DNA of 64,000 nucleotides from Agelas oroides (taxonomy: Eukaryota; Porifera; Demospongiae; Agelasida; Agelasidae), in assembly GCA_949130485.1 (NCBI GenBank), contig OX422185.1:3022304-3086303 (forward strand), in the 5' to 3' direction. Position numbers and translations under genes: made by a program. Position 1 is the stretch's first letter, and every line of letters begins with the position of its first letter. The notes under the pieces were generated by a model. It made no database searches and was not told the DNA's origin. It saw only the letters and a list, made by a program, of their open reading frames with translations. This document shows, piece by piece, positions 1 through 64,000 of this stretch.

Positions 1-201
1 GTAAAAGTTTGCAACGTCGTAGTGTTGCATCTTCAACAATTAGTTACTCGCAAATTTTGCTCTCTCTACTTACAGAGTACACCTAGCCAAGCCACTTGAA
101 GACAAAGATGATGTACATACCAAGACTACCAGTTACGAGAATTGTAGGTCTCGCAAGGGTCCGTAGGACCTGATGTGAGACCAGAATTCTATTAATAGCA
201 G

Positions 202-343
202 GTGAATACATGACAGTGTATATTGGCCTTTATAATTTCAGCAACTTCAAAGGAAGTAATCTCGTGAGAGAGAGGAAAAGAAAAACTGCGCATGCCCCGT
301 GATCTCCCGCGCCCGCGTTCCACTTGGTGGCCTTAATTTTGCG
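202..343 (+). repeat. Left inverted terminal repeat of the DIRS-like element
   Basis: This stretch is the reverse complement of 4122-4268, with few differences and one small length difference. It includes the GC-rich block near 295-325 and the acatgacagtgtatatt motif that also occurs in the internal region. Confidence 0.85.
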
Positions 344-640
344 AGGATCAGGTAGTTAACACAATTTCTCTGTGAAAAAGTTCCTTCTCAGAGAATAAAA
401 GTTTGTGACCCAGTCAACCACAAGCCAATCAAATGCAACTGAATTCTGATGTAGATAAATACACTCATTGATCATAATGACAGAGCATAAGTAAACTAAG
501 TGCAAGTCTTGTCATGACTGCTAGTGAAAACCCCACTTCAAAGTCAGGGATGTAATCTAATCCCTTGTCAGAACCGGATCTGTTACAGAGGAAAAGTGAA
601 CACCAGTATAAAGGGAGGGTAGACAATATTGAAGGGTGGG

Positions 641-772
641 AAAATATACACTGTCATGTATTCACCTGCTATTAATAGAATTCTGGTCTCACATCAGGTC
701 CTACGGACCCTTGCGAGACCTACAATTCTATGTCATGCAAGTTCATACATGACAGTGTATGTTCAAAGCCTA
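641..772 (+). repeat. DIRS internal complementary region
   Basis: The first two thirds (641-729) are the exact reverse complement of the left outer end (about 135-222). The remainder is the near-exact reverse complement of the right outer end (about 4243-4286). In DIRS elements this region is thought to guide closure of the circular intermediate. Confidence 0.8.
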
Positions 773-3700
773 ACTTTCTTACCAGTGGATGCAGCCTGTA
801 GGACGGCCTTGCCAAATGAGTGATCAATAGGTTTATAGTAGAAACGCTGGAAAGTGGACTCCCTTGACCTATCGGCTGCACACATGATATCCTTTGTGGT
901 CACGCCACGGTTCTTGGCTGCTGATGTGGATGCAGCTCGGGTAGAGTGTGCCTTAAAACTCGAATCCACTCCAGCCTTCATCAACATGTTTCTGATCCAT
1001 CTTGAAATTGTAGCCGATTGCACAGGCTTGTGCGGCTTACTATATGAAATAAACAGCGGGTTTGCCACACTTCCATGCAGTAGGGCGGTGGATGATTGTT
1101 CTACTCTCATAGTGTCGCAGAGTTTCAACAGGGCACACACTCTTCTCCGGAAAGGACGGGTAGAAAGCCTGATGTGGGGGTCCAGATCTGCGGGTCTTAG
1201 TTAGCCCCAGGATCTCAAAAGTGACCCCTTCTGGTGAGAAATTCCTATATCTAAGGTCAAGAGCGTGTAGATCAGAACGACCATCTTGCTCTAGCCGCGT
1301 GGCCCATATCCGGAACATGCTCTCTAACCAGGGAATTTCGCAGGAGAGTGCAGACATCATCTGCAAGTCCTGGAGGAAGGGAACAGCAAAATCCTATGAA
1401 TCAGCTTGGAAACGTTGGGTCAGCTGGTGTGACCAACGGAACACAAATCCCCTTTCTGCATCTCTGGCAGATATCCTCCAATTTCTAACAGATTTATATA
1501 AGGAGGGCAAGGAATATAGCACTGTCAATACACACCGCTCAGCTATCTCAATGTCTCATATGAGCATTGATGGAGTCGTGGTGGGGAAACATCCCACTGT
1601 TTGCAGGCTAATGCAGGGAATTTTCAACTCCCGACCACCCAGACCTAAGTACCGGTCAGTTTGGAACGTAGATACAGTGGTTGTACATATTCAATCCATG
1701 GAACCATCAGACAAGCTCTCATTGAAAGACCTGTCTTGGAAGTTGGTAACCTTGATGGCTCTCACAAACGCCGATAGAGCCTCAGGATCAGTGGGTGTTG
1801 CTCCTGCTGTGGATTCAGGAGTAAGTCCGGAGATGACGGAAGGATCACTGGATTGTTGCTCAGCATTGACAGCAGGAGAGGGTACCAGATTTGGGCTGGC
1901 CAGACTGGAGCTATCAGCAGTAGTGATCTCGTCTTCTCTCTGCGTACTTTCTGCAGGCAACGACCAATTAGGGCGAAGGGGGGAAATACATATGGGTGCT
2001 CTTGACTCCATGGATGAGCCAGAGCATCCACCGCCAATGCCAGCGGATCTGGCCTCCAACTGAAAAATCGGTTCACTTGCGTGTTCCAGTGTGAGGCAAA
2101 CAGGTCGATTGAAAAAGGGCCGAACTGGGCATTCAGCTGTAAAAAGGTCTCTGGATTCAGTTTCCAATCGCTGCTATCGGATAGGTGGCGGGACTCGTAA
2201 TCTGCAAGCACATTCAACTTGCCTGGCAGGTGCTCCGCATGTATTGTGATCTGGTGTTTCATGCACCAGTCCCAGAACTCCACTGCCAGCTTGCACAGCT
2301 GCAGAGAGTGTGTCCCCCCCATCTGATTTATGTACGCAACCGCCACCTAGTTGTTGAGAAAAATTTGAACATGGCATGAATGTTTCACAAATGTCTGAGT
2401 GGCTAGGAAGGCCGCTTTTAGTTCCAGCCAGTTGATGTGTGCTTGTGACTCTTCGCGAGTCCAAGGTCCCCCTGTCGAGATGCCGTTCTCTCTGTAATGA
2501 GCTCCCCAGCCTTTCTTGGAGGCGTCCGACTCGAGAACCAGTGTCGGTTCTGCCGAATAAATTGGCCTTCCATTGTGATGACGGAGCGAGTGGATCCACC
2601 ACTGTAGATCTTCTACTGCTTCTGATGAAAGCTTCACAGAGGTGTCGTAGTCTGGGGACCCCTTCTGTCCCAGAGCTTCCAGTCTTAGGCGCTGAAGGGC
2701 TCTGTAATGTAACGAGGCTGGGTGGATGGCAGGTAGGACTGATGTCATGAGGCCAATTATGTGGGATAACTGGCGACGACCCGTTACCTCTGAAAGGTTC
2801 AAAATGTGTCGGCACTCCTTGCGTATCTTGTCGACCTTGACTGCAGGCAAGGACAGGGTCATCCTCCTGGAGTCTATTATGAAGCCCAGAAACTCTATGG
2901 ACTGGCTCGGCTCCATGATGCATTTCTTGCCATTCAGTAGAAATCCCAGACGTAGTTGGAGGCATTTCCCAGAAGGACCAATGATTTTTGAATCATTTCC
3001 AATACTACTTCTGTCTGGACTAGGCCGCCCTGCCCAACCGTGAGTTGCTGCTCCTCCAAGTGTGCCCACAGATTCAACATTGGCGCTCCAGCTGAAATGA
3101 CTGCTGTCTGAATGCGCTTGTAGTGCTCCTCTGAAGATGATGGGAAGTCATTACCCATGTAGTCCACTAGAACATCATCCATTTCGGGTGGATGGAGTGA
3201 TGGAGTGTCTGGGAGAGGATTGTCTCTAGCCATGGCCCTGCGGACTTCCCTGGACAAACAGGAATGAAAATGGGTGTCTACATACTTCTGTACTGATTCT
3301 GAGAGCTTCAGTTTTCGGTTTGCATGGTAATATGACTCCGGGTCAAATTCTTCTGCTAACCCCTTGTCTGGTTCATCTTCCTCAGAATCCTCAGACTCAT
3401 AGTATCTGGCCCGCTTTGCCCTGTCATCCTGTTGGGCATCTGGGTTTCCCCTCTTTACCCTGCCTGGAACTTGGAGGATTGGCCTCTCTTCCAGTGGCAA
3501 ATATTCTGGGGGATAACTGGTACTTGGGGCATTAGCATGAAGCTGAGTGGTAAGGGGGGGTTCCTGGCTTTGCAGTGGGTTCTGCAGGGTCTGTGGTTGG
3601 GATCACGCAATAGATGTGCCTCCCGCCTGCGTATACGTTGGCGGGTGGTTAACCCAGTTGGCTATGGCCAAGTTTGGGTTGTACAAATAGGTCTCAGGGA

Positions 3701-4121
3701 CCATGCGGCCAGGGCTTACGCCACCGCTTGAGCTTGCAGAAGCGCTGCTCGAGCTCGCAGTGTGCGCACCCGGAGGCCCACTCACATGATTGTGCACGTG
3801 GTGTGTAAAAATGGCGCCCAATGGCTGCCTGTTCTGGGCACTCTGGCCTACTCTTGGCCCAGGGTGAGGTGTCCTCAGGAGGTTCTCCACACTAAAGTTC
3901 GACATACTCGGTGATGGTTGTTTCAAACTGACGGTTTCGAACTTCCCGCGGAACACGAACGGTAGGCGGCACGATACAATTTACAAACGGCAGTCTTTGA
4001 ACACTTAGTACAGGGTCCTTGCAACCTAACAGCGAGGAAAAAAACAATTTCACACTTGTAGATACTAGATTCAAACAGGTACTAGACAGAGCTCAAGAAA
4101 ACGCACCTCTCTCTTCACGAG

Positions 4122-4268
4122 CAAAAAATTAAGGCCGCCAAGTGGAACGCGGGCGCGGGAGATCACGGGGCATGCGCAGTTTTCTTTTCCTCTCTCTCAC
4201 GAGATTACTTCCTTTGAAGTTGCTGAAATTATAGGAAGTAAAGGCCAATATACACTGTCATGTATGAA
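4122..4268 (-). repeat. Right inverted terminal repeat of the DIRS-like element
   Basis: Reverse-complement partner of 202-343. The outer flank to 4286 completes the end that is copied in the internal complementary region. Confidence 0.85.
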
Positions 4269-4286
4269 CCTGCATGACATAGAATT

Positions 4287-4716
4287 AGCTATAGCTAGTA
4301 GATGTACTTGTGTTTGGAATTTCCAATGATGCCTACCAAAATAGGTTAAAGAGTAATAAACGATCAATTTCCGGGAGGGTGGGAGCTTAAGCTTCCCGTG
4401 TGTAGCCTTGTTCCCAGGCCTCCCACGTCAGTGCAGATCACAGTTTTTAGTATGTAGCTTTGTGGAGCAAAAACAAGTTACAAGTAGAGGGCCCCTGTTC
4501 ATTGTACAGCCTTGTGGGCATATTGACTGGTGGAGGCCACAGGTACCAGGTATTTCAATCACTAATTTTGTGTGCATGACTCATTTGCAAATCATTTTTC
4601 AGCAAGATCGTGAACTCATGCAGTTACTGCATGTTTTCATAAAGTTTTTGGTAACTCCTTTACTAAAACAGTATATTAGCTCTGGGAAAGTTTTCAATGC
4701 TATACGCATAATTAAC
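4287..4716. other. Flank without recognisable gene
   Basis: No convincing coding region. A lone tagccttgttcccaggcc motif near 4405 resembles the end of a MITE family that recurs through the window, but its partner end is not seen nearby. Confidence 0.5.
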
Positions 4717-5650
4717 AGCATGGTTTCGAGTGCAATTTGGGATTAATAGCACGTATTAATTGCACGAGGCGAAGCCGAGTGCAATAGATGGAATGCAGTA
4801 TATGTGACGTCACGTCTGGGGTGCTTGCTGGGGCGAATTTTCCATTGTTATTATATGAGAACACGGCCTACGTTCAGACGGCTGCTGCTTCGTGTACAGG
4901 GGAAATACCGAGCTGCCTTGACACCGATCCAGAGTTCCAGCATCGGTCTTTCAACAGTGGTAATTCGAACTCCGTCCGACTTGTTTGACACTGGACAGAG
5001 CGGTCAGCTACCACCAGGTACAGGAGGGATTACTATCGGCGAGCGGAGCTGTAGAGCTACTTAAAACGTACATTTATACGTACTACTTACCAGTCATTAG
5101 CTAGCTTAGCTTCAAGTATCTACATGTAGTTACTAGATAGCTTTTGCTCAAGTACATAGCTTACTCGCACGCTTTCGCGGGTGTCAGGCAGCGCAAAGCT
5201 ATGCTACGTAGGCCAACACTGGACGACAGACACTTTGGGTTGGTGCATACCGCTGTAAGTTATACTCGACCAGAACTTATGACGTTAGTAGACACTTAGT
5301 AGCCACCACAAACCGTTGGGCGCACACAAAACACGTTCATCTAACAGCTCCACGGCAGTGTTGAAAAAAGTCGCACGGAGTTTGAACTACCACTGTTGAA
5401 AAGGCCGATGCTGGAACTCTAGGTCGGCGTCTAGGCAGCTTGGGATTCCCCTGTACGCGAAGGCAGCAGCCGTCTGAACGTAGGCTGCGTTCCCGAATAT
5501 AGCAATGGAGAATTCGCCCCAGCAAGCCTTCCGAGGCACCCCAGACGTGACGTCACGTATTCCGCACATTATTATTTTGATGTTAGTGGGAAAGGTCTAT
5601 TATGCCAATCACGAGTGCTATTAATCCCAAATTGCATGAGAAAACATGCT
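4717..5650. mobile_element. Foldback element with arms of about 300 bp
   Basis: About 4717-5000 and 5340-5650 are imperfect inverted repeats. Both arms share gcaatttgggattaatagca at the ends, tgacgtcacgt, a block reading gttcagacggctgctgc, and a block around ttccagcatcgg. The roughly 340-bp middle has no convincing ORF. This is a non-autonomous foldback or long-TIR element; a clean target duplication was not found, so the superfamily is open. Confidence 0.7.
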
Positions 5651-5734
5651 ATTGATTGCTAATCATAAACTTTGCCAAGTTGACAGTACACTACAATAAG
5701 TATGAGCATGTATGAGATAGCCAAGTTTATTGTA

Positions 5735-6021
5735 TACAAGTTTACAGTACACTGTATAGTGTACAGCAAATTGTTGATACTTACAAGTTTACAAGTGTAT
5801 AGTACATTAGATAGTTTACAACAAATTGTTGTTACTTACAAGTCACTGACCAATCAGTGAGCTACTACACTCATGCACTGTTGACAGTTTGTTTTTCAAC
5901 CAATCAGAGAGCTATTACACTTTTGCACTGTTGACAGTCTGTTCTTCAGCCAATCAGAGAGCTATTACACTTTCTGCACTGTTGCTTAGCCAATCAGTGA
6001 GCTATTACACTTTTTGCACTG
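5735..6021. repeat. Short tandem repeats carrying CCAATCAG boxes
   Basis: Two units of about 60 bp (around agtttacagtacac) are followed by four units starting at about 5850, 5900, 5950 and 5990. Each of the four carries ccaatcag, agctattacac and gcactgtt. Spacing is 50, 50 and 40 bp. Confidence 0.75.
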
Positions 6022-6306
6022 TTTACATGTACAAGAAAAACACTATTTGGCATTTATTGCACTGTTGTTAATGGAGCTTAAGTATGGACTGTGATACAGT
6101 CATATGATTATTATACTAACACAAGAACTGGCCCTGTTCAATGTGCTCATCATATTCAATGTCAGACTTCTTTACCCACAGGTTTGAATCTCCTTCCCAA
6201 CCTTTCCTATGATCTTGGCTGATATACTGCATACTTTGCCACAGTGAGGCACATTTAAAAAGATCTTTTGCAGCATGGACAAGCTGTATCATCTCTTCTT
6301 CCTTCT

Positions 6307-6452
6307 CATAGGCGTAGGAACCTGGGGGGCACCGGGGGCACGTGCCCCCCCCCCCCCAAGTTTTTATAATTTCTTATATAAATTCCTCACTTCTCTATGT
6401 GTAGTTTCAAACTGTGCCCCCCCCCAATCAAAAAGTCTTTCCTACGCCTATG
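6307..6452. mobile_element. Small MITE with GGCGTAGGAA ends
   Basis: The ends ataggcgtaggaa and ttcctacgcctat are perfect inverted repeats 145 bp apart, with runs of C just inside each end. A 5-bp direct repeat (cttct) flanks catagg...cctatg. No coding capacity. Confidence 0.6.
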
Positions 6453-7190
6453 CTTCTGTACAACAGATGTGCAGCAGAACCACTACATTTGTATGTGGCA
6501 GGATTGCCAATAAATGATACTTGTATAATGTACATGCTCACCAAAATTCTGCACTTCATGTGACTAACATCCATGCACTAGGTTACACATGAACATGTCC
6601 CAACAGACTTTATGCATGTGCACCGGGTAGCAGTTAAACTAAAAGTAGTGATTACATAGGATTTCGTCCAACATACATATAATCCACGTGGCTTCATGGC
6701 AAAAACTTAAGAACATCATTGCATGCATAATCATATAGTCTTCGCAAAAATAATGAATGACATGAAGATTTAGTTTAGCTTTAGACAGCAGAAGAAGCAC
6801 CTTTCTGCCTGTGGTTATGCACAAGTCTCCTTATAACAATCCTAAGAGGGAGGTATACGGTATTGTTGGTGTGCATGGCATGCATATAGTAAAATAAGGG
6901 TAATGAGAGGCTAGATTAGCATGCTTCTGGTTTCATGTTTTGCCCTGGCACACAGACAATGCATGCATGTAGCATTATAGCAACAGGGTTTGTCGGTCAC
7001 AGGGCAGCTATACATGCATAGACTATAAGCTTCTGATCATACTCAAGCCATGAGCTGAATCCCTGCCATGTTTAGCATCGTTCATGCATGACCCTTATAT
7101 ACCTGACTGTCAGCCACCAGCTGTGTGGGCAGCTAGCTGATGCATGCACAGTGCATGCTGATCATGGTTTCTTTATATTTGACTGAGCAA
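6453..7190. other. AT-rich stretch without recognisable gene
   Basis: Only short, unconvincing reading frames. Frequent gcatgcatg motifs, no tandem structure, no splice-supported exon seen. Confidence 0.4.
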
Positions 7191-10100
7191 CCTGCTTATA
7201 TGGCCTGTCATGGTATAGCTCAGGTATACCACTATAACCGGTTTGACCAGGAGCCACTACCAACAACTCTGTACTGACTCCGCTCCTTTTGTCTGTCTGG
7301 TTTGCACCCAGCGTTTACACAAGGCTACCGTTTACAACCTACAATCTAAAGTAGCCGGGCTCAAAGCTGAAATCGTTGAGCTAAAGGCCTTATTACCACC
7401 CACGCATGCAAAGTCACTCATTCGTCCTGTACGTGTGGGGAAGCTATCGACAATCTCAAAAGTGACATGCAGCAGCTACAGTTGGATGTGAAGAGGCAGG
7501 CCTCTACATACGCAGAAACTGTTAAGCGTGGCAGTGATCCAAAGCACAAGCAGCATGCTGAACACGTACCATATGAACCATCAGCAAAAGGGACGGACTC
7601 GGAGGAAAAAAAAAACAGTAATGGTGAGTCTAATGCCACTCCTGCCTCCCTTGCCTCCCCTGATGAATCACCCAATGCTCATAATACTTTTCGCCAAAGG
7701 GACAAAATCCCGGTTGCAGGCTCTAGGAAAATATGGGGTACGTTGAAAAGTACAACCACCTCTGCTGTGTCCAATGCTGTTTGCTCCCTTACAGGTATGA
7801 ATGCCGATCATTTGATTTTCAAGCGCAAGTACATTACAAGACCAACCCAACCAAAAATTCAAGCAAATGGTGGTTTGTCATTCGAAGTGATGAGGCCCTA
7901 CTTAAAGATCTGGAGGAAAAGTGGCACCTGATTGCTCTGCAAACCAACTGGAAGATTGAACCTGTCCTGTGCTTCAGCGATGATTCAAATCCCACATCCC
8001 TAAACCATGAAGACCCTCCTACAGAGTTCGAGGGTGGAACCTCCTCCGATACTCACCCCCCTCCTACATCTGATTCTTTTTTAGGGAACAAGTAAGTGAG
8101 TCTCATCCCATGGAGGGTGCAAACTCTCACCACACTGATAGTAGCCTCTCACATCTCCATAACTCTACTGTTTCCATTATGTATTTCAATGCAAGGAGTG
8201 TCTTTCCCAAACTAGACACTTGTTTGTGCAATACATCAACCCAATGTCATTTGTATTGTAGAGTCATGGTTAGACAAGGAGATTTCTGACTCAGAGTTGT
8301 CACTAGATGGCTACAATGTAAGTAGAGTCGATAGGAATAGACATGGAGGAGGTATACTTATTTTTGTGAAATCCACTCTTGTACTCAAAGTTGTTTTTAA
8401 TGGTAATAGTAATCTTGAGTTACTTATTGTATCAGTAAGCAACAGCTGTAATAGACAATGTTGTATTGGTGTTTTGTATCGCCCACCTGACTCTAATCAT
8501 CTTGTTTTAGATAATGTCAACCATGTATTGTGCACAATGGATCACACCTTGTTTTCTAATTTTGTACTCTTAGGAGATTTCAACATAGATTACAACAACA
8601 CCAGCCATCCTTTTCACCATCATTTGCTTGGTTTCATGTCTACACTGTGCCTCACCCAAGTTGTATCTGAGCCTACCCGTCTGTCCTCACACAGTAGCAC
8701 TTTAATTGACCTTGTACTTTTGTCTCAACCCCCCCTTCTGATCTCATGTCATACAATTACTCAGACCACCATGGAATTCATTTGAAACTGAAAACTCGCA
8801 AACAAAACATTAATATACATGCAACCCGTAGAGAGGTATGGAGATACACTCATGCTGACTTTCCCAAAGCTAACTACTTATTGGATGAGCTGGACCTTGG
8901 ACAGGTCTTTGTCCCGAGTGATATTGACCAGAGCTGGATTAATTGGGGAGAAGCATTCCTGTCATTTATGGACCTGTGCATTCCCCATGCTACCCTTCCA
9001 ACTAGAAAATCGCTTCTATGGCTGACAAAGACTCTTGTTAATGCTATGAAGTACTATTTTAGAGGCCAAACAAGCCTTTTTTGCACGTCTACAACCCACC
9101 AACAAGCATTTTTGGGGAACACTTAAGCAAATCAACAACACTAAGACTACAATACCTACTCTTACCTCCTCAAACAATGCACTTGTGGCTACTACAAATG
9201 CTGAGATGGCCAACTGTCTGAACAAGCACTTCTTGAGCTGTTTCAACACAGCTCTACCACAGCTATCACAAAGTGAGTTTTTATATCTTGATCCTGATAA
9301 GTGCCCAAGTCATCTCCTGTGCAATGAGTCTGAGGTATATGATGATAGATCTACTTGTTGGAGTTGATGTCACCAAATCCACTGGTCCTGACAATATCGT
9401 TGGTCGTATGATAAAGAGCACTGCTTGCAGTATTACATCTGCAGTAACTGCCTTATTCAATCAAAAGATTAGACAAGGTAAAATTCCAAACGATTGGAAA
9501 ACAGCATGTATCACACCTGTTGAACCGGTATCAGTTGTGTCCGGGGTTCCACAAGGATCCGTGTTGCGGCCATTACTGTTCCTTATCTACATTGATGATG
9601 TCTCTCAAATTATCTTTTCCAATGGCAGTCTACTTGTTTATGCTGATGATATTGTCCTCTACCATCCCATCTATTGTCAGGAGGACTACAACTCTCTTCA
9701 GAATGATGTCGACTCATTGTGTGACTGGACTTCTTCAGCTTTTCTAAATCTCAATGCAGCAAAATGCAAATATATGATAATTTCCAGGAAGAAGCAGCCC
9801 ATAGTTCCATTGACTCCAATACTAATGCTCTTGAAAGGGTTAACTCCTTCAAATATCTGGGGGTTTGGATCACTAAAGACCTCACATGGTTGAGGCATGT
9901 GACTGAAATCTGCACTAAAGCCTGGAGAGTTGTCGGCCTGATCTACAAACAATATTACCAGTATTCCACTCCTGAAACTTTGAATCAGCTATATGTTTCT
10001 TTCGTGAGACCGCATCTCGAATATGCTGCCCCTGTATGGGATCCCCATCTTCAAAAAGGACATTGACAAACTGGAGAAGGTACAGAAGTTTGCACTACAA

Positions 10101-10566
10101 ATGTGCACAAAGAACTGGATGGCTGGCTATAACGATCTGCTTACTTGTTGTAATATCCCCTCTCTGAAAACCAGGCGCGTATATCTCAAATTAGTTTTTT
10201 TGTACCAGTTGGTCAATGACCTCATTGTATACCCCAGTCATGGGGTCTCACATCGTAACTTATCTGTAAATATTAGACATGGTCACCCAGCACTCTTATG
10301 TAGGCCCTTTTCTAGAACACAAGCTTATAACATGTCCTTCTTCCCCCACTCAATTTCTGTCTGGAGTACTTTGCCTGTAGATATTGTCACTTCACCTACA
10401 CTTTGTTCGTTTATGTCTCGTCTGAAATATGTACTATGATATTGAGTGTATCACCTTTAAGTTAGTGTATTCTTCTGGGTGCACTACTTATTAGCTATAC
10501 ATGCTACTCTTGTACCCTTGCTCTTTAAGCAAAATTTTTATATACCAAAAAAAATAAATAAATAAA
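7190..10566 (+). mobile_element. Decayed CR1/L2-like LINE, two ORFs
   Basis: ORF1 remnants lie at about 7243-8095, with a cysteine-containing start resembling a PHD finger followed by a coiled-coil-like stretch. ORF2 follows: an apurinic-type endonuclease with YFNARS (near 8177), RNRHGGGI, LLGDFNIDY and SDHHGI. Reverse transcriptase motifs are VSGVPQGSV and YADDIVLY (near 9535-9660), and a C-terminal tail ends near 10439. The 3' end is aaaaaaaataaataaataaaa near 10546. The frame changes at least six times, and at about 9510 the reading jumps from the DWK motif almost directly to VSGVPQGS, so the RT fingers and part of the palm are missing. It is the same broad family as the LINE at 28.9 kb but a different subfamily. 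Confidence 0.85.
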
Positions 10567-10821
10567 AACATCCTCAACTTCAAGTAAGAGCAGTGATTCA
10601 TAACAGAGGCGCCAGAAGACACAATGGATTGGGGGTTGTGCATAATCATGTAGGGGATCTGGCCCCCTCTCCCTTTCCAAGAGATTATTGGGTCAAGCGT
10701 GAGCGAGCTACATGCATGCATACTAGGGAGTTTATGCTCAGGCTGGAAACTAGTATAATATATAAAACAGAATCTATTGAGTATAATATGTCACTACCTG
10801 ATCATGTATGCATAACGAATG
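10567..10821. other. 3' flank of the Kelch gene
   Basis: No gene seen. It lies just downstream of the stop codon of the minus-strand Kelch gene and probably includes its 3' UTR; no clear polyadenylation signal could be assigned. Confidence 0.35.
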
Positions 10822-13800
10822 TTAGTCCAAAACTGCTGCCATGTCAACTCTTCTAGTATACCGGCCAGAGTTCTCACTTCCCCCAGCAACCAGCAGCTTG
10901 CCATTGAGCAGCACAGTGCTAAAACAATGTCTACGCTCAGTAGGTAGGTCTCCAACCTTAGTCCACTTCTTTCTCTCTGGTTGGTACAGGTGGATGGCTG
11001 TGCTTCTTGTACTGCCATAGCTACCCCCTACAGCTACTAGTGATCCACAGAGAGCAATAGCAGCAGAGTTCTCCAGTGGAGAACTAGGGAGATGACGCCA
11101 TATTGCATAATATGATCTGTCAGTGGTGGGCTCAGGGGAAACAATTCGTGATATAATGTCAGGAAGGGAGACACAAACCACTTGCTTTCTGCTCGTAACA
11201 AGGTACCAGTCATCTTGAAGGATTGTGGATATCATGTCGCCACATGGTGTGGGGAGTGGAGATGCAGACAGCCACTGGTTAGTGGACGTGTTAAGGAGTT
11301 CAACTTCAGTTAGGTCACCAATGTTAATCCCTCCTGCCACTAGCAGCCATATGTCGTAAGTGGATACAGCTGGAACGTAACGTCGTGTGGGCATTGGGGG
11401 GTAGGGGTATGTCCAGTTCTTGGATGTGGGGTCGAATGCTGCAAGCTGGTTGGTTACTTCCCTGGTGCGCCTAGTGGATATATTTTTACCACCAACCAGT
11501 GTGAGGCGGCTGTTGACAACTGTCATAGCAAACAACATGTATTCATATCTTGGTAGTATGCTCCACACATCATTGTCCATATCATACACCTGTATTGTAC
11601 GATTCTCACTGTCATTGCCTGCACTTCCCCCTCCGATATAAATTTTTCTATGCAGCATCACTGAGTAAGGGTAATCAGTCATTCCATATACCATGTCACT
11701 GCACCTCTCCCATCTCAGTCGTAGAGGCAGCTGCAGCTCACTGGGGGGACATGTCTGAAATAGATAAGTACATAAAAGTGTACTGACTTTCAGCACAGTA
11801 TTTATACCCAATACAAATATATATATGCAGTAAAAGTACATAATGGCAGACGTAACCATAGCTTTGTTCCGAAATTTAAATACTACCATTACTGTAATAC
11901 TACATATGCTAAAATTAGGTTGTGAGCATTTGGATGAATTCCTGGAATTGATCTTATTTTGCATTTGAATATAGGGTAAGTTTCAAGATTATAGCTAGCT
12001 AGTGCCCAATGCTAAAGATCTTACTTTGAAGTTGAGATTGCACTGCTGCCATCATCTCAATATTTTGGTTCAGGTTTCAGACTATGCACTACCATTTTAG
12101 CAGAATAACATTGAGCCCAGATATGATACACTTGTGGTCATGTTTGGGTAGCAGATACTAATATGCCCATTTTAAGTGATAATTACAAGCCCTACTTCTG
12201 ATTTACAGAATGGGCATATTTACATATACACCTATTTCATCCACAAGAGTTAGTAATTCAACTTTCAGTTTTTTACATGTATTATTGATACATTTGAAAG
12301 TTCAAGCAAGGTATATATATGCTTGTGAAAAATCTTTGGATAACATTCAATTTATAGTCTGGTTGACTTTTTTTTAGTTAAATGACCCTTTTCTTTTGTT
12401 TTTTCAGAAGATATAGGTATTAATCAGCATTACTGATCTTGTACATCTGGACCTGAATGAGTCCTTGGTTACATGGTTATGGCAAAGATGTCAGGAATGT
12501 AGCCACATACGTCTTCTGAAAAATAAGACTAAAGAAAAGTAGCTCTTAATTGACATTCCAAGAAAACCTACTGCCTTGGACTTCTCGTAAAGAATGACAT
12601 AAAATATGGTTAAAGAAACCCATATAGGTACTGTTAATAGTGTTCTGTGTGTGTGTCATTAAAGTAATAAACAGTTATCTGAATGAGTTAAAATATGCAA
12701 CTACTGGTGTCATTTGCAGGCCAACAAGTTGCTGCTTTTGAAGTACGTACCAGCAGTGCTGAAATTCCTTGTTACTTAAGAGATACTGATCTTTGAAGTT
12801 TTCATTAGTATTGCATTGAACCAGGTTGCATGCAGTCAAGACTCAAATTATAATGCAGAAATAGGAAAGGGGTATTAGCAAATACATAGACATATTTGTG
12901 GCAAATATTTATAGCTTTTTGATGATATTCAAAGCTGTTTCAGCTACACTTCTTAGTGGGATAGAACGTATTGTACTTTATGTTAATAGGCAAGAATGTA
13001 GCAGAAACTAAGGGGCTGGTGGCTGTCATGGGAAGTTCTCTCTGCTAGCTAAGATACAGCACGTTAAGTGTAGTGCAGGTTTTTCTGGAATGCTGCCTGA
13101 AAGATCCATACATCTGTAATAATTATACATGGGTTTCTAGTGTGTATGCAAATTGTAAGTGCAGTTTCATGTGTTCACTAGGTCAAGACCTATGGAAATA
13201 CACAAGACTGGAAAAATATATAAAACGTTACCTGGAAAAGTTCATGGTACAGCTGATTTGTAGTGTTGATGGAGTTTACTTGATGTGGGTATATTGTTGC
13301 TATTGTACCCTGTGGCAGCTACTGTACTACACCCATGCATCAAGGTACAATGCCTGCATACCCTTGCTCTTTGTAATTCTTTCTGCAATCTGTTGATTTC
13401 AGCATCCTTCCTACGAATTTGATGCAGTCTAGCCTCCAACTCTGCCTACGAGGAGCAGAATCGCCATTTAATAATTTTCCTCTGGAGACATACTTAAACA
13501 TTACATGTCAGCTACATTACTGGCTGGTACTGTGCACTTCACCTCCATTTGTTGCACTTGCTGTTGCAGATGTCCAATCTCTATGTTCTTCTCCCTCAGT
13601 ACCTTCATGTTCTCCATATCCAGCAGCCGGGGTGGCTGGAGGTACACCCTCTCCACTTCAGACTGGGCCAAGAAGGGATTTTGATTGTGAGGGTCCGCAT
13701 ATGTTGGGGGAGAGGGGAACCTAGGAACACCTGGGGGTACAAGGATGGGATGCTTTACTCTTGAATTTATAAAAAAATAAACCACTGCTATGCAAGAACT

Positions 13801-15285
13801 TGAAATGGTATATGACTATGAGTACAAGTATTACTTTTGACTATATGTAATAGAGGTTATGAGCACTGTAAGGCAGTCTGAAGGAGTGTCAAGCTACCAT
13901 ACATTCATGTGCGGTTTCACGCGTGTTGCCAAATTTCATGCACTGCAAAAGCATATACAAAAGCAGTATAATTCATAGCAACTTTGGTAAGAAGCCATCA
14001 AGTGGCTCTTGTTACAGCAGAATAGATAGTAGTCATAGCAGTGTTGTTTTAGTTTAATGTTCGGACTAGTAGTTTGGTTTTAGTTTAATTAGGCTACAGA
14101 TTCAAATTGTTAGTTTAGTTTTAGTTTAATTACTAAATCTAAAAAGCGGTACTTTTAGTTGTAGTTAACTACTATTTATTGGTGATTTCAAATTAGTTTA
14201 GTTGTAGTTTTTAATTAACGTTCTAAGGCAGCATCAATTTCAGTTTTAGTTTTAATTACTAGAAGGTTTTATGCCTTACTAAAATGCATTTTAGTTTTGG
14301 TTTTAGTTAACTAAAACAACACTGAGTCATAGTAGTTAATACATGACATAGTTCTCAACAGTCACAACCATTGCCATGCTCCCTACAATTTCTTCTCAAC
14401 AGTCACAACCATCGCCATGCTCCCTACAATTTCACACAGTTAGCATGTTTACCTACAGTGCACCATATTCTTGTGTGATATAGACCTACCAGCCTTGTGC
14501 CTCTTGGCTATGTCCCTAGCAAGTGACCTGTTTGCTCCACCTGCGGGGTCACCTACTGTTTCCACTAACCACTGCCAAGTTGGTTCACCGAACTTCTTCA
14601 CATTGTAATTCCTCTTCAGCCACTCTGTGACCACTGAAGTCAGACAAACAGTAGGGTCACTGCTGTTCTTAGCTTGAATGCCTTCCAAGGTATTATGGTT
14701 CAGTCGCAGAGCAATTCCAATGCTCCTCCAGTTTGCAGAAACTAGCGTGAGTTCACGCTTTACATCAAAGAGATCATCACTGAGGTCTAGAGCGAGCAAA
14801 ACAACATGTCGTAATGTGCATGCACATGTAATGTTATGAGCTTGCTTGTTAGTTGGAGTTAACAAAACTAGTCAGACTCTGGCTGCTAGGCTTGGCTGTC
14901 AAAGCACCATGGCTGGGACTGGGTGGGCCAATTCTTGCCCTGGCTGCATGGACAGGCTTAGAAAATGCTGCTCTCACCTTGTAGGGGGTTCATTTCTGGC
15001 AGGGAAGGCTGCTTGGACTCTGAGCGGGTGTTTGCCAACTGAGAGTGCTGACTATTGGATGCTCGTTAATCAATTGTTTTTAATAGCTCATTCTGTATTT
15101 AATATTCATTCATGCATGACTGTAGCCAAAGCTACGTAAGGCTGAGCTTTAAATTGCCACAAACCAACGTTGAACACTTTTCACTTAGTGAAACCTAACT
15201 GCCCTGCGGCATTTGATGATTACAGCCATGACAACTCCGAAGTTACTTATAACTATGTACAAGTTCCAAACGTACCTTCATCCAT
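10822..15285 (-). CDS. Death domain - coiled coil - Kelch propeller protein (gene A)
   Basis: A five-exon model on the minus strand: 15285-15276 (ATGGATGAAG, then gtacgt), 14786-14490, 13730-13543, 13445-13362 and 11754-10822. Every junction is GT-AG and the phases agree (1, 1, 0, 0). The total of 1512 nt gives 503 residues. Residues about 4-100 form a death domain (DLFDVKRELT, then ANWRSIGIALRL, FGEPTWQWLVE, and a basic tail). Next comes a proline-rich stretch and a heptad-like coiled coil (exons 3 and 4). The last exon encodes five or six Kelch blades with GG motifs (YIGGG, LVGGK, VAGGI, VGGS, VAGGS). Such a protein could be an adaptor that binds other death domains and presents a propeller for a partner. 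A MITE and a 42-bp duplication lie in the second intron. The first exon is the least certain part; the rest is strongly supported by phase. Confidence 0.82.
11755..13361 (-). other. Long intron of gene A
   Basis: No coding signal. It contains a small hairpin around tatgcccatttt / aatgggcata (12161-12225) and one copy of the dispersed repeat also found at 18.6 kb. Confidence 0.55.
12390..12640. repeat. Dispersed repeat, copy 1 (see 18582-18840)
   Basis: Shares with 18.6 kb the blocks ttttcagaagatata, tacatctg, ttggttac, gtcttctgaaaa and taaaatatggtt in the same order. Its ends (cttttttcagaag / cttctgaaaaa) form short inverted repeats, so it is probably an old MITE. Confidence 0.55.
14039..14324. 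mobile_element. hAT-type MITE in an intron of gene A
   Basis: Starts cagtgttgttttagtt and ends aactaaaacaacactg, with a perfect 8-bp target duplication agtcatag at 14031-14038 and 14325-14332. The 8-bp duplication points to the hAT superfamily. The inside is rich in tagttttagttt repeats and has no ORF. Confidence 0.85.
14351..14434. repeat. Tandem duplication of about 42 bp
   Basis: Two near-identical copies of ttctcaacagtcacaaccat...ccctacaatttc, directly adjacent in the intron of gene A, close to the donor of the death-domain exon. Confidence 0.75.
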
Positions 15286-15696
15286 TGCAAAGACATGTAT
15301 GTCAGTAGGCTCTTTGGTCACTCCAATAGACACGGTTGAGACCAGGATCAAAGTTCTGAAATAATTTGTATATGTTTCAGTGTTATTGTGATCCTCGTTC
15401 ACTCTTCAGAGCTGATTAGAAAGTTCACTGATTGAAAATGACCTTGGTAAGGCCCCAATTTGTTGATTTTTAGTTTCTCATCAGGTGCTTCCCCTGCATA
15501 CAATGCCGGCGGGCGGGTGGGCATTACATTATGTATTTATTCATAGCTGGTAGATACTTCCCACAAAAGAACCCAACAAACATGATGCTAGGAAGATCAG
15601 CGCTCGTCATACGCCATTGTCGAAGGGTTCTTTTTGATGCTGTGCAGTAGAGAGACACGTTTGTTAGTGTTACGTTCATTGCTATGTTTATCTGAT

Positions 15697-16318
15697 GTAA
15701 GTAGCGTGTCCAAACAAAAAATAAAAATTTTGCAATACAAACAAAATTAGTGTTACTGGCTTAAAGAGCAGTCTTAGAGCAACTAAAAATATGCAAATTG
15801 CCATTATACTTCAAGATATGGCTTACCGAAGTTAAACGCCACTGTACTCATTGACTAAACATAAAAATACAGACAAGAATTTTTCAAATGGACGTTTTTA
15901 CCAGTAGAACTAGAAAGAGGAACCAAAGCGCTTCAATTTGATATGTGTTGTGAGGCTATTGATCCAAATTTCGACTGTGGTTGCGGGAGTTTGCGTTCTC
16001 AAAAGTGGTTACTCAAATTTGCACTTATTAGCGAGTCCAAACCCAAAAAATATTGCAGTACAGATATTCCTGGCCTTAGAGCAACTGAAAAATATGCATA
16101 TTGCCTGGACTAACCTGTCTTTCCAAAGTTAAACGCTACCATACCATTAAGCAGTTAACACAAAATACAGGCAAGAATTTGTAGAAATGGACGTTCTTAC
16201 CAGCAGAACTGGAAAGAGAAATCAAAGCGCTCCAGTTTGATGTGTGTTGTGAGGCTATTGATCAAAATTTTGACTGTGGTTGCAATCGCCACACAATTTT
16301 GTGTTTGGACTCGCTAAT
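15697..16318. mobile_element. MITE with TTAGCGAGTCCAAAC ends, tandem double copy
   Basis: The complete copy runs from about 16023 (ttagcgagtccaaac) to about 16318 (gtttggactcgctaa). A second, related copy without its own right end lies directly before it from about 15697. Shared blocks are atggacgtt.ttaccag.agaact and gtgttgtgaggctattgat. A lone end of this family occurs near 49303. Confidence 0.65.
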
Positions 16319-17037
16319 GTAAGCTCAATATGGAGCCCCCAATGAGGCTCATCTGGGTAGAGACAAAACGTCTGCAATCTCCTCCAGATGTGACTGGCCT
16401 GAGCAAAGTACCCACTTGTCGAAATGGCCACGAAAGCAAATATATTTAGCGACCTTTATGATGACTACGTTGCCTACAAGACAAATCCTGCACATAGACC
16501 ACAGGCACAGGCTGAGGAAGCGCATTAATTTTTTTTGCAGACCAGTAGTATCTGGAAGTAATTTCAGACAATGTTTTGTTTCTGCATGCCCAGATGAGCC
16601 TGACTGTGGATCCTGCCTAGTAGTATTCTCCTGCTCTGTTTCCCCCCAAGCAGGGTTCCCTTTGCATTTCTCTTCGCTGACATAGTGCAACTTCCCTCAA
16701 TCCACTGAGATGTACAAGAATATACTGTCACACGTTGTTGTCTTTTACTTAGGTTTTCAGATATATCTCAGGGGTTCCAGATCACTGAAGATCCCCATAT
16801 CACCAGAGTTCTGCGGTCCCCAAGGCCCAATGTATCTAGTGTATTAGGGCCCCACATCACGCGGACAGCGGTTTGTTAATCTGCGTCGTTAGTATACGAA
16901 AATAAAACAATGGTGATAAATTAGGAAATCCATGCAAGCGGCTGATGAGAAACTAATAATCAACGAATTGGGGCCTAACATCTTCTGCTTTATCAACATG
17001 TCTTCACTGTAAAAACGTTTAGGTTACTTTAACCATA
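16319..17037. other. Stretch without recognisable gene
   Basis: The reading frames at 16349-16690 overlap on both strands and show no domain. A block near 16885-16985 resembles 15440-15540 (gatgagaaact / caacaaattggggc) in the opposite orientation, so this is probably more repeat sequence. Confidence 0.4.
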
Positions 17038-18009
17038 CCGTAAACTCTGGTTATTAGGCGAACCTTGCTATTAGGCGCATATTATTTATTAGGCGCATGC
17101 TTCCTTCCTGGTACAGGGGATCATTTATTAAGCGCATGTGCATTAAATAGAGTACACGATGGCGGCGAGAGATCGAGTGAAAACCATGGCATCAAGAACA
17201 CCCAGCACACTCCAGTGGCGGATTTAGGGGGGGTAAGAATGCACCCCCCTTTGGTGGCTAGTAGTGTATTTTTGCGTACATAACTGCACGAGTCCATCAA
17301 ATGATTATGCAACAGTGGCATGCAGCAACAACAACCAGGCACAGTTACACACTCATGTATCAGTTCCTTACTGATCTCCAGACGTTTGACTAGGCCTAGA
17401 GTTGCTTCGAGATATTCAGTTCGGACTTCCAGCTATTTTAAACAACTCACGCTAGCTACCAGTCAGTACTCAATACTTCAATACTCAGGTCAGACAATAA
17501 TTACATGTGTCATGAATGCATTCACGTGACCAGAAGTGGGCGTGGCAACCCAAACATTTTTGGGTGTGCTTCGCGCGCCAGTGGCTGAACCCCCCTTTCT
17601 AAATTTCTAAATCCGCCACTGCACTTGATGCTCATCCTGAAGTCAAAGAAAGAAGAGCTACACAGGTTTTTCCCGCTTCTGGCTAGCACAAAGTCACAAG
17701 CCACATCCTTCGCGGCCGTTACGACTGGACTACTAGGCCTAGTAAAATTTCTCCCGTACGACGCGTAGAGCTCCCGCATATCTCCTTGAATACACAATGG
17801 TTGCGAATCACGGTCTCTTCAAGGAGGGTAGAGCCTTCTGATTTTACGTCGATACTTGCCAGGTGAACGCGTCTAACGATCTACTGCGCACTCATGCCCG
17901 CACGTAGGGCGTGGATTTGATTGACGGTCCCTTATTAAGCGCATATCCTCTATTAGGCGCTTACCACCTACACGTATAAGCGCATGCGCTTATTAACCCG
18001 AGTCTACGG
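17038..18009. mobile_element. pogo/Tigger-like MITE, TA-flanked, with a nested insertion
   Basis: Ends are ccgtaaactctggttattag and its imperfect inverse ending gagtctacgg, each flanked by TA. The motif ttattaggcgcat is repeated just inside both ends. About 410 bp in the middle is another element (17213-17621). The TIR sequence is similar to pogo/Tigger-type elements; superfamily by inference. Confidence 0.7.
17213..17621. mobile_element. hAT-like MITE nested in the element above
   Basis: Perfect 15-bp inverted ends cagtggcggatttag / ctaaatccgccactg with C-runs just inside. A clean 8-bp duplication is not evident, so the superfamily rests on the CAGTGGCG end. It splits the pogo-like element and is therefore younger than it. 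Confidence 0.7.
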
Positions 18010-18581
18010 TATTTTCCTTTTGTGTGCATGGACACGTAGAGGAACTAATTGATGCTCGGACACTTAAGAAACGTTGCGCTCTTGTTGCGCGTCCAGAGGA
18101 CCAGCAGACATAAGAATTGCAGGATTGGTGGGCTAATGTTTGATAGTCAACATACCTTAAATTCAACTCCAAACAGTCTTCCACTCAGGATTTAGCGAAC
18201 GAAATATCTGTTCAAGCACCTATCCTCGGAAAAAAAAAGATCCTATTAGCGGTGTGATAATATATCTCGTCGCTAGCTAAATTTGGCAAGTGCTGCAGCA
18301 TGGTATGGGCTCGTAGGCAAGCTACGCGTTGTTTTACAACGTACTTTTGGACGCGATGTATTATCCCCGCGTACTGCAAAAGTTTCGGGTATCGAAAACT
18401 ATCCCAGCGCCAGTATACATGTCTTGTTGCCATGATGACATTTGCTACCGTGCTTAGACCTTTGAAGTCTGTGATCCGAAAATATATTAGTCCGAGAATA
18501 AATTTTTGCCTCTAATGTTCAAGGAATGCTTACAATTTGAATCTGAGTGTAGTTGAGAAGTTTCCCTCTTTTGTTAAATTA
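18010..18581. other. Stretch without recognisable gene
   Basis: Short frames on both strands (17993-18515) overlap one another and carry no domain. No repeat structure seen. Confidence 0.35.
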
Positions 18582-18840
18582 GTATCTCTTTTCAGAAGGC
18601 CTATAAATCAGCATTTCTGTTGAGGTTTGTTGTTTCTTTGATCTTATACATCTGCCCCTGGAGAGTTTCTTGGTTGCCTGGTTGTGCCAGGAGTGTAACC
18701 AAATAGGTCTTCTGAAAAGAGACTACCTAATGTAACTAAAGAAGAGGCTTCTCAAGAATACCTATTTGGTAGCATTCCTTGGTCACACTGATGCAACTGA
18801 GAAAACCTAAAATATGGTTGAAGTAACCCAAGTGTTTATT
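18582..18840. repeat. Dispersed repeat, copy 2 (see 12390-12640)
   Basis: Inverted ends gtatctcttttcagaagg / cttctgaaaagagactac enclose 18582-18726; related sequence continues to taaaatatggttgaagtaac near 18825. Confidence 0.6.
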
Positions 18841-18951
18841 TTTCAATGTTGTTATGGTTCCCATCCAATAATGATGTCACGGTCCGTCGTTTGTTTGTGC
18901 TAACAGTAGTATCGAGCGTTCTCAAGCCCCACCTGTGGAAAGGTATGTCTC

Positions 18952-19158
18952 CCACGGATCAGATATATAGGTTTGACTTGACGAGGGAAGTGAGAGCTCT
19001 AACAATGAAAGGGGCGGCGAGTCTGCTTTCATCCGTGGCCGGTACAGGCGCAAACTACCCAACACCTGCTGAGCGCCCCAGGTCTTGCCTTGCCGCCTCT
19101 TTCAATGTTAGAGCTCTCCCCTCCACGTCAAGTCACACTTAAATATCTGATCCGTGGC
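18952..19158. mobile_element. Foldback MITE, about 207 bp
   Basis: Arms around ccacggatcagatat / atatctgatccgtgg extend inward through gagagctctaacattgaaag-like sequence on both sides, giving about 65 paired bases with mismatches and a loop of about 75 bases. Confidence 0.65.
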
Positions 19159-19597
19159 AACTCGATGTATGTGCACAAAAAAGCTCTGACGCTGTTTACG
19201 CATACGTAATCGTGTCCAAATAACGGCGCACAAATTATCTGAAGTCCCAACTCCATTCGCAGCTAGGAACGAAGCTACCATATATACAAATCTTTAGGCT
19301 AAATTAATATTTTTCGGATGCGCGTAAATATGTTGGCAAATAGTTAATTACCACAGCCTACAGATTCTACAACAGTACGGTTAGAGATTGAAAGGGCATT
19401 TTAAATTGTCCGCATGCATGAGATTACGCTATGTTGTACACGAACGCAAAATTGATCAGTATTGATGAGGTTTATATAATCAACAATGAAGCAAATACCT
19501 CTGGATGCAGTCTTCTTTATCTGTGACTAATAACTCAACAGATCAGAGAGCTGACTGTCACCGGGGAACGGTGAAAAACTGCACTTGTTTTAGATGG
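19159..19597. other. Stretch without recognisable gene
   Basis: Nothing supported; no ORF or repeat structure stood out. Confidence 0.3.
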
Positions 19598-19990
19598 TTT
19601 CACGATTGAGGTGTGATGGAATTTTGATAAGATGCAAATTATATTCAAAGCGATAACAGGAAGTTCCGGTCACGCCTTCTGGTGGGAAAGAACTGTACTG
19701 CACTCTACCACGGAGACGTTGTTTGACGCTGGTCTGCACGGTAGCCTTGGAAAGTATCAGTCCCGGAAAAGGTGTTTACTACGGTACGCTAAGGTGCCAT
19801 ATGTTACCTAGCAAAGAGAACTTCCCAAGGCAGCGACCAGCTCCGTGGTTTTTGGGACCGATTTTTCTCTCGCCGTACAGTGCCGAACTTTCCTTCCCAC
19901 CAAGGGGTGTGACCGGAACTTCCTGTTATCGCTTTGAATATAATTTGCATCTTATCAAAATTCCATCACACCTTACTCGTGAAGATACGA
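19598..19990. mobile_element. Foldback MITE, arms of about 100 bp
   Basis: About 19598-19700 and 19885-19990 are inverted copies sharing ggtgtgatggaattttgata, gataacaggaagttccggtc and a tggtgggaa block. The spacer of about 190 bp has no convincing ORF. Confidence 0.75.
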
Positions 19991-21353
19991 CAGCAAAGGG
20001 GCGGAGTTTCCTGTAGGTATATGTGCCCCAGATGTTAGGCCAATTTGTGTGCGTGCGGACGTTCATTATTCATTTTTCGCTGTACATACCGCGCAAATCT
20101 ACAGCGCTACAGCCTTTTACCACCGTAGGCTCTTTACTGGAAGTCTTTTTTATGCATTCTTTGGTTCGTCTTTCCACTTCTGCTTAGAGCTAGCACTGGA
20201 AGCTTGAGCTAAAGCTTCTTTGGTACATTCTCTGTGGGTTCATGACCTTAACCACACCCACTGATTAGCGAGCTTTCGCAGGGGATAGACTAAGTTCACC
20301 CGGTTTGAAACCGTTTACGTCATCTTATTAATATTCATAAGAGGCTACCATATCTATCCCCAAATGTCAGGGCTCTCCGATTAGCGAACGCTCCGCCTGA
20401 CTGAAATCTCCCTGCAGATCTGGAGATGGTTCCCCTACAAGGGGAGAGGAGTGGTTTCTGCTCCCATTTGTGCTAAAAAGGTGAGGAATGGTCAAGCCAA
20501 TGCCGACCAAGGCTGTTCTACAACCAGCCAAGGCAGTCACCATGTGAACAGCATGTCTTGAATATGCTCGCCCACTCTCCCTATCCTACTTTTTTGCTAC
20601 CGCAAAACCTATCTTCAAACGGATTGCTCCAACTGATAATACGCGGCCAAATTCAGACGACGCCTAAATGCGTCATCTGAAGTTAAAGGGTTAAAGTGGG
20701 CATGATTTGGAAGACATTTGAGGCGGCAGGTCTCAAGCGCTGATAAAACTACTTTCATGGCCTTGACTGTTCATCGAATATTCACCTTGATCTCTTTTAT
20801 AAACTGGTGCTATTATGCATAATTTTTTGCTCAGCATGAGGTTTAAATTTATGCACAAACTTGATGTTTGTCACGGTATGCAATATACAAAAGCCAAAAA
20901 GTGTTACTACCATTTTTTCCCTAAGAGAATTTGCTCCTGGTTGATATCACAGCTGGGAGCAGTTTGCATTAAAGCATCTATGGTTCAAGTGCATCTGGTT
21001 GATCTAGGGAACTGCCACAGCTGTGGATAACAACAAACACACATGAAATTCCCTGATCCAGTCACACTTGATAAATACCAGGGGTGGTACTATTTACATG
21101 TGTATCTTATGCACCTGTACTATTGTTTGTCTTTGGCTACGATCATTCCTTCCTCTTCCACCTTCTGTGTCTCCTTCAGGTCACAGTCTTGTGCCCTACA
21201 ATCTTTCCTATTTAGGCCAATTCCAATGGGGACTCTAGCCAACATAGAAGATAGTGTCTTGGCACGAGATAACCGACATTCAGTCTTCTGTAGTTAAATG
21301 GCCCAGAGAGAGCATTGAGATGATTGTCTACTTGCTTAAAGTAACCTCACAGA
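19991..21353. other. Stretch without recognisable gene
   Basis: No domain-bearing ORF. A small hairpin with ggggatag / ctatcccc ends occurs near 20280-20362. Short frames at 20815-21297 have no supporting feature. Confidence 0.4.
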
Positions 21354-21735
21354 GTAGTTACTCCAGTTTCAAGGTTCATTGAACTCATGACTATGTGCTA
21401 TGAAGAGAATATACACATGGTAACAACCATTCCACCATGCTCTCCACAATTCCATCAAGCTTTATTAATTTGAGAAGCTAAGAGCTATATCGCACAGCTA
21501 GCTAATGTACATGCATACCACTTCTTACGGTTCATCTGCTGGCTATTATCCGGTATCCATCATCCCCTCACAGTTCCATCAAGCTACCACAGACAAGTGT
21601 CTGTGGTGAATGTTTGCTACCTAATGAAGTGTGATGGAATTGTTAGCGAACAATAGATGGTGATATGTTTGTGAATTCTCCTAATAGCTAGTATGCTTAC
21701 CAGTTCAGTGAACCCTGAAACTGGAGTAACCATTC
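21354..21735. mobile_element. MITE with GTTACTCCAGTTTCA ends
   Basis: Inverted ends of about 30 bp: gttactccagtttcaaggtt at left and the inverse of cctgaaactggagtaac at right. A short inner hairpin (acagacaagtgtctgt) lies near the middle. No ORF. Confidence 0.65.
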
Positions 21736-22301
21736 AGAGGTTTTTTTAACTATAAGTAGTTCTTGCAGTGAAGGTCCAGTACATAATCAAGTCTATGGTT
21801 TAGTCCATAATCCAGTCCATGGTCAAGTCTAGCGTCCAGGTTTTGTGCCTAGCTATACCCCTTTGCCAAGCTTTTGATACGTAATTACCATGTCAACTGT
21901 TCAATGAGTTCTTGTATCAGCAAAATTACAAGGTTAAATCAGCATACACTATTATCAGAATGTGTGTTCAGAATTTTTTAATTCTAGTTTCAGGTTAGCC
22001 TCGTACCCAGGCTCCTCCCCATGTAGAACAACGGGGAGAGAGCCTGGAAGATTTGATCACGTGCCCCGGACGTACCGTGCGTGGTTTTGTGCGTGGTTTT
22101 GATAATAGAATTATTGCCCACGCACTCTGACTCGAAATATTGCCCAGCATAATTTGTAAAATGCTAGACCATCGTTGTTGTTGGAGTTGTGGATGTTGCT
22201 GGGACTTACGGTTCTGCTGTTTTACCGTTCAAGAGCTAGCTTGTAGGCTACAATAAGTGCAGCTTCTACCGAGGCTTTTACATAGCCGCGGGTCGTTCGG
22301 T

Positions 22302-22540
22302 TCAACGGGCGCTCGAGACGGGCGAATTTTTTTTTTGGACGAGGTTTGAGAACTTAGTCGCAAAACGACGGAAAATTAATGACAGGGTTGTACCCATTCT
22401 GGTAGCTATACGTAATTGGAATGACGTAATATGCCTGTAAGATCCGAGAAAGTCGCTGAGTCTGCCCAGTGTGTTGTTCCTTGCCGTCTGAAGTTGACAA
22501 GACTGTATCAAAAGTCGTGATTTACCCACACAAGTTCAAT
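22302..22540 (+). repeat. Copy of the repeat that forms the 25.2-27.7 kb foldback
   Basis: Begins gggcgaattttttttttgga and continues with cttagtcgcaaaacgacgg and acccattctggta; near-identical to 25.23-25.44 kb and to the inverse of 27.53-27.76 kb. The outer part recurs near 22725-22767. Confidence 0.75.
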
Positions 22541-22984
22541 AAAGCTATAAGCTGTGTATACGTAGGTTCTACAAAGCTCGTTCCCCAGCCAGCTTCTTGC
22601 ATGTTAGTTATGTGACCAAGCCTGGGAACTAGTTTTTAGAACTCACAGTTACTCATAGTGGCCTTCGAAGGACCCCTTGCTGTCACAGTGAGCAGCAACC
22701 AGCGCTGTGACCATCAACAAGGCGACCGTCTCGAGCGAATTTTTTTTTTGGACGAGGTTTGAGAACGGGAGGCTGTCTTTTCACCCAATCCCATGCGGTA
22801 ACGCCCCCTTCCGTCATGTGACTTCCTGCGTGATCGGGATCGGAGTAAATTAAATTCTCCATCTCGCAACCAATCGGCATTCTTCGCGGCAAAGTACAAA
22901 CTCGCGCTCCTCGTGGCGAAGTACGAGCTCGTGTTCTAGCTACCCACAGTGCTTTTCAGCGCTCTTTCTTCCCGTTTTCACTCC

Positions 22985-24427
22985 ATGGAGAAGCCCAAGT
23001 GGGCTAGTGATCACAACCTCGAAGTATGTGGCCAATACTAACAGGGTTTTGTGGATGACTACAAGGCAGTGCTATCACAGCACTGCATGGCCACTGTAAC
23101 AACGTATGGCGTGAGAAAGTCCAGGACAAATGCTTCAGTTGGAACAGATCAAGAAAAAGAGAATGAGGCTGGAAATAGCATACAAACATCTGAGGTAAAT
23201 ATTAACAAAGAAAATATAATACACTCATATAGTGGGATGTAATTTCATTGCCATTCAGTTATAAAATCTTTGTGTCTGAATTCCTAGAAAATAAGGATCT
23301 ACTGGCAAAAGAAGGAGGGCTGCAAGACTATTGAGTTCAACAACATTCCATTCTCAGTAGCTGAAGAAAAACTCCTTGACTGTCAGTTCGGGCCAAAGTA
23401 CTTCAAGCAAAAACCAGTGCAGGGGAAACGCCTCTGGTTGCAAAGCACCCGCAAAATTGGGTGCAATGCTCATGTGGAGGTGAAGGCTTTCACTCTGTAT
23501 CCAGAGTTTGCAATTAGCAAAGGAGAAAAGGAGAGCTTGTCCAAATGGAAGCTCAGGTGCCTGCAAGAGGAAAAAATCAAAATGATTAAGACAGAACTTG
23601 AAGCAAAGAGGCCAGTCAAAACAACAATGAAATATTTCATATCCCTGCCACAAGAAGAAGCACATTCTGGCCACCCAACAGGTCAGGCTGGAGTCTATGC
23701 ACAGAAATTACATCCCACCATTTCTCAAAAGATTGTGGACATGGTTGAAGCTGGAATCACTGACACATCAGAAATTAAGCATTCTTTGAAACATTATGTT
23801 GACAAGTACCTCAGTAAAGAACTGGGGAGGAAGCCACATTTAGGAGACAGAGCATTTTATCCACTTAGTGAGGACATACGCAATCATGTCAGCAAGGCCA
23901 AAAGAGCACTGGAGCTGTCAAAGTATGACCAAGAAAACTTACGCCTGAAAATCGAAGAGTGGAAAAAAGACAACCCCCAGTCATCTTTCTTCTTCCGGCC
24001 ATTTCGCAGCACCTCACAAACAGAGCAAACAGCTGATATCAAAACCTGTAGCGAACAGACAGTGGAAGAAACACTGTTATACATTCAGCAGGAAGACTGG
24101 CAGAAAGAGCTGTTAACCCGTTATGGCAACACAGTCACTTTAATGGATGCCACATACAAGACGACAAAGTACAGCATTCCCTTGTTTTTTGTGTGCGTGA
24201 AGACCAATGTCTCCTACTCGGTAGTGGCTGAGTTTATTATTCAATCAGAGACCGCCGATTGTATATATGAGGCTTTATCCATTTTGAAGTCATGGAACCC
24301 AAAATGGGAGCCTCAATTTTACATCACAGACTACTCTGATGTTGAAATAGCGGCCGTCAACAAGCTGTTCCCCAAAACCCAGGTCTACCTCTGTGAATTT
24401 CACAGGGAACAAGCTTGGGAAAGATGA
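22985..24427 (+). CDS. MULE-family transposase, C-terminally truncated
   Basis: Exons 22985-23023 (start ATGGAGAAG), 23045-23194 and 23288-24427; the junction 23194/23288 is a clean GT-AG in phase 0. The gap 23024-23044 is only 21 nt (see findings). The protein has an N-terminal region with basic patches and, from about 24120, the MULE catalytic core. LMDATYKTTKYSIPLFFVCV supplies the first acidic residue, ITDYSDVE the second, and LCEFHREQAWER the CxxH motif. Reading stops just after that motif, before where the third acidic residue of the family would lie, so the enzyme is incomplete. The same protein type is common in sponge and coral genomes. Confidence 0.8.
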
Positions 24428-24479
24428 TCACGCACCGATTAACATAACATAAATGACTCGACTCTGCAATCTGACGGTG

Positions 24480-25030
24480 GGAATGCCTGGGAACGAGGCT
24501 AGTAAGAAGTAGTCTCTTGTACTCATACACAGGAGACTTCTTACAGCACCTGGCCACTTTCAGGAGTATAGAGCGGCTGCGTGTGACGTCACAGGGGGTG
24601 TGGCTTCCCTTAATTTTGATGCTACAGAGCTGCAAATTTTTAAAGGTAATCTTGGAAGCCCATGTAACCCAAATCTGCAGTATGGACATTTTGAGACTTA
24701 CCATTGATTTTATAAAAATGTCCAAAGTTTGGTCCTTATGTATGGAGTTCTATGGCGCATGGCAACTTCTTGCCATGCGCCATAGTACTCCATACTTAAG
24801 GACCAAACTTTGGACATTTTTATAAAATCAACCATAAGGTCCAAGACTTTCATCTTTCAGATTTGGGTAATTTAGGCTACTAAAATTGACATAAAAAATT
24901 GGCATCTCCATAGCAACAGGAATAATTTTAGGCCACACCCCTTGCAGCCGCTCTATTAAATCCTGATGTCCCCATCCCAGTAGAAACCAGCTACCCTCTC
25001 ATTTATACCCACATGAATAAATATCACTAA
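24480..25030 (-). repeat. Repeat copy related to 52385-52520
   Basis: Shares ctggccactttcaggag, ccccatcccagta and ctaccctctcattta with the reverse complement of the 52.4 kb copy. It is split by the TA-flanked MITE at 24571-24953. Confidence 0.65.
24571..24953. mobile_element. TA-flanked MITE with a long inner hairpin
   Basis: Inverted ends gagcggctgc / gcagccgctc, each bordered by TA, suggest Tc1/mariner-type insertion. The centre (about 24700-24836) is a near-perfect palindrome with arms of about 65 bp meeting at ttgccatgcgccatag. Confidence 0.75.
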
Positions 25031-25232
25031 ACAACCATAGATTGTAAACCTACGGAGATTTACAACTAAACCTATAAAGCTGTCTTACCTCTCGAGGAGT
25101 ACACACAGCTCCTGCCTTTCGCAAGCGTAGTGTCAACACATGGGGTAATTTTGCCTTCATCAATGACCTTTCGTCCTACAGGCCTATCACGTGATCCGCA
25201 TGGGATTGGGTGAAAAGACTGCCTCCCGTTCG

Positions 25233-27740
25233 GGAACTTAGTCGCAAAACGACGGAAAATTAATGACAGGGTTGTACCCATTCTGGTAGCAATACGTAAT
25301 TGGAATGACGTAATATGCCCGTGAAGAAGTCGCCGTGTTTGCCCAGTGTGTTGTACCTTGTCGTCTGAAGTTGACAAGACTGTATGATTTACACACACAA
25401 AGTGAGAGGTTGAACTTAGAGAGATTTTCGATCAGCAAAGTAACGCTTTCAAGGCCTGCTGATATGTAATCTACTCACAGCACTCGGAAACGTTGGGTCT
25501 GTTGCCTTTGGCTTCCATCCTACTGTCTGGCATAGCTACCATTGGCATCAATACTTGATTTTAGCATTGTCATTTTACTGTTTTCTAAACATCAATATCA
25601 ATAAAGATTGACCAGTCTTTAGTAGTAAACATCATGTGTTAAAAAAGGACTAAATCATTCAAGTCATCACAGCGTGTAAGAGAGGAACCAGAAGTATCAC
25701 AATCTTCGACTGCAAGTGTTTGTTTTGATCAGCAGAATGATGGAAAATGTCTCTAAGGCCATACCAATTTGATCTTTTGATTCACGAGTAGGGTTCACAG
25801 AAAAAGTGGGTAGGTAGGTCGAATTACATTTATAAATGTAACTATGGATCTCATAAGTTTCATTAATTAATACCCTGCTCGAGCCACTTTCTCCACAGTC
25901 TCACCACAGAGCTCTTCTGAGATCTTTCCCAGATCCCAAAGTGTTCGTATCCTTCGCAGAAACAACCGTAGAAGGAACCAGGGTTGTTTGTCCTTCCCTA
26001 CCAACCCACAACTCTGAAGGGATATTTGCGTCAGATGTCTTGTATACATGCAGTGCCTAACATCTCACGTGATTAATTGGTGATGTCATAAAATAATTTC
26101 TGTTTATAAATCCTTCTTTCTAAAAATTGAGTCGCTGTACTCGTGAATCAAAAGATCAAATTGGTATGGCCTAACCTCTCACTTCATAAGATATTCTGAT
26201 AGTATTTCATGCAAGGGAAATTCTGATACCACAGAGTAGATCAAATGCTTCTGTGAATCAAGTAGGCCTGCTGACATTTATCAACAATGTTTTTCCCTTG
26301 CTAAACTTCACAGTATCGTGGAGACATTAGCTTGATTGTTGGAATGACACTGTAATTGGAATAGCCTTGCTTTACCTTAATCATGCTTGTGATTATCCTG
26401 TTGAAGGGATCATCACATAGATTTTTTGACAATGTTAAAGTTATGAGTCCATGTACAGAAAAACTATGAAAAACTTTGCTGTCATACACTGGACACAGGA
26501 TATGAAATGACTAGTCTTGCTGGGCACACCTATAGTTACTGATTACTGTGCAGTTAGGGGATTTGCTATACATCTCCAATAGCATTTCAAGTCACTCCAC
26601 TCACAGCCAGTGACACTATGAAGTACTGAAGTCGATGGATAACTTTGCGTTCACAAGACTAGGGCACGCAGATTAATTTTTTTGACAGAACTTAGTCACC
26701 AAAATGATGGAAAGTTAATGACAAGGTTGTACGCATTCTGGTAGCTAATATGCCTGTGAAGATCAGAGAGAGTCGCTGGCTGTGTTTGAATACCCAGTGC
26801 GTTGTTCTTTGCCGATCTCAAAGTGGTCAAAAGTCATGATTCACAAAGTGAGAGGTTAGACTTGGAGACATTTAAAGTACAACTTTCCCATCTAAATTGT
26901 GGCTGCCAAAAGGACTGTGAGACTGTTGGGTATGTTGTTTTGCGTTCCCTCATAGAGGAACTGGCATGCACTATTTTGTACATCATACTGTAGGTTAAAA
27001 CATCGACCAACTTCGTTTACCAAACATTGATTCCTACCAAAAGTTGCAGCATGTAAAGAGGAAATATAAAAGCAGAGCTATCACAATCTTACAGAAGCAG
27101 TTGCATGGCCAGCAGAATGACATCTTTGGTAATACGAACTCATCTCATTTATGTTTGTGACAATATGATGAATTTAGTCAATGAAAATGTCGTATCAAAT
27201 ATGTTCATTCTGCTGTGCAATTGTGATACTTCTGCTATTAGTTCCTCACACACTGTGATGACTTGAATGATTTGGTTCTTTATTGTAACGTGTGATCCAC
27301 CAGCAACATCAAACCTCATTAACATTTTTTAACCCATGATGTTTACTACTAAAGACTGGTCAATCTTTATTGATATCGATGTTTAGAAAACAGTAAAATG
27401 ACAATGCTAAAATCAAGTATTGATGCCAATGGTAGCTATGCCAGACAGTATAGGATGGAAGCCAAAGGCAACAGACCCAACGTTTCAGTGCTGTGAGTAG
27501 ATTACATATCAGCAGGCCTTGAAAGCGTTACTTTGCTGATCGAAAATCTCTTTAAGTTCAACCTCTCACTTTGTGTGTGTAAATCATACAGTCTTGTCAA
27601 CTTCAGACGGCAAGGGACGACACACTGGGCAAACACGGCGACTTCTTCACGGGCATATTACGTCATTCCAATTACGTATTGCTACCAGAATGGGTACAAC
27701 CCTGTCATTAATTTTCCGTCGTTTTGCGACTAAGTTCTCG
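25233..27740. mobile_element. Large foldback element, arms of about 520 bp
   Basis: 25233-25750 and about 27215-27740 are inverted copies with high identity over aacttagtcgcaaaacgacg, tacgtaattggaatgacgta, ccagtctttagtagtaaaca and ttcaagtcatcacag. A third, more diverged copy lies between them in direct orientation (about 26680-27130). None of the three has a convincing ORF. Confidence 0.75.
25757..26174. mobile_element. MITE nested in the foldback element
   Basis: Near-perfect inverted ends of about 34 bp: aaggccataccaatttgatc at left and gatcaaattggtatggcct at right, continuing into ttttgattcacgagta on both sides. It sits next to the left arm of the larger foldback. Confidence 0.8.
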
Positions 27741-27810
27741 AACCTCATCCAGAAAAAAATCCGCCCGACGCGGAGGAAGAGCGCCTGGTACAGCTTCCGG
27801 TTAATTAAAA

Positions 27811-28398
27811 ATGGCGTTGCTCACGTTTATGACGTTTACACTGTTTAGGGGCATGTGCTCTGACAAAAATTTAAGTAGTAAACCTCCCGACGTGGCCCAG
27901 TTAGCGAAAATGGCATCGGTGTGCCACCTTTTCGGATCCTCTGTGGCTTACAGCCACCATAGAGTAGCATTGTTTGGTAAAAAAGCTAGCCAGGAAAGAC
28001 TAGCATCAAGGATAAGCGCTCTGTTGGATATAATGTTGAACGATGACGACGGCTTACCGAATCTCATGTGTGCGAAGTGCAAGCGGAGAGTTGAAAGTTT
28101 AGAGAACCATACTTGGGGTCGCAAGTCGCTGAAGGGCTTGAGAAATCACTTGGTGAAAATCCGAACCTTCATTACACGCCATTACATTATCCTGACAAGT
28201 TTACTATATCGAGTCCGAACGCTGACGTCACATGACACGGAAGAATCAGAAAATAGTCCGGAGTCCCCACATCTTGGGGAGATTAAACGCATGCGCAAGC
28301 AGTGTGTACCAGGCGCTTCTCCGTTTTTCGCGCGCGCCGGAGACGAGGCTAGGCTGTCACGGTCTTTTCCTCCCGCCGGCATTGGGCAAGGCTTATGA
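27811..28398 (+). CDS. Exon with a zinc-binding N-terminal domain, probably transposon-derived
   Basis: A 195-residue frame. Residues about 25-90 contain CHLFG, then LFGKKASQERLASRISALL, then DGLPNLMCAKCKRRVESLE. Paired cysteines around a helical middle resemble the zinc-associated N-terminal domains seen in many uncharacterised invertebrate proteins linked to transposons. The latter half is low in recognisable sequence and probably runs into intron. No downstream exon was identified. A similar domain occurs at 50.36-50.79 kb. Function unknown. Confidence 0.45.
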   Translation: MALLTFMTFTLFRGMCSDKNLSSKPPDVAQLAKMASVCHLFGSSVAYSHHRVALFGKKASQERLASRISALLDIMLNDDDGLPNLMCAKCKRRVESLENHTWGRKSLKGLRNHLVKIRTFITRHYIILTSLLYRVRTLTSHDTEESENSPESPHLGEIKRMRKQCVPGASPFFARAGDEARLSRSFPPAGIGQGL

Positions 28399-28761
28399 AC
28401 ACTACGTAGGTAAGGCGCTGCATTCAGCTGCCTACTTGTAGCTACACTATAAAAATAGCCTACTCACAGCTTCATTGAACTGTAAAGCTAGGATGGTCAG
28501 TTGTCAGTATGATAGTAGTTTCTGTGCTGCAGCTGGTCAGTCGTCATGTGATTGACAACTGAACTTGGTTTCACAACGTTTGGTAAGAAGAGTGGTTGGC
28601 CCTTCATCGGGTTCTAGCTGGCTATATTACACATAATTATTTAATACATGCCTGGAACCACTACTAAACTGTCAACGCCATTTCAAGTTCTGGTGTTGTG
28701 ATTGCACTTGAAATAGGCTTAGGTCTAACTGTAACTGAGATTAACATCAAAAAAGTACAGA
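28399..28761. other. Stretch without recognisable gene
   Basis: Nothing supported in this interval. Confidence 0.3.
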
Positions 28762-28938
28762 AACAAGACTTAAAAACCTATAAAGATGTAGGGATGGCAT
28801 GCCAAAAAGTAGGCAAACAAGGTAGGGAAAAGGCATGAAAGCAAAGGTCAACATATTGGCAAAGCCCCATCCCTACATCTTTTCACACTACAGTTAGTGC
28901 ATAGGGGTCTTCCTAAAATATACCAGGCAACCATTGTA

Positions 28939-29916
28939 ATGGCGTCGCGGAAAGCTAAAAACCCAAAGACTAGCGCAGCTATGTGTCCTGTCTGTGAGAA
29001 GGCTGTAATTGACGGGGGACGAAAGAGCCAAGACTCCATCTTCTGTGAGGGCTCCTGCCAAGCATGGCTGCATCGATGTTGTGCAGGGCTGACTCGTACC
29101 CGTTTCGCTGAGCTAAGTGATGACAGCAGGCCGTTCTACTGTCCCAGCTGTGCATCTGACATACACACACTTGAACTGGCAGAGTTGAAGAGTGCTGTGG
29201 CGGCCCTGGTCCTGGAAGTCGAGGAACTGAAAAGTACCATTCATACGTTGAGATGGACTGTCCAGCCGGCTGAGGGAGTTGAGCGAACGTGGTCTCAGGT
29301 TGTGCAAAAGAAACGCAAGCCCAAGAAGCCCCGACAAGCCCAGGGAGCTGACCAGAGTGCTGAGGAACGGGCTAGGAAACTGACAAGCGTCTGCGACCAA
29401 CGACTCTCCGGAGCTGGAGAACAACGTGGGAGCTCTCACGAGCAAGCTCCACCTTCCCAAAAGGAAAAAGTCGTTGGTGCAAGGAGAATTTGGGGAACCA
29501 TGAAAACTACCACTGTGGCTACTGTCACATCAACTCTGAGCAGGCTCACCTCTGTCGGGGGTAAGCTACAAATACGACGTAAGTTCAAGACAACTACAGA
29601 TAATCGCATTAGATGGTGGTTAGTTGTGAGGGGCTCTGAAGAGGACCTTTGTAACTTAGAAAATGAATGGGACCACATAAACATCCAAACATTGTGGAAA
29701 TTAGAGATGTGTTATAAGCTAGTAGAGAATCCTCCCCCTCAAGACCAAGACCAAGCGAACGCCAACTGTGAGTCAGATACTGCTAATCATGATTCTGGTA
29801 CTGACAAAAGCATTCTCTCAGAAGCAACCAGCCTACAGGATACTACACAATCTTGTCCAGAACACCCTTTAGGCACAAGCCCTCAGGGGGAGACCCCCCT
29901 GAGGGAGGAGAATTAA
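28939..29916 (+). CDS. LINE ORF1 protein with PHD finger
   Basis: About 325 residues from ATGGCGTCGCGG. Residues about 15-75 form a PHD-type zinc finger: CPVCEKAV, FCEGSCQAWLHRCC and FYCPSC. A coiled-coil-like stretch follows (LKSAVAALVLEVEELKSTI), then a basic, lysine- and proline-rich region. The C-terminal half has a conserved block around RIWGTMKTTT and RWWLVVRGSEEDL that the 7.2 kb LINE shares. Such proteins bind LINE RNA and help form the particle that inserts it. The frame is open throughout. Confidence 0.8.
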   Translation: MASRKAKNPKTSAAMCPVCEKAVIDGGRKSQDSIFCEGSCQAWLHRCCAGLTRTRFAELSDDSRPFYCPSCASDIHTLELAELKSAVAALVLEVEELKSTIHTLRWTVQPAEGVERTWSQVVQKKRKPKKPRQAQGADQSAEERARKLTSVCDQRLSGAGEQRGSSHEQAPPSQKEKVVGARRIWGTMKTTTVATVTSTLSRLTSVGGKLQIRRKFKTTTDNRIRWWLVVRGSEEDLCNLENEWDHINIQTLWKLEMCYKLVENPPPQDQDQANANCESDTANHDSGTDKSILSEATSLQDTTQSCPEHPLGTSPQGETPLREEN

Positions 29917-29957
29917 TTGAAAATCATGCCGTGCGGGGTGTTCGCCCTGATAAGCAT

Positions 29958-32349
29958 ATGCAGTTGCACATACTGTACTTTAATGCCAGAAGTCTATATC
30001 CCAAGCTTGACGAACTGCTTGCCCTGTGTGACATTGAAAGGCCAGAGGTAGTGTGCATTACAGAGACATGGTTGTGTGATGACATTGGTGAATTAGAGGT
30101 CTCCATCCCTGGATACAGTTGTGTTAGATGTGATAGGAACAGACATGGTGGTGGGGTTGCATTGTTTATCTCTGACAAGCTGGAATACCAGGTTACAATG
30201 TGTGGGCAAAATGAACTGGAATTTCTGCTTGTATCTGTACATAGCACAAACAATGTTAACGAGAAAGTGTACATTGGCTTATGGTACCAGCCACCTGCTA
30301 ATTCAGCTGCACTAGATGATTTGTATTCTATTTTTGAAAGTTTGGATATCAGTGTTTTTTCTAGTTTTATACTCCTGGGAGATTTTAATATTGACTTTTG
30401 TAATCACCACCATCCACTTTTTAGCAAGTTATCTAGTTTTTTTACAGAGTTTTGTACTTACGCAGGTCGTACCTCAGCCTACCCACTTTAACAGCACTGG
30501 TAGCTCTACCTTGATAGATCTTGTGCTAATGTCTGTTCCATCACAGTTGGTAAAGTGCAGTGTAATCCCGCCACTGGGTAACTCTGATCACAATGGAATA
30601 GACGTTACCTTGAAATGGTCTCGTAACACACGCCCAGTGAAAGCCAGCAAACGAACCATCTGGAGGTATGCCCATGCTGACTTTGACAAAGCAAACCGAT
30701 TGATTGTCAGAACTGACTGGTCATTCCTGCGTAATGTGTCCAGTATTGATTCAGCATGGGATCTGTGGGAGCAAAAGTTCATTTCCATTATGGAAGAGTG
30801 CATCCCCAAAGCCATTATTTCACAACAGCGGAATCTTCCTTGGATGAACAGGAGGATTAAAGCTAAAATCAGGAAGAGAAACAGCGTCTACAAGAAAGCT
30901 AGAGCAACTTGCCATTCATCCTTGTGGTCTAAGTATGTATCATTGAGGAACGAAGTTGTACAACTGTTGAGACAATCAAAGAAGAATCACTTGAAGAGAA
31001 TGTCAAATCTAGGGAGTAAACAATTCTGGAAAACAATTAAATATTTGAAAAAGACATCTAGTCAGGTTCCCACCCTGAAGAATGGTGCAACTGAAGCCTC
31101 ATCGAATATTGACAAGGCATCCTTGCTCAATGAAGTGTTCTCTAAAAATTTCAATGATGCTATTCCTCCATTGAGCGAGTCAGATCATCAATGCTTCTTA
31201 GCTGATCCCTCATCACCACCACCTGAGGATATCCTTTGCACCCAACAGGAGATCTTCAACTTGTTGAATGCCTTGGACACCAACAAAGCCTCAGGACCTG
31301 ACGGAATTTCTGGGAAAATGCTCAAAGGAACTGCTATTTCTATTTCACCAATCCTAACAGAACTTTTCAATCTGTCAATCACGAGTGGGAGAATTCCTTC
31401 CAAGTGGAAATTGTCATCTGTTGTCCCAATCCCTAAGTCATCAGGTAATGCGGACAATCCCTCGAACTACAGGCCAATATCTCTTCTCTCAGTGGTCAGC
31501 AAGATCATGGAAAGACATATTTACAGCATAGTGTTTGAACACTTGGCTGATCAGGAGTTTCTCTCTGCTGCTCAATGGGGGTTTTGCCCTGGGAAATCCA
31601 CAGTTACAGCTCTTGTGTCAACCTTTCACAACATCCTCCAACTCATGGAAAATGGCTTTGATGTCTCCCTTGTCTTTTTTGACTTGCGTAAAGCATTCGA
31701 CAGTGTTCCCCATCTTCCTCTTCTGCATAAGCTAAAAGACATTGGTCTGGACCAACACATTTTGCAGTGGATTGCTTCATATTTATGCAACAGACAACAA
31801 TACGTTGTGGTGGATGGTGCTTCATCTGATACTACTTCTGTGCTGTCTGGTGTCCCACAGGGTTCAGTTCTGGGGCCTTTACTGTTTCTTATCTACATCA
31901 ACCATGTTTCCTCCCTGTCACTTACTGATGGATCCAAGCTGACAATGTACGCAGACGACATCCTCCTCTACAAACCAATCAGTCATCCTGAGGATTATAG
32001 TGGCCTACAAACTGATATCGATGCCATACAGGATTGCATTAGCACCAATTACTTGACGATGAACCCACACAAATGCAAGTATCTCATTTGCTCAAGAAAG
32101 ATACACCCCAATCTACCTCCTTCAGGACTCCTACTGGGTGGCGTGACATTAGAGCAGGTTGAAAGCTATCGCTATCTAGGAGTTTTGGTGTCGTCCAGGC
32201 TAACCTGGTCTGATCACATCGAACATATATGTGCTAAGGCCAGGAAGCTAGTTGGGATGTTGTGCAGACAGTTTTATAGCTGGGCTGACTCCAACACCCT
32301 GCTGCTTATCTATCGTACATGCATAAGACCTCACTTGGAGTATGCCTAA
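29958..32349 (+). CDS. LINE ORF2: endonuclease and reverse transcriptase
   Basis: Endonuclease motifs appear in order: YFNARSLYPKLDEL, TETWL, RNRHGGGVALF, YQPP, LLGDFNIDF and, after a frame change near 30470, GNSDHNGID. The reverse transcriptase follows: YRPISLLSVVSKIMER, FDLRKAFDSVPH, LSGVPQGSVLGPLLFLIYI and MYADDILLY (near 31950). The frame ends at RPHLEYA, about 100 residues short of the related LINE at 7.2 kb. The missing tail (AHTNYMYHSFVP...) reappears downstream in both orientations. The enzyme would nick target DNA and prime reverse transcription there; the frame change makes this copy inactive. Confidence 0.85.
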
Positions 32350-32791
32350 TGTGAGACATGTGCCTCAAAGTGATACAACAAGGATCTTTTAAAGGAGGAG
32401 ATAGAACAACATAATTTAACTGAGTCAGGCAAATTGCTCCAGGAGGAGATTACAGAAGGTACAAATGAGTGATACATGTAATTAGTATGTGCAAAAGGTC
32501 TAGTAAAATTAAACGTACTTGTACGATTAAGGTGGTATGGTAAATTACTGTGGTCATATGGACTTCCCATCTAGTATCTTTGTACAAAGTAATTTACCAT
32601 ACCACCTTAATCGTACAAGTACGTTTAATTTTACTAGACCTTTTGCACATACTAATTACATGTATCACTCATTTGTACCTTCTGTAATCTCCTCCTGGAG
32701 CAATTTGCCTGACTCAGTTAAATTATGTTCTTCTATCTCCTCCTTTAAAAGATCCTTGTTGTATCACTTTGAGGCACATGTCTCACATTAG
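32346..32791. repeat. Head-to-head duplication of the LINE 3' end
   Basis: About 32350-32555 is the near-exact reverse complement of 32590-32791, with a short spacer. Both read the LINE C-terminal sequence AHTNYMYHSFVPSVISSW up to EAHVSH, one on each strand, differing at one residue. Confidence 0.9.
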
Positions 32792-32871
32792 CTATCAGCT
32801 ATACTCATGTTGCCATTGTCATTTATGACATAAATTTTATAGAAGGAAAAAAAAAAAAAAAAAAAAAAAAA

Positions 32872-33700
32872 CCCACAAGTTCACAACCTTTATTACTGGC
32901 AGTTCATGGCTGTAGCCTCGTTCTCAGGCCACTTCCTTCTCCCACATGGCCTGGTAATGAGGCTAGTATGACCTAGCATGCCATCCCTACATCTTTTTAA
33001 GTCTTGTATGTAGACGATCGCTGGGGCAGAGAGGTTGCAGAGAGGTGGGGAGGCTCCTCCCCCTGATAACACCAAGGGCCATCTGCGTGGATTGGTGTTT
33101 TAAAGGCCGACCTGTGTCAAGTATATTTTCTTTGCAGCGCGGGCAGTAACAGATAGCATGCATGATGGGCCCTATACGTACATTCGGTAACTTACCTTTG
33201 TACCAGGTTATGCGGCACCACCATTCCAATTTTCCTAGGATTACGTGACTCCACCTTTGACCTCCCCCCGGAAATGTGGTATCCTCGAGCGTAAGCGCGC
33301 GAACACAAACAGTGACCAGAGGCAGAGAACCACAGTGCTGAACGTTTCATCTGACTTATGGCAGCTAGATGTGTACACATGGCAGGTGAGACAAATACTC
33401 GTCACAGAGTCGTGCCTACCTGTCATGCCGTAGGATGGGTAGCCCCTTTGGTGCATGTTGCCGACAGCCATGGGTCTGACTGGAGCTGAAGTGTTGGAGT
33501 TACATTTGGCCACAACCAAAGTTTTTTGTGTAGCTATTCATGTTTGTGTCTGTGTATCTTTGTAAATTATGCGCATGCCTACCGGTTAGTCGCAAATGAA
33601 CCTTTGAACAGCGATTGAAGCGTTTTCGTACCTCGACGTTTCTAGCTTAGGATAAAAGGTGTGGTATCAAGAACAATGAGTACTTTTACTCACAGAAAAA
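32872..33700. other. Repeat-rich stretch without a clear gene
   Basis: A tgtagcctcgttctcagg / ggcctggtaatgaggcta hairpin lies at 32914-32967. On the minus strand a cysteine-bearing fragment (CYCPRCKENIL near 33130) and a good donor (caaag|gtaagt near 33195) hint at an exon, but no domain or partner exon could be named. A short acidic frame starts at 33701 just before the minisatellite. Confidence 0.35.
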
Positions 33701-33834
33701 ATGGAACTACCCGCCGAACAACCTGCTGACCACTCGGATTTTGAGACAGAGAGCGACGGAGAAACAGAACGATGGAGAAACAGAGGAGGAGCGCATATAC
33801 AATGAAACTCTCCAATACCTAGGGGGGAGAGAGA

Positions 33835-34165
33835 TGCATGATATCCTAGGAAAGTAGGCAGGAGGTGCATGATATCCTAGCAAAATGCATGATGTCCTAG
33901 GATAATGGGTACGGGGTGCATGATATCTTAGGAAAATGGGTACGGGATGCATGATATCTTAGGAAAATGGGTACGGTGTGCATGATATCCTAGGATAATA
34001 GGTACGGGGTGCATGATATCTTAGGAAAATGGGTACTGGGTGCATGATATCTTAGGAAAATGGGTACGGTGTGCATGATATCCTAGGATAATAGGTACGG
34101 GGTGCATGATATCTTAGGAAAATGGGTAGGGGGTGCATGATATCCTAGGATAATAGGCATGCGGG
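33835..34165 (+). repeat. Minisatellite, 31-bp unit, about 10-11 copies
   Basis: Unit ggggtgcatgatatcttagg plus aaaatgggtac. Units alternate between ttaggaaaatggg and ctaggataatagg in a three-unit pattern that occurs twice. Degenerate units continue to about 34270. Confidence 0.85.
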
Positions 34166-34381
34166 GGTGCCTAAAATACTACCACGATAGGGGGTGCCAG
34201 ATTTCCTGAGGGAGTGCCCATTTTCCTAGGAAAAACTGCGTGGGGGTGCCAGATTTCCTGGGGTGCAAAATATCCTGTGACAACCGGTACGGCCATGGCC
34301 GTACCATTGCCGCCGGCCTTGGCTACCTTTTGTCTACCACTTTTTTTCCAAACGAGACATACATATATGTACACAACTCAC

Positions 34382-34388
34382 AAGCCAT
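34382..34388 (-). other. Orphan first coding exon of the death-domain family
   Basis: ATGGCTT followed by gtgagttgtgtac, preceded by gtttcaagagcaagaagt. It matches the first exons of genes C and D including the flanks, with a T in place of the last G. No death-domain exon lies downstream of it on this strand. Confidence 0.5.
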
Positions 34389-35087
34389 ACTTCTTGCTCT
34401 TGAAACAACACTACACAGTGTACTACCGACAATTGGCAGAGTTGTATCATGGGAGGTGCTATAGCCTCATTTCCACTTCCGTGTATGAGGATGTCCCTGG
34501 GGCTTTTTCATTAATATTTGTCAAGGTGAGTTGCATATCGTAAGTGACGCATTCTAGCTCGTCTTGGCCATGATTGTCTGTGAGTTTAATCTACCATTCT
34601 TCAAGTACAAATTAAATGGTTGGCCTGAAGATGTTCATTTTCTGCTAGTCCTATACTGAAACAACAGAATAGCTGGCAGTCTCCTCAGCTAGCACACAGT
34701 ATATCATGGTCTAATTGCAAGAAGGGATATTTGCTTTGTCCAATCATTGAATCAACCAATCAATCAATCAATCAAATTTTACTTGTGTTACTTGCACACA
34801 CACATACAACCATTATAAGTTTAAGAGTCACGGTTTAGCTACTATACACATCATAAAGTTAATAGTATACACTGAATGTGCAAAAGAAAAGTAGGGATGG
34901 GTAATTCAGTTCATTGTTCAGAGCTAGTGGTTTTGTATTCTGCATGGACCACCTGGAATTCACTAACACACTCAATTCCATTGGCCAAGCCTCATCTCAC
35001 TGAACGGTTTGGGACCCGCAGAACACAGTTAATAAGTCTCTAGCACCTTTTTGCCTTGTGGGGCACATTAACTTTAGCAGGACCATT
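34389..35087. other. Stretch without recognisable gene
   Basis: A short (CAAT)n run lies at about 34744-34775. Sequence near 34471-34520 matches, on the minus strand, the region upstream of the first exons of genes C and D (gaaaaagccccagggac). Confidence 0.4.
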
Positions 35088-35413
35088 TCAGTCAAAGTTA
35101 AGACAGTTACCTTCACCATGACATCTACTGCAGCTATGCTTCTTAATTGTGTCAGGCTTCTTCCAGATGTGCCAGTGAAAAGTGATGCTCTCTGGTTTGA
35201 CATCCTGCTTCCCGCACTTGTAACACTCCGCCGTGTCACACATACGGCATTGTACGGTGTAGTGGCCTCTTCTCCCTTTGGAGTCGCTTCTCGCATTTTG
35301 TTGCACTTCCTACACTTTGACTGTGCATTTTCATCTGGGACTCTTTCCCCCCAACGATGCTTGCAGCAGCTAAATTGGCGGAGGGGGAGACGATTGCGAC
35401 TTCGTTTCGGCAT
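35088..35413 (-). pseudogene. Zinc finger of 3CxxC type, frame-broken
   Basis: The minus strand reads MPKRSRNRLPLRQFSCCKHR and then W, and QSKCRKCNKM, in one frame. The next frame continues with GHYTVQCRMCDTAECYKCGK, KPDTIKKHSCSRCHGEGNC and a stop. Spacing of CxxC pairs and HSCSRC resembles the 3CxxC zinc fingers of ZAR1 and receptor-transporting proteins. The second half is clearly related to the C-terminus of gene D (CDTASCYKCGKWDVKP, HSCNRC). The frame change near 35300 has no GT-AG explanation, so this is probably a broken copy of a gene D-like 3' exon. Confidence 0.5.
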
Positions 35414-35811
35414 CCTTGTTTGAGTTCTTTTTTTGCTGTTTATAGGTTGCCGTAGTTTCAGATCGTAAAACTCTTCCGACTGGATGTACATGAAATGCAA
35501 ATAGCCTATATACAAATTTTGTTTCATTAGACAATACAACCGCATTATATACTGCCGAATAATAAAGATTCGGGGAATGCCAGGGTAATCCCCGCCCTTT
35601 TACATTATTGATACATGAATGTACTTATAAATACTTAACATACCTTCTAGAAAGATCTCTCCAACTTGGATTATTTTGCAATCTTGGTCCACTGTATTGC
35701 ATCAAGTATTCACGGGTTGTGCATTCTTAGGCTGTGTCCTATGCAAGATAGCAGTAGAGTTATGATTCGTAAGATGTTTGTGTAATGAGCTGTTTAACAC
35801 TGCATGCCACA

Positions 35812-36010
35812 GATAAGTAGCTTCACACAATCAATAAGTGATTGCGTAAAGCTACTTATCTGAATAGCTTGCATCACCTGACTTGTTACATCACTAGCTA
35901 GATTCTATAATGTAGCTTCACACAATCAATAAGTGATTGCGTAAAGCTACTTATCTGAATAGCTTGCATCACCTGACTTGTTACATTCACTAGCTAGATT
36001 CTATAATGTA
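35812..36010. repeat. Tandem duplication of about 98 bp inside copy A
   Basis: tagcttcacacaatcaataa...gctagattctataatg occurs twice here and once in copy B (53143-53240), so this duplication came after the segmental one. Each unit holds a hairpin (ataagtagctt / aagctacttat). Confidence 0.8.
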
Positions 36011-36053
36011 GCTATACGATTTTGTATTGATACTTGGAAACAGTCTACATATT

Positions 36054-36350
36054 TCAGGAAGTGAAAAGCTGGCAGTCAGTGGGAATCACCTGCCACTGAG
36101 CTACAACAGCTGGTGTGGATTGCCTTGGCAGCCATTCTGCATGAACTGTCAGAACTCCATTAAATGTTGACTGGAAAATTCTTTCCATCAGAAAAGAATC
36201 CATTCTGAGTGGTTTTCTCTTAGATGCTTGATGTTCTAAGCATTTTGAATGAGAAAACCACTGAGCATTGGGTCTCTCCTGCATGATTTGACCCCTAATG
36301 CAGTCCCGACAGCACATGCTGAATGGTTGCTGGGTATACAAGTGAAGCAT
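36054..36350 (-). CDS. Unidentified 98-residue frame, present in both duplicates
   Basis: Open frame (PFSMCCRDCIRGQI..., ...VVAQWQVIPTDCQLFTS) with no recognised domain. The copy at 53282-53578 differs by one residue. Because the two copies are so similar overall, its openness is only weak evidence for a gene; it may be a terminal exon of a lost family member. Confidence 0.25.
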   Translation of the reverse strand: MLHLYTQQPFSMCCRDCIRGQIMQERPNAQWFSHSKCLEHQASKRKPLRMDSFLMERIFQSTFNGVLTVHAEWLPRQSTPAVVAQWQVIPTDCQLFTS

Positions 36351-36904
36351 TCAGTACAAACTGTGCAGTAACATATAGAGTACTGTGAGGGCTTGTGGTT
36401 GCCAGTAAATTGTCATAGCTCAGAACCAGATTACTGGCAGCTCAAGCCAGGTGTCCTATTTCGATAAATCCCTGGTGACTGCCGGCAGTTCATTTTCATC
36501 TTATAACATTTATTCCATTACCTATATCAGACCACTGAAGTGTTTATTAATACTAACAGTTTGTTGTCTGTTTGTTTTCCATGTGATTTACATCTAGAGT
36601 GTGAGGATGAGAGTATAACTGTGAAACATTCACATGTACCTTGCATAGTGTAAGCTCTGTTGTTGCAACAAAACATGTTAGAAAAGGTTGAGCTCGAGCC
36701 ATAAGCTTCTCAAATACCAAGAATCAATTGCAAAGGCTAAAACTTATCCACATAAATATATACGGGAAGCAGGATATTCAGCATCATTCAGCCATCATTC
36801 AGCATCATTCCAAAAAAAACTTCAAGATAAATAGCAAATTGAATGATTTTGTTGGTATTTGTGTCTGATAGCTAGTGACTACTTCTTGATGCCTACTCAT
36901 AGAG

Positions 36905-37040
36905 TAAGAATATTAGCTCCCAGCTGTGATGCTGTTCAGTGCTAGGCCATGCTCCAGTTTCCACAAGCCCATGCACAGTAGACAGCAGTATATCTAGTAA
37001 TGCAACAACAACTACCACACACGAGATCAAACTCCGAGGA
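36905..37040 (-). pseudogene. Relic of a membrane-hairpin exon (gene E/F family)
   Basis: The minus strand reads ISCVVVVVALLDILLS and resembles ISSVAVAVTLLLLSILDM of gene F. At the DNA level it shares cagctgtgatgct, tgctaggcca and tccagtttccac with the gene E and F exons. No open frame continues on either side. The same relic is at about 54130-54265. Confidence 0.5.
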
Positions 37041-37616
37041 TTCTCATGGATTTACATGTATTTTTTGGTTGCTACAGTCATAGTATGTAAAGTCTCTTAA
37101 GGGACAGTGCATATACAAAAGTGACCCCTATCAAGTAATATGAAAATCGTTACTGGTTGCAGCATGTGAAACATATATAGTCCCCTACAGATGAAACCAA
37201 CGACTACACAGGTTCCTCTTCAACTTTTGTCACATATATTATACCATACAGTGTGCAGCAAACAATGTTGCATGAAGAGAGCTTGGGAACATGGCTATGA
37301 ATCTTAGTGCATAAAATAAGTGCATAAAATAAGTATAAACACATTGAGTTGTTTTAGTGAGCTCACAATAGCTATATACAGAGCACATAATTATTCTTTT
37401 GTATAATCTTCCAAGCCAATTAATTAATGTGACTATCTGCTGGCTAATAGCTATTATCAGCATGCTACTATCCATGAACTGGGTCTTCTTCAATCCAGAC
37501 TTGTTTTTAACATGAAGTAAGCCCACTTGCAATCGAGCTATGTGGATCTGCTCTAGACATTGCAGAGCATTTCAATGTCTGTCACTATAGATGCAGCCAG
37601 AAAGTTTATCTTTAAG
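37041..37616. other. Unique part of copy A without recognisable gene
   Basis: Matches copy B closely; no domain-bearing ORF. Confidence 0.4.
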
Positions 37617-38868
37617 ATCAGTTTCTCATAAGCTCAACTTCATTAGTTTCTCATAAGCTCAGCTTCATTAGTTTCTCATAAGCTCAACTTCATTAGTTTC
37701 TCATAAGCTCAGCTTCATTAGTTTCTCATAAGCTCAGCTTCATCAGTTTCTCATAAGCTCAGCTTCATTAGCTTCTCATAAGCTCAGCTTCATCAGTTTC
37801 TCATAAGCTCAACTTCATTAGCTTCTCATAAGCTCAGCTTCATCAGTTTCTCATAAGCTCAGCTTCATCAGTTTCTCATAAGCTCAGCTTCATCAGTTTC
37901 TCATAAGCTCAGCTTCATCAGTTTCTCATAAGCTCAGCTTCATCAGTTTCTCATAAGCTCAGCTTCATCAGTTTCTCATAAGCTCAGCTTCATCAGTTTC
38001 TCATAAGCTCAGCTTCATCAGTTTCTCATAAGCTCAGCTTCATCAGTTTCTCATAAGCTCAGCTTCATCAGTTTCTCATAAGCTCAGCTTCATCAGTTTC
38101 TCATAAGCTCAGCTTCATCAGTTTCTCATAAGCTCAGCTTCATCAGTTTCTCATAAGCTCAGCTTCATCAGTTTCTCATAAGCTCAGCTTCATCAGTTTC
38201 TCATAAGCTCAGCTTCATCAGTTTCTCATAAGCTCAGCTTCATCAGTTTCTCATAAGCTCAGCTTCATCAGTTTCTCATAAGCTCAGCTTCATCAGTTTC
38301 TCATAAGCTCAGCTTCATCAGTTTCTCATAAGCTCAGCTTCATCAGTTTCTCATAAGCTCAGCTTCATCAGTTTCTCATAAGCTCAGCTTCATCAGTTTC
38401 TCATAAGCTCAGCTTCATCAGTTTCTCATAAGCTCAGCTTCATCAGTTTCTCATAAGCTCAGCTTCATCAGTTTCTCATAAGCTCAGCTTCATCAGTTTC
38501 TCATAAGCTCAGCTTCATCAGTTTCTCATAAGCTCAGCTTCATCAGTTTCTCATAAGCTCAGCTTCATCAGTTTCTCATAAGCTCAGCTTCATCAGTTTC
38601 TCATAAGCTCAGCTTCATCAGTTTCTCATAAGCTCAACTTCATCAGTTTCTCATAAGCTCAACTTCATCAGTTTCTCATAAGCTCAACTTCATCAGTTTC
38701 TCATAAGCTCAGCTTCATCAGTTTCTCATAAGCTCAACTTCATCAGTTTCTCATAAGCTAAACTTCATCAGTTTCTCATAAGCTCAACTTCATTAGTTTC
38801 TCATAAGCTCAGCTTCATCAGTTTCTCATAAGCTCAACTTCATCAGTTTCTCATAAGCTCAACTTCAT
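37617..38868 (+). repeat. 25-bp satellite array, about 50 units
   Basis: Unit gtttctcataagctcagctt plus catca, period exactly 25 bp. Central units are almost all identical; units near both edges vary (cattag, aactt, gcttctc). Each unit holds the near-palindrome aagctcagctt. Copy B has a single unit at 54803-54830. Confidence 0.95.
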
Positions 38869-39384
38869 CTACCTAAAACTTTGAAGTGGCCAGGTTGACC
38901 ACCAACCCATTTTACTGATATATTACACACCTCAAGGCCATGATGGCAGCCCTACAACTATCTTAGTACAACTGCCCAATCCCATATACATCCACAGACT
39001 TATGAACCAATCAGTTAACAGGGATTGCTGTGTGTTCTACATGTTGACCAGAGATGTATAGGCAAGCTAATAACTCTGAGTTCTGAACTAGGTTTCTGAC
39101 ACTATCACCAGCAAAACACATTTCAAGCTAGAAGTGACACAGCATGCATGCTAAGTCCTTTGTATAGTTGTCATATTTGAGAAAACCATGCAGTATACTA
39201 CCTGGCCAATTTTCACAAAGAAAGACAAGGAGGAAGCTGTGTAAAGGCAGCATTTCTCCACAAATATATGCAATATGAATCACTGCCACCAAGCTATAGG
39301 CATACTGTCTACCTAATTTTATAGTATGACTATCAGTATTAGAATATGTTAGAATACTCCTTGTGTACTTCATCAACCTTGTCA

Positions 39385-39900
39385 TCACTTTTTACTAAGT
39401 CTTTCTAATAACCTAAGTCGCTGATCAACAAGATGCTGCATATTTGCATTTAACTTTCCTTGATCATGTACTTTTCTGACTTCTTCAAGATAGTGCATGG
39501 CTTTAGGGTATTGCTTCCATATATATAAGTCACAAAGAGTACAATAGTATAAAAGTTGCCTTATTTCCAGTGACACACTGTTGAGGCATTTCTCTGCCTT
39601 CCTGATATCATCAGGACTGGGCCAGTACTGTTTTGGTTGGAGCTTATCTGTTATCAGTTCTGATCTCAAGTGAAATGATGCTTTCATTGCAAGGAAACTG
39701 TTTTCTCATATTCTTTCATGTACTTTGCATGTTCCAGAAGTAGTTCATACTCTTTTTCAGTTGACTTATACAGCTCGGGAGAAAATGTACCTGTAGGTAC
39801 ACTAAACAGTCTATGTCTTTTCACCAGTAAATCTGTATGAGGTGAAATACTGTTTCATTTGAAAGTGCAGCATTATTAAACCTTCACTTTGCCCATGACG
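39385..39900 (-). pseudogene. Truncated 3' part of a gene E-like copy
   Basis: The frame KASFHLRSELITDKLQPKQYW to LLERLSKK resembles the C-terminal helical region of gene F (KASFHLRSFIIEDKLPPKAL). Upstream it breaks off after matching gene E near 55805. Nothing 5' of that remains here, so this is a truncated relic. Confidence 0.65.
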
Positions 39901-40368
39901 TGTACTCCAATGCCTTATCATCTTTACCTTCCTCCTCCCCCTCCCACAAAAAAAAAAAGAGCTGAAACCCACACCTTTTATCATTGGGCATATTCATTAG
40001 CAAAGCAATGTTCTGAAAATATAGTCATGTTATTTTGTTTTTGCAATGTAATGGTGCAGGCAAGATGTAGGTAAAACATGTTGACTTGCAATTTAACACC
40101 CTTGGGTATATTATATACAGGGTGTGTTTCAAATCTGCTGGATCATGGACAATGGAAATGGAAGGAAGGGGCATGCAAGTGCATGGTTGCAGTGGATTAA
40201 AATGACAGACAACAGTTCTCTTCACTAGTGGGACCCACAACAGTTTGGTGTGTGTATTGCATAGATAACAGTACACCAAACAACAACTGCATAAAAATAC
40301 AGAGACATTGACAAACATTAACAACCCGTATTATAATTAGAACCGATAAAAAAAACTGTAAGGTATAA

Positions 40369-43300
40369 TCATGACTGGATGGTTTCACCAGAAAATTCCT
40401 TGAGTATCTCATCAATTGCCTCATCTTCTTTTTCTTTCTTTTGCATGTCAAGCATTAGACTTTCTAGCAACTGAAGCCTCTCAGTAAATATATCAATACC
40501 AATTTTTATCTTTCCTTCAAGACAAAGTTGTTTGCCCCACTTAGCATGTGCAAAGGCTTCAGAATACTTCTGCTTCCACAAAAACAAGTCACAAAGAGCA
40601 CGATAGTATAGTGCAGCAAATGGATTGACTTGATTTGGCAACATATCCACAGATATCCTATTAAGACATTGTTCTGCTTTCTTAATATCATCTTGACTAG
40701 GCTGCAATGCTTTTGGTGGAAGCTTATCTTCTATTATGAATGATCTCAGGTGAAATGAAGCTTTTTCTGTAAGGAAAAGGAATAAGTCAGGCTTCTCATA
40801 TTCCTCCATGAAATCTGCATGTTCAAGAAGTAAATCGTAATCTCCTTCAATCGACTTGTTCAGATTGCTCGTAGAAAAGCTCACATTTTGCATTCCTTAG
40901 GGGGTACTGAGTATTTTACGCCACTTTGCCATTAATCCTATAAAAAGAACCTGAGCTGTTACCTGTGAAGGTACAGCATTAGCCAATATTTCCCTCGCGG
41001 CTGAGATGTACTTTAATGCTTCATCGTCATTACAGTTGGCATACTGGATGTATCCTAAGTGCTTTAGAATCATTCCTTGTAACAGTACACTATTCTGACA
41101 ATCCAGTCGTGATGCTTTGTTCATAGCAGCTTCAAACAGTTTTTCACTGTCCTTGCAGTGTTCAGGTTCAAGAATCCCAATGAAAGCTTCCCAGCACATA
41201 GCGTCAACATTGATATCTAAACTGATACTGCTAGAGTCTATAATTCTTTTAGCCAGCTGGGGAATCTGCTCATTTTTGGAAGTCAAATACAACTGCTTAA
41301 AATGCTTTTTAATTTTGTGGTATTTTGCAGTTGCTAGGGGTCCAGTATACGTAATGCGGGAAGGCTCTTTCACTCTTACTACTCCATGCTGAGTTCTGGA
41401 GTGGTGCTGATGCTGCTTTCTATCAGTAATTCGGACAACACATGTACATACAGTCTTCAGAATGGTGCATATACTCCACCCCGTCTGAGTCAGCTATGGA
41501 GTAAATTGACAGCCGAATGATGCAAACTGTATCAGGCTGGTGAAAAGAGAAGATAAGTGGTAGCTTGCCTTGCTTGCATGGTTTGCTTTCTATGTGGTAT
41601 AGGGGGTGATGATGAGAACCATGTTCATCACAGTGTTTAACTTGCACTGCTATGTAGCAGAATAATGTCCTGCAACTGACTTCTGGAGGTTTCTCACCAT
41701 GCAACAGTAGTACACAGTCAAGAGGTTGTGTTGCAGCATCCACAATCATCACAATGGGAGAAAACTGTTCATCCATCTTCACTATCAGGTATAGCAAAAA
41801 TTGTTTGCAGAGGTTGATAGTTTGAAACCATTACACGAATGTACTGAGGCAGGCTGAAAATATCGGTAGAATCTTGGCCTTTCTCTGGATGCAGTCTGGA
41901 CTGTTGTTGACTTTCAAGCTTCCTGTGTTTTTTGTCTGTGAGAAAAAGCACCCATCATGATGTTACAACCAGCATACCTCATGATGTTTAATAGTTATCA
42001 AATGCTTAACTTTCGTTTCGTGCTGAGAAGATGGCTTACGAATATGACTACCCCCACCTTACAACTTGACAATGTGATTCTAGTAATTCACGGCAAAACA
42101 GAGAATCCAGAGGAGGTAGTAAGTCATTATGTATACATTGTAGCCTTGTTTCCAGGTCTTCTTCAGCTCCAGTATTTTCAACTCCAGTGTGCATTTGGTT
42201 GCTTTCTACATTTGTGTATTGGCAAATACCGGAGGTGGCAAATGGCCTGGGAATTATGTTGCAAAGGCTAACGAAAAAGTATGTATATCTGTGACCAATA
42301 CCAGAGGTGGCAAAACAACACTAGAATGAAGTTGCAAAGGGATAGGAACAAGGTTAACGAAAAAGTACGTACATGTGACCAATTAACTAGCTCATCTTGA
42401 GAGTATAATACTGGCCTAGTACCAGACTAATGGACATGGTTACCTGGTGCACCAGGGTGTTCTGTTGCTATTTTCTGGGCCAGAGCACAGTTGTTGCCTC
42501 CCACATGGTCCTCCACAGCCTCAACCAGTCTTCTCCACGTAGGCTTCCCAAACCTCTCCACCTATGTAGGGAAATAAAGGAAACGGCAGAGAATAGCCAG
42601 ACACATGTAATATGCAATCCCAGGTCTTATTCGCATTCACTTCATGATGATTAGTTCATTAGTAATCAAACAGGTGGGAAAGGCCTGGAAGCGAGTCCAA
42701 CATGTTGTTACCTAATGTTAAGCATGAACTACATACATTTTAGTGTGACATTACTCCACATCCACATTTGAATTTGGTAGATAGATATAGTGACTAAGGA
42801 AATAATCTCCATGTTAAAAAGCTATGCTCAGTTTTAGTTACTGTGTGGTTAAAGCTGGAGGAGTTTTATTGTTGAGGTGGCCAATGATGTGCCCTTTAGC
42901 CATCTAACTAGTTGACTGTGTGTATTGGGGCAGTATGAGAGTGGTCCTTACATCGTAGTTTTGCTTCAGCCATATTACGAGCGCCTCTCTCAGACAGTCA
43001 CTGGGAGAGTGGGGGTTGGCTAAAAGGATGGCATTTAGTTCACTCAAGCGAAGTCCCAGGGAGATTCCAAGATCCTTCCACCTCGCAGCGAGGTCTGCCA
43101 CTGCTAACCTCACGTCTCGAAGGTCATCCTCATCTGCAAGTTCGAGAACATGATGCACTGCTTACAACTCCGTGTAATATGGCAGTGGTCACTGTTATAG
43201 TCACCATTAAATTTACTTACTTTAGTGGCACTTGTAAATGCATATTGCATTTTAGAAGCCATGTAGCTTGTCTACAAACTAACTAGACATGTGGTATTAA

Positions 43301-44592
43301 ATTGGCAACAAGCTGTAACCAATGCTCAGTTGAGTCCATCTAATAAACTTCCATGCGTTCCAGCTTACTGAGAATAGTAGTACCATCCACACTCTCCCAG
43401 CCTGGACAGGAGAAGAGAAATACCTGTTATAATTTTCTTGTGGCTCACATAGCCCTTATGCAGGCTTCTTCACTCATTTGTAATCAGACAGTCGGTAGAT
43501 TCCTTATGTAGGTATGGCGCAGACACACAATAATATTCCCGTAGATCGGGAAATTTTCACCTTGAAAATAATTCGCGAAAAAAATTAATTTTCGTGGTGT
43601 TAAAATTTCGTGATTCGTTCTATCCGCGAAATTTTGTTGATGGTTGACGATTATAATATGGACGAGCGCCCAGAGCGTTCCGAGCGTTTAGTCTGCTACC
43701 AGGTATCGCTCATAATCGCTGGCTGTAACGCTGTGGCTCTCAGGGGTATGGTCGTCGATCGGACATTTACCTCGGAAGGTGTGGACGTGCGCACACGCTT
43801 ATTAGTTGATCAATGCCGGGTAAATGTTTTTATTAGCATGTTAAATTTTCGCAGTTGATCTCAACCACTAAACATCCGGTCGAGTTGTAGCTAGTGTGCG
43901 GGTGAAGCGTGAGTAAAAGTAGCTGCAAAACAATCGAGTTAGAGGCTTATCGGTTGGATATGTTCCGCGCGTTACCCAAAGAGAAGCTCAAGTGTTTGAC
44001 TGAAAGGCTACGCGGCCCACTTTGACTGTCAGGGGTGGATAGCATCGCAACACAAAGTTCCTCGCGTCAGGAAGGGCCGACAACCGTTCCTATGTAGCTA
44101 GAACTTGCCAGGTATAAGCTTGGAGCGTTCACATCTTGTTGACTACGAGGGTATCACTGCGTTGTGAGGTCGTAGATCGTGGTACTGCGAACCTGTGCGA
44201 AGGTGTGTCTATTTTTAATACACGCGGGAGATTCTGTCTGTTTCGAATTTTTGCCAGTTACACGCTCTTCCTCCTCCCTCCGCAATAAAAATGACGTCAT
44301 CATGCGTTCTCGTTAAGCAAAAGCCATACAACTTGATCACAAACTAACGAGAAAGAAAAATAAACACAAAGTTGTGCCAAAAAGCGTACAAACATGGTTG
44401 GAATCATGAGTGGAGGTTGATATACAGCTTGATCATCTTTTTCCCATTAGCGTAAAATAGGGCTTTATATATTTACCCGCTTCTCATCATACCCTGGTTG
44501 TATACTAGCATGCCACCCTACAACTTTTATTATTAGATTTTACCATCTTACCACCTTCTTAACTACATTTTTGTACACAACTCACCAGCCAT
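40369..44592 (-). pseudogene. Gene C: death-domain gene, broken copy
   Basis: Exons on the minus strand: 44592-44586 (ATGGCTG|gtgagt), 43401-43369 (33 nt), 43133-42952, 42561-42444, and a last exon from 41935. Phases are 1, 1, 0, 1. Exons 3 and 4 encode a death domain (EDDLRDVRLAVADLAARWKD, IWLKQNYD, VERFGKPTWRRLVEAVED). The last exon matches gene F from DKKHRKLE and IFSLPQ through the helical region to EFSGETIQS, but lacks the membrane hairpin. It is broken against gene F by frame changes near 41775 and 41440 and by a stop near 40897 where gene F has Gln (STP* against STPQGMQN). A truncated product of the first exons remains possible. The first four exons look healthy; the last exon does not. 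Confidence 0.7.
43402..44585 (-). other. First intron of gene C
   Basis: No coding signal beyond short frames. Contains repeats of cgcgaaattttc type near 43545-43640. Confidence 0.4.
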
Positions 44593-45415
44593 TCTTCTTG
44601 ACGGCTATATACGACAGGCGTTTTGACGTGGGAGTGTCTTCCTAGCCCCGTTCCGGCCTGTCACTTTTCAGTACTGTAACCGATCAACAACCGGACGCGA
44701 AAAGGCCTACTGCCTCGTTCCCAGGCCGTTCCCGTCTCCAGTTTTTGATCGCTTGCAGTATGGAGGGACGGTCCCCGGGGCTTTCCCATAAGTATCTGTT
44801 CCGTGTAAGGAGATCATCTTAATTGAATGAATAACAGTATCGGTAACTGCCAAATTGGATTGCATTCTCCCCTTGACTTTTATATCAGAGAACAGTTTAC
44901 CGTATACCTGATCAAAAGGACCAGTAGGCCTACAGTAAACATAAAAGGGTAGAGGCCTGGGAAATGGCTGATGTTCAATTCTGATATGGCTATAACTGAA
45001 TATTTTACTGTAACAATTTATGTAAGATTCTTGGTACAAAGATTCATTTTCTGTTGTAATAAAATGCGCGTATAGAAACAGCAGCCGCATGACCACATGG
45101 CATAAATAACACAGGTACAAGACAAAGGAATGTGCAAAGATATAAAACCTCAGGTGACATTAATTTTGATCAATTAAAAAATGTGTTTTGTGTTGTGTTG
45201 CTATCACATACATCCGACAAAATTTAGCACCAGCCTACTACACAAACTTGCAAATAATCATAATGAAATGAGGGTACACATAAGGAGTTGAATATACAAT
45301 AGAAGTGCAGAAAAGTACAGGTATTACGGATATTAGCTACGTATGTCAGTTGACTATTCAAGGCAGCTTGTAGAACACAGTTAAGTCTATACAGCAGATG
45401 TGGCTCAATATTAAC

Positions 45416-48400
45416 TCAATTAGCTAAGCAGCAGCCAAATAAGTTTGGACAGATCATTGCCCCAAATTTAGGGCATCTATTACAACTGTGTTTATTAAAT
45501 GTGCCAGGTTTCTTCCGAATGTGTTTGCTGAAATAGATCCTCACTGGTTTGACATCCCACTTTCCACACTTGTAGCAACTAGCTGTGTCACACAATTGGC
45601 GTGTTACAGAATAGTAGTTCCCGCATTTGCATTCAAATTTGCATATGCCAACAAATGATTTCTTGGAACTGACTTCTGAAGGCTCACAGAGAGTTTCTTG
45701 TCTTGCAGTATCCACAGAGTACTGAGGAAGACTAAGACGATCAGCTGATTCCCGTCTTTTCTTCGGAGAAAGTCTTGAATGTTGTGGACTTTCAAGCTGC
45801 TCTTGACTAATTACTTTCACGACATATGTATCGTCTGCTGTGGAGTGTATTGACAGCTGAATGTTACAAACAGTACCAGGCTTAAAATGGAAGATACCAA
45901 TTGGGTCAGTTAATTGTTGTCCATTCTCTAGATGTAGTTGCTGATTTCCAAACATCCTGTGTGTTTCACCTGGGAGAAACAGTACATTCCTCATGAATTT
46001 TTTCAGAGAACATTGGCAATAATCATAACTGCATAACATTCTTGAGATAGCTTACAACTGTGACAATACTTACCTGACACAAGTAGTTTACAATCACTAA
46101 ACTGGACAGGTGGACTGGACTGGTTGAATGAAATATTTTTGTACTAAAATACACTTTTATGCTCTCTTGTAGAAAAAAAATGCCAGTCCACTAGTCCAGT
46201 CAAGTCATTATCATGGGCAGAGGACTACAGAAATTGTTCAGGAAATTGACTTCAAAATGCTTTCACTGTGTACAGGATGGAATAACTACTCTGATGCTAG
46301 CCTCAGTTGAGAACCGTGTTGATGTTTTTAAGACACTGTTGACACATGGTCATGCCACAGACTGGGTTTGTTTATTATATCTTATATTGCTTTGAAGAAT
46401 GAGATTGTTACTGGCTTTCAAGCTTCCTGCCTGCGAGAAACGGTACACCTTATGAAACTATGGTAATGCACATGACAAAGAATGTAGTAGAGGTGATGCA
46501 GATAACTTGTAACACATGCTGTAACATAGCATCTAAAAACTACCTCATGAAGCTTCATGTGCATGTACACAAACGATAAACAACTGTTTATCTTCTCCGT
46601 CAGATCTACTAATGTATACTGTAATCCAAATGTAGCCTTGTTCCCAGGCCTTTACTGCCTCCAGTATGTAATTTCACTTCCAGTGACAGTGTGTTTGGTT
46701 GCTTGCAGTATTCGTTTGCATATTAGAAGTGATCAAAAACTGGAGGTTGTGACAAAGCACTAGGAACAAGGCTAAACCAAACGCACATGTTGAAAATTAA
46801 CTAGCTCATAAGGTCTGGTACCAGACTAATGGATATTTTTACCTGGTGTACCAGGGTGCTCTGTTGCTATTTTCTGAGCTAGAGCAGAGTTGTTACCCCC
46901 CACTTTGTCCTCCACAGCTTCAACCAGTCTTCTCCATGTGGGCTTACCAAACCTCTCCACCTAGGAAAATGAAAATAGAGGGAGAGGGGTCAGAGAACAA
47001 CCACAGACGTATATTACATTTTTAGCCCTGTTGTCAGGCCAACCTGCCTATAGGTTTTGGTTATAGCAACCAAAAACATGAGGCCTGAGAATGATTGAGA
47101 CTACGCATAGTATAGCTATCTACCACTTCCTAATGTTAAGCAACAGTTATTCCACTCTATATATATATTCATGTTTCAGTTTTTGAGAGAGTTGGATCAA
47201 AAATTATATTATCCCTTAGTTTGTATGTTGAGTTCATAGTTACAAGCTGTTAATGTGGCCAACAATGACCCTTAATAGTCACCTATATGCAACTATAGTG
47301 GACATTGATTTTAATGGGCAGCATGGGGGTGTAGCCTTGTTCCCAGGCTGTAGGAGAAATGGGAACAAGACTACATGCATGGGGGTGGTCCATACATTGA
47401 AGTTTTGCTTCAGCCACAGTGCGAGCACTTCCCTCAGGCAGTCACTGGGGGAGGGGGTGCTAGGTGAGGGGATGGCATCCGGGTCACTCAAGAGGATTCC
47501 CAGAGAAATTCCAAGGTCCTTCCACCTCCCAGCGAGGTTTGCGACTGCTGACCTCACATCTCGAAGGTCATCTTCACCTGCAATGTAGAAGCACAACTGT
47601 GGTAGTGGACAGTGCCAACAATTTGCCTGTGTCCTGTCACTGTCCACTACAATTTTACACAAGAGCTGCCTGATGTATAAATATTGCACTGACTGGCTCC
47701 AAACAATTCGATGTGAGGCCAAGTTGTGCGGAAGGAAGAACTCTACACATCACCGCTCTGTTGTTTTAAAGACTGGGCTACAACAAACCTACTTATGAAC
47801 AAATTTAGGTGGTTTGTGAGTTTGCATGAGGGAAGGATGTTGGCAGCTCAAGTTTGACGACTGAAATCAGGAAGCTTGCCACTCATTTCACTAGCGACTG
47901 ATGCTTCACTGGTTAGGTAACATTGCTGACTACTTGAAGGTAAGGCTACACAACAAATTGAGCAGCAAATAGAGAACTAGGTCTGATTATTGTATTCTTG
48001 GTACAATGATTATATGTTTGCCGGACACATCTTCATTACAATAAATTCAAATCAAGCCACCAGACGTTCTCTGCCGGGGGAGTGGACGGTTGGGCAGCAC
48101 ACTAGTCATGCACAGCGTGTGACTGGGAAATATTGGCATTTGTACATGTGGAATTCATAAAGAGTTTATCAAAGACATTTAGCTAACACAACAAAAGAGA
48201 ATGTGTATGCAATTTGAGTGGATTGTGACAATCCCAACCCCTCGGGAAAGATTCTGACAGCAAATCCCCCTCCTTTCTCCAACTTTTACCCCAGGTATGG
48301 AAGGTGGGGCATACTATTGATAGGTGCATTAGTAGTCCTAACTACTTATACAACAATTATGCTCATTTATTTTCCTCAAATAAACCATGCATAATTATGT

Positions 48401-49013
48401 ATGCAGTCTAGCCGGCTTACCAAGAAAAGTTGTGCCATCCACACTCTCTAAGCCTGCTGGACAGGGGAAGAGTAAATAATAAAGTGTGATAATTTGTTTT
48501 ATGAGCTTGTGCCAACTGATTTGTCAGTCACAGTTTTCACAATATCAAATCCCTGTGGTAAGCAAACATGTGCAAGCCACGCCCAATAAATATAACGGCT
48601 GCCTGGTGACGCGTACGACCTTCCTGACGTTTTGTTGAACTCCAGCAGCCAAGCTCATGCTTGTACTAGTCAAAGTGGAAACGACTAGCTAAATAGTAGT
48701 CGAATAATTTTTGAGGCAGCGTCCAGTCACTCGCTCAAGAGCAAAGAGAGCTACATGGAGCGCTAAGCCGAGGGGGGGGGCGGTGCCTAGCTTCTCCTGA
48801 ATCTGTCACCAACACGAAGAGCTGTCTGTGAATATAGAAATGCATGATTGTGCCCAAGACAATAGCATGTTCCCTTCAGCGCAGACAGTAAATGTTTCAG
48901 TCGGCCTCGTGCTGCGTGTAGCACTCGGGCTTCGCCTACAAGCGTCTAATTATCGGTAATTTACCTTCGTAACTACCCTTCTCTTGCATCTCCATACATA
49001 ACTCACCAGCCAT
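45416..49013 (-). CDS. Gene D: death domain joined to a 3CxxC-like zinc finger
   Basis: Minus-strand exons: 49013-49007 (ATGGCTG|gtgagt), 48453-48421 (33 nt), 47577-47396, about 46960-46844, and 45969-45416. Phases follow 1, 1, 0, 1, as in gene C. The predicted protein is about 297 residues. It starts MAGLESVDGTTFLGEDDLRD, followed by the rest of the death domain (GRWKDLGISLGI, LWLKQNFN, VERFGKPTWRRLVEAVEDKV). Then comes a beta-like segment shared with genes C and F (FKPGTVCNIQLSIHSTADD). The C-terminus is cysteine-rich: FECKCGNYYSV, CDTASCYKCGKWDVKP, HSCNRC, resembling 3CxxC zinc fingers of ZAR1/RTP type. No membrane segment. The fourth exon counts as 117 or 118 nt by eye; 118 is needed for an open frame. 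It could be an adaptor linking death-domain partners to RNA or protein via the finger; function is inferred. Confidence 0.65.
46633..46774. mobile_element. MITE with TAGCCTTGTTCC ends
   Basis: Starts tagccttgttcccaggcc and ends ggaacaaggcta. The 9 bp on either side (atccaaatg / aaccaaacg) agree at seven positions, as expected for an aged 9-bp target duplication. It lies upstream of the last exon of gene D, in its intron region. Confidence 0.6.
47330..47376. mobile_element. Very short hairpin MITE, same end family
   Basis: tagccttgttcccaggctgt and gggaacaagacta form a hairpin of under 50 bp beside the third exon of gene D. Confidence 0.5.
47578..48420 (-). other. Intron of gene D
   Basis: No coding signal. 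Part of the first 150 bases can be read as open frame into the death-domain exon, but the acceptor at 47578 and the match to gene C set the exon edge. Confidence 0.45.
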
Positions 49014-49552
49014 TCTTCTTGAAGCAACCTCCAACAATCGAGTATATTGTAGCACCAGATCCAGATGTCATTTGTTTTGATGTGCGAGTCTCTAGCATGT
49101 ATTCTCCCGAGTCTCTTCCTCTTCCGCTTCCTCTTCCTCTTCCGCGCTGGTGAGGGCTGTCTCCGGTGCTTTTCGTAACTAGTTGTCCACGATTCACATT
49201 TAATTGCATGAATAGTAGTGCATTATTTTCTTTACCTATGTGGAAGGCCCCCCTCATGCAGTTGTTCTTTCGTGGGGTATGTCGCAAGAAGAACTGAGAG
49301 TAGCGAGTCCAAACGTAAAAGCGGTCACAACCACAGTCGTGGTCGGATTTAGCCGACAGGTAGCCTAGTCTCGTGCCCAGACCGTGACGTCACGTCAACT
49401 GGATTGTGAATTCAAAAGCGCTCTAGTAAACAGCGAACTCCTAGACAGCCTACTCGTGCTCCTTTCGATAGATACAATAGCCTAGTCTACACACGGCAGC
49501 TAGGGTTGCCCGATCAATGTCCATTTCGCAAGTAGATCGTTGGAACCAGGTC
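49014..49552. other. 5' flank of gene D
   Basis: Probable 5' UTR and promoter region of gene D (minus strand). The first tens of bases (gcttcaagaag) and a block near 49150-49200 are shared with the gene C upstream region. Lone MITE ends occur near 49303 and 49370. No TATA box could be assigned. Confidence 0.4.
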
Positions 49553-49654
49553 TAGTCTCGCAAGCCAGACCCTTTCCGCGCAGCGCCGATCGCTTTCAGA
49601 ATGCGGCTGAAAGCGATCGGCGCTGCGCGGAAAGGGGTCTGGCTTGCGAGACTA
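49553..49654. mobile_element. Near-perfect hairpin element of 102 bp
   Basis: Two 47- to 48-bp arms starting tagtctcgcaagccagaccc are inverse copies apart from one missing C, with a loop of about 6 bases (aatgcgg). Flanks aaccaggtc and catcaggtc agree at 7 of 9 positions. Same end family as 50178-51198 and 52553-52948. Confidence 0.85.
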
Positions 49655-50087
49655 CATCAGGTCATCCATGAGAGAAGCCGCATCTGCAGAATTGTGCATG
49701 CGTAAGTGGTGACCTTGAACTAATCAAATTGATGTTTCTGCGAACGGGCCTACTCGGAAACAATGAATTTACTTACCATGGCCTAAGTTAAAAGTTAAAG
49801 CAGTGTACATGTAAGGCCACTCCAAGTTGTACTGCTGTTTCTGGTTCGTGGGATTCCCCTGCTATGCGCGGGCAGGCGGTACATCAGCAACACAATTAGC
49901 AATGAAAACAGAAATTGCCAGTATAAACAAACACTCAAACACCCTCAGGAGCAAAACACTTAGAAGCAAATACAAAATCAGTGGCCGTACTACGGGGGAG
50001 CGGAGGGGGGCGTAAGTATACCATTGCCGCCGGCCTTGCCTATACCTTTTACCTACTAAACGAAACATACATTTGTACACAACTCAT

Positions 50088-50094
50088 AAGCCAT
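50088..50094 (-). other. Orphan first exon relic of the death-domain family
   Basis: ATGGCTT followed by atgagttgtgtac: the same block as 34382-34388 and the first exons of genes C and D, but the donor GT has become AT. Flanks (gtttcaagaacaagaagt) are conserved, so it is a dead copy. Confidence 0.5.
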
Positions 50095-50359
50095 ACTTCT
50101 TGTTCTTGAAACAACCCTACACATAGTCTCGCAAGCCACACCCTACCAAAAAACAGTGCAGCTGTTTGTGTAGAACCTAGTCTCGTTCCCAGACCCTCCT
50201 CCAAAGAGGAAAGGAGGGTCTGGCGAATATAGTACAACATCACACTATGGGCTAGCTGTGGACCATACCGCAATGTGTACATAGTGATGCATTAATTAAG
50301 TGGGCATGGGTGTCAAGTAAGTGTTTACAGCCGCACCTACACCACGTGTACTATTGACT

Positions 50360-50790
50360 ATGGCTACTGCGGCCGGTGGTCTCAAGAAGAACACAGAACC
50401 TTGCCATTTATGCAGGCGTGCTATACACGACAACAGGAACCGGAGAACGCTGGGCTCCAGAACGTCTGAGTGCGCTACTACTGCTATAGACGGTGTGTGT
50501 TCTGAGCTCGGACAATGCAGAAACGACTTCGAGCTGCGGTCAGTGTGCAAGCCATGTTTCCAGGACCTTGAGGGTTTGGGCAAGGCAGAGGCGAAGGTTG
50601 CGCTACTAAGGGCACGTTCTCTTGGTTTTCTGCGGCCGAGAGCATCAATCGGCTTATCTCCAAGTCCTGCTAAGCGGACGGCTAGCGGCTCCCGCATCGC
50701 GGTTACACCGACCCGTCCTGGCCGCAAGCCAGCAAAGCGCATAGCCAGCGATTCTCCCATCGCGGTACCCCGAGTGCTCGGTCTTGAAGG
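50360..50790 (+). CDS. Zinc-binding domain exon inside the TIR element
   Basis: From ATGGCTACTGCG the frame reads TEPCHLCRRAIHDNRN, then CATTAIDGVC, SVCKPCFQDLEGL and a basic region with a repeated AKR.ASGSRIAV / AKRIASDSPIAV motif. Paired CxxC motifs suggest zinc binding, like the exon at 27.8 kb. The true 3' edge is unclear: the frame stays open into the opposite-strand helicase exon, where it is probably only a shadow. No further exons seen; likely a captured or first-exon fragment. Confidence 0.5.
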
Positions 50791-50794
50791 CGAG

Positions 50795-50980
50795 AGGAAG
50801 ACAGCCATAACAGAAAGATTTTCCACTGCCAGTTGGCAACGACACGAATACATCCTGTCCTCTCAAAAATTCTCTCGCTGCTTCCAGCTGCTCGTCTCGA
50901 ACATCCAGATAACCGAGTCGTCCAAAAGCCTCTCTCACTGCAGACTCAATCTCCGACACACTCCACTCTCTACTCGCCAT
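50795..50980 (-). CDS. RecQ-like helicase N-terminal fragment
   Basis: From ATGGCGAGTAGA the minus strand reads REWSVSEIESAVREAFGRLG, then RDEQLEAAREFLRGQDVF and VSLPTGSGKSFCYGCLPLAF. The first part matches the RecQ Q-motif region and the second its Walker A (PTGSGKS). After that the frame loses family resemblance, so the rest of the helicase (DEAH box and beyond) is absent. It lies wholly inside the TIR element and faces the zinc-binding exon tail to tail. Probably a captured first exon, not a working enzyme. Confidence 0.7.
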
Positions 50981-51207
50981 TTTTTTTCGCCCGTTGACGC
51001 AACACGTGCGATAATTAAGAGGGTGTTATCATAGATAATAGAGTCGACTCTATTATCTATGGTGTTATATAAACGGTAGGTGTCTGACCAATCAAATCGC
51101 TCCGCCGAAATTCCGCGGAGGTACAAAAATGTTGTACTATATTCACCAGACCCCCCTTTCCTCTTGGAGTGTTGAAGGGGGGTCTGGGGACAAGACTATG
51201 TAGAACC

Positions 51208-51720
51208 TTACATCCCCAGGAAGCACCACAAAGCTTCAAAACTGCTTGTGCACACAGCTGCAATTCAAATAAGGGTGGAAAGTTGACTTTTATGAGAGCA
51301 ATTATAACCACATAATGAGATTCACTGGCCTGAACAGCTTGCAGGGTCTACGCAAGCAGCGGTAGGAAATTGGTATAATAGCCCCGTTTTAGCAAATGTC
51401 AGAGAACTAGTGTACCTACCTGCATGCCTTTGTAGATGTTTCAGAAGCAAGTTCCTGCCCAATTTAATATTATTCTAGTTGAAGAATTTTCAATGTAATT
51501 TTCAATGTTATTATTTTCAGGCCTCTCCCATTTTTTACTCGGTTTGATGCTTGAATACAAATCAAAGAGAGAAAAAATGAGTGGAATGAGGCTAGGAAAC
51601 TGGGAGTTGTTGACATGCCTGTAATCACTGTAGGTGCTTTTTCTGGTGAAAATGCCCACACTGTAGTGGGCAGGGCAACCCACAATTCAGTCTACTTAAG
51701 AATTGAATTTATGACGTATG
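51208..51720. other. Stretch without recognisable gene
   Basis: Nothing supported; overlapping frames at 51441-51685 show no domain. Confidence 0.35.
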
Positions 51721-51817
51721 TACTAGTCTTGTTCCCAGGCTGTTCCCAGGCTTTCCCCATGCATGAACGAAAAGCTGGATGGGGGGCTGGAAACCCAAAC
51801 TCCTACATTATCTGTTC

Positions 51818-52225
51818 CATCCCAGGCTCCCCTGGACACATTATGCACTTTGTCCAAGAAACACAAATTGTGTCCAAGACCCCCTTGGACACAATTTGTG
51901 TTTCAACCCAGACCCCCCTGGACACAATTTGTGACTTGAGCTGGACCCCCCTTGGACACATTATCTTTGCCATCCCAGACTCCCCTGGACACCTAATGTG
52001 ATTTGTCCAAGACCCCCTTGGACATAATTTGTGTTTCAGCCCAGACCCCCCTGGACACAATTTGTGATTTGAGCCGGACCCCCCTTGGACACATTATATT
52101 TGCCATCCCAGACTCCCCTGGACACAATATGAGTTTTGGCTAAGACCCCCTAGGGCACAATTTGGGTTTCAGCCCAAACCCCCCTGGACACAATTCGTGA
52201 TTTGAGCTGGACCCCCTTGGACACA
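51818..52225 (-). repeat. Minisatellite of about 30-36 bp units
   Basis: Repeats of cccctggacacaatttgtg and ccccttggacacattat, with unit types cycling in a longer pattern. On the minus strand most units stay in frame (CPGGSG, CPRGSW, CPGESG, CPRGVQ). Confidence 0.8.
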
Positions 52226-52384
52226 TTAATTTCTTAGCCCCTCAACGTAATTAACAGTCTTCCGAGGGGGGTGTATGCTTATTAAATGGAATAGCCCGTT
52301 GGAGACTGCGCTTGCGAACAGCAGGAGCTGTGTGTTCTCCTCAACAGGTAAGGCAGCTTATAGATTTAGTGATTTTTTACTTTA

Positions 52385-52520
52385 CGTGTAAATGAGAGAG
52401 GGTAGCTTATTGGATATACTGGGATGGGGACAAGGATTGACTCCTGAAAGTGGCCAGATGTGGTAAGAAGTCTCTTGTGTATGAATACAAGAGACTTCTT
52501 ACCACATCTGGCCACTTTTG
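52385..52520 (+). repeat. Repeat copy with hairpin, empty-site partner of 24.5-25.0 kb
   Basis: Contains ggtaagaagtctcttgtgta paired with acaagagacttcttacc (52464-52504), and actcctgaaagtggccag, which in the 24.5 kb copy is interrupted by the TA-flanked MITE. Confidence 0.7.
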
Positions 52521-52552
52521 TCTGCTCCCCAAACCTCCTGGTAGATTGTGAG

Positions 52553-52948
52553 TAGTCTTGCAAACCCGACCCACTTCCATAAGAGAAGGGAACGGTCTAG
52601 TGAACTGCGTATACAAGCCATGTCCCACTGGAATGCAATTAGCTGGATGACATAACCAGATTTCAAACAATGCACTCTTGAATTACCTGTTGCGGAGTAA
52701 GCACGCTCGCCGAGAAGTATAGTCGAAGTGTTTTATACAGCTTCTGTAGTAGTAGAAAAGATTCCCTAGCTCTCTTTTGCCTTTTTCAAGACTGCTATTG
52801 CTACCCAAACAGTGACATAATGCGTCATGTAACAAAATACTGCGATGTGATTGTACCACACTGTACAGTGCGGCGGGACACAGCTTGTATACGCTGTTCA
52901 CCAGACTCTTCCCTTCTCTTGCGGAAGTGGGTCGGGCTTGCGAGACTA
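52553..52948. mobile_element. MITE with TAGTCTTGC ends and 9-bp duplication
   Basis: Inverted ends of about 70 bp (tagtcttgcaaacccgaccc / gggtcgggcttgcgagacta) and a perfect 9-bp target duplication gattgtgag at 52544-52552 and 52949-52957. No coding capacity. Same family as the element at 50178. Confidence 0.9.
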
Positions 52949-53281
52949 GATTGTGAGTGTGGAAAGGAAGGATTTCATAGCACTGATAGGATGCAATGAT
53001 TGCAATCTTGGTCCACTGTATTGCATCAAGTATTCATGGGTTGTGCATTCTTAGGCTGTGTCCTATGCAAGCTAGCAGTAGAGTTATGATGCGTAAGATG
53101 TTTGTGTAATGAGCTGTTTAACACTGCATGCCACAGATAAGTAGCTTCACACAATCAATAAGTGATTGCGTAAAGCTACTTATCTGAATAGCTTGCATCA
53201 CCTGACTTGTTACATCACTAGCTAGATTCTATAATGTAGCTATACGATTTTGTATTGATACTTGGAAACAGTCTACATATT

Positions 53282-53578
53282 TCAGGAAGTGAAAAGCTGG
53301 CAGTCAGTGGGAATCACCTGCCACTGAGCTACAACAGCTGGTGTGGATTGCCTTGGCAGCCACTCTGCATGAACTGTCAGAACTCCATTAAATGTTGACT
53401 GGAAAATTCTTTCCATCAGAAAAGAATCCATTCTGAGTGGTTTTCTCTTAGATGCTTGATGTTCTAAGCATTTTGAATGAGAAAACCACTGAGCATTGGG
53501 TCTCTCCTGCATGATTTGACCCCTAATGCAGTCCCGACAGCACATGCTGAATGGTTGCTGGGTATACAATTGAAGCAT
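53282..53578 (-). CDS. Unidentified 98-residue frame (copy B)
   Basis: Second copy of the frame at 36054-36350, one residue different (MLQLY against MLHLY). No recognised domain; weak evidence for a real gene. Confidence 0.25.
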   Translation of the reverse strand: MLQLYTQQPFSMCCRDCIRGQIMQERPNAQWFSHSKCLEHQASKRKPLRMDSFLMERIFQSTFNGVLTVHAEWLPRQSTPAVVAQWQVIPTDCQLFTS

Positions 53579-54129
53579 TCAGTACAAACTGTGCAGTAAC
53601 ATATAGAGTACTGTGAGGGCTTGTGGTTGTCCAGTAAATTGTCATAGCTCAGAACCAGATTACTGGCAGCTCAAGCCAGGTGTCCTATTTCGATAAATCC
53701 CTGGTGACTGCCAGCAGTTCATTTTCATCTTATAACATTTATTCCATTACCTATATCAGACCACTGAAGTGTTTATTAATACTAACAGTTTGTTGTCTGC
53801 ATGGTTTGTTTTCCATGTGATTTACATCTAGAGTGTGAGGATGAGAGTAACTGTGAAACATTCACATGTACCTTGCATAGTGTAAGCTCTGTTGTTGCAA
53901 CAAAACATGTTAGAAAAGGTTGAGCTCGAGCCATAAGCTTCTCAAATACCAAGAATCAATTGCAAAGGCTAAAACTTATCCACATAAATATATACAGGAA
54001 GCAGGATATTCAGCATCATTCAGCCATCATTCAGCATCATTCCAAAAAAACTTCAAGATAAATAGCAAATTGAATGATTTTGTTGGTATTTGTGTCTGAT
54101 AGCTAGTGACTACTTCTTGATGCCTACTC

Positions 54130-54265
54130 ATAGAGTAAGAATATTAGCTCCCAGCTGTGATGCTGTTCAGTGCTAGGCCATGCTCCAGTTTCCACAAGCC
54201 CATGCACAGTAGACAGCAGTATATCTAGTAATGCAACAACAACTACCACACACGAGATCAAACTC
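54130..54265 (-). pseudogene. Relic of a membrane-hairpin exon (copy B)
   Basis: Duplicate of the relic at 36905-37040; same resemblance to the hairpin exon of genes E and F. Confidence 0.5.
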
Positions 54266-55369
54266 CGAGGATTCTCATGGATTTACATGTATTTTTTGGT
54301 TGCTACAGTCATAGTACGTAAAGTCTCTTAAGGGACAGTGCATATATAAAAGTGACCCCTATCAAGTAATATGAAAATCGTTACTGGTTGCAGCATGTGA
54401 AACATATATAGTCCACTGCAGATGAAACCAACGACTACACAGGTTCCTCTTCAACTTTTGTCACATATATTATACCATACAGTGTGCAGCAAACAATGTT
54501 GCATGAAGAGAGCTTGGGAACATGGCTATGAATCTTAGTGCATAAAATAAGTGACTAAACACATTGAGTTGTTTTAGTGAGCTCACAATAGCTACAGAGC
54601 AGATATTCTTTTGTATACTAGCTAATCTTACAAGCCAAATTAATGTGACTATCTGCTGGCTAATAGCTATATTATCAGTATGCTACTATCCATGAACTGG
54701 GTCTTCTTCAATCCAGACTTGTTTTTAACATGAAGTAAGCCCACTTGCAATCGAGCTATGTGGATTTGCTCTATAGATGCAGCCAGAAAGTTTATCTTTA
54801 TGATCAGTTTCTCATAAACTCAACTTCATCTACCAACTACCCAACCTAAAACTTTGAAGTGGCCAGGTTGACCACCAACCCATTTTACTGCGATATATTA
54901 CACACCTCAGGGCCATGATGGCAACCCTGCAACTATCTTAGTACAACTGACCAATCCCACCATGCAGAGTACGCATCCACAGACTTATGAACCAATCAAT
55001 TAACAGGGATTGCTGTGTGTTCTCTAAATGTTGACCAGAGATGTATAGGCAAGCTAATAACTAGGAGTTCTGAACTATGAGAGGTTTCTGACACTATCAC
55101 CAGCAAAACCCATTTCAAGCTAGAAGTGACTCAGCATGCTAAGTCCTTTGTATAGTTGTCATATTTGAGAAAACCATGCAGTATACTACCTGGCCAATTT
55201 TCACAAAGAAAGACAAGGAGGAAGCTGTGTAAAGGCAGCATTTCTCCACAAATATAGGCAATATGAATCACTGCCACCAAGCTATAGGCATACAGTCTAC
55301 CTAATTTTATAGTATGACTATCAGTATTAGAATATTCCTTGTGTACTTCATCAATCTTGTCATCACTTT

Positions 55370-57400
55370 TTACTAAGGCCTTTTTAATAACCTAAGTCTC
55401 TGATCAACAAGATGCTGCATATTTGCATTTAACTTTCCTTGATCATGTACGTTTTTGGCTTCTTCAAGATAGTGCATGGCTTTAGGGTATTGCTTCCATA
55501 TGTGTAAGTCACAAAGAGTACAATAGTATCGTCCTGTATAAAAGTTGCCTTATTTGGCATTGTATCCAGTGACACACTGTTGAGGCATTTCAGGGCTGGG
55601 CCAGTACTGTTTTGGTGGGGGTTTATCTGTTATCAGTTCTGATCTCAAGTGAAATGATGCTTTCATTGCAAGGAAACTGCAGATGGCAGTTTTCTCATAT
55701 TCTTTCATGTACTTTGCATGTTCCAGAAGTAGTTCATACTCTTTTTCAGTTGCAGCATTATTAAACCTTCACTTTGCCCATGACGTGTACTCCAATGCCT
55801 TATCATCATTACTCTGGACATACTGCATGAATGCCAAGTGCCTTAGAACCCTTCCTTGTAAGAGTAAACCATTTTCACACTCTAGTTTAGATGCTTTCTT
55901 CCAAGCAGATTTGAACAATTTTGGGGGATATTCATAGCTTTCATGAACATACAATGATAAAGCTTCCCAGCACAATGCAAAAACTTTGATGTCAGGAGCG
56001 GTACTTTTTAAAACAATTACTAACTTTGAAAGTTGTTGAATCTGTTCATAATCAGGGGATAGATACAACTTTGTGAACTGTTTTTCAAGCTTGTGGTATT
56101 TAGCAGATAATAAAGGACCAGTATACCTGAGGAGCTGGGGCTCTTTTATCCTTACTTCTGACCACTCAATTGACACTGGCTTTCTGTTGATAATTTGGAC
56201 AATACAATCTTCACAGTTCCACATATACTCAACCCCTTCTGAGTCAACTATGGAATGAATTGAGAGCTGAGTGACACAAATTGTACCAGGCTGGTAGAAA
56301 CAGAAGATAAGTAAGTTTGCCTATATAGCTTGCTTGGTTTGCTTTCTATGTGATACCAAGGGTGGAGAGGAGAATTATGTGTTTGATATTGAACAAATAA
56401 AAGTTTCATCGCTATGTAGCAGAATAATGTCCTGCAATAAAGTGAATTCTGGAGGTTTCTCACCATGTAACAGTAGTATACAGTCAAGAGGTTGTTGTGT
56501 TGCAGTATCCACAATAGTCACAGTACGTGGGAGAAAACTGTTCATCTGTCTTCATCTGTCGTGTGTGACATTCATCTTTGGCTATGGCAAATATTGTTTG
56601 AGGAAGTTGATAGATTGAAACTCTTACTTGAGTGTGCTGAGGAAGGCTAAAAATATCCATAGAATCAATACTTTCTTGTCTTGTCTCTGGACATAGTCTG
56701 GAATGATGTGGACATTTAGGTTTTTCGTGTTTTTCATTTTTGTTTGTACCTATCTGGCTGTGTCACCCAGGACTTCTTGATGACTACTGCAGTAAGTACA
56801 CCAACTGCAGCTGTGATGCTGTACAATGCCAGGTCAAGCTCCAGTTTCCACACACTGTCCACAACTGACAGCAGTAGCAATGCAACACCAACTGCCACAC
56901 ATGCAGAGAAAATGTTGTCAATAATCCAAATGTGCCCTTTGCATACAGAGATGGTTTGTGACTGCTGAATTGACACTGATTCAGGGGATGCATACACGCT
57001 ACTCTATATATCTTGTGCCCATATATGGGAAGCTACTTAGGAATGGGTTAGCAACATGTATATATAATTATTTTGGTTAGTTTCCTCAAGTTACACCACT
57101 GCACTTGTCATAGCACTTGATGTTTCACCCCTATACTTGGTATACAGTTCAATGTTAAACTGCTTCAATGCTAATTAGCTGTGATAAACATTACTGATAT
57201 GCCATGTCAGACTACATTTGATCTACTGTTCAAATTTTGCGACCATCTTCCTCAGCCCTTTACTATACAGTGTCCTTCCATCAGTACATCAATATAGCTT
57301 GCAAACATGTTGCAATGAATTTAGCAATTCAACAGTCCCATGTTACCTGAATATGTCTGTGGAAAGACATACGGCGGAGAGGAGATGATCACTCCATGAA
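55370..57400 (-). pseudogene. Gene E: decayed member of the membrane-hairpin family
   Basis: A 54-nt linker exon (57400-57347, VHGVIISSPPYVFPQTYS) has good splice sites and matches the linker exon of gene F in position and phase. Next comes a hairpin region (VAVGVALLLLSVVDSVWKLE, YSITAAVGVLTAVVI, about 56980-56740), then MDIFSLPQHTQV, then a helical part (KEPQLLRYTGPLLSAKYHK, VQSNDDKALEYTSWA) and a C-terminal remnant near 55370-55680. The frame changes several times between 56700 and 56200 and again near 55770, and part of the helical region is missing. No death-domain exon lies upstream; a SINE is found there instead. Probably a pseudogene. Confidence 0.65.
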
Positions 57401-57624
57401 CTACAGCAATATAAACAATGCATCTGTGATCTAATGCCTAGCTGGATTAATCGCCAATTTAAATGTTTATATTATGCACATGCCATCTGTACTCATTGGA
57501 TTTTGCATCTCAGATCTACCTAGTGTGTATTATGAATACAATTTGATATAGCAAATAATTATGATTTATTATGACTAACCAAAAGTTGCTGACATATGAG
57601 GCAACTATGCAATGTGATATTTAT

Positions 57625-57905
57625 AGGAAGAGGGTTGCTGGTGGCCTATTGCTTAAGGCACTGGGCTGCGGATTGAAAGGTCCAGGGTTTCAGTCCCACA
57701 TGCAGCAGAGATTTATTTTTTCTTCTGGGTGTACTCAGCCCTACCTCAAAAATTGAGTAGAAGGTTTTCCTTCGTGTCCTTTGGAGGGTATGCTAAGCCG
57801 TCGGTCCCGGGGAACTCCTTAAAATTAGCCTAAGTGCTATTTGGGATTTCCCCATTAACTGGGTCTTCCCAGGTAAACCATAACAAAAAAATAATAATAA
57901 AAAAA
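57625..57905 (+). mobile_element. tRNA-derived SINE
   Basis: The head has a pol III A box (tggcctattgcttaagg) and a B box (ggtccagggtttcagtccc) at about 57634-57697, spaced as in a tRNA. The body includes aagccgtcggtcccgggga, and the tail is A-rich (aaaaaaataataataaaaaa). The tRNA part does not fold as a functional tRNA by eye. Confidence 0.75.
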
Positions 57906-57967
57906 AGCTGAAACAATATATCACTGTAGGAAAAATGGTAATGTTGACCCTTCTTGGTTAGCTTAGT

Positions 57968-58024
57968 TCCCCCCCCCCCCCCCCCCCCGCCCTTCTTCCT
58001 CCCCCTCCCACTAAAAAAAAAAAG
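57968..58024. repeat. C-run and A-run next to gene F
   Basis: A run of about 20 C, then ccttcttcctccccctccca and a run of about 11 A. The second half matches 39925-39960, where copy A resumes after its deletion; the C-run is found only here. Confidence 0.8.
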
Positions 58025-58426
58025 AGCTGAAACCCACACCTTTTATCATTGGGCAACTTCATTAGCAAAGCAATGTTCTGAAAATGTAGTCATGTTATTT
58101 TGTTTTTGCAATGTAATGGTGCAGGCAAGATGTAGGTAAAACATGTTGACTTGCAATTTAACACCCTTGGGTATATTATATACAGTTCAAATCTGCTGGA
58201 TCATGGACAATGGAAATCGAAGGAAGGGGCGGGCATGCAAGTGGTTGCAATGGATTAAAATGACAGACAACAGTTCTCTTCACTAGTGGGACCCACAACA
58301 GTTTGATGCGTGTATTGCATAGATAACAGTACACCAACCAACAACTGCATAAAAATACAGAGACATTGACAAACATTAACAACCGGTATTATCATTAGAA
58401 CCGATAAAAAAAACTGTAAGGTATAA

Positions 58427-61400
58427 TCATGACTGGATGGTTTCACCAGAAAATTCCTTGAGTATCTCATCAATTGCCTCATCTTCTTTTTCTTTCTTTT
58501 GCGTGTCGAGCATTAGACTTTCTAGCAACTGAAGCCTCTGAGTAAATATATCAATACCAATTTGTATCTTTCCTTCAAGACAAAGTTGTTTGCCCCACTT
58601 AGCATGTGCAAAAGCTTCAGAATACTTCTGCTTCCACAAAAACAAGTCACAAAGAGCACAATAGTATAGTGCAGCAAATGGATTGACTTGATTTGGCAAC
58701 ATATCCACAGATATCCTATTAAGACATTGTTCTGCTTTCTTAATATCGTCTTGACTAGGCTGCAATGCTTTTGGTGGAAGCTTATCTTCTATTATGAATG
58801 ATCTCAGGTGAAATGAAGCTTTTTCTGTAAGGAAAAGGAATAAGTCAGGCTGCTCATATTCCTCCATGAAATCTGCATGTTCAAGAAGTAAATCGTAATC
58901 TCCTTCAATCGACTTGTTCAGACTGCTCGTAGAAAAGCTCACATTTTGCATTCCTTGGGGTGTACTGAGTATTTTACGCCACTTTGCCATTAATCCTATA
59001 AAAAGAACCTGAGCTGTAATCTGTGAAGGTTCAGCGTTAGCCAATATTTCCCTTGCAGCTGAGATGTACTTTAATGCTTCATCGTCATGACCCTGGACGT
59101 ACTGCATACATCTCAAGTGTTTAAGGATCATTCCTTGTAACAACATACCATTTTGGCAATCCGACTGCAATGTTTCATTCAAAGCCGCTTGGAACAGTTT
59201 TTCACAACACTTGAACTCTTTAGGCTGTAGAATCCAAATGGAAGCTTCCCAGCATTTAGTTTTGATATCCAAATTGATACTTTGGCAGTCTATAATTCTT
59301 TTAGCCAGCTGGGGAATCTGATTTTTTTTGCAATGCAAATATAACTTCTTAAAGAGTTGTGTGAGATTGTCATACTGTCTAGTTGCTAGTCCACCAGTGA
59401 ACCTAACAAGAGGATGCTCTTTCACTCTTTCTGCTCCAGAGTAGGATTGATACTGGCTTCTGTCAATGATTCCCACAAAACATGTACAGTCAGCAGAGTG
59501 GTGAACATACTCAACCTCTTCTGAGTCCGCTATGGAGTGAACTGACAGGTGAATGACACAAACTGTACCAGGTTTGTGAAAAGAGAAGACAAGTGGTAGT
59601 TTGCCTTGCTTACATGGTTTGCTCTCCATGTGATATGGAGGATAAAAAAGTAAACCATGTCCATTACAAGATGAAACTTGAACTGCTATATAGCAGAATA
59701 ATGTCCTGCAATTGACTTCTAGAGGTTTCTCATCATGCAACAGTAGTACACAGTCGAGGGTTCGTTGTGTTCCGGCATCTACAATAGTCACAATGGGAGA
59801 AAACTGTTCATCTGGCCTTATCTCTCGTACATGAAATCCTTTCGGCATGGCAAATAGTTTTTGCAGAGGCTGATAGTTTGAAACCATTACCTGAAGGTTC
59901 TGAGGAAGGCTAAAAATATCCCTGGAATCATTTGATCCATGTCTTCTCTCAAATTGTCTTGAATGTAATGGTCTTTCAAGTTTCCTGTGGCTTTTGTCTC
60001 TATTTCTATCTGGCATTGACCTCTGTGTCACCAAGTACTTCTCAGTGATGACTAGTGCTAGAGTAAGTACAGCAACCGCAGCTGTGATACTGTATGGTGC
60101 TAGGCCAAGGTCCAGCTTCCACATGTCCAAAATAGACAACAGTAGCAATGTAACAGCGACTGCTACACTTGAGATCACTGAACCTTTCCCTAGAAAAGTA
60201 GCATGTGCCTTGTAAATTCTTGCCTTTGAAATAATTACACAACAATGCTTGTTGCATTTAGAAATGGTCTAAAATATACACATGCGTTGTTTCATATTTA
60301 CCCCCAATGCTAACATATACTGATACCATACTGTTCAGTGACAATGGTTCATTGCATTGCTGTGATGGTTATAGGTGGTAAAAATGACTGATATGGCAGA
60401 TTGTCATTGACACACAATCCAAGCTATTCAAAATCTTTCCCATGGTCTCTTGTTACTTTACTCAGTCATTCACTGCTAACACTGCATTAGCATCTCAACA
60501 ATCAAGACAACTTGCTTCTATGCTTGTTACCTGAGTTTGTCTGTTGAAGGGGAGAGGTGATCACCTCATAAAATTCACCAGATTGCAGAGAAGGTGGAGG
60601 AGGGGACAGGTACTCTGAGATGGTTGAGGAGGGAGGGTGATGACCTACCAAGAGATGACTAGCAGCTACTATACATGTGCATCTGATTAATATGCTTTTC
60701 AGCAGCAGGGAATGAGGTAGCTACATATTCCAACTAGGTATATGCTGCTGAGTTAACAATTGATAGATTACATAGACATACAGGTAGAGGTGAATTACAA
60801 GTATGTTTCGCTCAGCTAAATGTAGTCTGCATTTTGGTGTGAGACTATATCGGCAACAATTGAGGTCTGCCACTGTGCTTGTCCAGTGCTCATATATAGC
60901 TACGTAGGTCGTACAAGCAACCATTGAATTGTTCACAATGTTCAAACATTGGAAGGCATAGTTGAGTCAGAAGTGGTTATGCATGATTTACTAGGCCACA
61001 AATACACCTGTCATTATTGCCCTTCCTTATATATCGCCTGACAGCCATACAAACCAAGGCATCACTCAAATTTTGAAATGTGCTACTTCCTGGGAAGAAG
61101 ACTAAAGCCCTAGAGCTGCACATGAAATTGTGCTCATGATCATGACAAGTACTTAGACTTACAGCCTAGATAATACTACAGAGACAAATAGAGTCTATAA
61201 CTAAGTTGACCCATGTCTAGTGTAAGCAAAGAAGGTAGTCAGCTTTTCAAGGCAGGACGTTTATATGATTCTGTACTTTTTAGCAAAACTTTTTCATGCA
61301 ACAGTCATCGTACATTGGGTCAGGCTCTTGATGCTTTCCATCTCTAGCTTTAGCATGTTCCTAAGGCTTGCTCCCCATGTATACAGCTCTTCTATAATTC

Positions 61401-61878
61401 TAAATGCGGATAGCATTGTGCTCAAGCAGTTGCTCATTGGGTAAATTTCAAAGCTCTTTTCCAAGTCACTTCAGGCATGGTTTCCGATTTTGTTCTATTC
61501 CATTTCATTTTGTTTCACTGCTACAGTTGAGTGGTGCCTTTGATTTGTATGATTGCAAGGCTACAAGTACTATAGGCATACCTCCAGCTTGATGCCTCCT
61601 AGCTATGTCTCTTGCTTGTGCCATGTTTGCTCCACCTGCAGGGTCACTCACTGCCTCTACGAACCATCGCCATGTTGGTTCACCAAACCTTTTCACATTG
61701 TAGTTCCTATTTAGCCACTCAGTTACCACCAAATTCAGGCAAGCAGTAGGGTCGCCATTCTTGCATGTGTTAATGCCATCCAAGATGTTAGTTTTTAGTC
61801 TCAGAGCAATACCAATGCTCCTCCATTTTGCAGAAACTGGGCTTAGTTCCTTTCGCACATCAAAGAGGTCATCAAGAT
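58427..61878 (-). CDS. Gene F: death domain, membrane hairpin and helical repeat protein
   Basis: Minus-strand exons 61878-61582 (297 nt, same length as in gene A), 60644-60531 (114 nt) and 60189-58427, with phases 1, 1 throughout. The first coding exon was not found. Exon 1 shown is a death domain (DDLFDVRKELSPVSAKWRSI, FGEPTWRWFVEAV). Exon 2 is a proline-rich linker (YLSPPPPSLQSGEF). Exon 3 opens with two hydrophobic segments (SSVAVAVTLLLLSIL and YSITAAVAVLTLALVI) that could form a membrane hairpin. Then come a basic stretch, a beta-like segment (FHKPGTVCVIHLSVHSIADS) and about 330 residues of helical, TPR-like sequence (DDEALKYISAAREILANAEP, LYYCALCDLFLWKQKYSEAF) ending EFSGETIQS. About 724 residues are visible. 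A membrane-anchored death-domain scaffold is the best guess; the long part matches no family I can name. Confidence 0.72.
60190..60530 (-). other. Intron of gene F
   Basis: No coding signal; donor at 60530 (cag|gtaaca) and acceptor at 60190 (ttttctag). Confidence 0.55.
60645..61581 (-). other. Intron of gene F
   Basis: No domain-bearing frame. Donor gag|gtatgc at 61581, acceptor cttggtag at 60645. Confidence 0.5.
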
Positions 61879-62250
61879 CTGGGTGAGGCATGGTAAACAT
61901 TATCACTATAACATGCATGTATGCTTGCTGGTACTCAGGGGAGTTAAGGACTGGGTGCACATTAAAACAGCAAAAATGATGCAGGATTTCAACTGCTTTT
62001 GTAACTTTAGATATGAATCGCAAACTTTTGCTTATATTCATAATTAAAGCTGTTTACCTTTTTACATTACACAACAAGATAATTAGCCACGCCCACTTTG
62101 TTGTTTACATGTTGTGGCAGCCAAGCAATTTTTTTCGCGGATGAATGCAGACGTTCTCATCGTCGTAGTAAGGTACTCGGTTGGTACTCTTAGTACACCA
62201 GTTGGCAAACCAGTTCGCAAACCAGTTCAACTTGTGCAACGGTCGTAAAG

Positions 62251-62976
62251 CAGTGGCGTAGCCAAGCTGGGGCACACTGGGGCACGTGCCCTAGCAAATT
62301 ATCGGGGCGGCGCAGTATCGTACGAGTCTCATACGCTCATCATGCGCGAGTTTGCCGTAATTTCGCCACGCGTAGCGCGGTGGCGAATTTTTTCAAAATG
62401 TACACCTTTAGACTGCAAAATAAAGCTTTTTTTCAAGGGTATAAGCTTTCAGACCTTCCCAACCGTCCAGTAAAATATTTGGAAAACGGTAAGATTATAC
62501 GTACTGGCTTCGTCGTCGTTCCCAGGTGACCGCCCAGCTTTCGTCGCTTGTAGTATAGTCTCTGTGAAAATGTGCATTAGCCCCGTACCAAGCGATCTCA
62601 CCGCCAAGATTTTGGTTGCTTTATAGTGTACTTTAAGCGGAAATGTACGCCGGTAACTGCATGCATATGAGACTGATGCAACAAAGAGGTTGGGCTTGTT
62701 CCCAGGAACGAGGTTAGCTTTAGCTGTTAGTAACCTATAGCAGGTTATGAATATTAATTTACGGCCTAAAAAGTGTAGCGGCCAAAGCCGCTACGGTCGC
62801 TACGGTTCCTACGCCACTGCCTCAGAACCGACCTGGGAGGCTGTAAATTCCAAAAGTTTCTGGGGAAGGATGCCCCCAGACCCCTTAAAAGGTTCTGCAC
62901 TTCGCGCAGAAGTTCGTACAAACGTAGTGTGCCCATGCTGTGCCCTAGCATCGGCGATGTCCTGGCTACGCCACTG
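62251..62976. mobile_element. hAT-type MITE
   Basis: Inverted ends cagtggcgtagcca / tggctacgccactg with a perfect 8-bp target duplication tcgtaaag at 62243-62250 and 62977-62984. An inner ttcctacgccactg near 62810 looks like the end of a second, older copy. No transposase. Confidence 0.9.
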
Positions 62977-62984
62977 TCGTAAAG

Positions 62985-63582
62985 GCCTAACTTCCTGTCC
63001 AAACAGTAACATCCGGTCGCTATTAGCGACGATATCTCGGTGACGTTAGGTGGGCGACTCTTCCAACTCGCACAAATCAACAGGGAAAGTATCTCACGTT
63101 TGACACGACCTACACCCTACGGCTGGAAAAATTCCGCCTGGGATTTTGTCTTCTTCCAGCCGGCCATTTTTATACCGCGAAGAGACATGATTACATTCTT
63201 GTCACATGATTCGCGCACAAGTGATGACAAGGTAGAAGTGAGTTGCCAGTTGATACTTCGGTGTGCCGATGATCTAGCCTAGCTAGCTTGGATACACAAC
63301 GAGGCAGTGAGATGTAAGCCAGGCCCTCGTTTGCTCCCATGCATGACTCCTGATTGTGATCTCGTTGGAAGGGTGGTAGTCTCGCGTACTTCTCAGGAGC
63401 GGCTAAGAGTCTAGTATCCAGCGGCTGGGCAGTTAGTACCGCTATTGGGCGTCCAAAGAACTGTCATGCACGGATATTAGACAGCATGTCTGGAGACCTC
63501 AGCTCTTCAATGCAGTGTCAGCTGGCAAAGATCTATTGTGTCACATGGAAATCAGATACCATCCGAGTGGAGTTTTCACCAG
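62985..63582. other. Stretch without recognisable gene
   Basis: Nothing supported. The missing first exon of gene F could lie here or beyond the window. Confidence 0.3.
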
Positions 63583-64000
63583 TTTTTTTTTTTTTTGTTT
63601 GTTTGTTTATAAAACTTTATGTCACATAGACAAGGGATACACGTAAATAGCAAGCTGCTAATACAAGACATGACTCCCAAAAAATAATAACTACAACAGA
63701 TAGGTTAAGACAAGACAAAACTACGAAGACAATGAGTAGTTCAAACTGTTTAAACTATTTCTAAAGGTGGCAAGTGAAGGAGCAGTGACAGTTGTAGGGT
63801 TTAAACTATTCATAGTTCAAATGAATAAAAATATGAGTTGGTATGTGCAAAAGGGTGAGAATGTTCTAAAAACAAGGGATGAAATCTATGGTGGCTACAA
63901 AATGTACTCAGAGCAAAAACACTACTATCAAAATAGCACAGGTTGTATATGATTCTGTATAAGAGACAGAGTCTAGCTTCCAATCTTCGGTGTTCTAGGG
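63583..64000 (-). mobile_element. 3' end of a minus-strand LINE
   Basis: On the minus strand the sequence ends tatgtgacataaagttttat, then (aaac)n and a long A run (63583-63611 on the plus strand as T). Upstream it reads TVTAPSLATFRNSLNSLNYS before a stop, resembling the C-terminal tail of the other two LINEs (DSVKLCSSISSFKRSLLYHF), with an internal stop a few codons earlier. The element continues past the window edge. Confidence 0.65.

Follow-up and report, generated by a model that had tools for sequence, protein, structure and literature searches.

This analysis revealed that the window, the whole 64,000-nucleotide stretch analysed, carries death-domain (DD) modules followed by different tails, open reading frames, phase-1 module borders, a duplicated block and a mosaic break in one gene, C. 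We consider it fairly probable (about 0.7) that these features represent a tandem birth-and-death family of genes encoding DD adaptor-like proteins in an animal-type genome, in which duplication and recombination between neighbours keep the DD head and change the tail, the latter with the putative roles described below.

Table 1. Features of the death-domain cluster and of gene B, with positions in the window
Feature	Positions	Strand	Basis or remark
Gene B, 503 aa	10822..15285	-	open frame; outside the 34382-61878 span
B exons	15285-15276; DD 14786-14490; PPTY + coiled coil 13730-13543, 13445-13362; Kelch 11754-10822	-	gene model
Lone copy of C/D first exon	34382..34388	-	followed by a donor-like site
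Zinc relic	35110..35420	-	similar to the Shiftless zinc ribbon in its first half and, in a different frame, to the D zinc module in its second
Duplicated block 1, spanning the 3' portion of C, E' and the tail	35676..41031	-	25-bp array at 37617-38869
E', shortened copy of E inside block 1	39351..39931	-
C, mosaic and broken	40369..44592	-	gene model, comparison with F
C exons	44592-44586; 43401-43369; DD 43133-42952 + 42561-42444; last exon from 41935	-
C/F mosaic break point	41022..41034, best 41031 = F 59089	-	identity comparison
Gene D, 297 aa	45416..49013	-	open frame, GT-AG borders
D exons	49013-49007; 48453-48421; DD 47577-47396 + 46960-46843; exon 5 45969-45416, comprising the linker, a short beta piece and the zinc module	-	gene model
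D zinc module	45416..45655	-	resembles Shiftless
Duplicated block 2, spanning the 3' portion of F, E and the tail	53000..59089	-
E, F-type relic with membrane exon and linker plus beta and helical fragments	55131..57003	-	frame breaks, stops
Gene F, 718 aa	58427..61891	-	open frame, GT-AG borders, hydropathy
F DD exon (start codon unproven)	61891-61582	-	gene model
F DD, single exon	61582..61878	-	identity to other DDs, fold model
F Pro-rich exon, phases 1-1	60614-60531	-	gene model
F last exon, with a pair of hydrophobic helices, a linker and then beta-rich and helical parts	60189-58427	-	hydropathy peaks 2.3 and 2.1; secondary structure (low confidence)

Death-domain heads and their tails

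DD exons were confirmed for F, D and C, which the sequence-only reading had placed in tandem on the minus strand, and the F domain is 42-71% identical to the other copies (B 71%, C 44%, D 42%). A search of the window with the C domain retrieved that of F with an E-value of 1e-24. With regard to the Pfam Death profile (PF00531), proposed at the time as a check, the outcome is weak, though above noise level, and concerns one of the four copies (B, C, D, F); the fold comparison lends it support. The C domain matched with an E-value of 8e-4 and 19.9 bits, below the curated cut-off of 22.6, and B, D and F gave no Death match at E up to 10.

The model predicted for the F domain (pLDDT 67) comprises five helices of at least four residues, the first of them long, and is poor in its second half (pLDDT about 50). 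A first alignment for the F fold was dropped because of poorly aligned rows, and seven of its ten rows served for the folding. Death-domain-bearing chains occupied ranks 1-25 of the 47 Foldseek matches of this model, and the top five were Fas/FADD structures (TM by query 0.67-0.77, identity 14-18%); the E-values are weak, the best being 0.10 and none reaching 0.001. The FADD death domain is thus alike in that Fas/FADD structures lead the fold matches, and differs in the low identity and in the tails. A PDB profile search with the DD listed six sequences, among which four CLK2 kinases (E 0.06-0.11) ranked above FADD (E 0.43); the CLK2 matches were rejected as due to chance because they are short and located inside a kinase. 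Pattern searches for relatives returned 56 matches in prokaryote genomes and 211 in viral contigs, none of which was confirmed. We regard the domain as a real but divergent DD, for which the F model supports the death fold with moderate confidence and Fas/FADD as the closest structures.

The two dN/dS values on which we relied as signs of constraint, out of 11 rows, are 0.21 for the DDs of F and B and 0.28 for those of C and D; the F-C row was saturated and was set aside. The zinc row of D and the relic was left out owing to a wrong frame, and so was that of E' and E, whose dN of 0.80 conflicts with DNA that is 94% identical. Further values were 0.40 for the beta part of C and F, 0.35 for C and F before the break point and 0.16 and 0.48 after it (few changes), 0.20 for E and F (dS 2.2) and 0.39 for E' and F.

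B, D and F remain open throughout their modelled exons. F includes a stop-to-stop frame of 613 aa, whereas in 20 sequences of 64 kb generated by a first-order Markov model the longest such frame averaged 172 aa and did not exceed 271 aa. As the model of the F tail is poor (mean pLDDT 45), the labels "beta" and "TPR-like" given to its parts are tentative. Foldseek detected a weak likeness of this tail to LGN, KLC1 and 14-3-3 (best E 0.01), and a PDB profile search with it returned no match at E up to 10. In Pfam, the helical part of C reached TPR_2 at an E-value of 0.29 (11.8 bits, under the cut-off of 27), and no TPR motif was found in F. The tail of B matched Kelch_6 in four stretches (72.7 bits, above the cut-off of 25.3). 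An NCBIfam scan of five proteins gave no match, and nothing was found in Rfam and tRNA scans.

The zinc tail of D and Shiftless

Shiftless is a human antiviral protein, a frameshift inhibitor described from vertebrates. At the sequence level, the zinc tail of D resembles its -1 frameshifting region, and the nearby relic resembles its zinc ribbon. The zinc ribbon of Shiftless (SHFL, UPF0515, C19orf66) is reported at residues 112-135 and its -1PRF domain at 164-199 (PMC9230503); the relic aligns to residues 108-143, and the stretch aligned with the D module (149-206) overlaps the -1PRF domain. D differs from Shiftless in carrying a DD instead of a visible first zinc ribbon, only part of Shiftless being matched, and the ribbon of the relic has its first cysteine pair adjacent, whereas Shiftless has two residues in between.

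The first half of the relic matched UPF0515 in Pfam (E 4.3e-5, 23.5 bits, below the cut-off of 29.8) and scored 96 against Shiftless, a value reached by none of 2000 cysteine-fixed shuffles (maximum 63). The D module scored 60, which was reached by one of 2000 cysteine-fixed and none of 2000 full shuffles, and hhalign aligned it to Shiftless with an E-value of 5.6e-5 for a single comparison and a probability of 66%. These values, together with the fact that no other Pfam zinc family was listed for the D module or the relic pieces at E up to 10, argue against a generic zinc finger unrelated to Shiftless, for instance of the kind called 3CxxC. Such a finger is nevertheless a possible, if unlikely, explanation, given that D alone found neither Shiftless in phmmer (E up to 10) nor UPF0515 in Pfam, that the second half of the relic did no better than shuffles (286 of 2000 reached its score), and that the match of the joined relic to 9kbo is the weaker of two (E 0.034 for the whole sequence and 0.31 for the best stretch) and has a high composition bias.

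It is quite doubtful whether the likeness extends to function, in the sense that a ribosome- or RNA-acting Shiftless zinc module would have been fused to a DD head in an early-branching animal, with frameshifting or viral RNA sensing feeding DD signalling, and that the relic would be left over from a more complete Shiftless-like gene or tail that gave rise to the D module. No link between a Shiftless relative and a death domain was found in the open-licence literature searched.

Intron phases, duplicated blocks and the mosaic gene C

All seven certain DD borders are in phase 1, namely both sides in B, C and D and the exit in F; the entry in F either has phase 1 as well or falls within a start exon. 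The sequence-only reading, which assigned phase 1 to all introns at module borders, stands for these seven, but a phase-0 intron splits the DD of C and D, which is a single exon in F and B. The DD, the Pro-rich exon of F and the 33-nt exon that C and D have in common are symmetrical 1-1 units. The five-exon order is common to C and D, though their introns are mostly unlike. The membrane and Pro-rich part of F does constitute a partner difference from C and D at a phase-1 position, and the intron before the linker of C and D lies within a codon that F reads through. The phases are most simply shared by common ancestry and therefore provide no independent evidence for swapping.

Gene C contains the DD, a linker and a beta and helical part, the membrane exon being absent. 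The idea of a constant head with changed partners was borne out by the Pro-rich, membrane, beta and helical parts of F, by the zinc module of D and by the membrane-free helical part of C; the last of these is not reached, however, as the first stop in C follows 168 codons (168 aa), which comprise the DD plus linker. Comparison with F shows that C has lost sequence near 41.78 kb, carries 4 bp in duplicate near 41.45 kb and has an in-frame stop codon at 40897-40899. A hidden 70-nt intron was considered and rejected: with it, the frame would extend to 260 codons but end close to the following lesion, which leaves C broken in both cases.

The identity between C and F increases from 77.5% over 712 columns to 96.8% over 1093 columns at 41,031, within the last exon, with a log-likelihood gain of 83.8 against at most 9.4 in 500 shuffles. 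The raised identity continues through the duplicated block; the two blocks are 88-99% identical, and 98.8% in their tail. C is a chimera produced by recombination within its last exon, not by an exon swap, and this is the only datable exchange. E had been described as a relic within the DD cluster; it is indeed a relic, but tblastn found no DD in it (about 55.1-57.0 kb). Its DNA is 94% identical to that of E'. Two faint matches to the membrane exon are present at 54153-54212 and 36922-36981 (E 0.07 each). The window also contains transposable-element genes.

Since the exchange in C breaks within an exon and involves a duplicated block, we read the cluster as a birth-and-death family that duplication and recombination have reshaped. 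The tails do change, as expected of the "nursery" originally proposed, but birth-and-death is the better description because C and E have decayed. Active exon shuffling, with DD and tail cassettes exchanged via phase-1 introns, is an unlikely alternative. The phase-1 DD borders, the symmetrical exons, the partner difference of F and the linker intron of C and D agree with this proposal of module swapping; the within-exon break in C, the D zinc module, which shares its exon with the linker and has no intron ahead of it in the model, and the possibility of phases shared by descent speak against it. It is very unlikely that the models wrongly join DD exons to tails belonging to separate genes: introns of 0.3-1.0 kb lie between DD and tail, and no separate first exon was found for F, but GT-AG borders with matching phases produce 297, 503 and 718 unbroken codons, and C and D retain a common exon order despite their unlike introns. 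That the cluster is mostly dead duplication debris with no working gene, as the broken C, E, E' and zinc relic and the transposable-element genes could suggest, is highly improbable in view of the open frames of B, D and F and the DD dN/dS of 0.21-0.28.

Related systems and proposed roles

Sponges are already known to combine constant Death-like heads with tails that vary, the Shiftless-like tail being the newest item. For the sponge Amphimedon, 357 proteins are reported, most of which join a Death-like head and TRADD-N to a variable C-terminus (PMC8195603), and for Dysidea avara 128 DEATH genes (PMC12909245); DEATH-domain genes of two sponges respond to microbial signals (PMC6208332). The expansions in Amphimedon and other marine animals share with the present family a constant Death-like head, a fast-changing C-terminal partner and many copies. 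They differ in that no TRADD-N was identified here when the tails were scanned with Pfam, the F beta part being modelled too poorly to compare, and in that their named partners are ankyrin, SH3-LRR, kinase, MATH, SH2, PDZ, caspase, PNPase and HD, with no Shiftless-like module among them (PMC8195603). The sea urchin Sp185/333 immune clusters are similar in being tandem arrays with segmental duplications and short repeats, for which unequal crossing-over has been proposed, but are described as almost free of pseudogenes (PMC5103432), whereas several copies are broken here. New DD combinations in amphioxus hybrid innate-immunity genes are ascribed to domain shuffling, the partners being NACHT and caspase instead (PMC2575513).

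In the birth-and-death reading, duplication would be followed by recombination between neighbouring copies, such that the DD head is retained and the tail replaced. The DD would join other DD proteins into signalling complexes, and the tail would select the place or the target. F may be seated in the membrane by its helix hairpin, with both ends cytosolic and a helical (TPR-like) platform. D would be soluble, and its Shiftless-like zinc module may bind RNA or ribosomes; B may bind its target via the Kelch propeller. In its present state, C could yield a DD-plus-linker protein, which might serve as a decoy. The earlier designation as signalling or immune adaptors is reasonable for these putative proteins.

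A single stretch of DNA thus captures a family with a fixed DD head gaining new tails, and points to within-exon recombination between neighbours, beyond clean exon swaps alone, as a route to them. Should the likeness to Shiftless be genuine, an apparent invertebrate would have a death domain wired to a relative of this antiviral frameshift inhibitor.

Gene models and intron phases

This study revealed a related module of approximately 100 residues, a putative death domain, at four minus-strand loci (B, C, D and F), which supports the claim of the sequence-only reading that 34382-61878 holds a death-domain gene family. A fourth such gene, B, carries a Kelch tail and lies beyond that span at 10.8-15.3 kb. 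No such domain was found in the F-type relics E and E'. B and D are open over 503 and 297 codons, respectively, and F over 718 if its putative start codon lies in the death-domain exon. The lone first exon at 34382-34388 points to another member, lost or distant.

Features of the window discussed in this analysis
Feature	Position	Strand	Content
Phage_integrase and Dam frames	763-2346	-	E 1e-4 and 3e-6, both below cut-off
Adjacent frame	2347-3147		No match
Endonuclease frame	8216-8785		A further such frame
Gene B	15285-10822	-	Exon 1 of 10 nt; death domain in a single exon; Pro-rich/PPTY and coiled coil over two exons; repeats of Kelch type (Kelch_6, 72.7 bits)
Transposase frame	23288-24427	+	MULE/ZSWIM type; ALS2CR8 domain, E 4e-28
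LINE-type element	28813-32349	+	RVT_1 reverse transcriptase, E 5e-36; PHD-like frame (E 3e-4) and endonuclease (E 3e-5), both below cut-off
Lone first exon	34382-34388	-	C/D type; donor-like site
Zinc relic	35.1-35.4 kb	-	Broken zinc-module piece
Faint membrane-exon matches	54153-54212; 36922-36981		E 0.07 each, weak alone; located in both copies of the duplication
Minisatellite	37617-38869		25 bp, 50 copies; in block 1
Relic E'	39.35-39.93 kb		F-type
C	44592-40369	-	Head as in D, exon for exon; frame ends at a stop after 168 codons
Gene D	49013-45416	-	Exon 1 of 7 nt; 33-nt exon; death domain split in two exons; last exon with linker, short beta piece and zinc module
Helicase fragment	50654-51025	-	DEAD, E 2e-5, just short of cut-off
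Relic E	~55.1-57.0 kb		F-type
Gene F	61891-58427	-	Death domain in a single exon; 84-nt Pro-rich exon; last exon coding for a pair of hydrophobic helices (hydropathy 2.3 and 2.1), a linker, a beta-rich part and a helical part

The proposal that the module borders are in phase 1 was right: all seven certain borders of the domain, on both sides in B, C and D and at the exit in F, are of this phase. Both the Pro-rich exon of F and the 33-nt exon shared by C and D are 1-1 units. Phase 0 was observed for the intron within the death domain of C and D and for the last two introns of B. A phase-1 intron precedes the linker in C and D. Its site lies within a codon that is read through in the membrane exon of F, which implies intron loss or gain there; among the tail differences, this one alone agrees with a phase-1 border.

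The DNA of the window is animal-like, with intron-bearing genes, Kelch and death-domain modules, and reverse transcriptase and transposase genes, and the character of its proteins suggests a sponge; tRNA and Rfam scans of it found nothing. The Phage_integrase and Dam frames presumably belong to a tyrosine-recombinase retroelement, of which they have the look.

Identity of the shared module

With regard to Pfam Death, the check proposed by the sequence-only reading, a match was obtained for C, below the cut-off (19.9 bits, E 8e-4; cut-off 22.6), and none for B, D and F at E up to 10. A four-member profile searched against the PDB returned six sequences, of which four were CLK2 kinases (E 0.06-0.11) and the others FADD (0.43) and a fimbrial protein (0.65). 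Given these matches, the case for a death domain from sequence is thin. The predicted fold of the F module, built from six alignment rows (mean pLDDT 67, about 50 in the second half), was closest in Foldseek to death-domain-bearing chains, which made up the top 25 of 47 matches, Fas/FADD structures leading (TM by query 0.67-0.77 for the top five; best E 0.10). We take the module as a divergent death domain. Its dN/dS was 0.21 for the F-B pair and 0.28 for the C-D pair, which indicates constraint through much of its history.

The model of the F tail (mean pLDDT 45) is usable only at about 451-580 (block means 62-91), and its part labels are tentative: long helices at 3-25 and 33-57, strands within 133-240 and helices at 268-581. 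TPR and 14-3-3 type helical proteins were among its best Foldseek matches (best E 0.01), interspersed with PI3K chains of low probability.

Origin and decay of C

C is a broken recombinant, which the sequence-only reading did not mention, nor the lack of a death domain in E or the likeness of the zinc finger. Self-comparison of the window showed a tandem duplication, in which segments within 35676-41773 are 88-99% identical to segments within 53000-59812. Over 1805 columns from the beta part to past the gene end, C and F share 77.5% identity before C 41031 / F 59089 (712 columns) and 96.8% after (1093 columns). The log-likelihood gain of this break was 83.8, against a maximum of 9.4 in 500 shuffles (support interval 41022-41034). 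Beyond the gene, identity is 95.8% in the 3' flank, 97.0% in the E tail and 98.8% in the block tail. One sharp break with a long copied stretch after it would be better explained by unequal crossing-over or break-induced copying than by a short conversion tract.

Before the break lie a deletion near 41.78 kb and a 4-bp duplication near 41.45 kb, which may predate the exchange; a stop (40897-40899) lies after it. Part of E is missing from block 1, which holds the minisatellite; Tandem Repeats Finder listed no tandem repeat in the matching place of block 2.

The zinc tail of D and its precedents

The zinc relic matches the zinc module of D over 48 residues (62.5% identity, E 5e-17). Its upstream half, in a different frame, matches Pfam UPF0515 (E 4.3e-5, 23.5 bits; cut-off 29.8), the Shiftless family; two of the papers listed carry both names. 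The joined relic string matched the Shiftless chain 9kbo at E 0.034 (0.31 for the best stretch; composition bias present), a rank below a zinc finger protein (0.012), and phmmer with D alone did not find Shiftless. Scored against the Shiftless stretch matched via 9kbo, the first half of the relic reached 96, attained by none of 2000 cysteine-fixed shuffles (maximum 63), and the D module 60, attained by one of 2000; the second half was not significant (40, attained by 286 of 2000). A two-row profile comparison of the D module with Shiftless gave 32% identity over 56 columns (probability 66%; E 5.6e-5 for a single comparison). In the numbering of the 9kbo match, the D module corresponds to Shiftless 149-206, a stretch that overlaps the -1PRF domain (164-199); the relic half corresponds to 108-143, including the zinc ribbon (112-135; both mapped in PMC9230503). 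Shiftless has two residues between its first cysteine pair, whereas that pair is adjacent in the relic. We consider it probable, at about 0.7, that the D tail is Shiftless-like.

Among the matches listed, by title, for "Shiftless" with "death domain", only a restriction-factor review and a glycoproteomics study appeared. No Shiftless title listed named invertebrates, the word "invertebrate" was absent from the Shiftless papers listed in one of the searches, and "C19orf66" with "invertebrate" gave two papers, both on other proteins. One Shiftless phylogeny covers 15 species, with frog as the distant one (PMC10433982).

Families of this kind are already known in principle. In Amphimedon, one TRADD-N clade comprises 357 proteins with variable C-termini, Death-like heads in the majority of types and, in up to half, an architecture that is unique (PMC8195603), and Dysidea avara has 128 DEATH genes (PMC12909245). 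Amphioxus has novel death-domain combinations (PMC2575513), and the Sp185/333 clusters of sea urchin show segmental duplication, with pseudogenes almost absent (PMC5103432). As far as our literature search reached, two things are new here: the break point within the C/F chimera, and the joining of a death domain to a probable Shiftless-like tail.
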